In this document: in pieces, positions 1 to 64,000 of the stretch
Numbering within the stretch: the first letter of the stretch is position 1
Layout: every line of letters begins with the position of its first letter
Assembly: GCF_000186865.1 (NCBI RefSeq)
Contig: NW_008705569.1
Location: 1,250,054-1,314,053 of the forward strand
DNA: 64,000 bases
DNA from: Aureococcus anophagefferens
Taxonomy: Eukaryota; Sar; Pelagophyceae; Pelagomonadales; Pelagomonadaceae
Direction: 5' to 3'
Notes under the pieces: generated by a model
Told to the model about the DNA's origin: nothing
Databases searched by the model: none
Seen by the model: the letters and a program-made list of their open reading frames with translations, nothing else
Program-made: the position numbers and the translations under genes

Positions 1-311
1 TCGTCGCTGAGGCACTCGCCGAGCACGCGCTCGCGGAGCTGCATGGCCACGGGGCCCGCCACGTACTTGCCGACGATGGGCACGGCGCGCTGCCAGAACT
101 TGGCCGCGCGCGCGAGCTTGTTGGTGGGCTTCTCCGTGGGCGCGGTGCTTGTGGACGCAGCGGCGCGCGTCGTGAGCGGCGTTCTGTAATTGCTCGCGCG
201 CGTCGTCCGAGCGAGTCGCAACGAAGTTGTTGGAGTTCTGTAATTGCTCGTCGTCGACAGCGCCGCGGCGGCGGCCACCGCCCCGAGGATGCGCCACGGA
301 AGCGGCGCCAT
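1..311 (-). CDS. Partial gene, possible ABC1/AarF-type kinase N-terminus
   Basis: The minus-strand frame opens with ATG at 311 and stays open to the window edge, so about 103 residues of the N-terminus are visible. It begins with a hydrophobic Ala-rich leader, then a Ser/Thr/Arg-rich stretch that could be an organelle-targeting peptide. The motif KFWQRAVPIVGKYV follows, resembling the segment just before the ABC1/UbiB kinase-like domain. No kinase motif lies inside the window, so the family call is weak. The leader contains a near-exact duplication encoding SNYRTP twice (around 181-200 and 234-253). Confidence 0.35.
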   Translation of the reverse strand, partial: MAPLPWRILGAVAAAAALSTTSNYRTPTTSLRLARTTRASNYRTPLTTRAAASTSTAPTEKPTNKLARAAKFWQRAVPIVGKYVAGPVAMQLRERVLGECLSD

Positions 312-411
312 TGCCAGCGCGTGAGTGGCGCGGCACCAGCTCGTCACGATGTTGCACTCTGTTGCACGCGATGTTTGTGGCAATTTGCTCTTGGTAGGAA
401 CCGAGCGCGCC

Positions 412-1278
412 ATGGACGCGCGCTGGGACGCGCTCGTCGCCCTGGAAAACCAGGCGACGGCCATCCGCACACAGCTGGACCTGCGCGAGCAGGATGCCGA
501 CGCCTCCGCCGCCGAGATCGACGCCCTGAGGGACGCCGAGGAGCGCACGAACGCGCAGATCGCCGCCGCCGCGGAGGCCATCGAGGCCGCGCGCCGCGCC
601 GCGCCGCCGATGGCCGGCTTCGTGCGCGCGGCGCCCGCGCCGGACGACGACGCGAGCGACGGCGAGGGCGACGACGACGGCGGCGGCGCGCCGCGCGCGG
701 CCGGCGGCGGCGACGTCGCGGCCATGTACCGCGACCTCGTGGGCGCGCCCCCGGAGAAGCCGCCGATACCGACCGTGTCGCGCGACGTCGTCTGCGACGT
801 CTGCGGCGTGACCTACGACCGCGCGCAACAGGCGCGGCACGAGTCGTCCGTCGCGCATACCTTGTCGCTGAAGTTCCGCCCCCGGACGCGGCGCGTCGCG
901 CTGCCCGACGGCAACGTGGGCGCGCAATTATTGGACCGCATGGGCTGGCGCGACGACGGCGAGCGGCCGGGCCTCGGCGCCGCGGGCCGCGAGGGCCGCG
1001 TGCAGCCGCTGCCCGTGGCCCTGAAGAGGGACACCACGGGCCTCGGCGCGAAGGCCTACGAGAAGCGCGTGTCCCACTTCCGCGCGCGCGACAAGGCGGC
1101 GACGGCGCATCCGAGAGCGGCGCGACCGCGACCGCCGCCGGCGCCGGCGAAGACGCAGGGCGTCAAGCGCAAGGAGGCGCGCCGCGCGGAGGCCGCGACG
1201 AAGCGGCGCGACGCGAACCTGCGCCGGGACCTGGGCGACCGCGACATCCCCGAGGGGTACGAGGCCCTGTTTCGATAA
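412..1278 (+). CDS. C2H2 zinc finger and G-patch protein (GPANK1-like)
   Basis: The frame encodes 288 residues from ATG 412; in-frame starts further upstream (ATG 349) are possible. The order is an N-terminal coiled coil, an acidic Gly/Asp-rich linker, one C2H2 finger (CDVCGVTYDRAQQARHESSVAH split over about 22 residues near 125-147), and a G-patch (LLDRMGWRDDGERPGLG, about 170-210). A basic tail ends in EGYEALFR. Finger plus G-patch followed by KRVSHF is the arrangement of GPANK1-type proteins, which are thought to act in RNA processing. I see no ankyrin repeats. Only two bases separate its stop from the convergent cyclophilin stop. Confidence 0.6.
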   Translation: MDARWDALVALENQATAIRTQLDLREQDADASAAEIDALRDAEERTNAQIAAAAEAIEAARRAAPPMAGFVRAAPAPDDDASDGEGDDDGGGAPRAAGGGDVAAMYRDLVGAPPEKPPIPTVSRDVVCDVCGVTYDRAQQARHESSVAHTLSLKFRPRTRRVALPDGNVGAQLLDRMGWRDDGERPGLGAAGREGRVQPLPVALKRDTTGLGAKAYEKRVSHFRARDKAATAHPRAARPRPPPAPAKTQGVKRKEARRAEAATKRRDANLRRDLGDRDIPEGYEALFR

Positions 1279-1280
1279 CC

Positions 1281-2075
1281 TCAGTTCGCTCGTTTAATGG
1301 AGCTGATGCGCGTGAGCTTCGGGTAGACCTCGTCGAGGTACGCGTTCCCGTAGTAGATCGCCTTGCCCTGGTTGACGCTGCCGCCGAGGCCGCCGGTCAA
1401 GCTCTCCACGAGACCGTAGCCCGCGTAGGCCTACCAAGCATGACGGTGGCGATTTCTCATTGTTTTCCCACCCCGAATCTCTCGAAACTCGTCACGGCCA
1501 CACAGGACGCTGGCGTAGGCCTTGTCGACGAGGTCCATGCCCCGCGTGACGCGCGCGAAGGGCACGAAGCCCTGCGCGTCGAGCATGTTTGGCAGGCCGC
1601 CGTTGTCGCCGAGGTTGACGTAGATCTGCGTCGTCCTCGTGTTCTTGCCGCCGCTCGCGAAGGAGAGCGTGCCCCGGGCGTTCGTCGTCGTGCGCGGCTC
1701 GTCGAGGAGCCGCTTCTCCTTGGGCAGAAGCCACTCCTTGTTGACCGCGGGCTCGCCGGCGATGCCGAACTGCGCGACGTAGCCCGGGAGCACGCGGAAG
1801 AGCCGGCTGTCGTCGAAGAATCGGGCGTCGACGAGCTCGCGGAAGCGTTCGCTCGCGAGCGGCGCCCAGTCGGGCCGCACCTCGACCTCGACGTCGCCGA
1901 GCCCCTCGAGCGCTATGGAGGCTGTGAAGGGCTCCGGCGCCGCCGCGACGGCGAGGGTCGGCGCGACCGGCAGCAGCGCGGCGCCGAGCACGCGCCGTCG
2001 GTCGATTTGCTGCAAACCGCTGGTTGCAACAGCGAGGAGCAGCACGGCTTTTGCCATGCTCTGCGAGAGCTGCAT
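1281..2075 (-). CDS. Thylakoid-lumen-type cyclophilin (peptidyl-prolyl isomerase)
   Basis: Two exons, 2075-1521 and 1430-1281, give 234 residues. Exon 1 has a hydrophobic leader, then a twin-arginine segment RRRVLGAALLPVAPTLAVAA with an Ala-x-Ala end, as expected for plastid lumen import. A cyclophilin fold follows, with ARGTLSFASGG and TTQIYVNLGDN. Exon 2 supplies the family C-terminus (GYGLV, QGKAIYYGNAYL, YPKLTRI). The intron is a family C introner between two copies of GCCTACGC (gene sense), and removing it restores LVDK-AYAGYG exactly. The protein should catalyse prolyl isomerisation in the thylakoid lumen. The catalytic Arg region looks divergent, so activity is uncertain. Confidence 0.8.
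1431..1512 (-). mobile_element. Introner family C, copy 1 (intron 1431-1520)
   Basis: An 82-bp element lies between direct 8-bp repeats GCGTAGGC at 1423-1430 and 1513-1520 (GCCTACGC in gene sense). Read in gene sense it starts CAGCGTCCTG and ends GCTTGGTAG. It aligns along most of its length with the element at 35231-35310. The intron is one repeat plus the element, 90 bp, with a GC donor inside the repeat and AG at the element end. No clear terminal inverted repeat is visible. Confidence 0.8.
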
Positions 2076-2218
2076 CAGCAGTGCTCGAACTCACTGCGAG
2101 CAGCTCGGCCTTCACTGCGAGAGCTGCAATGCCATAATGCCGGACCTCAGTTGCACCTCAACCACCACCTTGAAGCACCAGACGATGGTGCAAATCCCGA
2201 TGCTGCCCCCGTGAGAGC

Positions 2219-5200
2219 ATGCTGGTCGCGTGGCTCGCGGTCGCCGCCTGCGCCGCGGCGTCGCCGCTGCGCGTGTCGACGTTCCAGGCCCTCGAGGCCG
2301 CGGCGTCGCGGCACGGGGACGTCGAGGTCTTCGTCGCCGCCTCGCCCCTGCGCTGCGACCGCGAGATCGCCATCGTGGGCAACGTGACCGTCTCTAGCGC
2401 GAACGGCACGTTGGACGGCGGGAACGCGACGCGCTTTTTCCGCGTGGCCGCCGGCGCGTCGCTCCTCGTCAAGGACACGGGCCTCCGGAACGGCTTCGCG
2501 GCGTCCGGCGGCGGCGGCCAGGGCAGGAAAAGGGTGATTCAACGTCGCTTCAAAGTGAGTGTTCCGCGCGCGTGCGTTTCGGAAACAGCACCCACGCTTC
2601 GAGAGCGCTCCGAGAGATGATCGCTCGTCCAAAAATCAGCCGAAACGAGCGGAAAACGACCGAGATAGGAGCCTTTGAAGTTGGGAATTTCGCACCCTTT
2701 TCCTGCCCAGGCGGCGGCGCCGTGGCCTGCGACGGGGGCGTCGTCGCCTTCGAGGGCCCGTTCGCGCGCCACGCGAACAACGTCGCCGGCATCGCCGCGG
2801 ACGAGGAGTCGGGCGGCGGCGGCTTCCTCATGGCGCGGCGGTGCGACGCGTACCTGCTCTCGGGCGCGTTCGAGGGCGGCCGCGTCGAGAGCAAGCACGC
2901 GGTCAGCGGCGGCGGCGGGGGCGTGCTGCACCTCGTCGGGAGCCGGGCCCTGATCCTCGGCGGCGAGTATCGCCGGAACTCGGCGTCGCTGTCCGGCGGC
3001 GTCTTCTTCGTCGCCGGCCGCGAGGACTGGATCGCGGTCCTGACCGTCGAGGGCGGCGTCTTCGAGGACAACCACGCCATGTGGGGCGGCGTCGGCGCGG
3101 TGACGCTCGGCGGGGCCGTCATCGTGCACGGGGGCCACTTCGCGAACAACTCGTGCCAGAGCTCGGGCGGCGCGTTCCACTCGGGCGTCATGGGCAGCCC
3201 GTTCCTCAACGGCGGCGTCTACCTGTGTGCAAATCAAATCTTCAACCCGACTTCAATGTGCGCGTATTTGAATGTTTTGACACAAGCTCTTCGGCTGGGC
3301 TTCGAGAACTCGACGAGAGCGATCGATCCGTCCAAAAATCAGCCGAATCGACTTCGATGTGACCGAGCTAGAGAATTCTGAAGTTTGGTCAGGACCACCC
3401 AAACCAGTGGTTGGTTTCCACACAGGCGTCTACGAGGGCAACTACAACTCGCTCGACTTCTACGACGACGCGCGGGGCACGCCGGGCGGCGTCCCGAGGC
3501 CGCGAGCGATGGGGGACGCCTTTCCGTAGGCGCGGGCACCGCGGCGAACGTCGCGCACAACCCGGACAGCTCCTGGACCATGGTGCGGAGCGGCGAGTAC
3601 CGGGGCCTCGACTCCATCGACGCCGCGCGAGCTCGGCGGCGTCGAATCATGCTCTCGGAAGCGCGCCCCGGAAGAAAACATCCCCCGGTAGGTTCACGGG
3701 CGACGGCAACACGCTCTTCGCGGGCGGCGCCTACGGCGTCGGCGGCGGCTGGTGCTTCTTCCTCGAGACGCCGCTCGGCGTGCGCGACTCCATCATCTCG
3801 CGGCGCACCGTGCCCGCGACGGCGGTGCTCGACGGGCGGCCGGCCGTCGCGCTCGAGGTCGGGAACGCCTATCTCGACGGGTCGTCCGCGCTCTGCTTCG
3901 CCCCGGGCTGCCACGCCATCGCCGTCGACGGCGTCGCCAACTGGACGCTCGGGAGCCGCTACTGGCCGTGGGACGCGCGCGTCGACGGCGACGGCCCCTT
4001 CGCGCTCCGCGGCTCGCGGCTCGTCCCGGGCGCGTGCGCGAACGCGACCTGGGCCGTCGACGGCGCGGCCCGCGGCGGCGCGTCGGCGGTCCGCGTCCCC
4101 CGGCTCCTCGCCGGCGCCGCCGCGGCGCTCGCGGTGCTGCTCCTCGCGGCGGCGGCCTTCGCGGTCCGCGAGCGGCGGAGGGCGAAGCGGGAGCACGCGT
4201 ACGAGCTGCCGCTCCTCGTCGAGCCCGAGTCGATCCCGGACGCGTCCCTGGAGAAGCTCGTCATGGTCGCCATCGGCCTCGACGACCAGCTGCGCTGCGT
4301 GCTCTGGAGCCGCGGGGCCGCGGCCGCCACGGGTTTGGACGAGGCGCCGGCGACGCTCGGCGAGTTGCCCTTCCAGACGGACCGCGACCGCGCGTCGGCG
4401 CTCCGCGAGTGCGCGCGCGTCGTCGAGCGCCGCGGCGAGCCCCGGCCCTTCCCGCTGCGCCTCGCGCGCGGGCCCTACCGCGACCGCGTCGGCCTCGTCG
4501 TCCAGTGCGTCCGGAACGGCGCGGGCGGCCACACGGTCCTGGGCTCCGAGGTCGACGGCGGCGTCCGCGAGCCTCTTTGACCGGGAGCATCGAAGATGTA
4601 CTCGATAGGTCGACGACGCGCTGCTCTCGCTCGCGCACGCGCCGTCGGAGAGCTCGGGCCAGCCGGAGGACGACGGGGCGCGCGACCACCGCCCCGGAGC
4701 CCGGCGGCGGTCGCGGTCGCCCTCGCGGTCGCCGCCGCCGCGGGGCATCGCGAAGCTCCTCGAAGCGGGGGCGCCCCTCGACGACGTCGAGGAGGCCGCG
4801 TCCTTCTGCTCGGGCGAGGCGCGCGGCGTCCCGCGGATTCGAGCCCGTCCGAGGGATTATGACCGGGGGGTTCCTAGGCGACACGCGCCTCGAGCGCGGC
4901 TCCGTCGTCTCCGAGGCCGCGCCGGCCGCGGACCTCGCGGTCTGCCACCCCGACGCCATCGCCTTCGTGAAGATGCACGACGCGGCCATCGTCGCGGGCG
5001 TCGCCTTCCACCCGCACCCGGGCCCGCGCCGGCGTCCCGCGGCCGCCGCGACTTTCGACGACACCGCTCCGTAGGTCTCCGCCGCTTCGAGCGGCCGGAC
5101 TGGGAATTGCTCCGCCGCTCCCCGGACGGCCTGAACGAGGACGCGGGGGATCGCAACGGCCTCCTCGCCGACGACGCCATTCCGCCGCAGCGCCCGGTCC

Positions 5201-6454
5201 GCGACGGCCTCCTCGACGCGCTCTTCGAGTACCCGGAGCCCGGCGTCTACCTGTGGGCGGCTGTGTGGAAATCAAATCTTCAACTCGAATTCAATGTGAG
5301 CGTATTCGACAGTTTCGACGCGAGACTTTTTCCTGTGCTTCGAGAACTCGACGAGAGCGATCGATTTGTCCAAAAATCAGCCGAATCGACTTCGATTTGA
5401 CCGAGCTAGAGAATTCTCAAGTTTGGTCAGTGGTTGATTTGCACACAGGTGGGCGGCGGCGGACCCCGGCGAGCTCCGGCTCCTGTTGCGGCCGCGCTAC
5501 GAGGGGCCCCGGGCCTTCGGGCGCACGGCGGGCAACTGGTGGCCCCTCGTGGGCCTGCCCCGGGCCGGCGAGCGCCTGAGCGACGTCGCGTTCCGCTTCC
5601 CCGGCGGCGCGGTCGAGTTCGGCGGCGCGGGCGTCTGTGTGGAAACCAAATCTTCAACCCGACTTCAATGTGAGCGTATGCGACAGTTTCGACGCGAGAC
5701 TTTCTCCTGTGCTTCGAGAACTCGACGAGAGCGATCGATTCGTCCAAAAGTCAGCCGAATCGACTTCGATTTGACCGAGCTAGAGAGCTCTGAAGTTTGG
5801 TCAGGACCACCCAAACCAGTGGTTGGTTCCACACAGGCGGGCGTCGCGCTCCGCTGGTGCCTCTACTCGCCCTTCGGCGGACCCGACGACGACCAGGCGG
5901 CCTGCGCGCGCCTCGCGCGGCGCGCGCCGCTGCCGCCGGAGCGGCTCTGGTTCGCGGGCTGCTGCCTCCGCGGCTACCCGCTGCCGCCGTGGCTCCCCGA
6001 CGCGGCGCGCCGCGGCGAGCTCGAGGCCGAGGGGCGCCTCCAGTACACGTCGGACGTCGACGTCGTCGTCAAGGCCACGTCCGTCGACGACGGCGCCTAC
6101 CTCCGCTCGAAGGCGCGCGTCGCCGCGCTCGCGCGCGCCAGGGCCGACCTCCGCGACCGCCACGCGGCCGTCGGCACCGCGGGCGACCGCCGCGCGGCGC
6201 TCGCGGCGCTCGCGGCGGCGCAGGCGGCCTACCACGCGGCCAAGTCGGCGCTCGTGGCGACGGACGCGCTGGCGGTCTACGCGCGCGGCCGCGCGGAGCG
6301 GCGGACGCGGCGCGCGCTCGGGCTGCTCGACGAGTCCAAGGCGCGCGCGTACGCGCGGCTGCGGGTGCTGTGGATCGGCGCGCGCGACCCGGCGTCGCGC
6401 CTGTCGTGCCTCCCCGAGGACGTCCTGGCGGGGGTGCTGATGGCGCTGCTGTGA
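2219..6454 (+). CDS. Ten-exon beta-helix/PAS-like single-pass membrane protein
   Basis: Exons 2219-2510, 2711-3214, 3426-3476, 3530-3626, 3692-4550, 4609-4813, 4878-5021, 5075-5252, 5449-5626 and 5837-6454 join in frame to 1041 residues. A signal peptide (MLVAWLAVAACAAASP) leads a Gly-rich ectodomain with repeated GGVF and GGAF turns typical of right-handed parallel beta-helices. A hydrophobic segment follows (LLAGAAAALAVLLLAAAAFAV) with a basic stop-transfer. The cytoplasmic part starts with a PAS-like stretch (VMVAIGLDDQLRCVLWSRG) and ends in an Ala-rich helical region and LPEDVLAGVL, which is F-box-like. All nine introns look like introners. I do not know the ligand or output. The last exons could belong to a second gene, but phases agree throughout. 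Confidence 0.55.
2519..2710 (+). mobile_element. Introner family A, copy 1 (intron 2511-2710)
   Basis: A 192-bp element with inverted repeats GGGCAGGAAAAGGGTG and CACCCTTTTCCTGCCC, perfect over 16 bp. It is flanked by the 8-bp duplication GCGGCGGC (2511-2518 and 2711-2718). Gene-sense ends are CAGGGCAGG and CCTGCCCAG. The left duplication gives a GC donor. Removing 2511-2710 restores the frame of the beta-helix gene. The internal orientation is opposite, relative to its gene, to that of the other four A copies. Confidence 0.93.
3223..3425 (+). mobile_element. Introner family B, copy 1 (intron 3215-3425)
   Basis: A 203-bp element with ends CTGTGTGCAAATC and GGTTTCCACACAG, flanked by GCGTCTAC at 3215-3222 and 3426-3433. 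The 211-bp intron uses the GC of the left duplication and the element's CAG. Excision joins GG-VYEGN in frame. Confidence 0.93.
3485..3529 (+). mobile_element. Introner family C-like, short decayed copy (intron 3477-3529)
   Basis: A 53-bp GC-AG intron is needed to pass from one frame to the next. After eight bases it begins GGCGGCGTCCCG and it ends TTTCCGTAG. The flanking repeats are degraded. The shared GGCGTCCCG start and TAG end link it to the other short introns in this gene. Confidence 0.45.
3635..3691 (+). mobile_element. Introner family C-like, short decayed copy (intron 3627-3691)
   Basis: A 65-bp GC-AG intron is required by the reading frame (phase 2). After eight bases it begins GGCGGCGTCGAATC and it ends CCCGGTAG. 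I see no convincing target duplication, so this is either an old insertion or a different intron type. Confidence 0.4.
4559..4608 (+). mobile_element. Introner family C, short copy (intron 4551-4608)
   Basis: A 50-bp element beginning CGGCGTCCGCG and ending CTCGATAG. It is flanked by GTCGACGG (4551-4558) and GTCGACGA (4609-4616), 7 of 8 matching. The donor is GT from the left repeat. Removal joins SE-VDDALLSLAHAP in frame. It shares TTTGACCGGGA with the long C copy at 35231-35310. Confidence 0.65.
4822..4877 (+). mobile_element. Introner family C-like, short copy (intron 4814-4877)
   Basis: The 64-bp intron begins in GCGAGGCG and ends GTTCCTAG before GCGACACG (6 of 8 matching). The element contains CGGCGTCCCGCGG and TGACCGGG, both shared with other C copies. 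The frame shifts exactly as needed to reach the segment AVCHPDAIAFVKMHDAA. Confidence 0.5.
5030..5074 (+). mobile_element. Introner family C-like, short copy (intron 5022-5074)
   Basis: The 53-bp intron begins in GCCCGCGC and ends CTCCGTAG before GTCTCCGC. The element starts CGGCGTCCCGCGG. The duplication is decayed (5 of 8), but intron phase and element start and end agree with the family. Confidence 0.45.
5261..5448 (+). mobile_element. Introner family B, copy 2, internally deleted (intron 5253-5448)
   Basis: A 188-bp element with ends CTGTGTGGAAATC and GATTTGCACACAG, flanked by GTGGGCGG at 5253-5260 and 5449-5456. The GT donor comes from the left duplication. It lacks the 15 bases GACCACCCAAACCAG present in the full B copies. 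Confidence 0.92.
5635..5836 (+). mobile_element. Introner family B, copy 3 (intron 5627-5836)
   Basis: A 202-bp element with ends CTGTGTGGAAACC and GGTTCCACACAG, flanked by GCGGGCGT at 5627-5634 and 5837-5844. The intron is 210 bp, phase 0, and has no in-frame stop, so retention would add 70 residues rather than terminate the protein. Confidence 0.92.
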
Positions 6455-7382
6455 CATCCTAATTTTGCCATCGACGTTCCGCGCTCGCTTCGCGGCGCTC
6501 TCGAAGTTCGCATCGGGCTTGGTAGCTCTCGTGCCTTCGCGTCTACGCGGAGCATAGCGGCAGCCGATGGTGCGGTGTTTACCATGTGAGAGGTGGCCGC
6601 TCCTCTCGGTGCATCTTGACGAAGAACATGAAGAATCAGGGTTAGGCTCGGAGCGCAAACTCAAAGCACTGTTTAATCGCGCGCCGCCCCGCGTCTTGCG
6701 AGCCGTTTCCCCTACGTCCGACCCGTACGATTGTCGCCCGTCCGTGAGAAGCTCCCCCTGTCACCGGACGGCCTCCTTCGACAAGTCGACGGTGGTTTCG
6801 TGTGTTTTTTCGTCGTATTCAATGCATCACGTCGTGCGACTGAATCGACTGAAAATATCACTGTGGAAAAATTGCGGGCGGGGGTCGTGCGCCTCTCACC
6901 ACCCTCACATGGTGTCCAGGGGTGTGTATGACCTCATCCCCCGCCTGCTACGCCCCCTCTTCTTCATGGATTCGTTCGCGATCCCCGATCGGGTCTCGGG
7001 CGAAGGACTCGACGTCGAAAGAATTGCGGGCGGTGGGTCACGTTTCTCCCGACCGGCTCCCCACCGTGTCGGGGGGCGGGGTGAACCCCGTGAGCACCTC
7101 GCACGCCTCGATCCCCTCTCGTGGGCGACGCGTCGGCCGCTCGATCGGTCGATCGTTTTCGATCGGGCGGTTTCGCGAGAGCCCGTCGCGAACCACCGCT
7201 GCTACCCCGTCACGGGCCCTCGGGTCGACCCCCCACGGTGTCGGGGCGGTGGGGTGAACACCTCGCACGGCTCCCTCTTCTCCCGTGACGCGTCGGTCGA
7301 TCGCTCGAGAATCGCTCGAAAACCATCGACTCGATCTCGACGCTTCATAGGTTCAAAACACCACCACACACACATCATCAAA
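6455..7382. promoter_or_regulatory. Long intergenic region upstream of the AAKKP-repeat gene
   Basis: About 930 bp with no gene I can support. It is less GC-rich and more mixed in composition than the coding parts. It holds a diverged direct repeat (see 7060-7135 and 7228-7300) and several GATCG-rich stretches. It probably contains the promoter of the 7383-7625 gene and the 3' end of the preceding transcript. Confidence 0.4.
7060..7300 (+). repeat. Diverged direct repeat in the upstream region
   Basis: Two blocks share CACCGTGTCGGGG/CACGGTGTCGGGG, then GGGGTGAAC, CACCTCGCACG and GACGCGTCGG in the same order, at about 7063-7133 and 7231-7300. Both are followed by runs rich in TCGATCG. This looks like a duplicated promoter block. 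Confidence 0.5.
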
Positions 7383-7625
7383 ATGGTCGCCGCCAAGAAA
7401 CCCGCCGCCAAGAAGCCCGCCGCCAAGAAGCCCACGGCGAAGAAGCCCGCCGCGAAGAAGCCCGCGGCGAAGAAGCCCGCGGCGAAGAAGCCCGCGGCGA
7501 AGAAGCCCGCGGCGAAGAAGCCCGCCGCCAAGAAGCCGGCCGCCAAGAAGCCGGCCGCCAAGAAGCCGGCGGCGAAGAAGCCTGCCGCCAAGAAGCCCGC
7601 GGCGAAGAAGCCGGCCAAGAAGTAG
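7383..7625 (+). CDS. Small Lys/Ala/Pro repeat protein, histone H1-tail-like
   Basis: ATG 7383 begins an 80-residue protein made almost wholly of about 15 copies of the pentapeptide AAKKP (one copy TAKKP) after MV. Such pure Lys-Ala-Pro repeats resemble the tails of histone H1 and the small H1-like proteins of some protists and bacteria, which bind and compact DNA. There is no globular winged-helix domain. The codons vary (GCC, GCG, GGC contexts), which argues against a recent slippage artefact. The frame is open well upstream, but that part looks non-coding. The call as a chromatin protein is an inference from composition. Confidence 0.6.
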   Translation: MVAAKKPAAKKPAAKKPTAKKPAAKKPAAKKPAAKKPAAKKPAAKKPAAKKPAAKKPAAKKPAAKKPAAKKPAAKKPAKK

Positions 7626-7821
7626 ACGCGCTCATCGCGCTCAAGACTTCCCGTGCGACGACGCACGACGACCGCCCGCTCTTTCCGAATCCCACGTTCC
7701 CCGGCGCGCAAGCAAGCAAGCACATACGAGTACACCCCCAGTACGTAATCCAAATTAGCGCCTGACGAACTTGAACGAGCGAGCGAACGAACGAAAGAAA
7801 ACAACCTGTTCAGAAGAAACA
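7626..7821. other. Intergenic region between convergent genes
   Basis: About 200 bp of 3' flank shared by the AAKKP gene and the J-domain gene. It holds a short GCAAGCAAGCAAGCA run and an AACGA-rich run near 7770-7800. No gene is seen. Confidence 0.4.
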
Positions 7822-10441
7822 TCAAACCACCTCGAACCTGCCAGCCAGCACGGCGATCCTGCCCAGGATCGCGCCGCAGGTGCGCTTCGCGAGCTCGTCG
7901 CCGCCGGGCGCGCCGCGGACCGCCGCCGCGAGCCGCGGGGCCAGCGCCGCGCAGAGCGACCGGCACGCCGCGCCGTCGTGGACGGCGCAGACGAGGAACA
8001 CGCGCGCGTCCAGGGCCTCCGCCGTCGCCTCGGCCTCCGGCGCGTCCGCGAGGAGCCACGCGGACGCCGCCTCGAGCGCGCGCTTCGCGTCGCGCGCGGA
8101 CGCGTACCGCGTCGCCACGTCGTCGATGGTCCGGTCCAGCGCGGCGGCGCAGAGCGCGCGCAGCGCCCGCGCCTGGTCCGCGCTCGGCGCGCAGCGGGGG
8201 AGCAGCTCCGCGCGGAGCGCCGCGCACGACCGCGAGAGCCGCGCGTGCAGCACCTCCGCCTCCCTCGTGAGCCGCCGGAGCTTGGCCTCCGTGTCCTCGT
8301 CCTCCCGCGGCGCCTCGGGCGCCGGCGCCGGCTTCTCGTCGTCGCCGTCGTCGTCCTTGTCCTCCTCTTCCTCGTCGTCGTCGTCGTCGCGCGGCGGCGC
8401 GGCCGCGCGCCGCGCGAGGTCCTCGTGCGCCTTCGTGAGCTTCGCGGCGGCCTCCGTCGCGGCCTGCGCGGAAATCTTCAACCCGACTTCAATGTGCGCG
8501 TATGCGCCCATTTCGACGCGAGCTCTTCGGCCGTGCTTCGAGAACTCGACGAGAGCACTCGATGCGTCCAAAAATCAGCCGAATCGACGTCGATGTGATC
8601 GAGAGAGAGAAGTTTTTGCCGGACGGGGCGTTCCACCGGTTGATTTCCACACGGGTCGCGGCCTGCGCGCAGCGGTGCGTCGCGCGCGCCGCGCGGTCGC
8701 AGGCCGACTTGAGGTCGATGGCGGCGATGCTAACGCGGTAGCGCACGAGGTCGTCGCCCGCGCGCGCCGACAGGATCGCGCCGACGGCGGCCATCGCGTC
8801 GCCGTCCGCGCCCGCGGCGTCGCGCGCGGCCTCGATGGCCTCGTTGACGGCCTCCGACGCGTCGAGGACGGGCTGGCGCGCGCCCGCGGCGTAGGCCGAC
8901 GCGTTGACGGCGTCGCGCGCGGACGCGAGCAGGCGGCTCACCGCGGACACGAGCACGTGGTCGTCGCCGCCGCCCGTCGCCTCCTCGAGGCGGCTCCGCG
9001 CGAGCGCGTCCAAAGCCGCCTCGGCCTCGTCGTTCTCCGGCGGGCAGACCTCGGCGACGGTCCGCGACCAGAGCATGGCCAGCTGGGCCAGGCGGTTCAC
9101 CGTCGCCGCCGCGTGCCGCGCGCGCGCCGCGCACGCCTCGACGGTCGTCGCGTGCTCCGACGACGACGACGCGGCGTCGGACGACGAGTCCGTCGCCTTC
9201 GGCGACGGCGGGGGCGTCGCGTCCTCGGCGTCCGAGTCCGTCGCTTTTCCTTCCTCGACGTCGTCCTCCTCCCGAACGCGCTCGTCCTTGTCCTCCTTCG
9301 CCATGGCCTCGCCTTCCCGCGCCTCGTCCTCCTCCTCGGGCTTCTCCGCCTCGGGCTTCTCCGCCTCGGGCTTCTCCGCCTCGGGCTTCTCCGCCTCCTC
9401 CTCTGGCTTCTCCGCTCGCTCCTCCTTCGCCGGGCGCGCGCGCTTGAACTGCTTCGTCGCGCGCGTGTACGCGTCCTTGAGCCGTCGGAACTTGGCCGGG
9501 TCGCCGCCCTTGTCCGGGTGGTGCGCCCGCGCCATCTTGTGGTAGGCCTTGCGCAGCTCGCCCTCGGACGTCGGCGGCGCCGCCAGCCCGAGCGCGACGA
9601 GGTCCGCGGTCTTGCGATGCGTCTTCAGAGCCCGTTCCAACTCGTCCTTCGTGGCCTTCTTCGCCTCGATGCGCCCCATGAGGTCCTGGAGCGCGTCGCT
9701 CTCGCACGCGTCCCGCGCCTCGGCGGGCGCGCCGAGGCGCACGAGCTCGCGCATGACCTCCGCGCGGAGCCGCCACCGCCGCGGCGGCGCCGCGTCCGCG
9801 CCGTCCCTCTCGGCCCTCGTGAGCAGGTCGCGGTCGATGGCGCAGTCGCACTGCTCCGCCGTCAGCTTCGCGGCGGCGCCGTCGGCGTCGAGCAGCGCCT
9901 CGCGCGCGCACAACGCCGCCGTCTCCGCCGCGACGGCCGCCGCGCCTTTCCGGAGCAGCGTCTCGGACAGCCAGCGATCCGCGGCCGACAGCGCCGCGGC
10001 GGGCAGGCCGCTGGCGAGCGCCAGCGCGTCGTGGTCGCCGGCCTCGAAGCTCGCCTCGAGGACGAGGCCGCAGTGGTCGGGGGCGAGGGTGCCCGCGGCC
10101 CAGGCCGCGACGGCCGCGCGCGCGGCTTCGGGGAGCCGCGACGGCTTGAGGTCGGAGACGTCGACGCTCGGGAACCGCGGCCGCCCGGCGCCGTCGCCGG
10201 CGTGGCGGAGCCGCACGAGGGACGCGACGAGGAGCGCCGCGTGGGGGTCGTCGCTCGACGCGCGCCGGTTCGAGTCCTGCAGCGCGCAGCCCAGGGCCGA
10301 GAGCAGGTTGGCGTCGGGGCTGCCGCCCGGTTTGCCGGGGCGCAGCCCGGAGAGGAGCTGCTCGTTCGCACGCTTCGGCGTCGGCGCGGCGCTCCGGCCG
10401 TGGTTCTCCTTGGCCGCGAGCCAGGCCTTGGCCGCGGCCAT
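7822..10441 (-). CDS. J-domain (DnaJ-like) co-chaperone, large acidic protein
   Basis: Two exons, 10441-8663 and 8463-7822, give 806 residues. The J-domain lies near residues 280-335 (ELRKAYHKMARAHHPDKGG with the HPD motif), so it is internal rather than N-terminal. It should stimulate an Hsp70 partner. The N-terminal 270 residues are Ala-rich and helical with no family I recognise. After the J-domain come an EKPEA tandem repeat, an acidic Ser/Asp linker, then helical segments. The intron is a family B introner in antisense. Excision joins HRCAQ-AATEAA in frame. It diverges from SEC13 with 169 bp between the starts. Confidence 0.7.
8464..8654 (-). mobile_element. Introner family B, copy 4, antisense (intron 8464-8662)
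   Basis: A 191-bp element flanked by GTCGCGGC at 8456-8463 and 8655-8662 (GCCGCGAC in gene sense). Gene-sense ends are CCGTGTGGAAATC and GATTTCCGCGCAG. It is the only B copy whose internal sequence runs antisense to its gene, and its inner right part is diverged from the others. Confidence 0.88.
9336..9405 (-). repeat. 15-bp tandem repeat encoding EKPEA
   Basis: Four to five copies of a 15-bp unit (CTTCTCCGCCTCGGG on the plus strand) encode Glu-Lys-Pro-Glu-Ala repeats next to the J-domain. Confidence 0.8.
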
Positions 10442-10610
10442 GGTGGAGCAGCGCGGACCCGAGGCGACCAAACCGACGGCGTCGACCGGGGCGACGTGCC
10501 TCGGCACTTGCCCGGCTCCATGCACTTCGCTCGCCGGGGGTCCTCGTGGAGCCGATCGCGGCCTCGGGTGTCGTCGGCGGCGCGCGAGTCGCGAGTCGCG
10601 GCGCGACAAG
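10442..10610. promoter_or_regulatory. Divergent promoter between J-domain gene and SEC13
   Basis: The only 169 bp between two start codons facing away from each other. It must contain both promoters and 5' UTRs. No TATA-like element is obvious. Confidence 0.5.
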
Positions 10611-11588
10611 ATGTCGGCCCTCAGCCCGTCGGCCCACATCGACACGCAGCACGAGGACCACATCCACGACTGCCAGTGGGACTACTACGCGCGGCGCCTC
10701 GCGACGGCGAGCAGCGACCGCACGGTCAAGGTCTGGAACGTGGAAGCCGAGAGCCACGCGCTCAGCGCGACGCTGACTGGCCACGACGGCCCCGTCTGGG
10801 AGGTGGCCTGGGCGCACCCGCAGTACGGCACGGTGCTGGCGTCCTGCTCCTACGACGGCACGGTGCTCGTCTTCAAGGAGGACGGGCCCGGCCGCTGGTC
10901 GGTGGTGCACAAGTTCGCCCCCCAGGCGTCGCAGCCCGTGTCGATAAATTCGATCGAGTTCGCGCCGTCGGCCTTCGGGCAGCTCATCCTCGCCTGCGCG
11001 TCGTCCGACGGCCACGTGACCGTGCTGCGCCACGACGCGGCGACGGCGGAGTGGGGCGAGGACCGGTTCCTCGCGAGCCCGCTCGGCACGAACGCCGTGT
11101 CCTGGGCGCCCCTGGGCGTCAACGGCTCGACGCGGGACGACGGGTCGCCCATCCTGCGCCTGGCGACGGGCTCCGCCGACTGCCTCGTCAAGGTCTGGTC
11201 CGCGAGCGCGCCGGACGAGCACACGGGCGCGGTCCACTGGGACGCGGAGCCCATGGCCGACGGCGGCAAGCTCCACAAGGCCTGGGTCCGCGACGTCGCC
11301 TTCTGCCCCTTCTACGGCGTGCCCCAGCCCTGCCTCGCGTCCTGCTCCGAGGACAAGAGCGTCTACGTCTGGTGCCGGGGCGACCTCGAGATGTCGTGGA
11401 CGCCGAAGAAGGTCGTCGCGCTGGAGCAGCCCTGCTGGCGCGTCAACTGGTCCGTGACGGGCAACATCCTCGCCGTCAGCTCCGGCGACGACGACGTGTC
11501 CATGTGGAAGGAGACGATCCAGGGCGAGTGGTTCCAGCTCGGCGAGCCGGAGAAGCTCACGAACGGCGCCGCGGCGCCGCCGAACTGA
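10611..11588 (+). CDS. SEC13: SEC13, WD40 protein of COPII coat and nuclear pore
   Basis: 325 residues from ATG 10611, the usual SEC13 length. Six WD40 blades are recognisable: HIHDCQWDYYARRLATASSD, TGHDGPVWEVAWAHPQYGTV, INSIEFAPS, GTNAVSWAPLG, RDVAFCPFYG and CWRVNWSVTGNILAVSSGDD. SEC13 pairs with SEC31 in COPII vesicles at the ER and with Nup145C/Nup96 in the nuclear pore Y-complex. Single exon. The stop is followed after 60 bp by the convergent CCDC103-like gene. Confidence 0.93.
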   Translation: MSALSPSAHIDTQHEDHIHDCQWDYYARRLATASSDRTVKVWNVEAESHALSATLTGHDGPVWEVAWAHPQYGTVLASCSYDGTVLVFKEDGPGRWSVVHKFAPQASQPVSINSIEFAPSAFGQLILACASSDGHVTVLRHDAATAEWGEDRFLASPLGTNAVSWAPLGVNGSTRDDGSPILRLATGSADCLVKVWSASAPDEHTGAVHWDAEPMADGGKLHKAWVRDVAFCPFYGVPQPCLASCSEDKSVYVWCRGDLEMSWTPKKVVALEQPCWRVNWSVTGNILAVSSGDDDVSMWKETIQGEWFQLGEPEKLTNGAAAPPN

Positions 11589-11648
11589 GCGAGGAGGCGG
11601 GGAGGCCCGCGCGGCGACTCCAAGGCCCGTCCCGCGCGCGCGTCCCCG

Positions 11649-12599
11649 CTACTTAAGGCAGTCCGCGTACGTCGCCCGGAGCTCGGCGACGTCGCCGCGC
11701 CGCGCGTCGCCCGCGGCGACCGCGAGGTTCGCGAACGCGGCCTCGAGGGCCGCCGCGAGCTCCTTCTCGAACATGAGCACGTTGAGGGAGAAGCGCGGCG
11801 CCCGCGCGACGGCGCGGAACCAGGCGATCGCGTCCGCGACGTCCGCGGCGAGCGCGGCGTCGGCGGCGGCCGCGGGCTCCGGCGGCGGCGCGGCGTCGGC
11901 GTCGGCGGGCGGCGCGGCCGGCGCGGCGGCGGTGTCCGGCGGCGGCGGCGGCGCGGCGGCGTCCTTCGTAGGCTCCTTGGCGAAGTCGAGCCAGGGCGCG
12001 GCGACGACCTCGAGGACCTCCGTCATGAGCGTCGCGTCGAGCTCCGAGGCGAAGACCTTGCCGAGGACCTCGGGCCCGTGGACCTTGAGGTAGTCGCGGC
12101 GCCGCGCCGCCGTGATCTGCTTCGCGCGCGGCGCCTTCGTCTTCGCCGTCGCCATCTTGCGGCAGCGGCGCCAGTCGCGCTCGAACTCCAGCGGCGTCCG
12201 CGGCGCCTTGTGCTTGCCCTTGGCGCCGACGCCCTCGGCGAGCGCGAGCGTGCGGTGGCCGCCGTGCACGTCGCCCGCGTTGTTGCCGCCGCGGCCGTCC
12301 CGCTTCTTCGTCGCGCGCGCGGCCGCCGTGTGGCCCCAGCCGACGCGGCCCTTGGTCAATTCTTTAAACTCCGTCGACGACACGGGCCGCAGGTTGTCCT
12401 CGGCGCAGGCGACGAAGTTCTTGAACTCGTCGTAGGAGCCGGAGACGTGGATCGCCTTCTTCTTCATGTCGTCGACGCGCCGGTAGCGCCGGTCCTCCGT
12501 GAGCCCCTCGCAGCACTCGCGCTCGAGCTTCTTGACGTCGAGGTGGCCGTCCTTCGTGAACACGCTGCTGTGCTTCTTCTCGTTGAAGTAGCGGGCCAT
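11649..12599 (-). CDS. CCDC103/DNAAF19-like axonemal dynein assembly factor
   Basis: 316 residues from ATG 12599. The N-terminal half holds DVKKLERECCEGLTEDRRYR and GSYDEFKNFV, matching the KALEKEL...YKRENAAKLRAV...SYEEFR pattern of CCDC103. Then come EFERDWRRCRK (family F-RDWRR) and, after a basic linker, LGKVFASELDATLMTEVLEV plus FSLNVLMFEKE, which match the C-terminal RPAP3-C-like helices. A Pro/Ala-rich insert sits between them. CCDC103 helps attach dynein arms to ciliary doublets. The match is from motif order by eye and would need a profile search to confirm. Confidence 0.6.
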   Translation of the reverse strand: MARYFNEKKHSSVFTKDGHLDVKKLERECCEGLTEDRRYRRVDDMKKKAIHVSGSYDEFKNFVACAEDNLRPVSSTEFKELTKGRVGWGHTAAARATKKRDGRGGNNAGDVHGGHRTLALAEGVGAKGKHKAPRTPLEFERDWRRCRKMATAKTKAPRAKQITAARRRDYLKVHGPEVLGKVFASELDATLMTEVLEVVAAPWLDFAKEPTKDAAAPPPPPDTAAAPAAPPADADAAPPPEPAAAADAALAADVADAIAWFRAVARAPRFSLNVLMFEKELAAALEAAFANLAVAAGDARRGDVAELRATYADCLK

Positions 12600-12837
12600 C
12601 GTGTCGACTCCGGGCAGCGCGTCGGGCAGCCCCAGCGGCGAGACGCGACCGGCTCCGTTGCGCGCTCGATGTGCGACTCTCTCTCTCTTTTGCGGCAAAA
12701 TCGTATGGGCTGCTGATCTAGCCTCCCAACAGCAACCTTGCGAGTCACTGTTCCAGCAGTCGCGACACATTACAGCTTTGACGACCAAGCTGATCAGTAG
12801 CTGCGACCGCACCCACGCCAAACAGACACCGCTCCCC

Positions 12838-13285
12838 ATGCGCCTCCTGCTCCTCGCCGCGCTGTCCACGACCGCGCGCACCATCGATCTCAACTGGATC
12901 CCCGCGGACGGCGCGGGCCCGCTGCCGCTGTCGGCGGCCTACCGCGCCCAGCTCGGGAGGCTCTGCGACCTCATCGAGTCCGGCGCCGCGCTGCCGCCGT
13001 CGATCGTCGAGCGCCTGGCCGACATCGAGGTCTTCTGCGCGAAGCTCCGCAAGTCCGAGCGCTCGCTCGCGCCCCGCGGCCTCCTCCGCGGCTTCACGAC
13101 GGCGGCCTCGCTCGCCGTCGGCGGCGGCTACGCCTGGCACAACTACCAGAACCGCGGCTGGATCTACAAGGTCGTCCGCGACAACCAGCGGCGGCGCCGC
13201 GCGTCGATCACCGGCGCCGGCTCGTCGCTCCGCTACGGCCAGTACGCGACGATGACGCCCAAACCCAAATACAAGAAGCCCCACG
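12838..13285 (+). CDS. Unknown small membrane or secreted protein, truncated by gap
   Basis: ATG 12838 starts about 149 visible residues before the assembly gap; the 3' end is missing. A signal peptide (MRLLLLAALSTTARTI) leads a helical region and a short hydrophobic stretch (GFTTAASLAVGGGYAWHNY), then a basic RRRR segment and PKPKYKKPH. I do not recognise a family. It is convergent with the cyclophilin-SYF2 gene across the gap. Confidence 0.5.
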
Positions 13286-13335
13286 NNNNNNNNNNNNNNN
13301 NNNNNNNNNNNNNNNNNNNNNNNNNNNNNNNNNNN
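13286..13335. other. Assembly gap of 50 N
   Basis: Fifty undetermined bases. The length 50 looks like a placeholder, so the real gap may differ. It removes the 3' ends of both converging genes. Confidence 1.
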
Positions 13336-14560
13336 TTGTCGACGCGCGCTTGAGCTTCTTGTTGAAGTGCTTGTTGCGGTCGTTGATGGAGTCGACGTCG
13401 GCGCCGGGCAGCTCCGTGCGGCGCCGCGAGAACTCGGACCGCTTCTGCGCGCGCTGCTCGAGCTCGTCGGCCATGCGCGACACGGCCTTGGGGTCGTCGA
13501 AGCCCGCCGCGCCGTAGGTCAGCGGGTCCAGATCCGCGACGGGCTCCTCCCAGTCCGCGGACACGGGCAGGGCCTCCGTGCGCTTCTCGTAGGCCTTGTG
13601 CTTCGAGTCCTCGTTGAAGACGTCCCAGCCGAACGCGGCCTTGCGCTTTTCCTTCTTCCGCTTCGCGTCTTCCCGGCGGCCGGCGAAGTCCGCGGTCTCG
13701 AGGAGGTAGGCCTTGTCCTCGGGCACGCCGCGCTTCGCCAGGTCGTCCTTCCAGGCCTGCTTGTCGGCGGCGCGGTCCGCGCGCCGCGCGACCTTGCCGT
13801 CGCGGTCCTCCTTCTTCTTCTTCCGCTCGGCTTTCGTCGCGGCCGCGTTGGCCCGGCGGCCCTTGTTCATCTGCATGCGGAGCCGCAAGAGGCGCTTCTC
13901 GAGCTCCGACTTGCCCTCGAACTGGGCCTCGTCCTCCGCCTCGTCCTCGTCCTCCTCGTCCTCTTCCTCTTCCGCCTCCGGTTCCGCGGCCGGCGCCGCG
14001 GCCGCCTCGGCCGCCTTCGCGGCCTCCGCGGGCGCGGACGCCCTGCCGAGCTCGCCGCAGGCGACGATGGCGACGCGCGCGAGGGGCCGGTCGCCGTCGT
14101 CGACCTTGGCGTTGCCGACGGCGTCGACCGTCGCCGCGCCGGAGACGACGCGGCCGAAGACGACGTGCTTGCCGTCGAGGTGGGGCGTCGGCCGGAGCGT
14201 GACGAAGAACTGGGACCCGTTCGTGTGCGGGCCCGCGTTGGCCATGGACAGCAGGTGGCCGCAGGTGTGCTTGAACTGGAAGCCCTCGTCCTCGAATTTC
14301 GTTCCGTAGATCGACGACCCGCCCGTGCCGTCGCCGCGCGTGAAGTCGCCGCCCTGGATCATGAAGTTGCGGATCACGCGGTGGAAGGCCGACCCGGCGT
14401 AGTTCAGGTTCCCGCCCATCTCGCCCGTGCACAGCGCGCGGAAGTTCTCGCAGGTGCGCGGCAGGATGTCGCTGAAGAGCTCGAACTCGACGCGCGCGGG
14501 CGGCCGCGCGCCGATCTGGATGTCGAAGTAGACGCGCGCGCGCTTCGCGGCGGCGGCCAT
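13336..14560 (-). CDS. Cyclophilin-SYF2 fusion protein (spliceosome), 3' end in gap
   Basis: About 408 residues are visible from ATG 14560. Residues 8-170 are a full cyclophilin domain ([50 protein letters not shown]) with the catalytic Arg and the Gln-Phe-Phe motif intact. An acidic linker leads to a SYF2 domain: [19 protein letters not shown], a Trp-containing helix, AAFGWDVFN, then [17 protein letters not shown] and [19 protein letters not shown] near its end. SYF2 belongs to the Prp19-associated (NTC) part of the spliceosome, and several separate cyclophilins bind the same complex. One uninterrupted frame spans both domains, so this is not a joined-ORF artefact. The last 20 or so SYF2 residues fall in the gap. 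Confidence 0.85.
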
Positions 14561-14790
14561 CTCGGCGCGATCGGCCGGCGGCGGGGCGGCGGGTGCGGCG
14601 AAGCGGACTGCGACGGCGGAGGCGGCGAACTCGATCGCCTCTCCGCAACCAGGCCGCGCCCGCCTCGCCGTCCACCGCGCGCCGCACGCCCGCCCCGCCC
14701 GGCGCCCCGCACGGTCGCCGCCGCTCTCGACGCTCGACGCGCCCCCGCTCCTCCTCGCTTTGACCGCCGCGCCGCCGACGCACCGCCAAG
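14561..14790. promoter_or_regulatory. Divergent promoter between two spliceosome genes
   Basis: 230 bp between the start of the cyclophilin-SYF2 gene and the start of CWC15. It is C/G-rich with repeated GCCCGCC and CGCCGCC. Shared control of the two spliceosome genes is an inference from the arrangement. Confidence 0.5.
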
Positions 14791-15465
14791 ATGACGACGG
14801 CGCACCGGCCGACGTTCACGGCGGCCCGCGAGCACGGGAACGAGCATGGCGTCTGGGGCAGCGGCGGCGTGCGGTCCATGATGAACCACGCGCGGGACCG
14901 GCCGAACCACCTGAAGATGAAGTACCGCTCCGGCCATCAGTTGGACGGCATCTACGACGACCGAGCGTCGAAGATCGAGAAGGCGGACCTCGGCGAGGAC
15001 GCCGCCGTCGAGCGGCCCCTCCTCTCCGCGGCGCCGACGCTCGCGCCGGAGCCCAAGCTGCTGTTGGGGCAGGAGGCGTTCCGGCCGGGCGAGCTCGACG
15101 CGTACGACGATCGGGACGAGTCCGACGGCGACAGCGACAGCTCGGACGACTCCGACGACGACGACGACGACGAGCTCGCCCTGGCGCTGGAGCTCGAGAA
15201 GATCAAGAAGGAGCGCGAGGCCGAGCGCCTGCGCAAGGAGGCCGAGGCCGCGGCGGACGCGCAGGCCGCGCGCGACGCGGCGGCCTTGACGACGAACCCG
15301 CTGCTCAACGACGAGCCCAGCGGCGCCGTCAAGCGCAAGTGGAACGACGACGTCGTCTTCCGGAACCAGGCCCGCGGCGCGCCGGAGAAGAAGGGCCGCA
15401 CCTTCATCAACGACACGATCCGCAACGACTTCCACAAGCGGTTCCTCGCGAAGTACATCCAGTAA
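14791..15465 (+). CDS. CWC15: CWC15/Cwf15 pre-mRNA splicing factor
   Basis: 224 residues from ATG 14791. The N-terminus [16 protein letters not shown] matches the family start MTTAARPTF. Then comes HLKMKYR, an acidic Asp/Ser run, and [17 protein letters not shown]. The invariant C-terminus is [16 protein letters not shown] ... [16 protein letters not shown] ... KYIQ. CWC15 is a component of the Prp19/CDC5L complex and threads through the spliceosome active-site region. Length is close to the human protein (229). Single exon, divergent from another NTC-associated gene. Confidence 0.93.
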
Positions 15466-15496
15466 GGTTAGTACACTCGCAACGCCGCCGCCCCTC

Positions 15497-16321
15497 CTAG
15501 TGGGCCCGGTCGCGGACGACGTCCCGGGGCAGCTCGCGCGCGAGCGCGAGCGCGGCGAGGAGCAGGCCCGCCCAGCACGCGAGGCTGGCGAGGAGGCGGC
15601 TCAGGGGCGTCGGCCGGTACTTGGCGATCTCCGCGAGGGCCTGGCGCCGGATCGCCGCGTTCTCGCGCGCCAGCGCGTCGTACTTGATCTGGAGCGCGTC
15701 GCGGTCGCGCTCCGCGGCGCGGCGCCGCTCGTCCGCGAGGCGCGCGGTCGCGGCGACCTCCTCGGCGCCGTCGTAGGTGAGCTCGCGGCGCACGAGACTC
15801 CGCGGCGGCGCGGACTGCTGCGGCGGCGACGGCGCGGGGGCCGGCGGCGACGTCGCCGTCGCGGACCTCGACCACAGCGCGACGGTCGCGGCGACTTTCT
15901 CCGCGCGGAGCGCGTCGGCGCTCGGGCTCGCGGCGGACGACGACGACGCCCTGGAGGCCGCGGACGCGGCGGACAGGGCGGACGTCGCGGAGGCCGCCGA
16001 GGCCGGCGCGGCGGGCGTCGCGCGCGGCGCGGCGGGCGGCTCGCGGCCCCCGGCCGTCGCGGCCGCGAGCGCGACGCCGCTCGTCGACGCCCACTGGCTC
16101 AACGCCGACGTCTTCTTCAAAGCCGACGACGGCCGCCCGCCCGGCGACCAGGGGTAGCGCCCGTTCTCCTCGAGGCGCCGCCGCATGGCGCTGTTCTTCG
16201 ATTTCAAAAGCCGGAGCTCCTCCTGCTCCTGGATGTGCTGCGCCATCGCCGCCGGCGTCAGGCCGAGCACGGTGGTGTTCGGGGAATGGGCGCGGCGCAG
16301 GGGCGTACGCCTCCGTTGCAT
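15497..16321 (-). CDS. Unknown tail-anchored coiled-coil protein
   Basis: 274 residues from ATG 16321. The N-terminal part contains MAQHIQEQEELRLLKSKNSA, a short coiled coil. A long Ala/Ser/Pro-rich low-complexity middle follows. The C-terminal third is a coiled coil (ADERRRAAERDRDALQIKYD) leading to one hydrophobic segment near the end (LLASLACWAGLLLAALALA) and a short charged tail. That layout suggests a tail-anchored membrane protein facing the cytosol. I do not recognise the family. It starts 111 bp from the divergent WSC-sialidase gene. Confidence 0.55.
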   Translation of the reverse strand: MQRRRTPLRRAHSPNTTVLGLTPAAMAQHIQEQEELRLLKSKNSAMRRRLEENGRYPWSPGGRPSSALKKTSALSQWASTSGVALAAATAGGREPPAAPRATPAAPASAASATSALSAASAASRASSSSAASPSADALRAEKVAATVALWSRSATATSPPAPAPSPPQQSAPPRSLVRRELTYDGAEEVAATARLADERRRAAERDRDALQIKYDALARENAAIRRQALAEIAKYRPTPLSRLLASLACWAGLLLAALALARELPRDVVRDRAH

Positions 16322-16432
16322 AGGCCGCCTCGGGCAGCAGCGCCGCGCGTTTGAGGCCTCGATCGCTCGCGCAGGAATTACGAAAAGCGCGCTTGATGAA
16401 CAACTTGTCGTTTATATCTTTGAACATCGCCG

Positions 16433-18616
16433 ATGATGGCCCGATCAAGTTCTGAGATGCTCGCGCTTGCGCTCCTCGCGTACGCGGCCTTCGCGCTGCC
16501 CGGCTGCTACGAGGACGCGGCCGACGCGCGGCTCCTCGCGCACACGGTCTGCGACAAGACCGGCGGCTGCACGGCGCTCACTCTCGAATACTGCGCCGCG
16601 GCCTGCCGAGCGTTAAAGTATGGCATTGCCGGCGTCGAGGCGGGCCACGCCTGCTTCTGCGACCACGCCGTCCCCGCCGGTGCGACGTCGACGCCCGACG
16701 CCGAGTGCAACGCGACCTGCTCGGGCACGACGAGCCCGGGACAAACGAAGGAGCGCTGCGGCGGCGACTTAAGGCTCTGGGCCTACGACGCCACGACGAC
16801 GCCGCTCCCGGCCCCGCCCGTCCCGCCGTCGGCCTTCCCGGACGCGCGCGACGTCACGCAAGCGCAGGTCGTCTTCGAGGCCGGCTACGTCGACCAGACC
16901 TACTGCGCGTCCGACTACCCCTCGGCCTGGACGTGCGTCCTGACGGCGTCGCTCGGCGGGGAGGGCAGCAGCGGCGAGCAGTGCTACGCGACGTCGACCT
17001 CGGATAACGGCGCGACGTGGTCCAACGTGACGACCATCGAGGCGGGCATCGCGTCGGGCGGCTACCCGAACGCCTACGCGACCGTCGTCGCGGAGGAGAC
17101 CTCGGGCCGCGTCCACGCCATCTACAACGTCAACTCGGAGAATAAGACGGCGCCCGGGCGCAACGACTTGATGGGCGGCTTCTTCCGCCGCTATTCGGAT
17201 GACGACGGCGCGACCTGGTCCGACCAGCGCTACGCGGTGCCTACGCGGGCCACGGCCGTCGACCGGGAGAACACGTTCAAAGGCGACACGCAGATGCTCT
17301 GGACCGTGGACCAGATGAAGACGGGGCCCTTCGGCGTCGGCTTCGCGTTCACGAAGATCGGGGGCTACGTCGAGAATCCGCCGGAGGAGGTCTTCGTCAT
17401 GTTCTCGCCGAATCTGCTGACGGAGCCGGACCAGGACGAGGTGACGTGGGAGATGGTGCCGAGCGGGGACCACGGCATCGTCCCGCCGCCCCAGTTCGAC
17501 AACAAGACCACGGTCATCGAGGAGCCGAAGTTGCTCCCGCTCGCGAACGGGACCGGGTTCACGATTTTAACGCGGAGCAACCGGGGCCTCCTCTTCGAGG
17601 CGACGACGCGCGACGATACCGGGCGAAGCGGCTGGCGGCCGACGACTTTGGCGAGGTACGCCGACCCCCTGGACCCGTCGAAGCCCCTCGGCGACTTCGG
17701 CGCCTTCGTCACCTCGGTCAAGAGCTCGAGGGCCCCCTTCACGGCGAAGCGCATCCCGGGCACGGACCGCTTCCTCTTGCTCTTCTACAACTCGCACGTC
17801 GACGGCGTGCGCAACCCCTACTGGCTCTCCGCGGGCCGCGAGGCGCCGGACGGGTCTTTGCTGTGGTCCCAGCCCGAGGTCGCCATCTTCGACCGCTCCT
17901 ACCCGACGACGGGCACGGCGGCCGGCGGCTACCCCGACTTCCTCTTCGCCGACGGCGCCGTCAAGGTCGCGCTGGCGCAGAAAGGCATGCCGACGCACGT
18001 GTCGACGTTCTTCCTCGTCGACCTCGACCCGGCGCTGGTCGCGGGGTTGCTCGCGCAGGAGTCCGCGGCGGGCGAGCCGGACGCGGATCGCCTCGTGGTG
18101 AACGGCACGTCGGGCTCGTTCCCGGCCGTCGCGTGGCCCGACCTCCGAAACGTGTCCGAGCCGCGCCAGGGCTTCGCGCTGTCCTTCAAGGTCGCCGGCC
18201 ACAACGCGTCGAAGGAGGGGGAACTGCTTCTGTCGGACGCCGCCGTGCAGCTCGTCGTCGGGACGAACGGCGCGCCGCGGCTCCTCGTGAAGGGCGCCGG
18301 CGGCGCGGCTTTGGATTTTACGGCCGACCGGGCGTGCGCCGCGAAGCTTTCAAAGCCGGGGCCCCACGCGTTCACGGTCGTCGCCGACGCGGGCCCGCGC
18401 CTCGCCTTCGTCGTCGTCGACGGCGCGCTCTGCGACGGCGGCGGCGTCGTCGGCAAGGGCTGGACCTGGCTCCCGGCGACGCTCGCGGCCGTGGTCCCGG
18501 GCGGGACCGTGACCGTCGGCGCGACCTACGCCGGCACGATCCTCGAGGCGCGCGCCTACGCGCGGGCCCTCGCGACGTCCGAGGTGGTCGGTCAGCACCG
18601 GGGCTGGCTGCTTTAA
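16433..18616 (+). CDS. Secreted WSC-domain sialidase-like protein
   Basis: 727 residues from ATG 16433. A signal peptide (SEMLALALLAYAAFALPG) is followed by a Cys-rich WSC domain at about residues 24-120 (GCYEDA, EYCAAACR, YGIAGVEAGHACFC, CSGTTSPGQTKERCGG), a fold that binds carbohydrate. The central part is a beta-propeller of the sialidase type with Asp-box motifs TSDNGATWSN and SDDDGATWSD and a tract RRYSDDDGATW. The C-terminal 170 residues are beta-rich and may be a LamG/concanavalin-like module (ALSFKVAGHNASKEGELLLS). Many Asn-x-Ser/Thr sites fit secretion. Substrate cannot be read from the sequence. Confidence 0.7.
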   Translation: MMARSSSEMLALALLAYAAFALPGCYEDAADARLLAHTVCDKTGGCTALTLEYCAAACRALKYGIAGVEAGHACFCDHAVPAGATSTPDAECNATCSGTTSPGQTKERCGGDLRLWAYDATTTPLPAPPVPPSAFPDARDVTQAQVVFEAGYVDQTYCASDYPSAWTCVLTASLGGEGSSGEQCYATSTSDNGATWSNVTTIEAGIASGGYPNAYATVVAEETSGRVHAIYNVNSENKTAPGRNDLMGGFFRRYSDDDGATWSDQRYAVPTRATAVDRENTFKGDTQMLWTVDQMKTGPFGVGFAFTKIGGYVENPPEEVFVMFSPNLLTEPDQDEVTWEMVPSGDHGIVPPPQFDNKTTVIEEPKLLPLANGTGFTILTRSNRGLLFEATTRDDTGRSGWRPTTLARYADPLDPSKPLGDFGAFVTSVKSSRAPFTAKRIPGTDRFLLLFYNSHVDGVRNPYWLSAGREAPDGSLLWSQPEVAIFDRSYPTTGTAAGGYPDFLFADGAVKVALAQKGMPTHVSTFFLVDLDPALVAGLLAQESAAGEPDADRLVVNGTSGSFPAVAWPDLRNVSEPRQGFALSFKVAGHNASKEGELLLSDAAVQLVVGTNGAPRLLVKGAGGAALDFTADRACAAKLSKPGPHAFTVVADAGPRLAFVVVDGALCDGGGVVGKGWTWLPATLAAVVPGGTVTVGATYAGTILEARAYARALATSEVVGQHRGWLL

Positions 18617-18675
18617 GGGTATCTTTCGCAAGTTGAAGGTCTGTTTGAAGCCTCATTGCCTTTCTCTCTCGAGGC

Positions 18676-19809
18676 ATGGGCTCGAAAATCTCAGAGATGT
18701 CACGACTGCTGCTCGTGTGCTGGCTGGCGACGGCGCATGGCCTCTTGCAGCCACGCACATATGGTCTCCAGCAACAGCTCGGAAGATCCGCGCCACTCCG
18801 CGCCGCGGCCGACGACCGGTCGGAGACGGTGAAGCGGCTCAACGACCTCTTCTACAGCGGCGGCGACGACGCGGCGGACGGCGGCGAGCTCGCGGACCTG
18901 CCGCTCTGGCGCGTGCAGTGGAACGCGCTTCCCGGCGAGCGCCAGGTCTACAACGTCCACGTGCCCCACTACACGTCCATGTTCGAGCGTTTGGTGCGGC
19001 GGCCGCGGCCCTGGTTCTTCGGGCATTTTTACCTGCCCGGCGGGTCGGAGAACTTACGAAATCCCGAGTACGTGCTCCCGGACGGAAAGTACGCGGAACG
19101 CCTGGGCGCGTGCATGGAGGTGCTGGCCGTCGCGCGCCAGGGCGACGGCCGGCTCCTCGTCGTCTCGCAGTGCGTCGGGCGGCTGCGCGTCGAAAGCGTG
19201 ACCCAGAGCGTGCCCCACTTCCGCGCGGACTGCGCCTGGGTCCTCGACGGCGACGTGCCCGGCGGCGAGGACGAGGCGCAGCGGTGGCGGCCCTTCGAGT
19301 ACGGCGTCGGCGGCGTGCGCCTCTCCGGGGGCACCGCGGCCGTCGCGGACCTCGCGCCGCTCGACGCGAACCTGAGGCCTCCGGAGGACGCGGACCTCGA
19401 CGCCTCCTCGACGGCCCTCGAGCGGCGCGTGTGGGCGCTCGTCGCCGACAACTGCGCCGTCCTCGCGCGGTGTCTGGAGGCCGACGGCGCGAGCCTGGAG
19501 CGGTCCGCGGTGCAGCTGCCGACGAATCTGCTGGCGCTGGCGCCGCCGGACCTGGAGGCGGCCGCGCGCGCGCTCGTCGACGAGCGGTCCGTCGCCGCGG
19601 AGGCGTCGTGGCCGGGCCACCGCCGGCGCCAGCGCCTCGCGTTCGCCGTCGCCGCGGCGCTCGGCAACCTCGTCGACCCGGCGCTCGGCCGCCAGGAGCT
19701 CCTCGCCGTAGAGACGGCCCAGGCGCGCCTCGAGCTCGTCGAGCGCAAGCTCGAGGAGCGCCTCGCGCAGCTCTCGCTCATCCTCGAGGCGAAGGAGAAG
19801 GGGCTGTAA
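18676..19809 (+). CDS. LON substrate-binding-domain protein, probably plastid-targeted
   Basis: 377 residues. ATG 18676 or 18697 (MSRLLLVCWLATAHGLLQPR) gives a signal peptide followed by an Arg-rich transit-like stretch, the usual bipartite plastid leader of algae with secondary plastids. The body starts LPLWRVQWNALPGERQVYNV and PHYTSMFERLV, resembling the first strands of the Lon N-terminal substrate-binding domain. A helical C-terminus with ARLELVERKLEERLAQL follows. No AAA or protease domain is present, so it is a LON-domain-only protein. Function is unknown. Confidence 0.55.
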   Translation: MGSKISEMSRLLLVCWLATAHGLLQPRTYGLQQQLGRSAPLRAAADDRSETVKRLNDLFYSGGDDAADGGELADLPLWRVQWNALPGERQVYNVHVPHYTSMFERLVRRPRPWFFGHFYLPGGSENLRNPEYVLPDGKYAERLGACMEVLAVARQGDGRLLVVSQCVGRLRVESVTQSVPHFRADCAWVLDGDVPGGEDEAQRWRPFEYGVGGVRLSGGTAAVADLAPLDANLRPPEDADLDASSTALERRVWALVADNCAVLARCLEADGASLERSAVQLPTNLLALAPPDLEAAARALVDERSVAAEASWPGHRRRQRLAFAVAAALGNLVDPALGRQELLAVETAQARLELVERKLEERLAQLSLILEAKEKGL

Positions 19810-19842
19810 TGTTCGCGCGCGGCAACACCGTTACCCACCCCC

Positions 19843-20547
19843 CTACTCGTCGCCCTCCGGCGGCGGCTCCGAGTCCGCGCCGTTGGTCGTCGCCGCCTCG
19901 TCGTCGTCGTCGCCCTCCTCCTCCTTGCCCATGTTGAGGAAGTCGGGGACCTCCGTCTGCTTGAGGCCCTCCTTCGCGCGGCCGTGCTTCGCCCAGTGCG
20001 TCAGGTACTCCTCCGTCGTCTCCGTGTCCCCCAGCGTCGTGTCGACGACCTCGCCGTCCTTGATGTAGAAGTAGGTCGGGCGGTACTGGCAGTCGTACTT
20101 GTCCAAGATGAACTCCGTGAACGACGAGTCGAGGTCGACCTTGCAGAGGTGCGCGACGGTGTCCTCTTCGTGGGCGAGCGCGTCGAACCAGGGGATGGCG
20201 AAGTAGAGGTCCCAGGCCGTCGTCGCGGCCATGATGACGACGCCGTCCTTGGACTTTTTCATCATCTTGTCGTGATCCCGGCGCCGCTTGATCTGGAAGC
20301 AGGGCTTCGCCGGCGGCTCCTCGGCGGCGATGGCGCCGTCCGGCGGCGGGTCGTGGCCCAAAGTCACGAAGTCGTCGTTCGGCCGCTTGTAGAACTGGGG
20401 GAAGCCGCCGTCGCCGCTGCCCAGGGACTGCATGCCCTTGTAAGGGCTCGCGTTGGGGTCCGGCGCCTCGTCCTTGGGGTCGCGGTCGTCGACCGGCGGC
20501 GGCGGCATGGCGTCGCTGAAGGAGTTGCCGCGCTGGTACGCGGCCAT
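19843..20547 (-). CDS. Thioredoxin-fold protein without active-site cysteines
   Basis: 234 residues from ATG 20547; an in-frame ATG at 20631 would add 28 residues. After a Pro/Asp-rich N-terminus, residues 95-185 read as a thioredoxin-like fold: VVIMAATTAWDLYFAIPWF, then HLCKVDLDSSF, YRPTYFYIKDGEVVDTTLGD. The Cys-x-x-Cys site is replaced by Thr-Ala-Trp-Asp, so redox activity is unlikely. The tail is acidic. A phosducin-like or scaffold role is possible. Its stop lies 33 bp from the convergent LON-domain gene stop. Confidence 0.5.
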   Translation of the reverse strand: MAAYQRGNSFSDAMPPPPVDDRDPKDEAPDPNASPYKGMQSLGSGDGGFPQFYKRPNDDFVTLGHDPPPDGAIAAEEPPAKPCFQIKRRRDHDKMMKKSKDGVVIMAATTAWDLYFAIPWFDALAHEEDTVAHLCKVDLDSSFTEFILDKYDCQYRPTYFYIKDGEVVDTTLGDTETTEEYLTHWAKHGRAKEGLKQTEVPDFLNMGKEEEGDDDDEAATTNGADSEPPPEGDE

Positions 20548-20788
20548 GGTCCCAGCGGTGCTCGACGGCGCGGCAGAAGACGCCGGCGTCGATGGCTGCG
20601 GACACCGAGGGGCAGCTAAGTTCACCTTCAATGTTGAATGAGATGCAAACCATTGGCGAGGGAAGCGGCGCCGCTAGCACCCACCCGTGTCGACGGCGTT
20701 CGCAAAGTCAAGTGCGGTTCTCAGGCCGTCGCGCGCGTCCACGAGAAGGTCGCGCCGCCTCCGTCTCACAGCCACGCCCGTGACCACC

Positions 20789-22447
20789 ATGACGTCCGCG
20801 CTCCTCGTCGCGCTCGCGGCGACGGCGACGGCCTTCGCCCCGACGGCGACGCCGGCGAGCCGCTTCGGCGCGCGCACGGTCAAGGCCGCGACGCTGGCCT
20901 CGGCGGAGCGCCTCAACTACTACAACTCCCTGAGCCAGGCCGAGAAGCTCGACCAGCTCGCGCGGTGCCGCTTCATGGACCGGAGCGAGTTCGACGACGG
21001 CATCGAGGCCATCGCCGGCAAGAAGTGCGTCGTCGTCGGCTGCGGCGCGCAGGGCCTCAACCAGGGCCTGAACATGCGCGACTCCGGCTGCGACGTGTCC
21101 TACGCGTTGCGCGCCGAGTCCATCGCCGAGAAGCGCGCGTCCTTCGTGAACGCGCAGAGCAACGGCTTCGAGGTCGGTACGTACGAGGACCTCATCCCCT
21201 CCGCGGACATCGTGCTCAACCTCACGCCCGACAAGCAGCACACGCAGGTCGTCAGCGCCATCATGCCCCTCATGAAGCAGGGCGCGACGCTCTGCTACAG
21301 CCACGGCTTCAACATCGTCGAGGAGGGCATGCAGGTCCGCGACGACCTCACGGTCATCATGGTCGCGCCGAAATGCCCCGGCACGGAGGTCCGCGAGGAG
21401 TACAAGCGCGGCTTCGGCGTGCCGACGCTCATCGCCGTGCACCCGCCCAACGACCCCCAAGGTTTGGGCATGGCCCAGGCCAAGGCCTACGCGGTCGCGA
21501 CGGGCGGCGACCGCGCGGGCGTGTTGGAATCTTCCTTCTGCGCGGAGGTCAAGAGCGACTTGATGGGCGAGCAGACCATCCTCTGCGGCATGCTCCAGAC
21601 GGGCGCCGTGCTCAACTTCGAGAAGATGGTCGAGAAGGGCGTCGACCCGGGCTACGCGTCCAAGCTCATCCAGTACGGCTGGGAGACGATCACCGAGGCT
21701 TTGAAGCACGGCGGCATCACGGGCATGATGGACCGCCTCGACAACCCGTCCAAGGTCAAGGCCTACGAGCTCGCCGACGAGCTCAAGGAGATCATGCGCC
21801 CCCTCTACCAGAAGCACCAGAACGACATCATCACGGGCGCGTTCTCGTCCGGCATGATGGCCGACTGGGACAACGGCGACGCGAACCTCTTGAAGTGGCG
21901 CGCGGAGACGGCGGAGACGGGCTTCGAGAAGACGCCCGCCGGGCCCATGGAGATCCCCGAGCAGGAGTACTTCGACAACGCCGTCTTGATGGTCGCCGAG
22001 GTCAAGGCGGGCGTCGAGCTCGCGTTCGAGGCGATGACCGCCGTCGGCATCAAGGCCGAGTCCGCGTACTACGAGTCGCTCCACGAGACGCCGCTCATCG
22101 CCAACACCATCGCGCGCAAGAAGCTCTTCGAGATGAATTCCGTCATCTCCGACACGGCGGAGTACGGCTGCTACCTCTACGACCAGGCCTGCAAGCCCCT
22201 CCTCAAGGACTTCTACGCGAAGATCGACACGGACGTCATCGGCACCAAGTTCAACACGGGCTCGAACCAGGTCGACAACCAGCAGCTCAACGCCATCAAC
22301 GCCGCCATCCGGAACCACCCCGTCGAGGTCATCGGCCGCGAGCTCCGCGGCTACATGTCCGACATGGAGGCCATCGCGTCCGACGACGCGTCCGTCGCCG
22401 CGCGCGCCGCGGGCCTCGAGTGGACCGGCGGCTCGAACCAGGACTAG
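20789..22447 (+). CDS. ilvC: Ketol-acid reductoisomerase, plastid (branched-chain amino acid synthesis)
   Basis: 552 residues from ATG 20789. The leader [20 protein letters not shown] carries the AFAP motif that marks plastid import in stramenopiles. The NADPH-binding site is [15 protein letters not shown]. The catalytic domain shows [40 protein letters not shown] and a duplicated C-terminal knotted domain ([20 protein letters not shown]), as in the long class II enzyme of plants and enterobacteria. It converts acetolactate to dihydroxy-isovalerate using NADPH and Mg2+, the second step to valine, leucine and isoleucine. Single exon with strongly biased codons, suggesting high expression. Confidence 0.95.
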
Positions 22448-22573
22448 GCCGCGCGCACCGCGCGCCGGCCCTCCTCCCCGCAAGCACCGAAGGTCGGTCC
22501 CCCTAAGACGACGAAGCGCGAGTCGGCCGGCACCCATCTCGAAGCTACTTTCGAAGCTAAAAAAAAACGAAGT

Positions 22574-24492
22574 TTAAGCCACGATGAAGCGCGCGCAGAC
22601 GATCGTCTTGGCGCGCTCGTCCGGGTCCGGGTTGTTCGGCATGTACGGCCGCGGCTCGCTCGCGAACGTCTGCGTCCATGTGCCCGCGGCTTCGAGCTCG
22701 CGCGCCGCCTCCCGGCTCGCGTCGTCGCCGTGCCAGAGGTGGGCCCGGTGCGTGAAGACGACGACGCCGCCCGGCGACGTGATCCGGCACCACTCCGCGA
22801 AGAGCCGCCTGAAGTCGCGGACGTAGCTGAGGACGCCCACGCAGACGACGGCGTCAAAGATACTCCCTTCGAGCGGCAACGGGTCCTCGAGGTCCATGCG
22901 CCGCGTCGCCGTGTAGCCCCGGGCCGCGCAGCGGTCGAGGGACGCCTGGGAGATGTCGCCGCCGACGACGGCCGTCGCCGCCGCGAGCGCGGGCCGGAGC
23001 GCGTCGACCGCGAGCCCCGTCCCGCCTGGGCAGGACAAGAGAGATTCAACGTCGCTTCAACATGAGTGTTCCGCGCGCGCGCGTCACGAGAAAAACATCC
23101 ACGCGTCGAGACCGTTCCGAGAGATGATCGCTCGTCCAAAAATCAGCCGAAACGAGTGGAAAATGGCCGAGATCGGAGCCTTTGAAGTTGGGAATTTCGC
23201 TCTCTTGTCCTGCCCTGCGTCCCGCAGCCGCAGTCGAACAACCGCCCGACGCGCGGGTTCACCTCGGCGACGAGCGCCGCGCACATCTCCGGGGCGCAAT
23301 AGCCCCAGCTCCGCAGGGCCGCGTCGTAGGTCGCGGCCCATTTGTCGTAGAGCACCACGGCCCCCGCGGCGTCCTTGGGAATCTCCCCCAAATCCGGCAC
23401 GGCGACGCCGAAGGCGAAACACGAACCCTCCAGCGCGGCAGACCCGACGAGCGCCGACCGGAGCCGGTTCTTGCCGTAGCACAGATAGGGGAAATCGAAG
23501 CAGCCCTCCGTCGTCGCCTGGCACACGGCCCAGAGCCCCCAGTAGAAATCGTCGAGCACGACGAACAGCTCGACGTCGGCGAGGAGCGCGTCGACGGACC
23601 CGTAGGCGCTCGTCGGCCGCGCGGCGAGGTAGGCGCGCGCCCAGGCCTCCTTGGCCGCGCGGCCCGGCAGCCGCGCCGCGTCGGGGGCGCCGAGCGCGGT
23701 CTCCGGCTGGCCCGTGCCTCCCGCGTATTCGTTGAAGTGGTTCGCGATGTCGAAGGCCGCGTAGTTCACGCCGCCGTACTCGAGGTCGATGATGCGGACC
23801 TCGCCGGACGCCTCGTCGACCATGAGGTTGCCGCTGAGGAGGTCGTTGTGCGCGAAGACGAGCTCGGGCGCCCGCGCCTCGGCCTCGGCTCTGAGCCTCT
23901 CGACGCTCGCGGTGATGCGCGCCCCGTCGAAGACGTCGCCGTGGCGCCGGAACACGCCGGCGCAGCCCGCGTCCCGCGCGACGAGCGGCGCGAGCCCCGT
24001 CTTTGCGTCGAAGGCCGCCGCGAGCCAGCCGTCCAACGTCGCCCAGAGACCGCACGACCCGTGGTGCGTTTTCAGGTCCTCGGGCACCCGGAAGGCGTGG
24101 AGCGCCGCGAGCTTCGCCGCGATGGCGGCGGCGTGCGTCCCCATGTCGTCCAGGGCCAGCGTCGCGTGGCCCTCGAGGAACTCCTCGAGGCGCCCGTTGC
24201 CGAAGCTGCCGAGGAAGCCCGGTTTCGCCAGGTGCTCGCAGAGCGCCGCGAAGGTCCGCAGCTCGACGTCGCGGTCGATGAGGCCCTCGCCGCCGTAGCA
24301 GCGCACGAGCACGCTCCGGCCGCCGGACGACGCCTTGAAGAGCTGGTTCGTGATGCCGCCGGTGACGCTCTGGAGTTGGATGCCAGCGGTGGTCTCGAAG
24401 AAGCCGAGCTCGACGCAGACGGCCTTCACCTGGCGTTCGTCGGACGGGTCGACGACTGTGGTGGTGTGGGGCTTCGTGGCGAAGCTGGCCAT
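22574..24492 (-). CDS. Ethanolamine kinase-SAM methyltransferase fusion
   Basis: Two exons, 24492-23226 and 23025-22574, give 572 residues. The N-terminal two thirds is an ethanolamine/choline kinase: GGITNQLFKA (ATP loop), FAHNDLLSGNLM (Brenner motif), IIDLEYGGVNYAAFDIANHF and DDFYWGLWAVCQ. The C-terminal third is a class I methyltransferase: VLYDKWAATYDAALRSWGY, motif I LFDCGCGTGLAVDAL, then VVGGDISQASLDRC and DAVVCVGVLSYV. The family A introner falls inside motif I, and its removal with one duplication restores GCGTG exactly. Kinase plus methyltransferase suggests consecutive steps from ethanolamine towards methylated phospho-bases, but the methyl acceptor is not readable. The start MASFATKP is chosen as first ATG. 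Confidence 0.8.
23026..23217 (-). mobile_element. Introner family A, copy 2 (intron 23026-23225)
   Basis: A 192-bp element flanked by CGTCCCGC at 23018-23025 and 23218-23225 (GCGGGACG in gene sense). Gene-sense ends are CAGGGCAGGACAAG and CTTGTCCTGCCCAG. GC donor in the left duplication. It interrupts the SAM-binding motif I codons of the fusion gene. Confidence 0.93.
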
Positions 24493-24672
24493 CGTTTGCG
24501 TGTTGCCGGAGCGGCTGAACGAGGCCCGAGGAGCGACACGGAGCGGCCGGACCAGACCGACGGGAGAGCTGCCGCTTCTTAGCGACTGGTTTGCGCTGAG
24601 GCAAAGGTCGGCCACGCGTCGAGGTCATCGCGACGAGCAGCGTCGTCGCGCGCGCCGTCGCGAAGCGAAACC

Positions 24673-26073
24673 ATGCTGCGCCTCGCCGCGCTCGCCCTGG
24701 CCGTCGCGCGCACGTACTGCGCGCCCGACGCGGCCAAGGTCGCGGAGGTGGAGACGGCGATCGCGGCAACGCGGAGTAAACTGTTGGCCATCTACGGCGA
24801 GGGCGTCGAGGCCGCGCTGCTCCGCCAGGGCGTCGAGTTCCTCGACGACGAGCACGGCCGCGGCAAGGTCGTCGAGCGGCTGCTCCGCGCCTTCGCGCTC
24901 GGCGACAGCTTCGTCATCGCCGTCGGCGGCATGTCCGACGTCGCGGGCCACGGGAATCTCTTCGAGGAGTCGTACCCGAACGTCTGCAACGACGTGCTGC
25001 GCGACGTGTTCGGGACGGCGGGCATCAACTTCCACGTGCGGAACATGGCCATGGGCGGCGTGCCGTCGTTCCCGAACAGCGTGTGCATGGAGGACAACTT
25101 CGGCCGGGACGCGGACGTCGTCGTCTGGGACTTTCGCATGGTCGAGCGCGACGAGATCAAGGGCGAGCTCTACGTGCGGCAGGCGTTGATGCAGCCCCGC
25201 GCGCCCTTCGTGTGCTTCAAGCGCCACAACCCCTACCTGAAGAAGTTCCACTACGCGCACGCGGAGGGCGCCTTGCACGTGATCGACGAGATGAAGGCCT
25301 ACAACCAGCTGAACAAGGCCAAGTCGCCGGGCGTCGCCAACGACAAGTTCTGCGAGGGCGCCTGCGAGTGCCCGGGCCAGGTGCGATGGCACGCGGGCTG
25401 GAAGATGCAGCGGTTCCGCGGCGTCCACATGGCTTTGGCGTACCTCGACCTGTTCGAGACGGCCGTGGACCACTACAAGCAGCTGCTCGCCGCGGGGTCC
25501 GTGCCGCCGTCGGACCACGCGCGCTGGGCTTTGCAGCCCCGGGACCGCGAGGCCCTCCACGCGCCGCTGGTGAAGGAGTGCAAGGACCCGTTCTGCTCCG
25601 CGACGTTCAACTGCGCGATGACGTGGCAGCCCAAGGTCGGCCGGTCCCTCGTGGACCTCGTGGACCCCCAGCTCGGGCTCAACGGCTGGAAGATGCAGCA
25701 CCCGTCGCCGCGCGTCGCCGACATCACGAACCAGGGCCAGACGAAGTGCCACTACAAGGACGAGAAGCGGTCTTTGGTCGGCAACGCGAAGTCGCACTGG
25801 GTCTTCTTCAACGTGCCCAACGTCCAGGACGGCGGCCTGATCGGCTTCTGCGGCGACTTCCAGTCCCAGAAGTTCGACGAGTACGCGCTCATCGTCGTGA
25901 ACCAGGAGGAGGTCATGGACAAGCTGACGATCTGGCTCGAGTCGAAGACGTTGGGAATCGCGTCCGCGTGCTTCTCGACGACGCACAACGTCGTCGAGGG
26001 CGACAACGTCATCGGCTTCCGCGTCACGTCCGGCGACCTCCAGATCTCCCTGACGCACCTCATCTGGAACTGA
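24673..26073 (+). CDS. Secreted SGNH-hydrolase-like protein
   Basis: 466 residues from ATG 24673. A signal peptide (MLRLAALALAVARTYCAP) leads a helical segment, then VIAVGGMSDVAGHGNLFEES, which resembles block I of SGNH/GDSL-type proteins though Ser is in an unusual GMSD context. NMAMGGVPSFPNS, DADVVVWDFRM and a Cys-rich middle (FCEGACECPGQ) follow. The C-terminal 130 residues look like a separate beta-rich module. This type of secreted protein is seen in diatoms and other stramenopiles. Activity and substrate are unknown. It diverges from the kinase-methyltransferase gene, 180 bp between starts. Confidence 0.5.
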   Translation: MLRLAALALAVARTYCAPDAAKVAEVETAIAATRSKLLAIYGEGVEAALLRQGVEFLDDEHGRGKVVERLLRAFALGDSFVIAVGGMSDVAGHGNLFEESYPNVCNDVLRDVFGTAGINFHVRNMAMGGVPSFPNSVCMEDNFGRDADVVVWDFRMVERDEIKGELYVRQALMQPRAPFVCFKRHNPYLKKFHYAHAEGALHVIDEMKAYNQLNKAKSPGVANDKFCEGACECPGQVRWHAGWKMQRFRGVHMALAYLDLFETAVDHYKQLLAAGSVPPSDHARWALQPRDREALHAPLVKECKDPFCSATFNCAMTWQPKVGRSLVDLVDPQLGLNGWKMQHPSPRVADITNQGQTKCHYKDEKRSLVGNAKSHWVFFNVPNVQDGGLIGFCGDFQSQKFDEYALIVVNQEEVMDKLTIWLESKTLGIASACFSTTHNVVEGDNVIGFRVTSGDLQISLTHLIWN

Positions 26074-26143
26074 GGGGGGCGTTAATGCATATGCGCGTCT
26101 AGATTGGCACCAGGACTCGTTCGAGCCCTCAGGCTCCCAGAAC
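26074..26143. terminator. Short convergent 3' region with a small hairpin
   Basis: The 70 bp between two convergent stops contains GAGCCCTCAGGCTC, a GAGCC/GGCTC stem with a four-base loop. Whether it affects 3' end formation is unknown. Confidence 0.25.
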
Positions 26144-26902
26144 TCACTCCCACTTCGGTTTGAGAACCGGTCTGAGTTGGGAAAGGAGCCGGTCAAGGGC
26201 GCTGGCGGCGTCGGCGGGACTGGCGTCTGGGTGAAAGGGGAAGGAGAGAGAGAGGCGGACGAGCGCCTCGTCCGCGGCGCGGCGCGCGTTCCGCGCGTCC
26301 TCGTACGCACTGACGTGCGTTGGATGACACATCTTGAGGATGCTGTAGTAGCCCTCGCAGTTGTTGTAGTAGAACGCACGCTGCGCGTCGCTCAGATCGT
26401 CCCATTCCGTGAGCTCCATCACGAACGGCGGCGGTGTGACGGTAGATATTGGGTCGGTCGCTGCCGCGGGCGCTGCGGGAACTGGCGGCAAATAGGGAAG
26501 GAAAGCCTCGATCCGGTCGACGGCGGCGCGAACCCTTTTCGCGGGATGCAAGCCTTCTTCTAATTCTACTGCTGCTACTTCGGCCTCGTCTTCGTCTTCG
26601 TCTGAATCCGATTCTTGTTCCTCCTCCCCGAAAAGCTCACGTTTGACGCCCCGCCGCTCCTGCTCCTTCCGGCATATCGCCGACAGCTTCGCCGCGTGCG
26701 CGGCGGCGGCCGTCGCCGCCTTCTTCCGAAACTCCGCCAGTTTCCGCTGCTCCGCCTCCAGCTTCGCCTGCTCCGCGGCCGCCTCCGCCGCCCTCAGCCT
26801 GTCGAGCCACGGCTTCTCGTAGTTCCAAGCTGCGCCGCAGACGCGACATCTGGGTAAGGCACCAGAATTATCGCGCTTACAAACTCCGCACGTCCAAGGC
26901 AT
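26144..26902 (-). CDS. RanBP2-type zinc-finger coiled-coil protein, unknown role
   Basis: 252 residues from ATG 26902. The first 30 residues are a RanBP2/NZF-like finger (WTCGVCKRDNSGALPRCRVC, pattern C-x2-C-x10-C-x2-C). A coiled coil rich in Ala/Glu/Lys follows (AEQAKLEAEQRKLAEFRKK), then an acidic run and a helical C-terminus (LSDAQRAFYYNNCEGYYSIL). Such fingers bind ubiquitin or RNA. The start codon is only 13 bp from the divergent PhyH gene start. Confidence 0.6.
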   Translation of the reverse strand: MPWTCGVCKRDNSGALPRCRVCGAAWNYEKPWLDRLRAAEAAAEQAKLEAEQRKLAEFRKKAATAAAAHAAKLSAICRKEQERRGVKRELFGEEEQESDSDEDEDEAEVAAVELEEGLHPAKRVRAAVDRIEAFLPYLPPVPAAPAAATDPISTVTPPPFVMELTEWDDLSDAQRAFYYNNCEGYYSILKMCHPTHVSAYEDARNARRAADEALVRLSLSFPFHPDASPADAASALDRLLSQLRPVLKPKWE

Positions 26903-26915
26903 AATTCAGGCTACC

Positions 26916-28211
26916 ATGTTCGAATCATCAAACAACGGAGGCACCGTCGCTTCAAGAAAGCCCCTCCTAAACGATGGTCTAATAATGCTGCTTCCCCGCC
27001 AGGCCCTCGCCGTCTTCGTCGGCGGGCTGCTCTGCGGCCTCGTGCTGCGCTCCAACGACGACGACGGCGCGCCCCGGCGGCGGCGCCTCGTCGGCGGCGA
27101 ACGCTCCGACGAGCTCCAGACCATAAACACCCGGCTCGACGCCCTGACCCTGGGGCTCGAGGCGCTGCTCGAGGCCGGCGCGCGGCGGCCCCTCGTCGAC
27201 GGCGCCGGCGCCCTCGCCGGGCGCGCGTCGCTGGCCGCGCTCATGGACGCCTACGTCGGCGAGCACGACGGCGAGCGGAGCCTCGTCCTCGAGGACAGCG
27301 GCGCGATCGCGAGCCGCCCCACGGCCGCGAGCGACGACCAGCTCTTCCGCTTCCACGCGGCCCACGGCTACACGCTCGCCCGGGGGCTCGTGCCGCCGGA
27401 GAAGGTCGCGGCGATGAACGCGGCCGTCGAGGCCGCGCGCGCCGCGCGGCGGCCGCTCAAGCGGATCAACGAGAAGCGGGAGGCGAACGCGGACGACAAC
27501 GTGTACTACTCGCCCATCAAGGACCTCCACGCCTTCCAAGGGTCGCGGGAAGAGGCGGGTCTCGCGGCCGCGGCGCGCGACGTCCTGCTCGGCGACGAGG
27601 TCGCGACGTTGCTGGAAAAGATCACGGGCCACGCGTCCCAGCTCCTCTACCGCAGCGCCTACTTCGAATACTCGCGGACGACGGCGCACCAGGACTACTA
27701 CTACTTCGACAGCGTGCCGAGCGGCGAGCTGCGGGGCGTCTGGGTCGCGCTCGAGGACACGGCGCCCGGCGGCGACCGCTTCTTCCTCGTCCCGGGCCTC
27801 TTCAACGTCACCGACGCCTTCCCGACGCGCTCCCTCGAGCTCAACGCCGTCAACGCCTACCTCGACGCCAAGGTCGCGGGGCCCTGGGCGGGCGCGGTCT
27901 TCGCCCCGGACCTCAAGGCCGGCGACGCGCTCGTCTGGAACTCGTGGCTCGTCCACGGCTCCCTCGCGGGCGACGTACGCACGACGCGCAAATCCCTCAT
28001 CGGCCACTTCACGCCGGCGCACCTCGACATCCGCTCCTTCGTGGACCCGGCCATGACCATGGCGTCCCTGCCCAAGGGCGACGACCGCGGCCGCGCCTAC
28101 TACGACACGGAGGCCGCGGGCCGCGGGCCCCACTTCGACCAGCCCGTCGTCCACACGCGCCACCACCGCGGCGCGGCCGGCGGGGGGCGGCCGGAGGCCG
28201 CGGTGCGCTAA
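26916..28211 (+). CDS. PhyH-family Fe(II)/2-oxoglutarate dioxygenase, type II membrane protein
   Basis: 431 residues from ATG 26916; ATG 26985 is an alternative start. A hydrophobic anchor (ALAVFVGGLLCGLVL) sits near the N-terminus, followed by a short coiled-coil stem, the layout of Golgi or ER type II enzymes. The catalytic part reads HGYTLARGLVPPEKVAAMNA, SAYFEYSRTTAHQDYYYF (His-x-Asp iron ligands), then LVWNSWLVHGS (distal His) and an Arg ten residues later (RTTRKSLIGHF) for 2-oxoglutarate. This is the phytanoyl-CoA dioxygenase superfamily. The substrate is not predictable. Confidence 0.7.
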   Translation: MFESSNNGGTVASRKPLLNDGLIMLLPRQALAVFVGGLLCGLVLRSNDDDGAPRRRRLVGGERSDELQTINTRLDALTLGLEALLEAGARRPLVDGAGALAGRASLAALMDAYVGEHDGERSLVLEDSGAIASRPTAASDDQLFRFHAAHGYTLARGLVPPEKVAAMNAAVEAARAARRPLKRINEKREANADDNVYYSPIKDLHAFQGSREEAGLAAAARDVLLGDEVATLLEKITGHASQLLYRSAYFEYSRTTAHQDYYYFDSVPSGELRGVWVALEDTAPGGDRFFLVPGLFNVTDAFPTRSLELNAVNAYLDAKVAGPWAGAVFAPDLKAGDALVWNSWLVHGSLAGDVRTTRKSLIGHFTPAHLDIRSFVDPAMTMASLPKGDDRGRAYYDTEAAGRGPHFDQPVVHTRHHRGAAGGGRPEAAVR

Positions 28212-28388
28212 AGCGGCGCGTATGCGCAAAAGGACTTCAACTTTGAACAAAGGCCACCCGGCTCCGGACGCTTCGGCGCGCCCTCGCTTCGCTGCGGGCG
28301 CTCTCGCGGCGCCGTCGCCGGGGTTTTAGGGACACGGAGGCGGGTGCTTCAAAGGCTGCCCGTCGAGCTCGAGTGCCAGTGGTGCACG

Positions 28389-31300
28389 ATGGTGGTGCTC
28401 TCTCGGGCCGTGCTCGTCGCCCAGGCGGCATATTACGTGGCGGCCATCTGCCCGAACGCCTGCAGCCGCCACGGCTACTGCTCGAACCCGGACGCGTCGC
28501 TCAGCGACGCCGTGTGCATCTGCGAGCCGGGCTTCGCCGGCGAGGCCTGCGAGACGGCGCACTGCCCGCGCGGCGACGACCCCCTGACGAGCAACCAGAA
28601 CACGCGGGCCATCACCATCCAGACGCTGCCCGCGAACGACGCCATGGTCGACGGCCTCTTCCGCTTCGGCTTTCTGGGCAAGTCCGTGACGTTCCCCGCG
28701 TCCGGCTACGACAACGACGACGCGACGTGCGGCCGCATGCTCAGCGGCCTCCCCGGCGTCACGTTGGCGACCTGCGAGCGCGGCGCCGTGGGCAACCGCG
28801 GCGAGACGACCATCGTCGTGCGCTTCGAGGAGTTCGCGTCCTTCCCGCACGACGCGGAGGATCCGCACTACGGGAACCCGTCGCTCGCGGCCTTCAGCTG
28901 CGTCTCGACGCTGCCCGGCGACGCCTGGGACCTGCCCCAGTGCCTCATCGAGGACCGCATGGCGCTGGACGTGCGCGAGCACGTCGAGTGCAGCAACCAC
29001 GGCCGCTGCGACCGCGAGACGGGGCAGTGCATTTGTTCCGAGGGCTGGCACAACGCGAACTGCGACGACAACACGGACACGACGGCCATCGAGACCTTTT
29101 ACGCCGAGGGGCCCTTCTACGCGGGGTCGATCCTGAACCTGGACAGCGAGCGGGCGCCGAGCGGCGACTTCTCGTTCATGAGGGGCGTCGCGGCGAACTA
29201 CGTCGCCGTGAACCTCAAGGGCAACGGCGACGTCGACCTCGCGGGGTCCCTGGACCTCAAGGGGGGGCTGACGGCCGGCGGGCTCGTCGAGGCGACGCGG
29301 GGCGCCGTCTTCTCCGCGGGCGCGGGCGCCACGGCCGTGAGCGTCGAAGGTTCGGGGGAACTGCTCTACGTGGGGACGACGACGACCTACGCGATGATGG
29401 TCGGGTCCGCGAACGCGTCCGTGCTCGTCGGGCCCGACGGCCTCGTCTCCGCGGGCCGCGTCGCCGCGCTCGGCGGGCTGGACGTCTCCGACGGCGTCTC
29501 CGTCGCGGCGGGCGGCGTCGCGGTGCGAGCGGGCGACGTCGCCGTCGAGAACGGCGCGCTCGACGTCGCCGGCGGTGCGACGCTCGCGGGCCCGGACGGC
29601 GGGTCGGCCCTCGTCGCGTCGGGCGGCGCCGACGTCGTCGTCGTCAAGGGCTCCAAGGCGTCGCGCGCGCTCCTCCGCCTCGAGAGCGACGGCCAGGGCA
29701 GGAAAAGAGAGCGAAATTCCCAACTTCAAAGGCTCCTTTCTCGGCCGTTTTCCACTCGTTTCGGCTGATTTTTGGACGAGCGATCATCTCTTGGAACGGC
29801 CTCGAAGCGTGGATGATTTTTCCGGAACGCGCGCGCGCGGAACACTCACGTTGAAGCGAACTTGAATCACTCTTTTCCTGCCCAGGCGACGGCGAACCGG
29901 TGCTCACCGTCGGCAAGGACGGCGCGACCTTCGAGGCCGGCGGCGTGGCCATCGCCGCCGGCGGCCTGCGCGTCGCCGGCGGCGGCGTGCGCGTCGAGGC
30001 CGGCGGCCTCGACGTCGACGGCGGCCTGAGGTTGAAGTCCGGGGGTTTGGACGTCGCGGGCGGCTTCGACGTCTCCGACGGCGGGCTCAGCGCGGCGTCG
30101 AGCAGCGCCGGCGGCCCGGCGCTCAGGGCCGTCGCGACGGCGCCGGGCTTCCTGGGCACGGTGCTCGAACTGGCGGCGCCCAAGGCGGCCAAGGGCGCCG
30201 CGTTCTCGGCCGCGGCCGCGCGGCTGTTGGAGGGCACCGTCGCGGGCGCGGAGGTCTTCGCCGTCGACGGCGGCGGCGGCGTCGTCGCCGCCGGGGGCCT
30301 GCGCACGCCGGGCCCCGTCGACGTCGGCGGCGCGCTCCGCCTGCGGGGGGACCTGCACCTCGCGCGGTCCGCCGCGAAACCGGCCGCCGGCGCCGTCGCC
30401 GTCGCCGCGGACGCGGCGCTCGTCGACATCGCCGACGACGGCGCCAAAAGTCCCGCGAACGTGTTGACGGTCGCCGACGCGCGCAGCGGCGACGCGCGCG
30501 ACGCGCCCGACGCCGCGGGGCGCCTGTTGTTCGTGCGCAACGGCGACGCGGACGTCGCCACGTTAGGCGGCCACAGCGTGCCCCCGGGCGCGACGCGCGC
30601 CTTCCTGCGGTCGCGGAGCGGGGGCTGGGACGCGCTGTCGACGGCCGTCGAGGCCGGGGACCTGAAGACCATCGAGGGCGTCGAGCGGTTCCGCGCCGCC
30701 GCGGATTTGGACGTCGGCGACTTCGCGGTGCGCGCCAGGGACCTCGCCGTGCGCGCGGGCGAGGGCGAGGCGGGGCGCGTCGTCTTCCTCGACGACAAGG
30801 GCGCGCTGCGGCGCGACGGCGACCTCGTCTTCGAGGCGCCCGCGGGCGGCAAGCGGGGCAAGCTGAGCGTCGGCCGCCTCGAGGTCGCGGGCGCCGTCGA
30901 CGGCCCCCTGGACCTCGGCGGCCACGCGATCCGCGACGCGCGCCTCGAGGGCGGCGCCGCCGTCGGGCTGAGCGTCGTCGCGGCGCGCGCCTTCACGCTC
31001 GACGCGGCGCCCGGCGCGGCGACGCGGCCGCCGGAGGGCTTCGAGCGCTTTGCGTTCTTCGGACCCGGCGGCGGCCTCGGCGCGCGGCCGGACGTCTACG
31101 TCTACAACGGCACCTTGTACGCGCCGGCGCTCGGCGGCGCGGGCGGCGCGGCCCTCGAGGTGCGGGGCGACGTCGCCTTCGGGGGCCACGAGCTCCGGGG
31201 CGCGGCGATCGTCGGCGGGTCGCTCGAGGGCATCGCGCGCGTCTCCGTCGAGGACGTCCAGGTGCTGCCGAAGAACGGCTCGGCCCTCGCGCCGGCGGGG

Positions 31301-32083
31301 ACGCTGGCGCTCCTCGACGCCAACGGCACGCTCGCGCCCGCGGAGGCCGGGGGGTTGGTCGCGCGGTGCGGCGACTTCGCCGCGGAGACCGCGGCCGTCG
31401 GCGCCCTGGCGGCGGACCTCGACGCCTCGGGCCACGTCATCCGCGGCGCCATGCTCGAGGGCGGCGGCGCCGCGGGCCTGGAGTTCGTCGCCGCCGACGT
31501 CGCGCTGATTTCGACGCTGGACCCGGCGGACGCGTCGCGGCGGCCGCTCGTCCTCGCGGGCGCGGGCGGCAGCCTCGAGGGCGAGCCGTCGCTCCACCTC
31601 GACGCGGAGCACTCCCTCGACGTGCCCCGCAAGCTCGTCGTGCGCGGCGACGTCGACGCCAAGGGCGACGGCTTCTTCGGCGGGTCCGTCGTCGTCTCGG
31701 GGACGGTCATGGGCTCGGGCGCGTACATCGACTCGTCGGACGCGCGCTTCAAGACGAACCTCACGGCCATCGACCCGGAATTGGCCCTCGCGGGGCTCGC
31801 CCAGGTCCCGGCCTACACCTACGCCTACAAGAACGGCGACTTCCCGTCGCGCAACTTCCCCAAAGGTCGAGACGTCGGCTTCCTCGCGCAGGATTTGGAG
31901 CCCATCTTCCCCGAGCTCGTCGCCGAGGACGCCGAGGGCTACAAGGCCGTCGCCTACGGCCGCGCCGCGCCGCTCCTCGCCGCGGCCGTGGGCGCGCTCA
32001 AGGAGCGCAACGACGGCCTCGAGGCGCGCGTCGCGGCGCTCGAGGCCCAGGTCCGCGCCCTCGTCGCCGCCCTCGAAGCGTAG
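28389..32083 (+). CDS. Secreted EGF and peptidase-S74 (self-cleaving tail-spike-like) protein
   Basis: Exons 28389-29685 and 29886-32083 give 1164 residues. A signal peptide leads two EGF-like modules (CPNACSRHGYCSNP ... CICEPGFAGEAC near 20-55; CSNHGRCDRETGQCICSEGW near 200-220). About 750 residues of Gly/Ala/Val/Asp-rich repeats follow (GGLDV, AGGLRVAGG), typical of trimeric beta-structured fibres. The C-terminus is an intramolecular chaperone/peptidase S74 domain: SSDARFKTNLTAIDPELALA with the Ser-Asp-x-Arg-x-Lys signature, then RDVGFLAQDLEPIFPELV and a final coiled coil. In phage tail spikes and MYRF this domain trimerises and cleaves itself using Ser and Lys. A secreted, self-processed fibre is the likely product. 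The intron is a family A introner. Confidence 0.78.
29694..29885 (+). mobile_element. Introner family A, copy 3 (intron 29686-29885)
   Basis: A 192-bp element with ends CAGGGCAGGAAAAG and CTTTTCCTGCCCAG, flanked by GCGACGGC at 29686-29693 and 29886-29893. GC donor. Excision joins LES-DGEPVLTV in frame. Confidence 0.93.
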
Positions 32084-32131
32084 AGAGCCGCGTAAAAAGT
32101 TACGCCCCCGAAGCATCGCCGAATCGGGCTC

Positions 32132-34459
32132 CTAGGCGCGCTTGTTGCGGTGGAGCTGGCGCAGGTGCGTCCGGTTCTGCGTCATGTTCGCGCGCCGCGT
32201 CTTCTGGGCCTGGAAGAAGGCGAGGGCGTCGGGGTCCTGGGACACGATGCGCTCCATCTCCATCTTGTCGAACTGCTCCTGGTCGTCGAGCTTGTCGTCG
32301 TCGCCGTCGCCGCCGTCGTCGTCGAAGCCCGTCTCGCGCTGCACGTCCGCGAACCACTTGTGGAAGTCGTCGAGCAGCTGGGCCTTCGTCGCCTCGACGG
32401 CGAGCTTGGCGGTCTCGTGGTCCGCCTTGGCCTTGATCCAGTCGCCGTGGGCGTCGCGGTACGCGCGCTTCGCGTCGCGCTCCGCCTTCATGAGGAAGAA
32501 CTCCTCCTCGTCGACGACGTCGTCGTCGTCCTCGCCCTGGCCCGCGGCGCGGGCCCGCGCGCGGCGCGCGGCGCGCTTGTCGCGGAGCTGGAGCGCCGCG
32601 GCGTCGATGGCCAGCTTCGCGTCGTTCGTCTCCACCGCGGCCCGTTTCGCCGCGCCGCGCGCGGCGCCGCGCGACTGCTTCGCGGCGGCGAGCTGCGCGT
32701 TGCACGCGGCGCCCGCGCCGCGCTTGTAGTGCTCGAAGGCGCGGCCCTTGTCCGACGCGTCGACGCCGAAGGACTCGGGGCTCAGGCCGCCGCCGAGAGC
32801 GTCGAACGCGCCGCCGCGCGAGTAGTCGGCGACGGACGCGGAGTCGGGGCTCCGATGGTCCGCGGCCTCCGCGGCGGGCGCCTTGGGCGCCATGTCCGTC
32901 GTCGGCGGCCGCGCGCCGTCCGCCGCGCGGCCGATGGAGATGCCCCGGCCCGCCTCGGCGTCGCCGACGAAGCCCGCCTCCTCCATGGCCGCCTGCGTCG
33001 CGCCGAGGTCGCCCGCGTCGCCGCCGGCCGTCGGCGGCGCCGCGCCCGTGCCGCCGAAGAGGTTGCCGTGGGACATGGACGCCGACGCCGCCGTCGCCGC
33101 GCGCTGGGCCCGGTCCTCGGCGTCCCGCAACAACTGCTTGAACTGGGCGCACATCTCCTTCATCTGGCGCACGCTTTCGAATTCCAGGATCGCGTCGTCC
33201 TTGCCGTCCTCGGCCGTCGCGTAGCGCCGCACGGCCGCGGCGATGATGCGCTGCTCCTCGGGCGTGTAGGGGTCGTACTTGACGCCCGAGCGGTCGGCCA
33301 ACGCGTCGTGCATGAGGAGCTCCTGGCGCAATTCGCGGATCGTGAGCTCCTGCCTTTTGGCCAATTTCGCGGGGTCCGCCTGCTCGACGGCGTGCGCGGA
33401 GTTCTGCACGCGCATCATGCGGCTCGCGAGACGTAGCGTCGACACCGTCTCCTCCAAGTGGGCCGCCTCGCCCCACATGCAGGCGAACAGGAGCGTCGCG
33501 CAGTTGCCTCCCAACGCGTCCTTCAGCACGGACGTCAGCTTCGTCTGCCGGTACGCGACGTGGCCCCCGCCCCGGCGCCCGAGGGCGACGACGCACTGCT
33601 CCAGGTACGTCAGGGACTGGTTGATGTACATGGACTCCTTCTTCAACGTCGCGTCGATGGGCACGGACGCGCCGTCGCTCGACTCCATCGTCTTCTTGAG
33701 CCGCTCGGACCCGGCGAGGTCCACGAGATTCAGCTTCGACGTGACGACGCGCTCGGACACGCCGGACCGCGACTGCTGCTGGATGACGATCGTGAAGATG
33801 GAGTGGGAGCGGTTCGACGTGCGGTTGAGCTTGTGCTGCGCCGTCGTCCGCGCGAGCTGGCCCGAGTAGAGCAAATTCAGCGCCTCGGCCTCGGACGACA
33901 CCTCGACCTCCGTCAGGCCCCGGACAAAAACACCCCGCCCGCCCCGCTCCTCGGCGATGGTGTACTCCGCCCGCGCGTCCTCGTCGCTCAGCGCCTTCAA
34001 GAGGTCGAAGATGCGCTCGTTGTAGATCTCCATGTACGTGCACGAGATGCGATACGCCGTCTCGATGCGCGCGCCGACCTCCGCGAAGACGTGGGCGATG
34101 CAGCGCGGCGCGATGCCCCGGTGCATGTAGTTGTTCATGTCCCCGAGCATGGTGAAGGTCTTGCCGCTGCCCGTCTGGCCGTAGGTCATGATCGTGCCGT
34201 TGATGCCGTCGACGACGTCCTGCACGACGTCGCGCGCCAAAGTCTCGTAGACCGTGTCCTGGGACGCGTTGTGGAGCACGTGGTGGAACTGGAACTTGAA
34301 GTTCGTCTGGGCGTTGTTCAGCGTCGACGCCGCCTCCTCCGCCGTCTGCTTCTTGTTGATGACGATGGAGTTCTTGTCGCCGTCGATGACGATCTGCTCC
34401 GCGGCGAAGGTCGCCGTCGGCCGCGTCCGCACGCAGACCTTGATGGTCTTGTTCGGCAT
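32132..34459 (-). CDS. Kinesin-9-like (KIF9/KLP1) motor protein
   Basis: 775 residues from ATG 34459. The motor domain is N-terminal (about 1-345): KVCVRTRPTA, P-loop GQTGSGKT, switch I NRTSNRSHSIFTI, switch II LVDLAGSERLKK, and YRQTKLTSVLKDALGGN. The neck region RQELTIRELRQELLMHDALA followed by GVKYDPYTPEEQ matches the kinesin-9 neck (ELxMHDxLxNR...Y-P-SPEQ). The tail is Ala-rich with coiled coils and acidic stretches and ends NLRQLHRNKRA-like (TRTHLRQLHRNK). Kinesin-9 motors work on the ciliary axoneme central pair or near it. Single exon. It diverges from the phytochelatin synthase gene, 172 bp between starts. Confidence 0.8.
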   Translation of the reverse strand: MPNKTIKVCVRTRPTATFAAEQIVIDGDKNSIVINKKQTAEEAASTLNNAQTNFKFQFHHVLHNASQDTVYETLARDVVQDVVDGINGTIMTYGQTGSGKTFTMLGDMNNYMHRGIAPRCIAHVFAEVGARIETAYRISCTYMEIYNERIFDLLKALSDEDARAEYTIAEERGGRGVFVRGLTEVEVSSEAEALNLLYSGQLARTTAQHKLNRTSNRSHSIFTIVIQQQSRSGVSERVVTSKLNLVDLAGSERLKKTMESSDGASVPIDATLKKESMYINQSLTYLEQCVVALGRRGGGHVAYRQTKLTSVLKDALGGNCATLLFACMWGEAAHLEETVSTLRLASRMMRVQNSAHAVEQADPAKLAKRQELTIRELRQELLMHDALADRSGVKYDPYTPEEQRIIAAAVRRYATAEDGKDDAILEFESVRQMKEMCAQFKQLLRDAEDRAQRAATAASASMSHGNLFGGTGAAPPTAGGDAGDLGATQAAMEEAGFVGDAEAGRGISIGRAADGARPPTTDMAPKAPAAEAADHRSPDSASVADYSRGGAFDALGGGLSPESFGVDASDKGRAFEHYKRGAGAACNAQLAAAKQSRGAARGAAKRAAVETNDAKLAIDAAALQLRDKRAARRARARAAGQGEDDDDVVDEEEFFLMKAERDAKRAYRDAHGDWIKAKADHETAKLAVEATKAQLLDDFHKWFADVQRETGFDDDGGDGDDDKLDDQEQFDKMEMERIVSQDPDALAFFQAQKTRRANMTQNRTHLRQLHRNKRA

Positions 34460-34631
34460 GGCACCGGCGGACCGCGGCGCACGCGGGGCGGCGCACAGGC
34501 GACCCGGGTGCGACCGTGCGGCGGTGGGGGGCCGGCCCACGAGCAAGCAGCGCTGATCGTAATAACAGCTCGCCTGGATATCTTCACCGTGAGGCGGTAC
34601 TTTGCGAGATTGAACATTAGTGGCAAAGCTT

Positions 34632-35463
34632 ATGCGAGGCCTGCTTGCCTGCGTCCCCTGCGCCGCGTCCCTCGTCATGGCCGCCAACGTCGCGCGCACC
34701 GCCGGCGCGCCGCCCATCGCCCTCGCGTCCGACGAGGGCCAGAAGCTCCTCGCCGAGTGCGGCTCCACCCTCGCCTACGACGCGGTCTGGCCCCACTGGA
34801 AAAAGCAGGTGGGCAAGACGTGCTGCGCGCCCTGCACGCTGGCCATGGTCTGCAACGCCCTCGGCGTCGACAAGCGCTGGGGGCGCGACATCGAGCGCTG
34901 GGAGACCGTCGAGCCGTCGGGTCCCCACCGGCCCGACGGGCCCTGGGACGAGGACGACGTTCTAGCCCGGTCGACGGACCCGGCGGCCGCGCGCGAGAGC
35001 GGCTGCACGCTCCAGGAGTGCGCGGACCTCGCGGGCCGGACGCGGCTCCACTGCCTCGGCGCGAGCCCCGTGAACGCGGAAACGGCCGCGTGCGTGCTCG
35101 AGGAGTCGCTCTACGCGTCGTTGTCCGGCGCGGACGAGGTCGTCGTCGCCAACTACGACATGACCGTCGCGGGCCAGGCGCCCTTCGGCGGCCACTTCAG
35201 CCCCGTCGTCGCGCACCACGCGGCGAGCGACCGCGTCCTGCGGCCGTGACGAATTTCGAGAGTTTTTGACCGGGAAAACGATGAAAAATCGTTACCGACG
35301 TGCTTGGTAGGCGAGCGACCGCTACCTCGTCCTGGACTGCTGGCCGGAGACGGAGCCGTCGTGGTTGCACGGACCGGACTTCGCGAAGGCCATCGCGGCC
35401 GTCGACGCGGTCTCCGGCCGGAGCCGCGGCATCCTGACGCTGTCGAAGTTCCCCGACCACTAA
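34632..35463 (+). CDS. PCS: Phytochelatin synthase (glutathione gamma-glutamylcysteinyltransferase)
   Basis: Exons 34632-35222 and 35311-35463 give 247 residues, close to the catalytic half of plant enzymes; the C-terminal Cys-rich half is absent. A hydrophobic leader MRGLLACVPCAASLVMAA suggests secretory or organelle import. The catalytic Cys lies in GKTCCAPCTLAMVCNAL (about residue 64), His in FGGHFSPVV (about 187) and Asp in RYLVLDCWPE (about 205). The enzyme joins gamma-Glu-Cys units from glutathione to make metal-binding phytochelatins. The family C introner lies between catalytic His and Asp, and its removal restores AASDRYLVLD. The 3' end stops 6 bp from the convergent C2-like gene. 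Confidence 0.85.
35231..35310 (+). mobile_element. Introner family C, copy 2 (intron 35223-35310)
   Basis: An 80-bp element flanked by GCGAGCGA at 35223-35230 and 35311-35318 (identity runs 4 bases further). It starts CCGCGTCCTGCGGCCGTGAC and ends GTGCTTGGTAG, aligned along its length with copy 1 at 1431-1512. GC donor. Confidence 0.85.
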
Positions 35464-35469
35464 AAACTT

Positions 35470-36225
35470 CTAACGGACACCCGGGAGCACGGTCGTCGTC
35501 ACCGTGAGCACGGCGCCCGAGTCGAGGTGGTGGTCACGCGGTGCACCGTCTGCCCAGTCCGAGGCCTCGCCCGCCTTGCTCGCGAGGGGCAGCGTCGCCA
35601 CGGTGCCCAACGCCACGGGCGGCTCGTCGAGGCCGAGGAACGCGGCGTGGCAGCAGTCGTCGCAGCCGCCGGCCGTCGACGTGGCCCGGTAGAGCGCGAA
35701 GCGGAGGCTCGCGGTCTCGACTCGCGGCACGACGAAGCGCACGGTGCCGTCCGCCTCGCCCCAGGCGCCCGTCTTCGCCTCGACGTTCGCCTCGACGGCC
35801 AGCGTCCGGTCCTCGGAGGCGACGTTTTCGCCGTCCGCGAGGCCCACGACGACGTGGAGCTGCACCGTCTCGAGCTCGAGGACCGTCGGGCGGCCGAGGT
35901 CCGCGCCGGAGACGCAGCAGACGTGGACGACGACGTGCGCCGAGAACTGCCACGGCGGCGGCGATCGCGGCCGCGAGGTTTCGGCGAGCTTCACGGCGAG
36001 CGCGTCCTCGGCCTCCTGCGCGCGCACCTCCGCGGCGGCGGCGTCCTCGACGGCCTGGGCCTCCAAGGCCGCGCGCTCGCTGGCCTCGTCGGCCTCGGCG
36101 TCGGCCATCGCGTCGCGCTTCACCTCGTCGGCGTCGTCGCTCTTCACCTCGTCGGGGATCTTGGCCTCCATGGCCGCCATCGGTTCGGCTACCTCGTCGG
36201 GGATCTTGGCCTCATTGGCGGCCAT
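35470..36225 (-). CDS. Unknown protein with C2-like beta-sandwich domain
   Basis: 251 residues from ATG 36225. The N-terminus contains two copies of a short unit (EAKIPDEV), then an Ala/Glu-rich coiled coil. From about residue 95 the sequence is beta-rich: HVVVHVCCVSGADLGRPTV, QLHVVVGLADGE, VRFVVPRVETASLRFALYRA, VLTVTTTVL. The spacing resembles a C2 domain, but Ca2+-binding Asp residues are not obvious. A paired Cys motif (GCDDCCHAAF) sits in a loop. No known function. Confidence 0.5.
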   Translation of the reverse strand: MAANEAKIPDEVAEPMAAMEAKIPDEVKSDDADEVKRDAMADAEADEASERAALEAQAVEDAAAAEVRAQEAEDALAVKLAETSRPRSPPPWQFSAHVVVHVCCVSGADLGRPTVLELETVQLHVVVGLADGENVASEDRTLAVEANVEAKTGAWGEADGTVRFVVPRVETASLRFALYRATSTAGGCDDCCHAAFLGLDEPPVALGTVATLPLASKAGEASDWADGAPRDHHLDSGAVLTVTTTVLPGVR

Positions 36226-36448
36226 GGCCCGCTCGATGTCATGGAGATGCTCGATGGGCTGCCTCGTCGAGGGGTGGTTTGCGTCACACAGTCAACGTTG
36301 GCGCGGAAGAACTCCGCCGCCACCACTGCGGCGCGACGGCAAATTCAGGAGCCGCGCGTGTCTCAACGACCTTAAAAGCCAAGCCCGCCGCACGCCGCCC
36401 CACCACAGCCCGACACACGACGACCGCGTCTCGAACAAACGACAAAGG

Positions 36449-37255
36449 ATGAAGCTCTACGCCCTCGTCCCCGCCGCCACCTACGCCCTGTCCACGGCGG
36501 CCCCGCCGACCATCAAGATCCGCTTCGTCAACACGAAGGAGGGCGCCGACGTCACGACGGAGGTGCGGGAGAACACGAACCTGCTCAACGCCGCCGACGA
36601 CGCGGGCGTGAAGATCCCGCGCGCGTGCAGAAACGGTCTGTGCGGCGCGTGCCAGTGCACGCTGATCACGGAGGACGGCGACGAGCGCTACATGCGCGCG
36701 TGCAGCACGTCCGTCAAGGCCATCGACGCCGGCGCCGCGGGCGAGTTCGTCGTCGACGTGTCGAAGAAGCGCCGCGGCGCGCCCGGCGTCGACGACGACG
36801 ACGACGACGACGACGACGTCATGGCCGCGAGCATGGCGCGCTTCAGCGACGACTGGGAGAACGCCTACGTGCCCGACTACCACACGCAGAACAACGCCGC
36901 GCCGAGCTGGCGGCGCGAGTACGACGACGAGCCCGCGGGCGGCGACTGGACCGAGTACTCGGCTCTCGCGGGCTCGGGCTACGGCGGCTCGTCCTACGGC
37001 GGCGACCTCGGCGCCGGCGGCGACGACGGCTGGCGCGAGCTCGCCATGCTCGGCGGCGCGGGCGACGCCGCGGCCGCGACTCCCGAGCCCTGGGCCGCCT
37101 ACGCGTCCGCCGCGGCCGGCGACGACGGCGCGTTCCTCGACGACGCCTACGGCGCGCCCGCGCCGGCGGAGGACGCGCCGCCGCGGCGCGTCGTCGACGA
37201 CGACGACGCCGACGACATGTCCGGCGGCCTCGCGCCCTGGGACGTGATCCAGTAA
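36449..37255 (+). CDS. Plant-type [2Fe-2S] ferredoxin domain protein with acidic tail
   Basis: 268 residues from ATG 36449. A short hydrophobic leader (MKLYALVPAATYALSTAAPP) precedes a ferredoxin fold at about 22-115: IKIRFVNTKEGADVTTEVRE, then the cluster ligands in ACRNGLCGACQC (Cys-x4-Cys-x2-Cys) and a fourth Cys in YMRACSTSV. The ligand spacing is that of plant-type ferredoxins, which move electrons from photosystem I or to reductases. The remaining 150 residues are Asp/Gly/Tyr/Ala-rich with a run of nine Asp, and unlike any ferredoxin I know. The tail could mediate partner binding or targeting. Confidence 0.8.
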   Translation: MKLYALVPAATYALSTAAPPTIKIRFVNTKEGADVTTEVRENTNLLNAADDAGVKIPRACRNGLCGACQCTLITEDGDERYMRACSTSVKAIDAGAAGEFVVDVSKKRRGAPGVDDDDDDDDDVMAASMARFSDDWENAYVPDYHTQNNAAPSWRREYDDEPAGGDWTEYSALAGSGYGGSSYGGDLGAGGDDGWRELAMLGGAGDAAAATPEPWAAYASAAAGDDGAFLDDAYGAPAPAEDAPPRRVVDDDDADDMSGGLAPWDVIQ

Positions 37256-37317
37256 CATGGTTTCCGTTGGACGATGTCAATGGTGCATCCAACGCTCTCG
37301 AGCTTCCGGGCTGCACG

Positions 37318-40171
37318 ATGGGTGGGCCCGACGAGGCAGCCCGGTCCACCTCGACGGAGTCGAGCCCGTCGCGCTTCGGCTGGCTCAAGCGCCGGTCGCG
37401 GTCGACGCCTCCGAGCGCTCCGTCCCGCGCGGCGCAGGACGCCTGGCCCGAGCCGGCGCCGCAGACCCTCGACGACGACGACGACGACGACGACGAGCCG
37501 CGGTCCTCGGACGGGTCCCGGCCCTCGCTGGAGCGGCCCTCGGAGGACCGCGCCTCGGCCGCGGCGCGCGACGCACCGGCGCCGCCGGATCCGCCGCCGG
37601 AGCCGCGGTCGGCGAGCGACGAGCGCAAGTCGAGCGACGAGCCGAGGCCGCGCGCGCGGAAGCGCGACCTGCTCATGAGCATGGTGAAGAAGACGACGAC
37701 GAAGTCGACGGGGCTCCTGGAGAAGTTCCTCTTCGACGGCGGCGACGCGCCCGCGGCCGCGGCGGAGGACGAACCCGAGGACGACGAGCCGGCCGCCGAG
37801 CCCGAGCCCGAGCCGGAGCCGGGGTCCCGCGATTTGGGGTCGTCCCCGCCGGAGCCGGGGTCCTACGCGCACGGTGCTCTCTACGCGGGCGGGCTCCTAG
37901 GGAAGCTGTCGCCGAGCAAGGGCCTGTCGTTCCTCGGCGCGCGGCCGACGTCGTTCCGCGACGACGACGGCGGCCGCGGCGGCCGGCGGCCGCGGGGCCG
38001 GTTCCGCGCGGAGGACTTCCTGCGCGCGCGGGGGTTCCTGCGCATCGCGCGGGCCGGCGACGGCCTGCTCGTGGCGCTCTGCGGCGACGAGCCCGCGGGC
38101 TGCGGCGTCCGGACGCGCGGCGAGCTGCGCGTCGCGTGGTACCCTGTGTGGAAATCAAATCTTCAACCCGACTTCAATGTGCGCGTAATCGAACGATTTG
38201 GACCAGACTCTTTCGCTGTGCTTCGAGAACTCGACGAGAGCAATCGATTCATCCAAAAATCAGCCGAATCGACTTCGATTTGACCGAGCTAGAGAATTCT
38301 CAAGTTTGGTCAGGACCACCCAAACCAGTGGTTGGTTTCCACACAGGTGGTACCGGGCCGTCGAGGACGGCGAGCCCGGCGCCATCGACGGCGCCGACGA
38401 GGCCTGGTACGCGCCGGCGCCCGAGGACGTGGGCTGCAAGGTCTACGCGCGCGTCGCGCCGCTCGACGACGACCTGCTCTGCCGCTGGGCGGAGCACGGG
38501 CCCGTCGCGCCGGCGGAGTCCGTGCGCCAGGAGACGGAGGCGGCGGTGGCGCGGGGCCGCTACGAGGTCGTCGGCGACGGCGACGCGGAGCTCCAGGTGC
38601 TCCTCGCCGACGGCGAGCCCGGGTCCTGCAGCGTCGGGTCCGCGGTGACCGCGGCGCTCGACGAGGCGGGCGAGAGCCTGGTCTTCGAGAGCGCGCGCTC
38701 CGACGTCGCGCGGGGGTTGCGGTTGGACGGCTGCCTCGACGGCGACGTCTTGATCGGCTGCGACCCGGACGGCGACTTCGAGCCCGCGTCCGCGGACGGG
38801 CGCTACGAGTGCGTCTTCCAGCTCCGACCCGCGGCCGCGGTCCACGTCCTCAAGCTCTGGGGCGACGCGGGCGGCGACCTCTGGTACGTCGCCGGCCTCC
38901 TGGAGCGCTGCGAGGCGCTCGAGGACGACGACGTGCCGCTCAAACTCCGGCTGACGCTGTCGTCGAAGCGGCAGCGCGACGTCCTCGCGCTGAGCTTCCG
39001 CGCGTTCCGGCGGAAAAAGCGCGCGCCGCTCCTGCGGCGCGTGCGCGCGGAGATGGCCGAGCTCTACGGCGAGCACAACCCGAAGAAGCTCGGCGACATC
39101 GACGCGCTCCTGCGGAAGTACGCGCACCGGGAACTGGAGCTCCTGGCGGCGATCCGCTTCAAGTACCGCTACCTCAGCGACGAGCAGCCGTCGTCCGAGT
39201 GCCGGCCGTCGTTCACGGGCGACGTCTCCGACGAGCTCCGGCCGCGGCGCGTCCACGCCCACGGCGGCGCGCTCCACGGCGACAGCGACGACGACGACGA
39301 CGACGACGACGGCCCGGACGCGGCGCCGTCGCCGCCCGCGTCGCCCCGGCGGACGCCCGAGGAGGCCTGCGGCGACGACGGCGACGCGCTGGGGTTCCTG
39401 CCCTGGGCGTCGCAGCGCGCGCGGGGCTGGACCGCCGAGGACGACGCGCCGGGGCGCCTGTCCGTCGTCGCGGAGCTCGACGATCTGCGGGACCTGCGCG
39501 ACGTCGCCGTCGAGAGCCGCGACGCGGCCCTGGCGGAGAACGCGCGGCTCCGGGAGCGCGTCGCGGCCCTCGAGCGGCGCGCGGCGGCGGCGGAGGCGAC
39601 GCGGGACGTCGCGGCGGCCGCGCGAGACGCGGCGGCGGCGGCGGCCGCGCGGACGGCCGCGGCGGCGGCCGCCGCCGCCGCGGAGCGCGCGGCGGACGCG
39701 GCGGCGGACGAGGCGAAGCGGCGGGAGGACACGGCGGGCCTCGCGGCGGCCCTCGCAGCCTTTGGCGCGCTCGCCGCGGACCGCGACGCCGTCGGTCGGC
39801 GCCTGGACGCCGCGCGCGCCGCGGCGCTCCACGAGGCGCGGCGCCGCGAGTCGACGGCGCGCGAGCTGAAGCGGGCCGTCCGCGAGGACCGCGCGCGCGA
39901 GCGGGCCAAGCTCCAGCTCCGCGAGCGGCTCGACGTCGCCGTCGCCGAGGCCGACGCGTTCAAGGCCGCGCTCGAGCACCACGTGTCCGCGCCGCGGCGC
40001 ACGGTGCTGAGCGACATCGCCGAGGACGGCGCGGCGTCGCCGCCCGCGGGCGGGCGGTCCTGGTTCGGCGGCGGCCGGCCGCGGAAGGGGCGGTCCTCCG
40101 CGTCCATGCCGCCGACGTCGTCCCCGGCGGCGGCGCGCCGCAAGGAGGCGCCGCGGGCGCGCGACATCTAA
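37318..40171 (+). CDS. Large coiled-coil protein of unknown function
   Basis: Exons 37318-38135 and 38347-40171 give 880 residues. The first 250 residues are Pro/Asp/Ser-rich and probably disordered. A folded part spans the intron (GVRTRGELRVA joined to WYRAVEDGEPGAIDGADEAW) and continues to VFQLRPAAAVHVLKLWGD. Next comes a helical motif ELYGEHNPKKLGDIDALLRK with HRELELLAAIRFKYR. Then an Asp run, and a long Ala/Arg/Glu coiled coil to near the C-terminus. Family not recognised. The ATG chosen is the first in frame after the ferredoxin stop. Confidence 0.6.
38144..38346 (+). mobile_element. Introner family B, copy 5 (intron 38136-38346)
   Basis: A 203-bp element with ends CTGTGTGGAAATC and GGTTTCCACACAG, flanked by GTGGTACC at 38136-38143 and 38347-38354. 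The left duplication gives a GT donor. Excision restores RVA-WYRAVEDG in frame. Confidence 0.93.
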
Positions 40172-40197
40172 CGGCGCGTTTACGTACGGCGCGCGCC

Positions 40198-40590
40198 CTA
40201 CTTCGTGTCCTGCTCGCCGCAGCAGAAGAAGCAGAGTTCGCAGAGGGGCTCGCGGCGCCGCGCGGCGGGCAGGCGGCCGGGCGCGTACTGCGGCAGCGGC
40301 TGGAGGGAGGGGTGGTGCAGCAGCGGCGGCAGGTCGTCGTCGTCGGCGGCGCAGAGCAGCGCGTCGCACGTCATCGCGGCCTCGGCGCGGCACCGCGAGC
40401 AGACGCTGTTGCAGCAAATGTGCAGGCTCTCGTCCTCGTAGGCGATGTCGCGCTGGCACAGCGAGCAGACGCAGAGCAGCGGCCGCGGCTTTAGGATGAC
40501 CACGCGCTCGAAGAGGTCCACCGCCGGCTCCGGCTCCTCGTCCGACGACGAGAAGAGCGCGCGCGCGGCCGGCTCGGAGCTCTGCATCAT
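40198..40590 (-). CDS. Small Cys-rich putative zinc-binding protein
   Basis: 130 residues from ATG 40590. It contains repeated Cys pairs: LLCVCSLCQRD, HICCNSVCSRCR, TCDALLC and LCELCFFCCGE. The spacing suggests a RING-like or treble-clef zinc domain, but no standard family fits. The stop lies 26 bp from the convergent coiled-coil gene. Confidence 0.55.
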   Translation of the reverse strand: MMQSSEPAARALFSSSDEEPEPAVDLFERVVILKPRPLLCVCSLCQRDIAYEDESLHICCNSVCSRCRAEAAMTCDALLCAADDDDLPPLLHHPSLQPLPQYAPGRLPAARRREPLCELCFFCCGEQDTK

Positions 40591-40701
40591 CGTCGACGAC
40601 GAAAAGTGTCCTCTTCCGTCGAAGGGCTGCCTACAATAGTACTCTTGTGCGCATCAATAGGGGGAAGCATCTACCTTGCTGTCGTCGAAGTCCCGGTCAC
40701 G

Positions 40702-40850
40702 ATGGCTTGGCTTGGATTGCTGCTCCTCGCGAGCGCTGAGGTCGCATCAGCGCGACGTGCACCATCGACGCAGTCCTCGAGGATCATGGCCGCATGTCTT
40801 GGACTGCTCCTCGCGTGCGCTGAGGTCGCAGCGCTCTTGCTGCCGCCGCA
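40702..40850 (+). repeat. Tandem duplication of a signal-peptide coding unit
   Basis: Two direct repeats offset by 84 bp share CTTGGATTGCTGCTCCTCGC/CTTGGACTGCTCCTCGC and CGCTGAGGTCGCA. Each encodes a start Met and a hydrophobic leader. Confidence 0.75.
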
Positions 40851-41373
40851 ACAGCACCAGCCGCGACGCTCGCTCCGCCGCTCCTTCGCGCCGCAGGAGG
40901 CGTTCAAGGACATCGTCATCCCCGGCGTCGGCGGCGAGGAGGAGGATCCACGAGTATGGGTGCCGCAGACCGAGTGCCTCGATTTCCGGCCGCTGTGCTT
41001 GTGCACGAGCAACGGCTACTACGTGAACCTGCTCCGGTTCAAGGGCGGCGGCGTCCTCGGCACGCACAAGCACCCGTCGCCCGTGCACGCGTACACGATC
41101 AAGGGCGACTGGGGCTACCTCGAGCACGACTGGAAGGCCCACGCCGGCACGTACGTCTTCGAGCCGCCCGGCGAGACGCACACGTTGGTCGTCGACGAGG
41201 ACTGCGACGAGATGGTCGCGCTGTTCCACGTCACGGGCGCGCTCATCTACGTGGACCCGGCGACGGGCGCGACGACGGGCTACGACGACGTGTTCACGAA
41301 GCTCGCGAAGGCGAAGGCGTGGTACGCGGAGTGCGGCCTCGGCGCGGACTACGCCGACCAGTTCATTCGATAG
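40702..41373 (+). CDS. Cupin dioxygenase-like protein (2,4'-dihydroxyacetophenone dioxygenase type)
   Basis: 223 residues from ATG 40702. The leader is peculiar: two consecutive hydrophobic signal-like units, MAWLGLLLLASAEVASA and MAACLGLLLACAEVAAL, encoded by a tandem duplication 84 bp apart. The cupin barrel follows: metal-binding GTHKHPSPVHAYTIKGDWGY with two His, then YVFEPPGETHTLVV with a third His, and VTGALIYVD. This matches the ChrR-like/dihydroxyacetophenone dioxygenase cupins, which use Fe(II) to cleave C-C bonds. The substrate in an alga is unknown. An ATG at 40786 would keep only the second leader. Confidence 0.7.
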   Translation: MAWLGLLLLASAEVASARRAPSTQSSRIMAACLGLLLACAEVAALLLPPQQHQPRRSLRRSFAPQEAFKDIVIPGVGGEEEDPRVWVPQTECLDFRPLCLCTSNGYYVNLLRFKGGGVLGTHKHPSPVHAYTIKGDWGYLEHDWKAHAGTYVFEPPGETHTLVVDEDCDEMVALFHVTGALIYVDPATGATTGYDDVFTKLAKAKAWYAECGLGADYADQFIR

Positions 41374-41424
41374 CGTAAACTGTAGATCGAGTCTGGAAAG
41401 GTTACGACGACGGCGCCGCCCGCT

Positions 41425-44400
41425 CTACCGCCAGCACTTGACGACGCCGTCCCGCGACGACGAGAGCATGAGCTTGAGGGGCAGGTCGATGGACTTGAGG
41501 TCCAGCACGGCGTCCTTGTGCGCCGAGGGCGGCGCGACGGGCCCGCGCTGCATGAGGTGCGGCGCGTCGGCCGGGTCCAGCGCGTCGGGCGGCGGCGCGC
41601 GGTGGTCCGTGCAGACGAAGAAGGCGGAGCCGTTGCCCGCCGCCGGCGCGTCGTAGGTGGGCCGCGGCATGCCCGGGTGGGGCCCGCTCACGGTGTAGCA
41701 GGACCGCGGGCTCGTGAAGTCCCAGTAGCGGATGTGCGTGTCCGTGCCGCCGGTGATCAAATACGAATTGCCGTGGTTGCTGATGCGGCCCATGATCGCG
41801 CGCATGGAGTGGTCCCCCTCGCGGCCCAGGGGCCGCGGGAGCATGGACGCGTCGACGCGAAAGAGCCGCGCCTTGGGGTGCGCGGGCACGTCGATTGGCT
41901 GCAACGTCGGCAGCTTCCACCGCTTCTCGAGCGCCTCCCGGTCCAGGGTTTGCGGGTCCCCTTCCAGGGGCGGCATGGCGCGGAAGCACTGCTTGCAGGC
42001 GCCGCCCGCGTGCAAGTCCCAGACCGCGACCTCGTTGCCGCCCGCGGCGACGAACGCCAGCGGGCTCGGCGGCGCGTCGGGCGGCGACCCGGGCAGCCGC
42101 GCGCACGTCGCTAATCTATGAATCTTGCTCTTGGCGCTGTGGCGCCAGACCGCGTTGAGCACCGCGTACCGCAGGTCCCAGAGGCACACGAACCCGGTGG
42201 CGGTGCCCGCGGCGCACCACGCCTTGTCCGTGCCGAGCGCCGTCGCCGTCAGCAGCCCGAGCTCCGGCGGCACGACGAGGCGGAACGCCTCGCGCTTCGC
42301 CCGCAAATCCACGGCGTGCAACCGACCTTTCGCCGTGCCGTAGACGACGACGCAGCCGACGTCGTCGTTGAAGTGGTTCACGGTCACCGCCGCGCCCTCG
42401 GAGCCGTCGCCCAACCGCCGCACGAGGCTCGCGTCCGCGCCTAGCACGCTTCGCGTCGACTTCTGGGCGCCGCCGACGACGCCCGGCACCATGACGTTGC
42501 CCTCCTCGAGGCGCCCGCCCGTGATGGGATGTACCGCTTCGGGCTGCCGCACCGTCCGCTGCGCGAGGTCGACGCGCCAGACGTGGACCTCGCCGTCGGC
42601 CGCCGCCGTCGCCACGGACCGCGCGTTGTCCACGGCGCAGCAGTCCATCAGCGCCGGCGCGTCCTTGTCGCCGGCGCCGTGGCCCGCGTAGGTCGCCGCG
42701 GACGCGTGGCAGACCTCCTTGTCCAAGCCCCGCGTCGTCCAGACCTTGGCCGTGCCGTCGTCGGACGCGGACACGAAGAAGGACTGGTCCTGGGCGACGG
42801 CGAGGCGCTGGACGGCGCCCGCGTGCTCCCCGAAGGTCGCGATGAGCACGCCGGCCTTGGGCCGCCACTCCGCGCGCCGGTTCGGGTCGTCGAGGCGCAA
42901 AGGCGTCGCGTACCACGAGAAGGGCCGGTCGTCGCCGGGCTGGCGCAGGCACCCGAGCTCCGGCGGCAGCGGCGGCACGTCCAGCGCCTCGGCGCGGCGC
43001 GCCAGCGGCGTCAGCGCGTTCGGGTCCCGCCGGGGCCGCGGCCGCGGCGGCGGCGGCGCGTCGTCGTCCGCGCGCGGCGGCGGCGCGGCGCCGCTCGCCG
43101 GGCCCGGCGGCCCCGCGGCCGCGAGGAGGTCGTCGGCGTCCAAGGAGCCGACGTCGCGCGCGTCGGGCCGCCGCGAGTCGAGCACGCCGTAGCGGCGGCG
43201 GATCGCCGCGTCGTCGCCCGCCGGGTCGTCGGCGCCGCCGACGCTCACGGACGTCATGAGCGCGACGAACTTCATGTCCGGCACGAGGAGCGCCTGGGCC
43301 TGGGCGGCGCTGAGCTTCGGCGGCGGCACGCGGCCGCCGACGCGCGGGCCGCCCCGCGCCGCGTCGCGGTCGCCGGCCGGCGGCGCGGGCCGCTCGTCGA
43401 CCTTGCCCTCGCGCTGCCACGTCGCGAGTCGGTTCTTCGCGTGGCGGCTCGCGACGGCGAGGTAGCCCCGCGCGAGCTCCAGCGCCGCGGCGTCGTCGGG
43501 CGCGAGGGACGCGCCCGGCGGGCCGTCGCCGTGGAGCGCCTCGCGGTAGAGCGCGGGCGACAGCGGCGGCCGGAGGCACGCGACGATGGCCCTTCCCAAA
43601 ACGTCCTTGGCGCCGCCGTGGTAGGGCGCCGCGGGCCCCAGCGGCGTCGCCAGAAAGGGCGCCAGCACGGGCTCGAAGAGCTGCGCGTCCGCGTCCTGGG
43701 CCGTCGGCATCGCGAGCGCCGCGGCCGCGAAGAGCGACGCCGCCTCCAGCCGCACGGCCGGCGACGGGTGCAACAGGAGCGGCGCCGCGGACACCTTGGA
43801 GGCCCCGCCGCCCGTCATCTCCACCAACGCCGCGCGGCTCAACAAGCCGAGCTCCACGAGCGACGCGAGCGACGCGAGCGCGCGCGCGATGACGAGCGGC
43901 TCCGTGTCGACCAGCGCCTGCCCGATGCACGGCAGGATGAGCCCCTCCGCCGCGTCGGGCCCCAGGAACGCCCCCACGGCCGCGACGTGGGCGCAGAACG
44001 CGTCCCGCAGCCCCCAGTCGCTGTCGTTGAGGAACGTGATGAGGTGCGGCATGAGCACGTCGCGGGTCTGCTCGCGGCCTGGGCAGGACAAGAGAGATTC
44101 AACGTCGCTTCAACGTGAGTGTTCCGCGCGCGCGCGTCCCGGAAAAAGCATCCACGCTTCGAGACCGTTCCAAGAGATGATCGCTCGTCCAAAAATCAGC
44201 CAAAACGAGTGGAAACGGCCGAGATATGAGCCTTTGAAGTTTGGAATTTCGCTCGCTTGTCCTGCCCTGCTCGCGGCCGAAGAAGACGCAGAGCCGCGGC
44301 AGGTCGCTGATGAGCACGTGCTTCGCTAGCGACGACGCCTCGCTCAGCAGCACGACGACCCAGCGCCGCACGCGCTGGCGCAGCTCGTCGAGGTCCCGCC

Positions 44401-46441
44401 CGTAGGCGTCCCCGGAGGGCGCCGCGTCGTCGTCGTCGTCGCCGCCGCCGGTCGCCGCCGCGCGGCGCCGCTCCGCGGCGATATCCAGAAAACGCTTCGC
44501 CGACGTCGCGAAGGACCCCGCGCACTCGGCGAAGGCGACGACGACGCACGCCTCCGGGTCGCCCACGAGGTTGGACACGAGCGGGAAGACGTACTTGGGA
44601 AAGAGCGCCGCGTCCGACGCGCCGAAGGACCGCACGGACGCGACGAGGGCCGCCAACGCGCGGCAGCAGGCCGCGCGCACGAGCGCCGAGCCGTCGTCGA
44701 CGAGCGCGGCGACGTGGGGCACGAGCCGCTGGAGCCGCGCCTCGTCGTCCAAAGACGCGCCGAATCGTAGGAGCAAGGCGACGGCCGCGAGCTTCGTCCG
44801 GGGGAAGCGCGCGTGGCGCGCCGACGCGCAGACGAGCTGGGCCAGGAGGATGAGGGAGCCGCCGCCGGGCTTCGGCGCCGGCGCCTCCGGCGCGGGCGCG
44901 GGCCGCGCGCGCGCGGCGGGCCGCGCCGGAAGTTCGGGCAGCGCCGCGAGCGCGCCGGGGCCCCGCTCCAGCGCTAGGAGCAGCCGCTCCGTGCGCGCGC
45001 AGAGCTCCTCCGTCGACACGTCGGCGAGGCCGTCGCAGTCGTCGCCGTCGTCGGGGAACGCGAAGGCCTCCAGCGGCAGGTCGAAGATCGCGTCGCCGTT
45101 CGTCTCCAGCGCTTTCGCGAAGCGGCTCTCGAGCGTCGCCGCGTCGAGCGTCGGCTTCGGGAAGGGCGGCCGCGCCGGCGCCTCGTCCGCGCTTCTGTCG
45201 TCGTCGTCGCTCGCGGACTCGGCGCCGCGCGCGTCGTCGTCGTCGTCGTCGTCGCTCTCCGAGAAGCCGCCGCCGCCGACGTCGCGCGCGGCCGCGTCGC
45301 CGCGCGGCGCCACCGCGAAGGTCCGCAGGAAGCGCGCGCCCGCGGCGTCGTCGACGCCCGCCATCTTCCGGACGGCCCGGCCGTAGCGCCGGCAGACGAG
45401 CGCGACGCGGTCGTCCGGCCCGTGCGCCTTCAGCAGCAGCTCCTTGAAGAACGAATACACGAAGCCCGTGAATTCCACCGGTAAAGCGCCCGCGGCGACG
45501 AGCGCGTCCAGATGCTCGCGCGCGGCGCCGCGCTTCGCCGGGTCGCGGTCGAGCATGCGCGCGACCGCGCGCCGCAGCGCCGGCGGCTCGAGCGCCGCGA
45601 CCGCCGGCAGGTCCTCGACGACGACGCCGTCGCCGTGGCTCATCGCGAGCAGCGTCGGCAGGTCCAGGGTCGGCGCGCCGTTGTGGAAGATCTCCGCGAT
45701 GACGCAGCCCGCCGAGAAGACGTCCATGGCCGGCGTGAGCGCGCCGCGGCGGCTCGAGTCGCGGCCGCGGTCCTCGTGCGTCGACGGAAAGAAGCGCTCC
45801 GGCGCGACGTAGCAGCGGCTCGCGGTCTTCCGCGAGCCGCCGGCGAAGTAGTACTCGAACTCCGGGCCGTCGTCCGGGAGGTACGTCGGCTTGTAGCTCG
45901 CCAGGTCCGTCAGCGTCGCCCAGGTCCAGCTCGTGACCATGACGTTTTCACTTTTCACGTCGCCGTGGCAGACGCCGCGCGCGTGGCACTGGTCCAGCGC
46001 GACCAGGAGCTGGTAGACGACCCAGCGCTTCTCGACGTCGCTGAGGAAGGGCCGCGACCCGAGGCGCTCGAGCAGGTTCGCGAAGAAGTGCTGCCGCACG
46101 AGGTACGCGGCCCCCGTCACGCCGCGCGCGCCGGGCCGCCGGCCGAGCGCGGCGTCGTAGGGCAGCACGTTCGGGCACTCGCGCCGCGGGAGCGCCGCGC
46201 GGAGGCGCCGCAGGTCCGCCTTCCAGGGCTCGAGGTCCTCGTCGACGTCCTGCTTCACGTAGACCTTGACGCAGAGCCCCGCGCCCTCGTCCTTGCAGTG
46301 GTACGTCTTGAGGAAGCGGCCGTTGCCGATGCGCGCGACGACCATGACGGACCGCATGTCCTCGATGAGGTGCCGCTCGGGCTTCTCGATGTAGATCTGC
46401 TGCGCCGGGGCCGCGGCCTGCCGCGGCACGGCGTTGCCCAT
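41425..46441 (-). CDS. VPS15: VPS15/PIK3R4, regulatory subunit of the class III PI3-kinase complex
   Basis: Exons 46441-44278 and 44078-41425 give 1605 residues. The N-terminus MGNAVPRQ has the Gly-2 myristoylation context known for VPS15. A divergent protein kinase domain follows (MVVARIGNGRFLKTYHCKDE, VCHGDVKSENVMVTSWTW, then SRCYVAPERFF). HEAT repeats fill the middle, including RDVLMPHLITFLNDSDWGLR as in human PIK3R4. The C-terminal 450 residues are a WD40 propeller ending in RDGVVKCWR. VPS15 scaffolds VPS34 and VPS30/Beclin to make PI3P in autophagy and endosome sorting. The single intron is a family A introner, and joining restores CVFFGRE-QTRDVLM. Confidence 0.93.
44079..44269 (-). mobile_element. 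Introner family A, copy 4 (intron 44079-44277)
   Basis: A 191-bp element flanked by CTCGCGGC at 44071-44078 and 44270-44277 (GCCGCGAG in gene sense). Gene-sense ends are CAGGGCAGGACAAG and CTTGTCCTGCCCAG. GC donor. Confidence 0.93.
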
Positions 46442-46810
46442 GTTCGGCGCGCGGCGGGTGGCTTCGTCCGATGCTTTCAGGCGGCGAAGAAGTCCGCGGC
46501 GCTCGCGGAGAGGCGTGCGCCGAGCCGGTGCGGAGCGGCGCTCGGCGCGGCGCGGCAAAAGGCGAACGCGCACCGACGGCGCGACGCTCCTCAGGTCCTT
46601 GTGGAGACGCTCCTCTCGCAAGTCCTTGCGGCAAAACGTTGAGGTTTTCCGACACTCGGCAACCATCAAGTTTGAAACGCGCATCTGAGCAGCCCCTGGA
46701 CGCCGGCATTCCTGCGCCTCGCGCGGCTCTACCAACACGCCGCGGCGGTGGCGACACCGCGTCGACGTCCAACTCGAAGCCCCGGTGCGCCGCGCGGTGG
46801 CGACACCATC
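46442..46810. promoter_or_regulatory. Divergent promoter region between VPS15 and the CSTPP1-like gene
   Basis: 369 bp between two start codons. It contains mixed GC-rich sequence and GGTGGCGACACC twice (about 46747 and 46797). No gene is supported here. Confidence 0.4.
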
Positions 46811-47884
46811 ATGCCAGCCTTTCACCAGCTGCCGGCGTCGCCGAGCCGCTTCTCGCCGCGGCCCACGCACCACCGGCCGGGCAGCGGGTCGACGAAGCCG
46901 TCGCGGACGTCCATGAACGTGCGCGTGAGCCGCAAGGACTCGCGGGAGTACTTAAGGCTGCACCAGCTCGAGCCCTACTTCGAGGACGCGGCGCGCCAGG
47001 CCCTCGTGCAGGGCGACCGGCCCGCGGAGCGGCTGCGGGCCTACTTCCGGCGCGTGCTCGCGATGCGCCAGGTCGTCGGCCGCGAGTACGCGTACGTGTC
47101 GGCGACGGCGTGGAACCGGCGGAGCTTCATCGCCATCTTCCGCGAGGCCGTGGCGCATCTGCTGGACGACGTCATCACCGTCGGCGACTTCCACCAGCTG
47201 CTCCAGCTGTGCTGCCCGGATTTTCCCCGGACGACGCTCGACGCGATCGTCCACGTGCTCCCGCGGGCCCTCATCAACGACGGCCTCGTGAGCTGCGCGA
47301 CGCTGACGACGGCCTTCGAGGTCCACTGGTTCCACGCCAAGTTCCTGAGCGCCCTGGACCCCTTCTTCCGGAGGGTCGTCGTCATCGACAAGACGACGGG
47401 CGCGGCCGTGCCGTCCGCGCCGCCGCCGCGCGACGGCGCCGACGGCGCCCCGGCGCCCGCGCCGTCGTCGTCGACGGCGCTGCCCGTGGCCGACCTCGCC
47501 GCGGCCGTGACGTACCTCGGCGCGTCGAAGGCGAGCCACCAAGCGCACCCGGCCGCGATCCACTGGCCCGTCGTGGAGCGCGCGCTCGCGGCCGCGGGCT
47601 TCGAGACGGCCGTGTCCTTCCGGCGCCTCTGCCAGTGCCTCATCCAGTCCGAGAGCCTCGCCGCGCGGCTCCACGGCCGCGCGGCGCCGCCGTCGTCGAA
47701 CGCGGACCGCGTCGCCGCGCTCCTCGAGGGCCGCGCCGTGCGCCGGGACAAGGGCGACGACGGCGGCGACAACGCCGGCGAGGGCGACGCCGCGCCGGCG
47801 CCCAAGGCCAAGGACGCGCCCAAGGGCCGCAAGACCGCGCGGAAGAAGGCCGCGGCGCCCGCGCCGCCCGGCGACGACCCCTAA
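46811..47884 (+). CDS. CSTPP1 (C11orf49)-like tubulin polyglutamylase regulator
   Basis: 357 residues from ATG 46811. The conserved block spans about residues 40-200: EYLRLHQLEPYFEDAARQAL, RLRAYFRRVL, YVSATAWNRRSFIAIFREAV, FHQLLQLCCPDFPRTTLDAI and FEVHWFHAKFLSAL. The order and spacing match C11orf49/CSTPP1, where the same block reads Y-A-(10)-YMEDA, FVQATPHNRVSFLRAF and LLQLLCPDFP. That protein links the tubulin polyglutamylase complex to centriolar satellites. The C-terminus is Ala/Lys/Asp-rich and disordered. Its stop codon overlaps that of the convergent sigma factor gene by four bases. Confidence 0.75.
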   Translation: MPAFHQLPASPSRFSPRPTHHRPGSGSTKPSRTSMNVRVSRKDSREYLRLHQLEPYFEDAARQALVQGDRPAERLRAYFRRVLAMRQVVGREYAYVSATAWNRRSFIAIFREAVAHLLDDVITVGDFHQLLQLCCPDFPRTTLDAIVHVLPRALINDGLVSCATLTTAFEVHWFHAKFLSALDPFFRRVVVIDKTTGAAVPSAPPPRDGADGAPAPAPSSSTALPVADLAAAVTYLGASKASHQAHPAAIHWPVVERALAAAGFETAVSFRRLCQCLIQSESLAARLHGRAAPPSSNADRVAALLEGRAVRRDKGDDGGDNAGEGDAAPAPKAKDAPKGRKTARKKAAAPAPPGDDP

Positions 47885-48951
47885 TCCATGTGGCTTAGGA
47901 GCGCGGACCCCTGGGCCGTGCCCCGCAGCTTGCGGAACGCCTTGAGGCAGATCTGGCGCACGGACTCCTTGCCGATGCCGAGCGCGGCCGCACACTCGCG
48001 CGTGCTCCGCTGCGTGCCGTCGTCGAGGCCGTAGCGCAGCCGCACGACGCGCAGCTCGCGGTCGTCTAAAACGGCGGCGAGCGCGTTTGTCAGGTCCGCC
48101 TTGAGGTCGCCGACGGCGCAATCCTCGTCCGCGAGGCAGGCCACAAAGTTCGACTCCGAGTCGCCGCCCGCGGACGCGTCGTACGACACCACGCGGCTCC
48201 CGTGGAGCGCGCTCGCCGCGGCCTCGACGGCCGCCGTCGACGCGCCTAGATCGCGCGCGACCTCCTCGGCCGTCGCGTCGCGGCCCAGGTCGTTCTGGAG
48301 CGCCGAGGAAGACCGCGCGGCACGGAGCCCGAGGTCCGCGACGCGGCTCGGCACCTTGATCATGGCGTCGCCGCGCTTGAGCCAGGCGGAGATCGACGCC
48401 TTGATCCAGGCCGTCGCGTAGGTGCCGAAGCGGATGCCCCGCTCCGGCTCGTACTTCTCGACCGCGCGGATCAGCCCGAGCGTGCCCTCCTGCACCAAAT
48501 CGTCCAGGGCCTCGACGCCGGCGCCCGTGCGCAATCGTTGGTAGCCCCGGGCGATGGACACGACGAGGCCGCCGTTGGCCCGCACCAGAGCGTGCTTCGC
48601 CGCCACGGACTCGCGGCGGACTCTGCCTAAATCCTGGGGCGAGCAGTCCGCGCCGAGCGCGGCCTTGGCCCACTCGTCGGCCGTCGGCGTGCGGCCGAGC
48701 TGCTGGAACAGCGCGTAGCGCTTCGCCTGCAGGGCCTGCTCGCGCTGGGCGATGCCCGCGAGGTGGCCCTCCTCCTCGAGCGTCAAGCGCCGCGGCTGGG
48801 CGTCGAGGCCCGCCAGGGCGGGCATGGCCGACGAAATCGGGACGCGCGTGAAGCTCGAGCTGCTCGACGACACGGAGGCGTGCGGCCGGGCTAGGGCCGC
48901 GGCGGAGGATAGGCAGAGGGCCGCGTAGACCGCCGTCGATCTTCCACGCAT
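47881..48951 (-). CDS. Plastid sigma-70 factor of RNA polymerase
   Basis: 356 residues from ATG 48951. The leader MRGRSTAVYAALCLSSAAAL followed by a Ser-rich stretch fits import into a secondary plastid. Sigma region 2 is clear: DDLVQEGTLGLIRAVEKYEP, FGTYATAWIKASISAWLKRG and IKVPSRV. Region 3 helices follow, and region 4 is VVRLRYGLDDGTQRSTRECA with LGIGKESVRQICLKAFRKLR, the helix-turn-helix that reads the -35 box. It should direct the plastid-encoded bacterial-type polymerase to promoters. Single exon. It diverges from actin with 143 bp between starts. Confidence 0.9.
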   Translation of the reverse strand: MRGRSTAVYAALCLSSAAALARPHASVSSSSSSFTRVPISSAMPALAGLDAQPRRLTLEEEGHLAGIAQREQALQAKRYALFQQLGRTPTADEWAKAALGADCSPQDLGRVRRESVAAKHALVRANGGLVVSIARGYQRLRTGAGVEALDDLVQEGTLGLIRAVEKYEPERGIRFGTYATAWIKASISAWLKRGDAMIKVPSRVADLGLRAARSSSALQNDLGRDATAEEVARDLGASTAAVEAAASALHGSRVVSYDASAGGDSESNFVACLADEDCAVGDLKADLTNALAAVLDDRELRVVRLRYGLDDGTQRSTRECAAALGIGKESVRQICLKAFRKLRGTAQGSALLSHMD

Positions 48952-49094
48952 CGTTCGCCTCTCTAGCTTGATGCTGACTGACGCGGCGTCAGAAATAGAT
49001 CGCGCAGTTAACTTGCCGTTCAAATAAGCCGCGTCGAATCGACTCTCTCAAATCGAGGACCACCAGCAGGCATCGAAGCGCGCCAAAAACAAAC

Positions 49095-50433
49095 ATGTCC
49101 GCCGATGATGAGGATGTCCAGGCGCTCGTGGTCGACAACGGCTCGGGCATGTGCAAGGCCGGCTTCGCCGGCGACGACGCCCCGCGCGCCGTCTTCCCGT
49201 CCATCGTCGGCCGCCCCAAGCACCCCGGGATCATGGTCGGCATGGACCAGAAGGACGCCTACGTCGGCGACGAGGCCCAGTCCAAGCGTGGCGTCCTCAC
49301 GCTCAAGTACCCCATCGAGCACGGCATCGTGACCAACTGGGACGACATGGAGAAGATCTGGCACCACACGTTCTACAACGAGCTCCGCGTCGCCCCCGAG
49401 GAGCACCCCGTGCTCCTCACGGAGGCGCCGCTCAACCCCAAGGCGAACCGCGAGCGCATGACCCAGATCATGTTCGAGACGTTCAACGTCCCGGCCATGT
49501 ACGTCAACATCCAGGCCGTGCTCTCGCTCTACGCGTCCGGCCGCACGACGGGCTGCGTCCTCGACTCCGGCGACGGCGTCTCCCACACCGTCCCCATCTA
49601 CGAGGGCTACGCGCTCCCCCACGCGATCGTGCGCCTCGACCTCGCCGGCCGCGACCTCACGGACTACATGATGAAGATCCTCACGGAGCGCGGCTACTCG
49701 TTCACGACGACGGCCGAGCGCGAGATCGTCCGCGACATCAAGGAGAAGCTCACCTACATCGCTCTCGACTTCGACCAGGAGATGAAGACGGCCGCCGAGT
49801 CGTCGGCCCTCGAGAAGTCCTACGAGCTGCCCGACGGCAACGTCATCGTCATCGGCAACGAGCGCTTCCGCTGCCCCGAGGTGCTCTTCCAGCCCTCGTT
49901 CATCGGCAAGGAGGCGTCCGGCATCCACGACTGCACGTTCCAGTCACAGGGCAGCACAAGAGAGCGAGATTCCCAACTTCAAAGGCTCCGATCTCGGCCG
50001 TTTTCCACTCGTTTTGGCTGATTTTTGGACGAGCGATCATCTCTCGGAACGGTCTCGAAGCGTGGGTGCTGTTTCCGAAACGCGCGCGCGCGGAACACTC
50101 ACGTTGAAGCGACGTTGAATCACCCTTTTCCTGCCCAGGTTCCAGACCATCATGAAGTGCGACGTCGACATCCGCAAGGACCTCTACTGCAACATCGTCC
50201 TCTCCGGCGGCACGACCATGTTCCCGGGCGTCGGCGAACGCATGACCAAGGAGCTCACGGCCCTCGCGCCGTCGACCATGAAGATCAAGGTCGTCGCCCC
50301 CCCGGAGCGCAAGTACTCCGTCTGGATCGGCGGCTCCATCCTCTCGTCCCTCTCGACGTTCCAGTCCATGTGGATCTCCAAGGCCGAGTACGACGAGTCC
50401 GGCCCGGCCATCGTCCACCGCAAGTGCTTCTAG
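49095..50433 (+). CDS. ACT: Actin
   Basis: Exons 49095-49936 and 50139-50433 give 378 residues, the usual length. Conserved motifs are [20 protein letters not shown] (phosphate loop 1), [40 protein letters not shown] (phosphate loop 2), [29 protein letters not shown] and the C-terminus [14 protein letters not shown]. The intron falls in [16 protein letters not shown], where the protein is nearly invariant across eukaryotes, so the junction is fixed independently. It starts with a GT supplied by the target duplication GTTCCAG and ends with the AG of a family A introner. The cytoskeletal role is certain. Confidence 0.98.
49945..50138 (+). mobile_element. Introner family A, copy 5 (intron 49937-50138)
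   Basis: A 194-bp element flanked by GTTCCAGT (49937-49944) and GTTCCAGA (50139-50146). Two extra bases CA precede the usual CAGGGCAG. The left inverted repeat has one change (GGGCAGC). The donor GT is in the duplication. Conserved actin sequence confirms the intron limits. Confidence 0.95.
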
Positions 50434-50531
50434 AGCGCGACATCGGCGCGCACGAGTGCAGTCTTCGGTGATTCCTCGGCGCAGCCCCCCCCCAAGCACA
50501 TCCAGCCTCGATCCAGCTTCAATTCGGCCTC

Positions 50532-50590
50532 GTTCCCGTCGATTCCGTCGCTTCCGTCGCTTCCGTCGCTTCCGCCGATTCCGCCTCGAT
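50532..50590 (+). repeat. 9-bp tandem repeat downstream of actin
   Basis: Five to six copies of a 9-bp unit of the form GCTTCCGTC or GATTCCGCC between the actin stop and the next gene's 3' end. It is preceded by a run of nine C at about 50487-50495. Confidence 0.7.
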
Positions 50591-50633
50591 TTCGTAAATT
50601 CGGCCTCGACCTCCCCACTCACATAAGTGCAGC

Positions 50634-51524
50634 TTAACAGATGACGCAGGCCGTCGACTTGGGTTTCACGGCGAACATCTCCGCCGCGGCGCGCCGGTCC
50701 TCGTCGTCGTCGGTGTGTTCCACCTTCCCTCGACGGGACTGCTCGAGGCCGCGTTTCGCCAGGTCCTTGAACTTGGCGTTCTTGCCCGTCTCCTTTTCCC
50801 CGAGGTGCCCCTTGGACATGTTGAAGGGCACGTAGGCGAGCTGGAGCGAGTGGCCCTGGTCCTCCGCGTAGAATTTGAAGATGTTCGCGCGCGCGTCCTC
50901 CCGGTAGACCATCTCGAGGGCCACGTCCTTGTCCGGCGGCCTCTGGGAGCGCCAGGGGATGCCCGGCAGCGCCGGGTCCTCGTACTGGCCGTGGAGCAAG
51001 ATGCCCGTGAAGATGCCCTTGCCGACCCAGCCCTCCGTCGGCGGGGACCCGTCGACGTTCCAGTGGCCCACGCCCGCCTCGAAGAAGTCGGCGTCGGCGA
51101 ACTTGACGGTGAAGGGCATGCCCCGGTTCGACTGGAGGTGGACGGGGATGGCCGGGTGGCGCGTCTGGCGGAACCGGAGCACCCAGCACCGCTTCCTACC
51201 GTCGTAGCGCATGAACGAGTGCTGGCAGACGTCCCAGACGCAGGAGTCGTGGGTGATCAGCCGCTTCACGTTGTCCTTCCAGGAGTCCACGCTGGGGTTG
51301 ATGCGCATCTTGCGCTTGCGCAGCGCGACGAAGTCGTGCTCCGCGACCGCGCGGTCCTCGCGCTTGTAGTCGAGATTGTAAAAGCTCTTGGGCCAGAACT
51401 TGCCCACGCCGTAGAGGCGCACGGCGGGGATCTCGCGGTCCGGGAGCGGCCGACTCGGCGGCCGCGTGATGCGCTCCGGCTCCAGCGACCGGTTCTTGCC
51501 CGAGGGGCTGGCGAAGCCGCCCAT
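50634..51524 (-). CDS. Conserved-looking protein with N-myristoylation and CaaX-like ends
   Basis: 296 residues from ATG 51524. The N-terminus MGGFASPSGKN has Gly at position 2 and a small residue at 6, compatible with N-myristoylation. The last four residues are CVIC, a CaaX-like box. The body is globular and Trp/Phe-rich: GKFWPKSFYNLDYKRED, DSCVWDVCQHSFMRYDGRKR, FEAGVGHWNVDGSPPTEGWV. I do not recognise the family. If both lipid signals work, the protein would sit on membranes. Confidence 0.55.
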   Translation of the reverse strand: MGGFASPSGKNRSLEPERITRPPSRPLPDREIPAVRLYGVGKFWPKSFYNLDYKREDRAVAEHDFVALRKRKMRINPSVDSWKDNVKRLITHDSCVWDVCQHSFMRYDGRKRCWVLRFRQTRHPAIPVHLQSNRGMPFTVKFADADFFEAGVGHWNVDGSPPTEGWVGKGIFTGILLHGQYEDPALPGIPWRSQRPPDKDVALEMVYREDARANIFKFYAEDQGHSLQLAYVPFNMSKGHLGEKETGKNAKFKDLAKRGLEQSRRGKVEHTDDDEDRRAAAEMFAVKPKSTACVIC

Positions 51525-51815
51525 GAAAGCGTCGGCGGCGCGGACGTCGCCGCCGTGGGGGCGAAACGCGAGCCTCGGGTGTCACGGATGGATCACCGTC
51601 GATCCGCGCGCGGACCGCGGGACCAACGCATGCCGGCGCGCGAGGTTTCGGGCTGGCGGGCGCGACCGCTGCGGTCCATGGGCCTCGTCTGGGCAGCGCG
51701 GCTCCTCGAGAGAGGCATTCCAAGCCGGATTCATAAAAGTGCATAGCAAACTTCACCGTCTCTCCGATTCGTGGGAGGCTGCCCACACAAAGTCGCCTAC
51801 CTCGCAGCCACCGAC

Positions 51816-53094
51816 ATGAGCTTCCGGGACTTTGCGAAGCGGCGCCAGAACGAGGCCGCCGTGCGGGCCAAGGACCCTCGGGCGGCGGACGCGACGACGG
51901 ACCTCGTCGACGGCGGCACCTACGCCGCCGACGGCTTCGGCCGCGAGACCTCGCCCCCCGCCGGACGAGGCCCTCGGCGTCAACCCGCCGGTGAGAGCCC
52001 CGGCGTGGCCCTCGGCCCCGGAGCCCGCGCCGCCGTCGCCCGTGGCGATGCCCGCGCCCGCGGCGATGCCCGCGGTGAAGCCCGCGCCCGCGGCGATGCC
52101 CGCGGCGACGCCCGCGCCCGCGGCGATGCCCGCGGCGAAGCCCGCGCCGCCGCCCGCGCCCGCGCCGCCGCCCGTCGCGGCGCCCGCGCCCGCGCCGCCG
52201 CCGGCCCGGGCGCCCGCGCCCGAGGCGCCCGAGCCCGCGCCGGAGCCGCCCGCGCCGGCGTCGCCGGCGCCCCGCGACTCGGAGCCGGAGGTGACGACGA
52301 CGGACCGCGGCGTCGCCTACCGCGTGCTGCCGACGCGCAAGGGCAAGGGCGGCGGCTTCGCGTCGTTTCTCAAGGAGCGCAAGGCCACGCCGCAGAAGGA
52401 GCCGCCGGTTCCGCCGGCCCCGGAGCCCGCGCCGGCCCCGGCCGCGCCGGCCCCGGTCGTCCGGGCGGCGCCGCCGCCGCCCGCGCCCGCGCCGCCCGCG
52501 CCCGCGCCGCCGCCCGCGGCGACGGCGACGCCGCTCCCGGCGCCGCCGCGGCCGGCGTCGCCGTCGCCGTCGGGGAGCGCGCTCGAGATCCTCGACCTCC
52601 GCGAGGCGCTTCGCGCCGCGGTCGCGCGCGCCGACGCCGTCGAGGCGCGGCGCGACGACGCCGCCGCCGGCGCCGAGGCGCTCGCGGCCGCCGTCGCGCG
52701 CGCCGAGGCCGCGGAGTCGCGGACCGAGAAGCTCGAGGCGCGGCTCGCGCAGGCGCGCGCGGCCGCGGACGCCGAGGCCGCGGCGCGCGCCAAGCTCGAG
52801 GGCGAGGCCGCGGCGCTCAAGCGCGAGGCCGCGGCGCTGGCGGAGGAGCGGGACACGCTCAAGGCCGCGGCGACGCGCGAGCGGTCCGAGTTCGAGGCCT
52901 TCATGGACGGCGAGCGCGACAAGAACGTCGAGCTCGAGGCCCGGCTCAAGGAGGCGCGCGTCGCCGCGGCGCGGAGCCAGGTCGCGGCCCTCGACGACCT
53001 CCACGTCACCCTGCTCCGGCACATGACGGACGCGTCGGCGCAGCTCGACCTCCTCTCTGTCGACACGGACAAGTCCCGCCGCGCCGCGGGCTAG
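51816..53094 (+). CDS. Pro/Ala-rich coiled-coil protein with apparent frame break
   Basis: The start MSFRDFAKRRQNEAAVRAKD at 51816 and the main body (frame of 51832-53094) lie in different frames. The switch falls at a run of six C at 51954-51959; one base fewer there would join RETSPP to DEALGVNPPV. The body has a Pro/Ala/Met tandem repeat (PAPAAMPA, about 52040-52140), a central motif RGVAYRVLPTRKGKGGGFAS, more Pro/Ala repeats and a coiled coil (about the last 160 residues). The break may be an assembly error in the homopolymer or a real variant. Function unknown. Confidence 0.5.
52025..52145 (+). repeat. Pro-Ala-Met coding tandem repeat
   Basis: Repeated units GCCCGCGCCCGCGGCGATGC encode PAPAAM five or so times with small changes. 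Confidence 0.7.
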
Positions 53095-53116
53095 GCGCGG
53101 CGCCTTAATAAGCTTA

Positions 53117-56100
53117 TTAGACGAGGAGGCGCGGCACGGGCGACGCGTCGCCTTCCTCGAGGATGACCTCGTCCTCGTCCACCGGCGCGCCCTCGGCGTC
53201 GCCGCCCTCGTCCGCCGGCGCGCCCTCGGCGTCGCCGCCCTCGTCCACCGGCGCGCCCTCGGCGTCGCCGTCCTCGGCCTTGTTCTCCTCGGCGCCGTCG
53301 CCGTCGATGCCGAGGCTCGCGGCGAGGTCGGCCTTCTCCGGCGCGACCTTGGGCTTGTTCCGGCTCTCCGTGACGGTGCAGATGGGGATGAAGCAGCCCA
53401 CGGTCGTCTCGCGCGTGTCGCGGCGCTTCTTGGCCCACTTCTTCCGGCGCCGCGGCGCGTCGCCGCCCGGCGGCGGCGACCGCGGCGACCGCGGCGGCGA
53501 CCGCGGCGATTCCGGCGACGGGGACCGGCCGCGGTCCGGCGAGCCCCCGTTCTCCGACGACGACGAGCGGCCGCGCGCGCGGCCGCCGCGGAGCTCCATG
53601 CCGCGGATGAGGTCGAGCCCCTCCTCGACCATCTGCATCTCGCGCGTGTTGAACTTCTCGAACTCCGAGAGGAGCGTCTGCGACTGGCGCCGCGCGTGGT
53701 GCTCCTTGTGCTGCGTCTGGCGCGCCATGTCCGCCTCGATGACCGCCTTGTCGTAGGGGTCCGCGAGCGCCGCGACGTGGCCCTCGAGCACCGCGCGGAT
53801 GGGCCCCGGCGGCGGCCGGTCGCGGCACGCGGCCGCCATGGCCTTGAGGAAGTCGGCGCAGCGCCCAAAGTCCTTGGGGTTCGTGCAGAGCAGGTAGTAG
53901 AGCACGGACGACCGGTCCTCCTCGGCGACGGCGTAGTGGAGGCTCCGCGAGGCCTTGTTCGCGATGCACGTGTGCTCCTGGAGCCGCGTGAGGACGGAGA
54001 AGAAGACCTGGCGCTCCACCGTCGTCAGGAAGTGGACGACGAAGTCGATGGCCCCGCCGAAGGATTGGGCGAACTCGCGCCAGAACGTCGCGCGGTGGTC
54101 GCCCGAGTAGACGGACGTCGGGGACGCGTCGTCGACGACGTGGCACATGTGCTCCGCCAAATCGAAGAAGTCGTCGATGTCGCTCGGCGAGCGGTGCGGG
54201 TCCGTGAGGTACTGGCCCAGGGCCCAGGGGTGGAGCGTCGCCGCGAGCTCGCCCGCGGCGACGAGCTTCGCGTACTCGCGGGCCGCCTTCTCCGTCTTGC
54301 CGCCGCCGCCGTGGAGGTGGACGTTGCTGCAGTCCGCGGCGACCTCGGCCACGTACTTCAGCGCCGCGAGCCAGTCCTCGCCGCAGCCCGGCGTGCCGCC
54401 GGCCGCGACCGCGTCCTCCGGCGCGGGGCTCTTGCGCTTGGTGCCGCTGGACCGCGCGTAGCGGCGGAGCACGTGCTTGTTCCGGTTCCGCGCCTGGTGC
54501 TTCGCGTGCTCCTTGATGGCCCGCCCGCCGGCGACGGCGACGAGGGGCCCCGCGCCCGCGTAGCAGAGCGCCGCGTAGACGGTCCGCCAGTCCGCGTCCG
54601 GCTGGAAGACGATGACCGTGCCGCGGCCGCCGTCCTCGAGCAGACCGACGGACGCCGCCGCGAGGGCCAGCAGGTAGAACCAGGCCCAGTTCGCGAGCGA
54701 GTTCAGGCCGCTGGAGATGTGGGGCTGCTTCTCCGCCTCCTCGAGCGCGAAGCGCGCGAAGGCCACGAGGACGAAGCCGAGCTGCACGGGCGCCGGGTTC
54801 ACGTTCGTCGCGCAGAGCGCGACGAGGAAGGCGACGAGCGCGCGCCGCGCGTGCCAGTTGTGGCAGGGGTGGTGGTACGGCGCGACGAGGTAGCCGACGA
54901 GCGCCTGCGTCTCCGAGTCGTGGACGCCCTTCTTCTCCCGGAGCGAGCGCCAGACGCGGACGTAGCCGAGCAGCGGGAGGCCGACGCCGACGACGGCGAC
55001 GATGAACGCCGCGAAGCCGCGCTGCATCGTCCCGTCTTCGCCCATGCAGCGGACGTCGTGGTCCGCCTCGAGGAACGACTCGCCGAAGATCGTGTCGCAG
55101 GGGAGCAACCGCAGCGCCTTGAAGGTGATGACGGCGTGCTGGAGCGTCATGAACGACATCGCCTGCTGGCACGCGTGGTAGAACTCGCCGCCGAGCGCGC
55201 CGTCCTCGAAATCCAAATCCCCCGGCCGGCAGCCCCGCCAGAGGAACTTCCAGACCACGAGGCCGACGTAGCGCGCGAAGCCCCCGGCCGCGAGGAAGAG
55301 CTGGTAACTCAGCGAGTCCGCCGGCGACCAGTCGACCCAGCACGTCGGCGCCAAGACGTCGAGATCGAGGAGCAGGACGTTCAGGAACGTGCCGAAGGGG
55401 TGCATGCTGTCCGGCTTCGGGAACTTGCAGTGCAGGACGATCCCCGCCAACTGCAGGAAGTAGATGATGAGGTTGATCGACGGCACGGTCTCGAGGAACG
55501 AGTGCAGGACGAGGTAGCCGACGAAGAACGCGGCGCTCACGCCCGCCGCGAATACTTTCCGCATGTCCGGCTCGTCGGGGCACGCCTCGGGGTTGTAGTA
55601 GCCGAACTTGTAGTAGCCCGGGCTCGACACGCGCTCGCAGAGCGTGTTCCCGTAGCCCTCGGCGCATTCGTAGCCGACGTCGGCGCAGACGACGTCGCTC
55701 TCGATGACGCCGATCGTGCCCCAGATCATCGACGCCTCGAGGGGCCGGCAGTTTGCGGCATTGACCGCGCAGCGGCCCAGGCCCGGCCGGCACTCGGCCG
55801 TCCGCGTCGGGTCGTCGACGTGGGCCCAGTGGTTCGGCCTCGTCAGCGGCGCGTGGCCGTAGCCGAGGCACGACGCGCCGTCGGGGCAGGGCAGGCAGTC
55901 CACGCCCGGCAGGCCCCAGGTCGCGTGGCGCGACGATCCGCGCACGTAGCTCGCGTTCGCGACCGACGAGTAGTAGCCGAAGAGGCAGACGCACTCGTCG
56001 AGGGCCACGCCCGCGTCGAGCAGGGTCCAGGCGCGCGCGCTGTTCGCCGGGCAGGTCTTGCAGGCCGTCAGCCCGCGCTCGTCGGCGTAGGACGTCTCGC

Positions 56101-58034
56101 CGTAGCACGCGGAGCAGCCCTCGCCGTTCCCCGGGCTGTACGTCCCGACCGGGCACCGCGCGCACTCCGAGACGCCGTCGCCGTCCTCCGACAGCTCCGT
56201 GCCCGCGAGGCAGGCCGTGCAGTTGCCCCCGTCGAAGGCCCGGTGCGACTCGAGGCACGCGCAGTAGTCCAGGCTTTTGGCGCGCGGCTTCGACCACGTG
56301 CCGTTGGGGCAGCTCGCGCACCCGCGGCCGGCGTCGTACGTCCCCGCGGCGCAGCCCTCGCAGTATCCCGTCGCGCGGTCCAACACGTACCCCTTGGCGC
56401 AGGAGCAGCGGTCGTAGCCGTCGTAGGCGTCGTCGATGGTCACGTCGTGGCCCTCGACGGTGGACACGGCGGGGAAGCAGCGGCGCCCGGACGGCTCGTC
56501 GACGACCTTGCTCGACCGGTCCGCCTCGAGGAACACGGGCAGCGCGTCGTCGCCCATCCTCGGGTTCCCCGCGACGTAGAGGTTCTCCAGGTTGGCGTAC
56601 TCGGACCAGACGGCGCCCTCGAGGTCGTTGTCCGAGAGGTCGAGCGTCGTGATCACCTCCGGGAGGTTCGCCGGCGCGGGCAGGCTGCCCGTGAGCGCGT
56701 TGCGCGCGAGCTTCGCGGTGCGCAACGTTTCCGCCGGCGGCTTGCTGTCGTAGGCGGCGTCGAGGTCGCCCGTTAACAGGTTGCCGCTCAGGTCGAAGAC
56801 CATGAGGCGCGAGAAGCGGTGCATGCGCCTGCGTGGAAACCAACCACTGGTTTGGGTGGTCCTGACCAAACTTGAGAATTCTCTCGCTCGGTCACATCGA
56901 AGTCGATTCGGCTGATTTTTGGACGGATCGATCGCTCTCGTCGAGTGCTCGAAGCCCAGCCGAAGCGCTTGTGTCAAAACATTCGAATACGCTCACGTTG
57001 AAGTCGGGTCGAAGATTTGGTTTCCACACGGGCACGCGCCGCGCGGCGTCCCGGACGTCCAGCGCGATCGCGTTCTCGGCCAGCGACAGCACGAGGAGCT
57101 CGGGCATGACGACGGCGTCCGCCTCGGCCCAGGACTCGGGCAGCGTCGCCAGGCGGTTGCCCGCGAGGCTCAGCGTCTCGCAGGCGCTCATGTTGCGGCC
57201 GAAGTCGTCCGCGAAGGCGTCGACGTCGTTGTTCTCGAGGTTGAGCACCCGGAGCGCGCTCCCGAAGTTCGGCAGCGTGCCGTTGAAGCGCTGCGACTTG
57301 GCGAAGACGTACGTGAGCGCCGGCAGGGACGCGACGGCGTCGAGGGGCCCCGCCAACGCCCGCGTGGTCGTCGCGTTGTCGCTGCCCGCGGAGAGCATGA
57401 GCCGCTCGAGGGACGCCAGGTCGCGCCACGCGTCGGGCAGCGCGCCCGTGAAGTGGTTCCCGCTCAGGCGCAGGTTCGTCAGCCCGTCGCACCCGCCGAG
57501 CGCCGCGGGCAACGGGCCGACGAGGCCGCTGTACTGGACGCTCAGCGTCGTCAAAACGCACGGCGCGGGCCACGCGCTCGGCAGGCGCTCGCCGGCCAGG
57601 GACTCGGACGCCAGCCGGAGGAGGTCGAGGTTGGGCGCGTCGGCGAAGGCGTCGTCGGGCAGGCCGCCGACGATCTCGGCGGACCCGAGGTCCAGCGTCG
57701 TGAGGTTCCCCGCGAGGACCGGCTTGAGGCTCGTGAGGTTCGCGGACAGCCCGACGTTCTCCGCGAGGAGCAGCTCCTCGAGCGCGCCGAGGCCGCCGAG
57801 GGCCGGCAGCAGGCCGTCGAGGCCGTTCTCGACGAGGTCGAGCGCGACGACGCGGCCGCCGGCGCAGGTGACGCCGTGCCAGGCGCACTCGTCGGCCGCC
57901 GCCGTCGCCCAGCCGCTCGCGTTGGCCCAGCCGCTCCCGCCCGTCGCGTCGTAGAGTTCGAGGAGGGTCGCCCGCTGCTGGCTCGCGGCGGCGCCGGCCA
58001 CGCAGAGCCCGAAGATCCACGTCGCGGGCTGCAT
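53117..58034 (-). CDS. LRR, Cys-rich (TNFR/ephrin-receptor-like) multi-pass membrane protein
   Basis: Exons 58034-57040 and 56828-53117 give 1568 residues. A signal peptide (MQPATWIFGLCVAGAAAS) leads a leucine-rich-repeat ectodomain beginning ATLLELYDATGGSGWANASG with repeats like TTLDLSDNDLEGAV. Then come Cys-rich modules (CSCAKGYVLDRATGYCEGC, CPVGTYSPGNGEGCSAC) as in receptor ephrin-like repeats. Several hydrophobic segments follow between about residues 770 and 1120 (FAAFIVAVVGVGLPLLGYV; WFYLLALAAASVGLL). The cytoplasmic tail is 450 residues, partly helical, with Ser/Arg/Pro repeats and an 11-residue acidic repeat at the end. This layout is common in stramenopile surface proteins of unknown ligand. 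The intron is a family B introner. Confidence 0.75.
53178..53280 (-). repeat. 33-bp tandem repeat encoding GGDAEGAPVDE
   Basis: Three copies of a 33-bp unit encode an acidic 11-residue repeat near the C-terminus of the LRR receptor-like protein. Confidence 0.85.
56829..57031 (-). mobile_element. Introner family B, copy 6 (intron 56829-57039)
   Basis: A 203-bp element flanked by GCATGCGC (56821-56828) and GCACGCGC (57032-57039), 7 of 8 matching. Gene-sense ends are CCGTGTGGAAACC and GGTTTCCACGCAG. GC donor. Excision joins RDAAR-RMHRFSRLMVF in frame within the leucine-rich repeats. Confidence 0.92.
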
Positions 58035-58208
58035 GGTCCCCACCTGGGTGTTGGTGCCACTTTCCAAATGTGCAAAAATCCTCGGCAACGTTGCAGTTTT
58101 TGTATCATCAAAACGACCGGGGGCTTAGTCCCGGCGTCGACCGTCGTCGGCGGCGCGTCGCGCCGGCGGTCGACGGGCGCGCGTCGCGGCGACCCAGCGC
58201 AGCGCGCC

Positions 58209-58907
58209 ATGGACACGTCGCCGGGCAAGGACGCCGGGGGCGGCGGCGTGCCGCTGTCGGCCATGCTCGACGCGAAGAACACGCGCATCCGCGCCGAGGC
58301 GGACATGAAGCTCCTCCAGAACCGGCTCGCGCACCTCACCGTCGCCGAGGAGCGCGCGCGGAAGAAGATCGCCGAGACGAAGGCGCGCACGCAGGAGATC
58401 GTGAGCCTCAAGAAGCGCAACGTCGACCACGCGGGCGCGAAGAGGGCGCAGGCGACGGAGCGCGAGGTCAGCGTCGCCGCGACGCGCAAGGCCGTCGCCC
58501 ACAACCGCAAGTCCATGGCGCGCCACGTCGCCGCGTCCCGCGCCGAGGTCGAGGGCCAGCGCAAGCGCGAGGCCGAGTCCACGCGGAGCCGGCTCCGCGA
58601 GCTCGGCGGCGTCGCCGCCGCGAACGGCGACGACCTCAAGAGCCGGAACAAGCTGCGCAACGAGCAGGCGCGGCGCGAGCGCGACGAGGCGCGACGGAGG
58701 AAGGAGCAGGCGCGCCTCGAGCAGGAGCGCAAGCGCCAGGAGGAGTACGCGCGCAAGGTCGAGGAGGAGACGCGCCGCGCCGTCGAGGCCGAGAAGCTCA
58801 TCCAGGACATGGCCGTCCAGGAGCAGGAGCTCATCGAGCGGCTCCGGTCCACGCAGGACATGCAGCGCGCGGCCTACGAGGAGCTCCAGGCGAGCCTCCA
58901 GCTGTGA
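58209..58907 (+). CDS. All-helical coiled-coil protein, unknown role
   Basis: 232 residues from ATG 58209. After MDTSPGKDAGGGG the sequence is a nearly continuous Glu/Arg/Lys/Ala coiled coil (NRLAHLTVAEERARKKIAET to the end). A central break GGVAAANGDDLKSRNK divides two helices. Such proteins are frequent among cytoskeletal and basal-body components, but nothing identifies a family. It is divergent from the LRR receptor gene, 174 bp between starts. Confidence 0.55.
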   Translation: MDTSPGKDAGGGGVPLSAMLDAKNTRIRAEADMKLLQNRLAHLTVAEERARKKIAETKARTQEIVSLKKRNVDHAGAKRAQATEREVSVAATRKAVAHNRKSMARHVAASRAEVEGQRKREAESTRSRLRELGGVAAANGDDLKSRNKLRNEQARRERDEARRRKEQARLEQERKRQEEYARKVEEETRRAVEAEKLIQDMAVQEQELIERLRSTQDMQRAAYEELQASLQL

Positions 58908-59071
58908 CGCGCGCGCCGGGGGCAGAAACGACGCGGGAGCCTAAGCATGTCTTAGAAGCAACGGGTTTCGGCTGCTGCCGAAGACAGACGCACCGTGGAG
59001 CTTCTTACGTGCTAGGGGCGAGGGAAAAGCGCGCGCGGCATTTTTTTTTTGCTTTTTTTCTCGCGGGCGCC

Positions 59072-59434
59072 CTAGTCCTCGTACTGGCTCGCGTCGTAGC
59101 AGCCCGGGAGGAAGACCTCGCACTTCTCGGCGATGGCGAGGACGATGTTGTTCCGGCCCGCGTTGACGCCCTTGGCCTGGAGCCAGTAGTAGAACATGTC
59201 GCAGTGCTCGACGCACGTCGTGTCCGCGGCCTTGAGCGAGAGGAACTTGCCGATGAGCTGGTAGGTCGTCGTGATCGACTCCTCGACCTTGTCCGTCGCC
59301 GCGAGGAGCTTGACGTTCGCCGGGCCGATGCCGGGGATCTGCTCGAGGTCGCCGGTGACCTGCTCCCGGAGCCAGTCCGCGAGCTTGTCCTCGTTGATCT
59401 TCGTCTTCTTCGCGGAGTAGCCGTCGGCGCTCAT
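59072..59434 (-). CDS. BAF-like (barrier-to-autointegration factor) small protein
   Basis: 120 residues from ATG 59434. Residues 28-42 (GDLEQIPGIGPANVKLLAA) form a helix-hairpin-helix like BAF's SLAGIGEVLGKKL. Next come YQLIGKFLSLKA (BAF: VVLGQFLVLK), FYYWLQAKGVNAGRNN (BAF: REWLKDTCGANAKQS) and a Cys-containing end. The order and spacing match BAF, which bridges DNA and nuclear-envelope LEM proteins. About 25 extra N-terminal residues are basic. By eye only; a profile search would settle it. Confidence 0.6.
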   Translation of the reverse strand: MSADGYSAKKTKINEDKLADWLREQVTGDLEQIPGIGPANVKLLAATDKVEESITTTYQLIGKFLSLKAADTTCVEHCDMFYYWLQAKGVNAGRNNIVLAIAEKCEVFLPGCYDASQYED

Positions 59435-59970
59435 GGTTCCGATACGCGGGGCCTGCGCGGGGTGCGCGCGGTCGAGCCGGGGCGCGTTCGCGTCGCGGAG
59501 CGCGCGAGCGGCGGGCGGACCGCGCGCGTCACACAGACCGCGCGCGAGCCGCGGCGGGCCGCGGGGCGAGCGGCGACGCGGCGCGGGCGTCGCGGGTCGC
59601 CGCGCCCAGCGCCGCGTGCGTCGTGTCCCGGGATGCGACGATCGCCGCGGCAACGGCGCCAACGGCGGCGTTCTTGCCACAAGCGCTTTGAGGCGCGTTT
59701 GTGGGGTGTTTCGCCGTCGCAGCGTCGTCGCAGCGGTCCACGTCGCGTCGGGGTACGGCCAGAGGGCGTGGGCGAGGGTCAAGAAGTGCGCGCGAGTGCC
59801 CAGGCGCCGGGTAGTGCGGGGTATAAACGCGAGAAGAGTCGACGAACCGCGGAGGAACCGGCTTGATCAAGGGCAAACGAGGCAACCGTGCCCGTCGCCG
59901 GCCTGTGGCAACGGACGACGCGACGCGGTGAGGAGTCCGAATTGACGCGGTGAGGAGTCCGAATTGACGA
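59435..59970. promoter_or_regulatory. Divergent region between BAF-like gene and poly(A) polymerase
   Basis: 536 bp without a gene I can support. It is GC-rich near 59435-59600 and more mixed after that. A perfect 22-bp tandem duplication lies directly before the poly(A) polymerase start. Confidence 0.4.
59922..59965 (+). repeat. Perfect 22-bp tandem duplication before a start codon
   Basis: Two adjacent copies of a unit beginning GACGCGGTGAGGAGTCC and ending GAATT, at 59922-59943 and 59944-59965. The second ends five bases before ATG 59971. Confidence 0.9.
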
Positions 59971-61494
59971 ATGGACGGCCTCGACGACATCAGCCAGGAG
60001 GAGATCGACGCCTTCGCGGCGTCGGGCCAGGACCTCGGGCCGGGCGAGGACTCCATCTTCGTCGCGGCCTTCGCCGAGGCCTTCGACCACGACCCCAACG
60101 TGGCCGCCTGCCGGCCCTGCAAGCCGGCGCCGCCGCTCATGTTCCGATCGCCGACGCTCGTCTACCTGCCCCAGAAGGCCGAGGCCGAGTTCGACGCGCT
60201 GGCGGGCGCGTACTCGGCGAACCTCGCGCCGAACCTCGCGCCGTCGGAGGGGCGCTGGCCGTCGGACGGCGCGGACGCGTCCGGCTACATCGCGTCGGCT
60301 TCGGACGTGCCGGCGCCGCCGGCGCCGGCCGAGGACGCGCCGACGCCGCCGGCGGACGCGCCGGACGGGCTCGCGCCGTCGATCGCCGCGCGCCTCGCGT
60401 CGTCGGACGCCGTCGAGGCCGCGCTCGTCAGCGTCTGCGGCTTCGTCGACCCCGTGGTCATGGCCCTGGCGTCGGGCCACGCGACGGAGGACGCGCTGCG
60501 GGCGGCGCTCGCGCGGGCGCTCGGCGCGGAGCAGGCGGCGCGCGTCGCCGACGCCATCGTCCGCGGCGACCGGCCCGAGGCGTCGTCGTCGTCGTCCGAC
60601 GACGACGGCGACGGCGACGCGCCGATCCCGGACTGGGTCCGCGCGGCGGACCTCGACGACCAGCTCGTGCGGTTCGACGCCTGGGTCCGCGGCGACGGCG
60701 CCCTGCGCAGCGGCGACGACGGCCCCGCCGCGGACCTCGGCGCGCGGCTCGCGCTCGCCGTCCAGGAAGCGCATCCCTACGCGCTCGCGGAGGTCTACGG
60801 GAGCCGCGCGTGCGGCGTCGAGCTCTTCGACAGCGACGTCGACCTGCGGCTCCTCGACGCCGTGCCGCTCGCGGACGTCGCGCGCGCCATCGACGGCGCG
60901 GCCTGGAGCCGGAGCGTGGAGCACGTGCACGCGCGCGTGCCCGTCGTCAAGGGCGTCGACCGGCGCACGGGCCTCGCCTTCGACGTGTCGCGCGCCTGCG
61001 ACGGCGACCGCGCCGCGGCGGACCGCGGCGACGCCGGCGACGGCACGGCGGCCATCGAGGCCTTCGCGGCGGCGCGCGCGGCCTACGCGCCCGTCTGCCG
61101 CTTCGCCAAGGTGCTCCTGCGCCAGAGCGGCCTCGACGACGTCTACGGCGGCGGGCTGGGGTCCTTCCGCTGCTGCGCGCTCGTCGCGAAGGCGCTCCCG
61201 AACAAGCCGCCGGGCGCGGCGCTCCTCGGCGTCCTCGACGCCTGGGCGTCGCCGCGGGCCTACGACGCGCCGCTGTCCTTCGGCGGGTCGGCCGTCGACC
61301 TCTCGTCGCTCGACGACCCGCGCGCGCTCGCGGCGTGCTTCGCGCGCGCGGCGGCGGCGATCCGGTCCGGCGGGTTGGCGGCGGCGCTCGACGTGCCGGG
61401 CCTCGCGCGCCGGAGGCGCAAGCACGACCGGCGGACGACCCCGGTGGGCAACCACGTCGACCGGCGATGCGCGAAGAAGCGGCGGACGAGTTAA
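59971..61494 (+). CDS. Non-canonical poly(A)/uridylyl polymerase (Trf4/TUTase family)
   Basis: 507 residues from ATG 59971. The N-terminal 220 residues are acidic and Pro/Ala-rich. The nucleotidyltransferase core has YGSRACGVELFDSDVDLRLL (Gly-Ser and the catalytic Asp-x-Asp). A later catalytic-strand region is TGLAFDVSRACDG, where the third Asp is plausible. The PAP-associated helices include VCRFAKVLLRQSGLDDVYGG and GSFRCCALVA. This family adds A or U tails to RNA for turnover or processing. The C-terminus is basic (KHDRRTTPVGN, KKRRTS), possibly a nuclear signal. The stop overlaps the convergent gene's stop in TTAA. Confidence 0.75.
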   Translation: MDGLDDISQEEIDAFAASGQDLGPGEDSIFVAAFAEAFDHDPNVAACRPCKPAPPLMFRSPTLVYLPQKAEAEFDALAGAYSANLAPNLAPSEGRWPSDGADASGYIASASDVPAPPAPAEDAPTPPADAPDGLAPSIAARLASSDAVEAALVSVCGFVDPVVMALASGHATEDALRAALARALGAEQAARVADAIVRGDRPEASSSSSDDDGDGDAPIPDWVRAADLDDQLVRFDAWVRGDGALRSGDDGPAADLGARLALAVQEAHPYALAEVYGSRACGVELFDSDVDLRLLDAVPLADVARAIDGAAWSRSVEHVHARVPVVKGVDRRTGLAFDVSRACDGDRAAADRGDAGDGTAAIEAFAAARAAYAPVCRFAKVLLRQSGLDDVYGGGLGSFRCCALVAKALPNKPPGAALLGVLDAWASPRAYDAPLSFGGSAVDLSSLDDPRALAACFARAAAAIRSGGLAAALDVPGLARRRRKHDRRTTPVGNHVDRRCAKKRRTS

Positions 61495-62504
61495 GGATGC
61501 TTCGCGAGGGCGTCCTTCAGCCAGGCGACGTAGATTGCGCGCCCGCCGGCGTAGGCCTCGTGCCGCTTCTTCTGCGACGCCTGGCCGGGCCGGAGGTTCG
61601 TGCCGACGAAGTGGTGGAGCTCGTGGTCCTTGACGCGCACGACGCCCGTGTCGCCGTCGACGATCAAGCCGCCGAAGAACTGGTCGAAGTTCTCCTGCGT
61701 CGAGTAGTAGAACGCCGCCAGGGGGTCGCAGCGGACCGCGTACGCGTCGACCTTGGGGATCGACGCGAGCAAGCCCGGCATGGCCGCGAGCTCCGCGGCG
61801 ACGTCGTCGAGGTCCGCGGAGCAAGCGTCGAGGCCCACGATGGCGAGGTCGTGCATCATCCCGACGACCTTCCGCGCGGCCCTGGGGTCGCAGGCGAAGT
61901 TGAACTCGGGCACGTTGTAGGGCGCCTGGTCGAGGTCGAAGTCGGGCTTCTTGTACTTGAGCTTGTTGCCGCCCATGGCGACGCACTCGCCGAAGTGATA
62001 GTCCAGGGTCTCCTTGTCGAGGCCCTCGAGGGCGGCGGCGACGTTGGTGAGGGGCCCGAGGAAGAGCCCGTCGGGGCGATCGAGGCGCGCGAGCGCGTCC
62101 GCGACGGTCGACGCGCTCGGCGCCGCCCGCGGCAAGTCCGCGGCCCACGCGACCATTTTTTCGCGCGCCGTCGCGAGCCACGGCGCGACCTCGACGCTCG
62201 GCGCGGGCAGGCCGGCGACGACCTCGACGTCGTCGCGGCCCAGGGCCTTGAGCAGGCCCGCGACGCGCGCCGCGCCGACGGCCGGCGTCTCGCAGGCGCC
62301 GCTCGTCGTCGTGACCAACTTCAAATGCTCGTCGGACGCCAGCGCGCCGATGGCGAGCAGGTCGTCGAAGCCCGCATCCGTGTCGATCCACAGCGGCGCC
62401 GTGCGTTTGAAGGTCGAGACAACGGGCGGGGTTGGCGCTTGATAGGACGAGAAATGTGGATGCGCTTGATAGAAGTCTGCCATGGCTGCCAGCGAAAAGC
62501 GCAT
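61491..62504 (-). CDS. Inosine-uridine-type nucleoside hydrolase
   Basis: 337 residues from ATG 62504 (ATG 62483 is possible). The signature is LWIDTDAGFDDLLAIGALAS, with the Asp cluster that binds Ca2+ and the ribose. It continues with LVTTTSGACETPAVGAARVA, LFLGPLTNVAAALEG and PEFNFACDPRAARKV (substrate-binding Asn/Asp). The enzyme splits ribonucleosides to base and ribose for salvage. Length fits the family. No leader is obvious, so it is probably cytosolic. Confidence 0.9.
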   Translation of the reverse strand: MRFSLAAMADFYQAHPHFSSYQAPTPPVVSTFKRTAPLWIDTDAGFDDLLAIGALASDEHLKLVTTTSGACETPAVGAARVAGLLKALGRDDVEVVAGLPAPSVEVAPWLATAREKMVAWAADLPRAAPSASTVADALARLDRPDGLFLGPLTNVAAALEGLDKETLDYHFGECVAMGGNKLKYKKPDFDLDQAPYNVPEFNFACDPRAARKVVGMMHDLAIVGLDACSADLDDVAAELAAMPGLLASIPKVDAYAVRCDPLAAFYYSTQENFDQFFGGLIVDGDTGVVRVKDHELHHFVGTNLRPGQASQKKRHEAYAGGRAIYVAWLKDALAKHP

Positions 62505-64000
62505 GCACAGACGACTAGCAACCGGACGTGGAGGCTGAGCTTTGGCAAAAACTCACACGAGCTCCATCGGACGCCTCATCGGCTGCCACACTTGTGGACA
62601 AGCGAAGCTGCCTTGGCCACGGGTTTGGTTGACAGTTGGGCCCACCTGAGGCAGATCGCGCACGTCGCGGCTCACCCTAGCCGCCATGGGGGTTTAAAAA
62701 ATCTTCAGTGTCCAGTACTCTGGAGGAGCTCGGCTTCGGTTTTCCTGGGAGTACGATTTAAATCCTAATGCTCCTGCGGTGCGCCTATACCGCCAATGGT
62801 CGCGCAAGTACGCGCCGCTTTAATCCCTTCCCGACGTCGGCGGCGTTTTTTTTTGCCCCGGCCAAAATCGGCACGGCTCACGGCCCGCAGCCCAGCTCAC
62901 CGGTGCATCTGTCGGCCTGGGCGGCGCTCCAGCGCAGCGCAGGCGTGCCCGTGGGCCTCCGCGAGGGTTGCGCACTTGTGTGTGACCTATGGACGGTCTC
63001 TAGCACTTACTAATCGACGGACCAAGTTGCAGTGAAATGTATCGCTCGGCTGAAACGTCGTCTTTTGATGGAGACGATGTGGTTGGTCGGCGGAGCGGGG
63101 CTGCGTCTGGGGTCTGGGGCGCCCGAAGGTACTATGCCCGCGCGGCTGCCGGCCGGAATCGGGGCGACGAGAGAGGGGTTCGCTTGGCATAGTACCTTCG
63201 AGCACCCAGAACCTCGCCGCGGGGACCGCCTCGCGCGCGCGGAGAGAGAGGGGAAAATGATCTCGGCTTCTGCGTGCTCCCGAGACGAGCGGGCTGAAGA
63301 TTTGGGATGCTCGACCCCGAATTGCCATTGCGAAGTGTGCTCAGTTTCTCTCCCCCTGGCCTGGAACATGCCAAACCCAGCATCAGAGATCGTGCGACCA
63401 TCATCGACGACGTCCAACCCTTTTTCGAAAGTAAACTTCTAGGTTCAATAAGTTAATGTTGCGTTCCGGCCGACGATTGGTAAGTGTCTAGCCAGCTCCA
63501 TAGCTCCCGAAATCACTCTCGCGCGCGTCTACGGCGTGCGCCCAAAAGTGGCGAAATCCGCGGTCCCGCCATGCGGCGGCGCATCGGCGAGCCTTCGGAC
63601 TCTTTTTCAACCAGATGCTCTTCATGATGGTGCGAGTCGATGGTGTGACGCGTTCCTGGTGTCGCGTCGAAAATTCGACGACTCGCGAATGTCCGCCGGG
63701 CGCCGAAACGCTTCGACCGAAAACGCGAGCCGCGGTGCGCCTGTGGGCGCTGGTGGCGGACTGGCTGTCGTCGAAGGCGTAGACCACATGTGACGAGCGG
63801 GCGAAGGCGTCGGAGTCGCCCCGGGTTGCGAAATCGGCGTGCGAGAGGTTGATCTGGTCTGCAATGCCGGTTCAATGTGGGTTCAACAATTAAATCCAGC
63901 CCGAGAAAAACCAACCCCGGGCGACCCCGGGCCTCTCCTAAGTGTCGTAGATTAAAGCATGGGACTCGGTTGTGGCCTGCCGAACGCTCCTAATGGTCCT
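62505..64000. other. Intergenic region with no supported gene
   Basis: About 1.5 kb less GC-rich than the genes around it. Short open frames exist on both strands, but none has a recognisable domain or the codon bias of neighbours. It contains a 15-bp perfect inverted repeat (63124-63200) and a run of T at 62847-62854. Confidence 0.4.
63124..63200. repeat. 15-bp perfect inverted repeat with 47-bp spacer
   Basis: CGAAGGTACTATGCC at 63124-63138 pairs with GGCATAGTACCTTCG at 63186-63200, and partial pairing continues outward (CTGGG and CCCAG). It could be a hairpin or the ends of a tiny element. No duplication outside it is clear. Confidence 0.7.

Follow-up and report, generated by a model that had tools for sequence, protein, structure and literature searches.

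How introns originate has been asked for a long time, and of all cases in which they are made in bulk introners are the clearest. The window analysed here, a stretch of 64,000 nucleotides from Aureococcus anophagefferens, raises this question for its own genes: are their introns inserted elements, and which part of each insertion supplies the splice sites? We consider it highly probable (about 0.9) from the sequence that the repeated elements in these genes are introners, namely short non-autonomous DNA transposons with a donor derived from the target repeat and an AG derived from the element.

Introners and other introns of the window

Similarity search of the window revealed six copies of family A, five of family B and two of a shorter family C, with a stretch common to A and B giving cross-matches between both families. 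The 13 copies are given below with their 8-bp direct repeats and the number of matching positions.

1431..1520, minus strand: family C introner in a cyclophilin-type isomerase gene; repeat GCCTACGC, 8/8; end GGTAG
2511..2710, plus strand: family B introner with the internal orientation of the gene; repeat GCGGCGGC, 8/8
3215..3425, plus strand: family A introner; repeat GCGTCTAC, 8/8
5253..5448, plus strand: family A introner, shorter copy; repeat GTGGGCGG, 8/8
5627..5836, plus strand: family A introner, open if retained; repeat GCGGGCGT, 8/8
8464..8662, minus strand: family A introner, orientation opposite to the gene; repeat GCCGCGAC, 8/8
23026..23225, minus strand: family B introner in a choline kinase-methyltransferase gene; repeat GCGGGACG, 8/8
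29686..29885, plus strand: family B introner; repeat GCGACGGC, 8/8
35223..35310, plus strand: family C introner in a phytochelatin synthase gene; repeat GCGAGCGA, 8/8
38136..38346, plus strand: family A introner; repeat GTGGTACC, 8/8
44079..44277, minus strand: family B introner in a VPS15-like gene; repeat GCCGCGAG, 8/8
49937..50138, plus strand: family B introner in an actin gene; repeat GTTCCAGT/GTTCCAGA, 7/8; two extra bases before the element (2-nt offset)
56829..57039, minus strand: family A introner; repeat GCGCGTGC/GCGCATGC, 7/8

The repeats are perfect in 11 of the 13 introners and match at 7/8 positions in the other two. All 13 donors are GC or GT and all 13 acceptors are AG. Excision at the repeat keeps the frame in 13/13, with the best coding frames on either side in agreement, as judged independently of the gene-finder model. 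The first-pass annotation had claimed clean copies between 8-bp direct repeats starting with GC or GT, together with phase checks, and both claims hold for these 13 introns (A 6, B 5, C 2). If retained, 12/13 would cause a frameshift and/or an in-frame stop. The family A copy at 5627-5836 (210 nt) has no in-frame stop, and its retention would add 70 residues and leave the protein unbroken. A mechanical scan for 8-mers that start with GC or GT and recur after an AG listed 11 of the 13 sites, all with perfect repeats. The same scan listed 16311-16485 and 25272-25361, which resemble none of the three families; therefore, such a scan alone is no proof.

Family A ends in terminal inverted repeats (CTGTGTGG...CCACACAG), as does family B, with a second-base mismatch in most copies; comparison of the ends revealed no clear terminal inverted repeat in family C. 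The element 3' ends that give the acceptor read CACAG, CCCAG or GGTAG. Most family B copies have CTG at one end and CAG at the other. Of 49 copies read in gene orientation, 47 have CAG as their end, the two exceptions being a register slip and a poor partial match, and nearly all read CAG...CAG. Family B forms two mirror-image groups, each capable of becoming an intron in one orientation alone; the end bases of 2511-2710 mirror those of 23026-23225, 29686-29885, 44079-44277 and 49937-50138. The tree of the 49 copies placed most of them, with exceptions, in two groups, with four changes and no well-supported branch. Since most copies split in this way, drift in two source lineages is enough, and a change of the end bases at insertion was set aside.

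A simple gene finder trained on the window put introns on all 13 introners, with the acceptor exact in 11 (off at 8464 and 35223). Its donor was at the repeat in 2/13, 12 nt downstream (+12) in 7/13 and elsewhere in 4/13. The intron model had been seeded with introner copies, so this is no blind test. The 31 intron calls comprise the 13 introners, five short introns and 13 other, putative introns. Among 37 gene models, 10 contain the 13 introners, 18 have no intron call and nine have other, putative introns only; these are the figures to set beside the proposal that most other genes are intronless. The window has a lysine-rich array of 15-bp repeats at 7388-7625 encoding AKKPA-like units, presumably in a histone H1-like small protein, and a run of N (masked sequence or an assembly gap) at 13278-13354. 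Its GC content is 67-75% in 4-kb steps; the A. anophagefferens CCMP1851 genome is given as 49.9 Mb with 70.5% GC in the accessible text of PMC11237714.

Eighteen introns had been claimed to fit one insertion model. No intron list accompanied that count, and we took gene 2219-6454 to supply the other five, as short introns whose acceptors lie at 3529, 3691, 4608, 4877 and 5074. Likeness to family C was scored against 2000 random 70-mers of the window, the 99th percentile being a score of 21.

3489..3529, plus strand: short intron, gene-finder call; C-like stretch, score 22; no convincing in-frame repeat, donor uncertain
3627..3691, plus strand: short intron, gene-finder call, candidate only; no C-like sequence and no in-frame repeat
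4551..4608, plus strand: short intron, probable short C-type introner; in-frame repeat GTCGACGG/GTCGACGA, 7/8, then CGGCGTCC
4814..4877, plus strand: short intron, possible C-type introner; in-frame repeat GCGAGGCG/GCGACACG, 6/8
5022..5074, plus strand: short intron; clear C-like stretch (29), in-frame repeat just 5/8, donor uncertain; placed at 5048-5091 by the gene finder

A C-like stretch scoring above or just above the threshold was found in 4/5 (scores 22, 22, 26 and 29), and the intron with acceptor 3691 scored 13. The model therefore stands for the 13 introners and, in the remainder, for one good and one weak case; that every intron fits is unsupported, because three of the five short introns have no convincing in-frame repeat starting with GC or GT (GY). 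Families A, B and C account for the 13 copies; the intron ending at 3691 is not C-like. Two further short introns, at 81-132 of locus L029 and 1308-1361 of locus L039, have CCGGCGTC after the repeat and end in GGTAG, with a perfect repeat in L029. Their sequences suggest a short family next to C.

Copies across the genome

A first-look DNA search of the genome yielded 1795 candidates for family B, 228 for C and 1760 for A, among which the best 40, 41 and 40, respectively, were listed. With up to two mismatches the A/B core matched 3791 times and the C start 304 times in the genome, and the reversed-pattern control gave 0. Runs of plus-strand places among the listed core matches are probably an artefact of the listing, since one minus-strand copy known from the family B search does not appear there. 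Flanks were analysed for 95 places (30 B, 35 C and 30 A), three of which were the window's own copies and were dropped. The sampled places, their neighbours in the same loci and the window together make 143 distinct copies. Coding flanks lie on one strand in 134/143 and are mixed or cut by the locus end in 9/143; non-coding DNA on both sides was found for 0/143.

A repeat of at least 7/8 and long enough flanks were present in 122 copies, of which 110 start with GY before register correction. Excision keeps the frame in 121/122 of this genome sample, and 2/122 would read through without stop or frameshift if retained. Anchoring the register at the AG and dropping partial elements left 126 copies, with repeats of 8/8 in 87 and 7/8 in 27, indicating a duplication of 8 bp. 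Among the 114 anchored copies with at least 7/8, 112 start with GY and the other two with GA, against a coding dinucleotide background of 19.5%. The left repeats begin with GC in 68 and GT in 44, and coding DNA offers 15.3% GC and 4.2% GT; relative to this supply, retention of GT is about 2.4-fold that of GC. Use of an internal donor by family C was set aside, 29/30 C copies with repeats of at least 7/8 starting with GY.

For family A in the genome sample, GY stands on the coding strand in 25/25 copies inserted in the orientation of the gene and in 12/12 inserted in the opposite orientation. No mirrored bias is seen at the far end of the repeat, with RC in 37/123. Selecting 20 places by the A/B core provided a second sample, with 20 rows from 19 of them, L106 having no usable match. 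Three rows, two of L104 and one of L115, were left out for poor or missing repeats, leaving 17 usable copies. All 17 start with GY and are in frame, and 16/17 have clear coding sequence on both sides. In the excluded L115, one flank is non-coding.

Choice of donor and alternative explanations

Based on these copies, we propose the following insertion cycle. An element, presumably mobilised by a transposase, would land within coding sequence, with an 8-bp target duplication as the result. Of the two 8-mers, the left one would become the intron start and supply the GC or GT donor, probably in preference to the +12 site, and the last bases of the element would supply the acceptor. Splicing of the RNA would take out the left 8-mer together with the element and leave the right 8-mer, so that the coding sequence before insertion is exactly restored. 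Insertions lacking a coding-strand GY start or a sense-end AG would presumably be lost; apart from the two GA starts, none were seen among the sampled copies. The repeat is taken as the donor because GY follows the coding strand in both orientations of family A and the far end is unmirrored. Judged by sequence constraint and reading frame, the donor thus comes from the duplication and the acceptor from the element, as the first-pass annotation had predicted, and the 13 window copies and two genome samples agree.

Proteins spliced at the repeat align without a gap at the junction in actin, PIK3R4/VPS15 and the choline kinase-methyltransferase (family B), in phytochelatin synthase and a GH3 xylosidase at locus L047 (C), and in a cysteine synthase-like enzyme at locus L089 (A). 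In three genes (methyltransferase, VPS15-like and phytochelatin synthase) Pfam domains extend across the junction. The choline kinase-methyltransferase and phytochelatin synthase sites are crossed by records of 96% and 98% identity, respectively, and proteins 96-99% identical are uninterrupted across three sites; being protein records, they may represent either empty sites or spliced products. Gap-free homology shows the sequence before insertion and by itself is silent on which donor is used.

The donor could instead be the GY at position 5 of the element, in which case the element carries both splice sites. This GY is present and in frame in all three families (A CTGT|GT, B CAGG|GC, C CAGC|GT), and our own gene finder picked the +12 donor in the seven introners given above. 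Splicing there adds 12 nt (8 of the repeat and 4 of the element), that is, four residues. The L089 copy, a family A element at 1501-1703 of the locus, has GC in its repeat and GT at the +12 site. The A. anophagefferens protein JL722_11476, to which a gene of the same genome is 99% identical, is a deposited model and holds PELC, exactly the four residues predicted by the +12 donor at the L089 site. In addition, Gozashti et al. 2022 (accessible text of PMC9860276) describe an Aureococcus sp. family that adds 12 bp; their example, at 3289-3365, is close in length to family C counted from +12 (88-12 = 76, 90-12 = 78). But a +12 donor gives no reason for the coding-strand GY start in 112/114 repeats, and it would add four residues inside conserved stretches such as those of actin. 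The addition is absent from 119/120 listed cysteine synthase relatives, many of which may simply be without the element, and the JL722_11476 model may reflect annotation preferring GT over GC. We think such annotation is the likelier cause of both the PELC addition and the published 12-bp addition, and consider a donor within the element quite unlikely.

Some transposons that duplicate 8 bp have sequence-biased targets, and the GY start could accordingly be a preference of the transposase and no trace of splicing. A bias of target choice should be symmetric or go with the element, but GY tracks the coding strand in both orientations of family A and has no mirrored counterpart at the far end, making this explanation very improbable. 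The position of the sampled copies in genes, with GY on the coding strand, would also suit spread as RNA by reverse splicing. Against this, the 8-bp repeats match within sites and differ between sites, and family A has inverted-repeat ends and occurs in both gene orientations, neither of which reverse splicing of sense RNA gives; we regard this origin as scarcely credible.

The lack of intergenic copies bears on where such transposons land. Assuming uniform landing, neutral intergenic copies and genic survival only with GY (for B and C in one orientation), the expected intergenic share of survivors is about 43-60%, as we estimate from the 11.7% of the sampled loci that is non-coding and the GY background of 19.5%. 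Since 0/143 were found, purging within genes alone does not explain the lack. Two readings would fit: a transposase directed towards coding DNA that is transcribed, or an equally strong purging of intergenic copies. Insertion coupled to transcription or splicing, in place of random insertion, appears unlikely to us.

Given the 8-bp duplications and CAGGG-like ends, the hAT superfamily was considered for the transposase. In the genome search the profiles PF10551 and PF12762 had no match; nor had PF05699 (hAT dimerisation domain) and PF18758, for which control genomes were equally silent. The search for U1 snRNA (RF00003) found no match either, with the control also silent. Exact patterns of the A/B core, the C start and an A segment each had 0 matches in viral contigs, among which records near the window's genome may be omitted.

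Relation to known introners

Huff, Zilberman and Roy (Nature, 2016) reportedly described A. anophagefferens introners of about 210 bp with direct repeats and terminal inverted repeats and put forward a DNA-transposon model. The introners of the window share the length of about 210 bp, both kinds of repeats and, as far as can be judged, the species; that work may already cover the short family C or the GC/GT ratio measured here. The A. anophagefferens introners of Huff et al. 2016 are cited in the accessible text of PMC9481584 and PMC7789003. The core finding is right and already known, in keeping with the earlier statement that intron-making DNA transposons are established in Aureococcus-type algae.

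Family 4 of Aureococcus sp., as described by Gozashti et al. 2022 in the accessible text of PMC9860276, resembles the present elements in its 8-bp duplication, the similar genus and a length close to that of family C from +12. There the element is read as carrying both splice sites and adding 12 bp, whereas here the GY constraint points to a donor in the repeat. The same text describes Symbiodinium microadriaticum introners which, like those of the window, take the 3' site from the element and the 5' site from the duplication and have terminal inverted repeats; their duplications are 4 bp, in contrast to 8 bp here.

The copies of the window give rules that can be counted, namely GY on the coding strand, AG at the sense end and a kept frame, and they make the retention of GT and GC relative to coding supply measurable. 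According to the accessible text of PMC3033335, GC-AG makes up 39.6% of annotated A. anophagefferens introns, an 'enigma' given a normal U1. The GC share of introner donors (68/114) is in line with GC-rich coding DNA. A link from introner donors to the GC-AG excess was not found in the accessible text of the literature searched, to which Huff et al. 2016 did not belong. We consider it more likely than insertion coupled to transcription or splicing that donors sampled from GC-rich exons explain why GC-AG reaches this level. We place at the same strength, above such coupling, the view that the four residues added in JL722_11476, and perhaps those of the published family, arise because the donor is set at a GT when the real one is a GC 12 nt upstream. 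A. anophagefferens gene models may carry four extra residues at introners.
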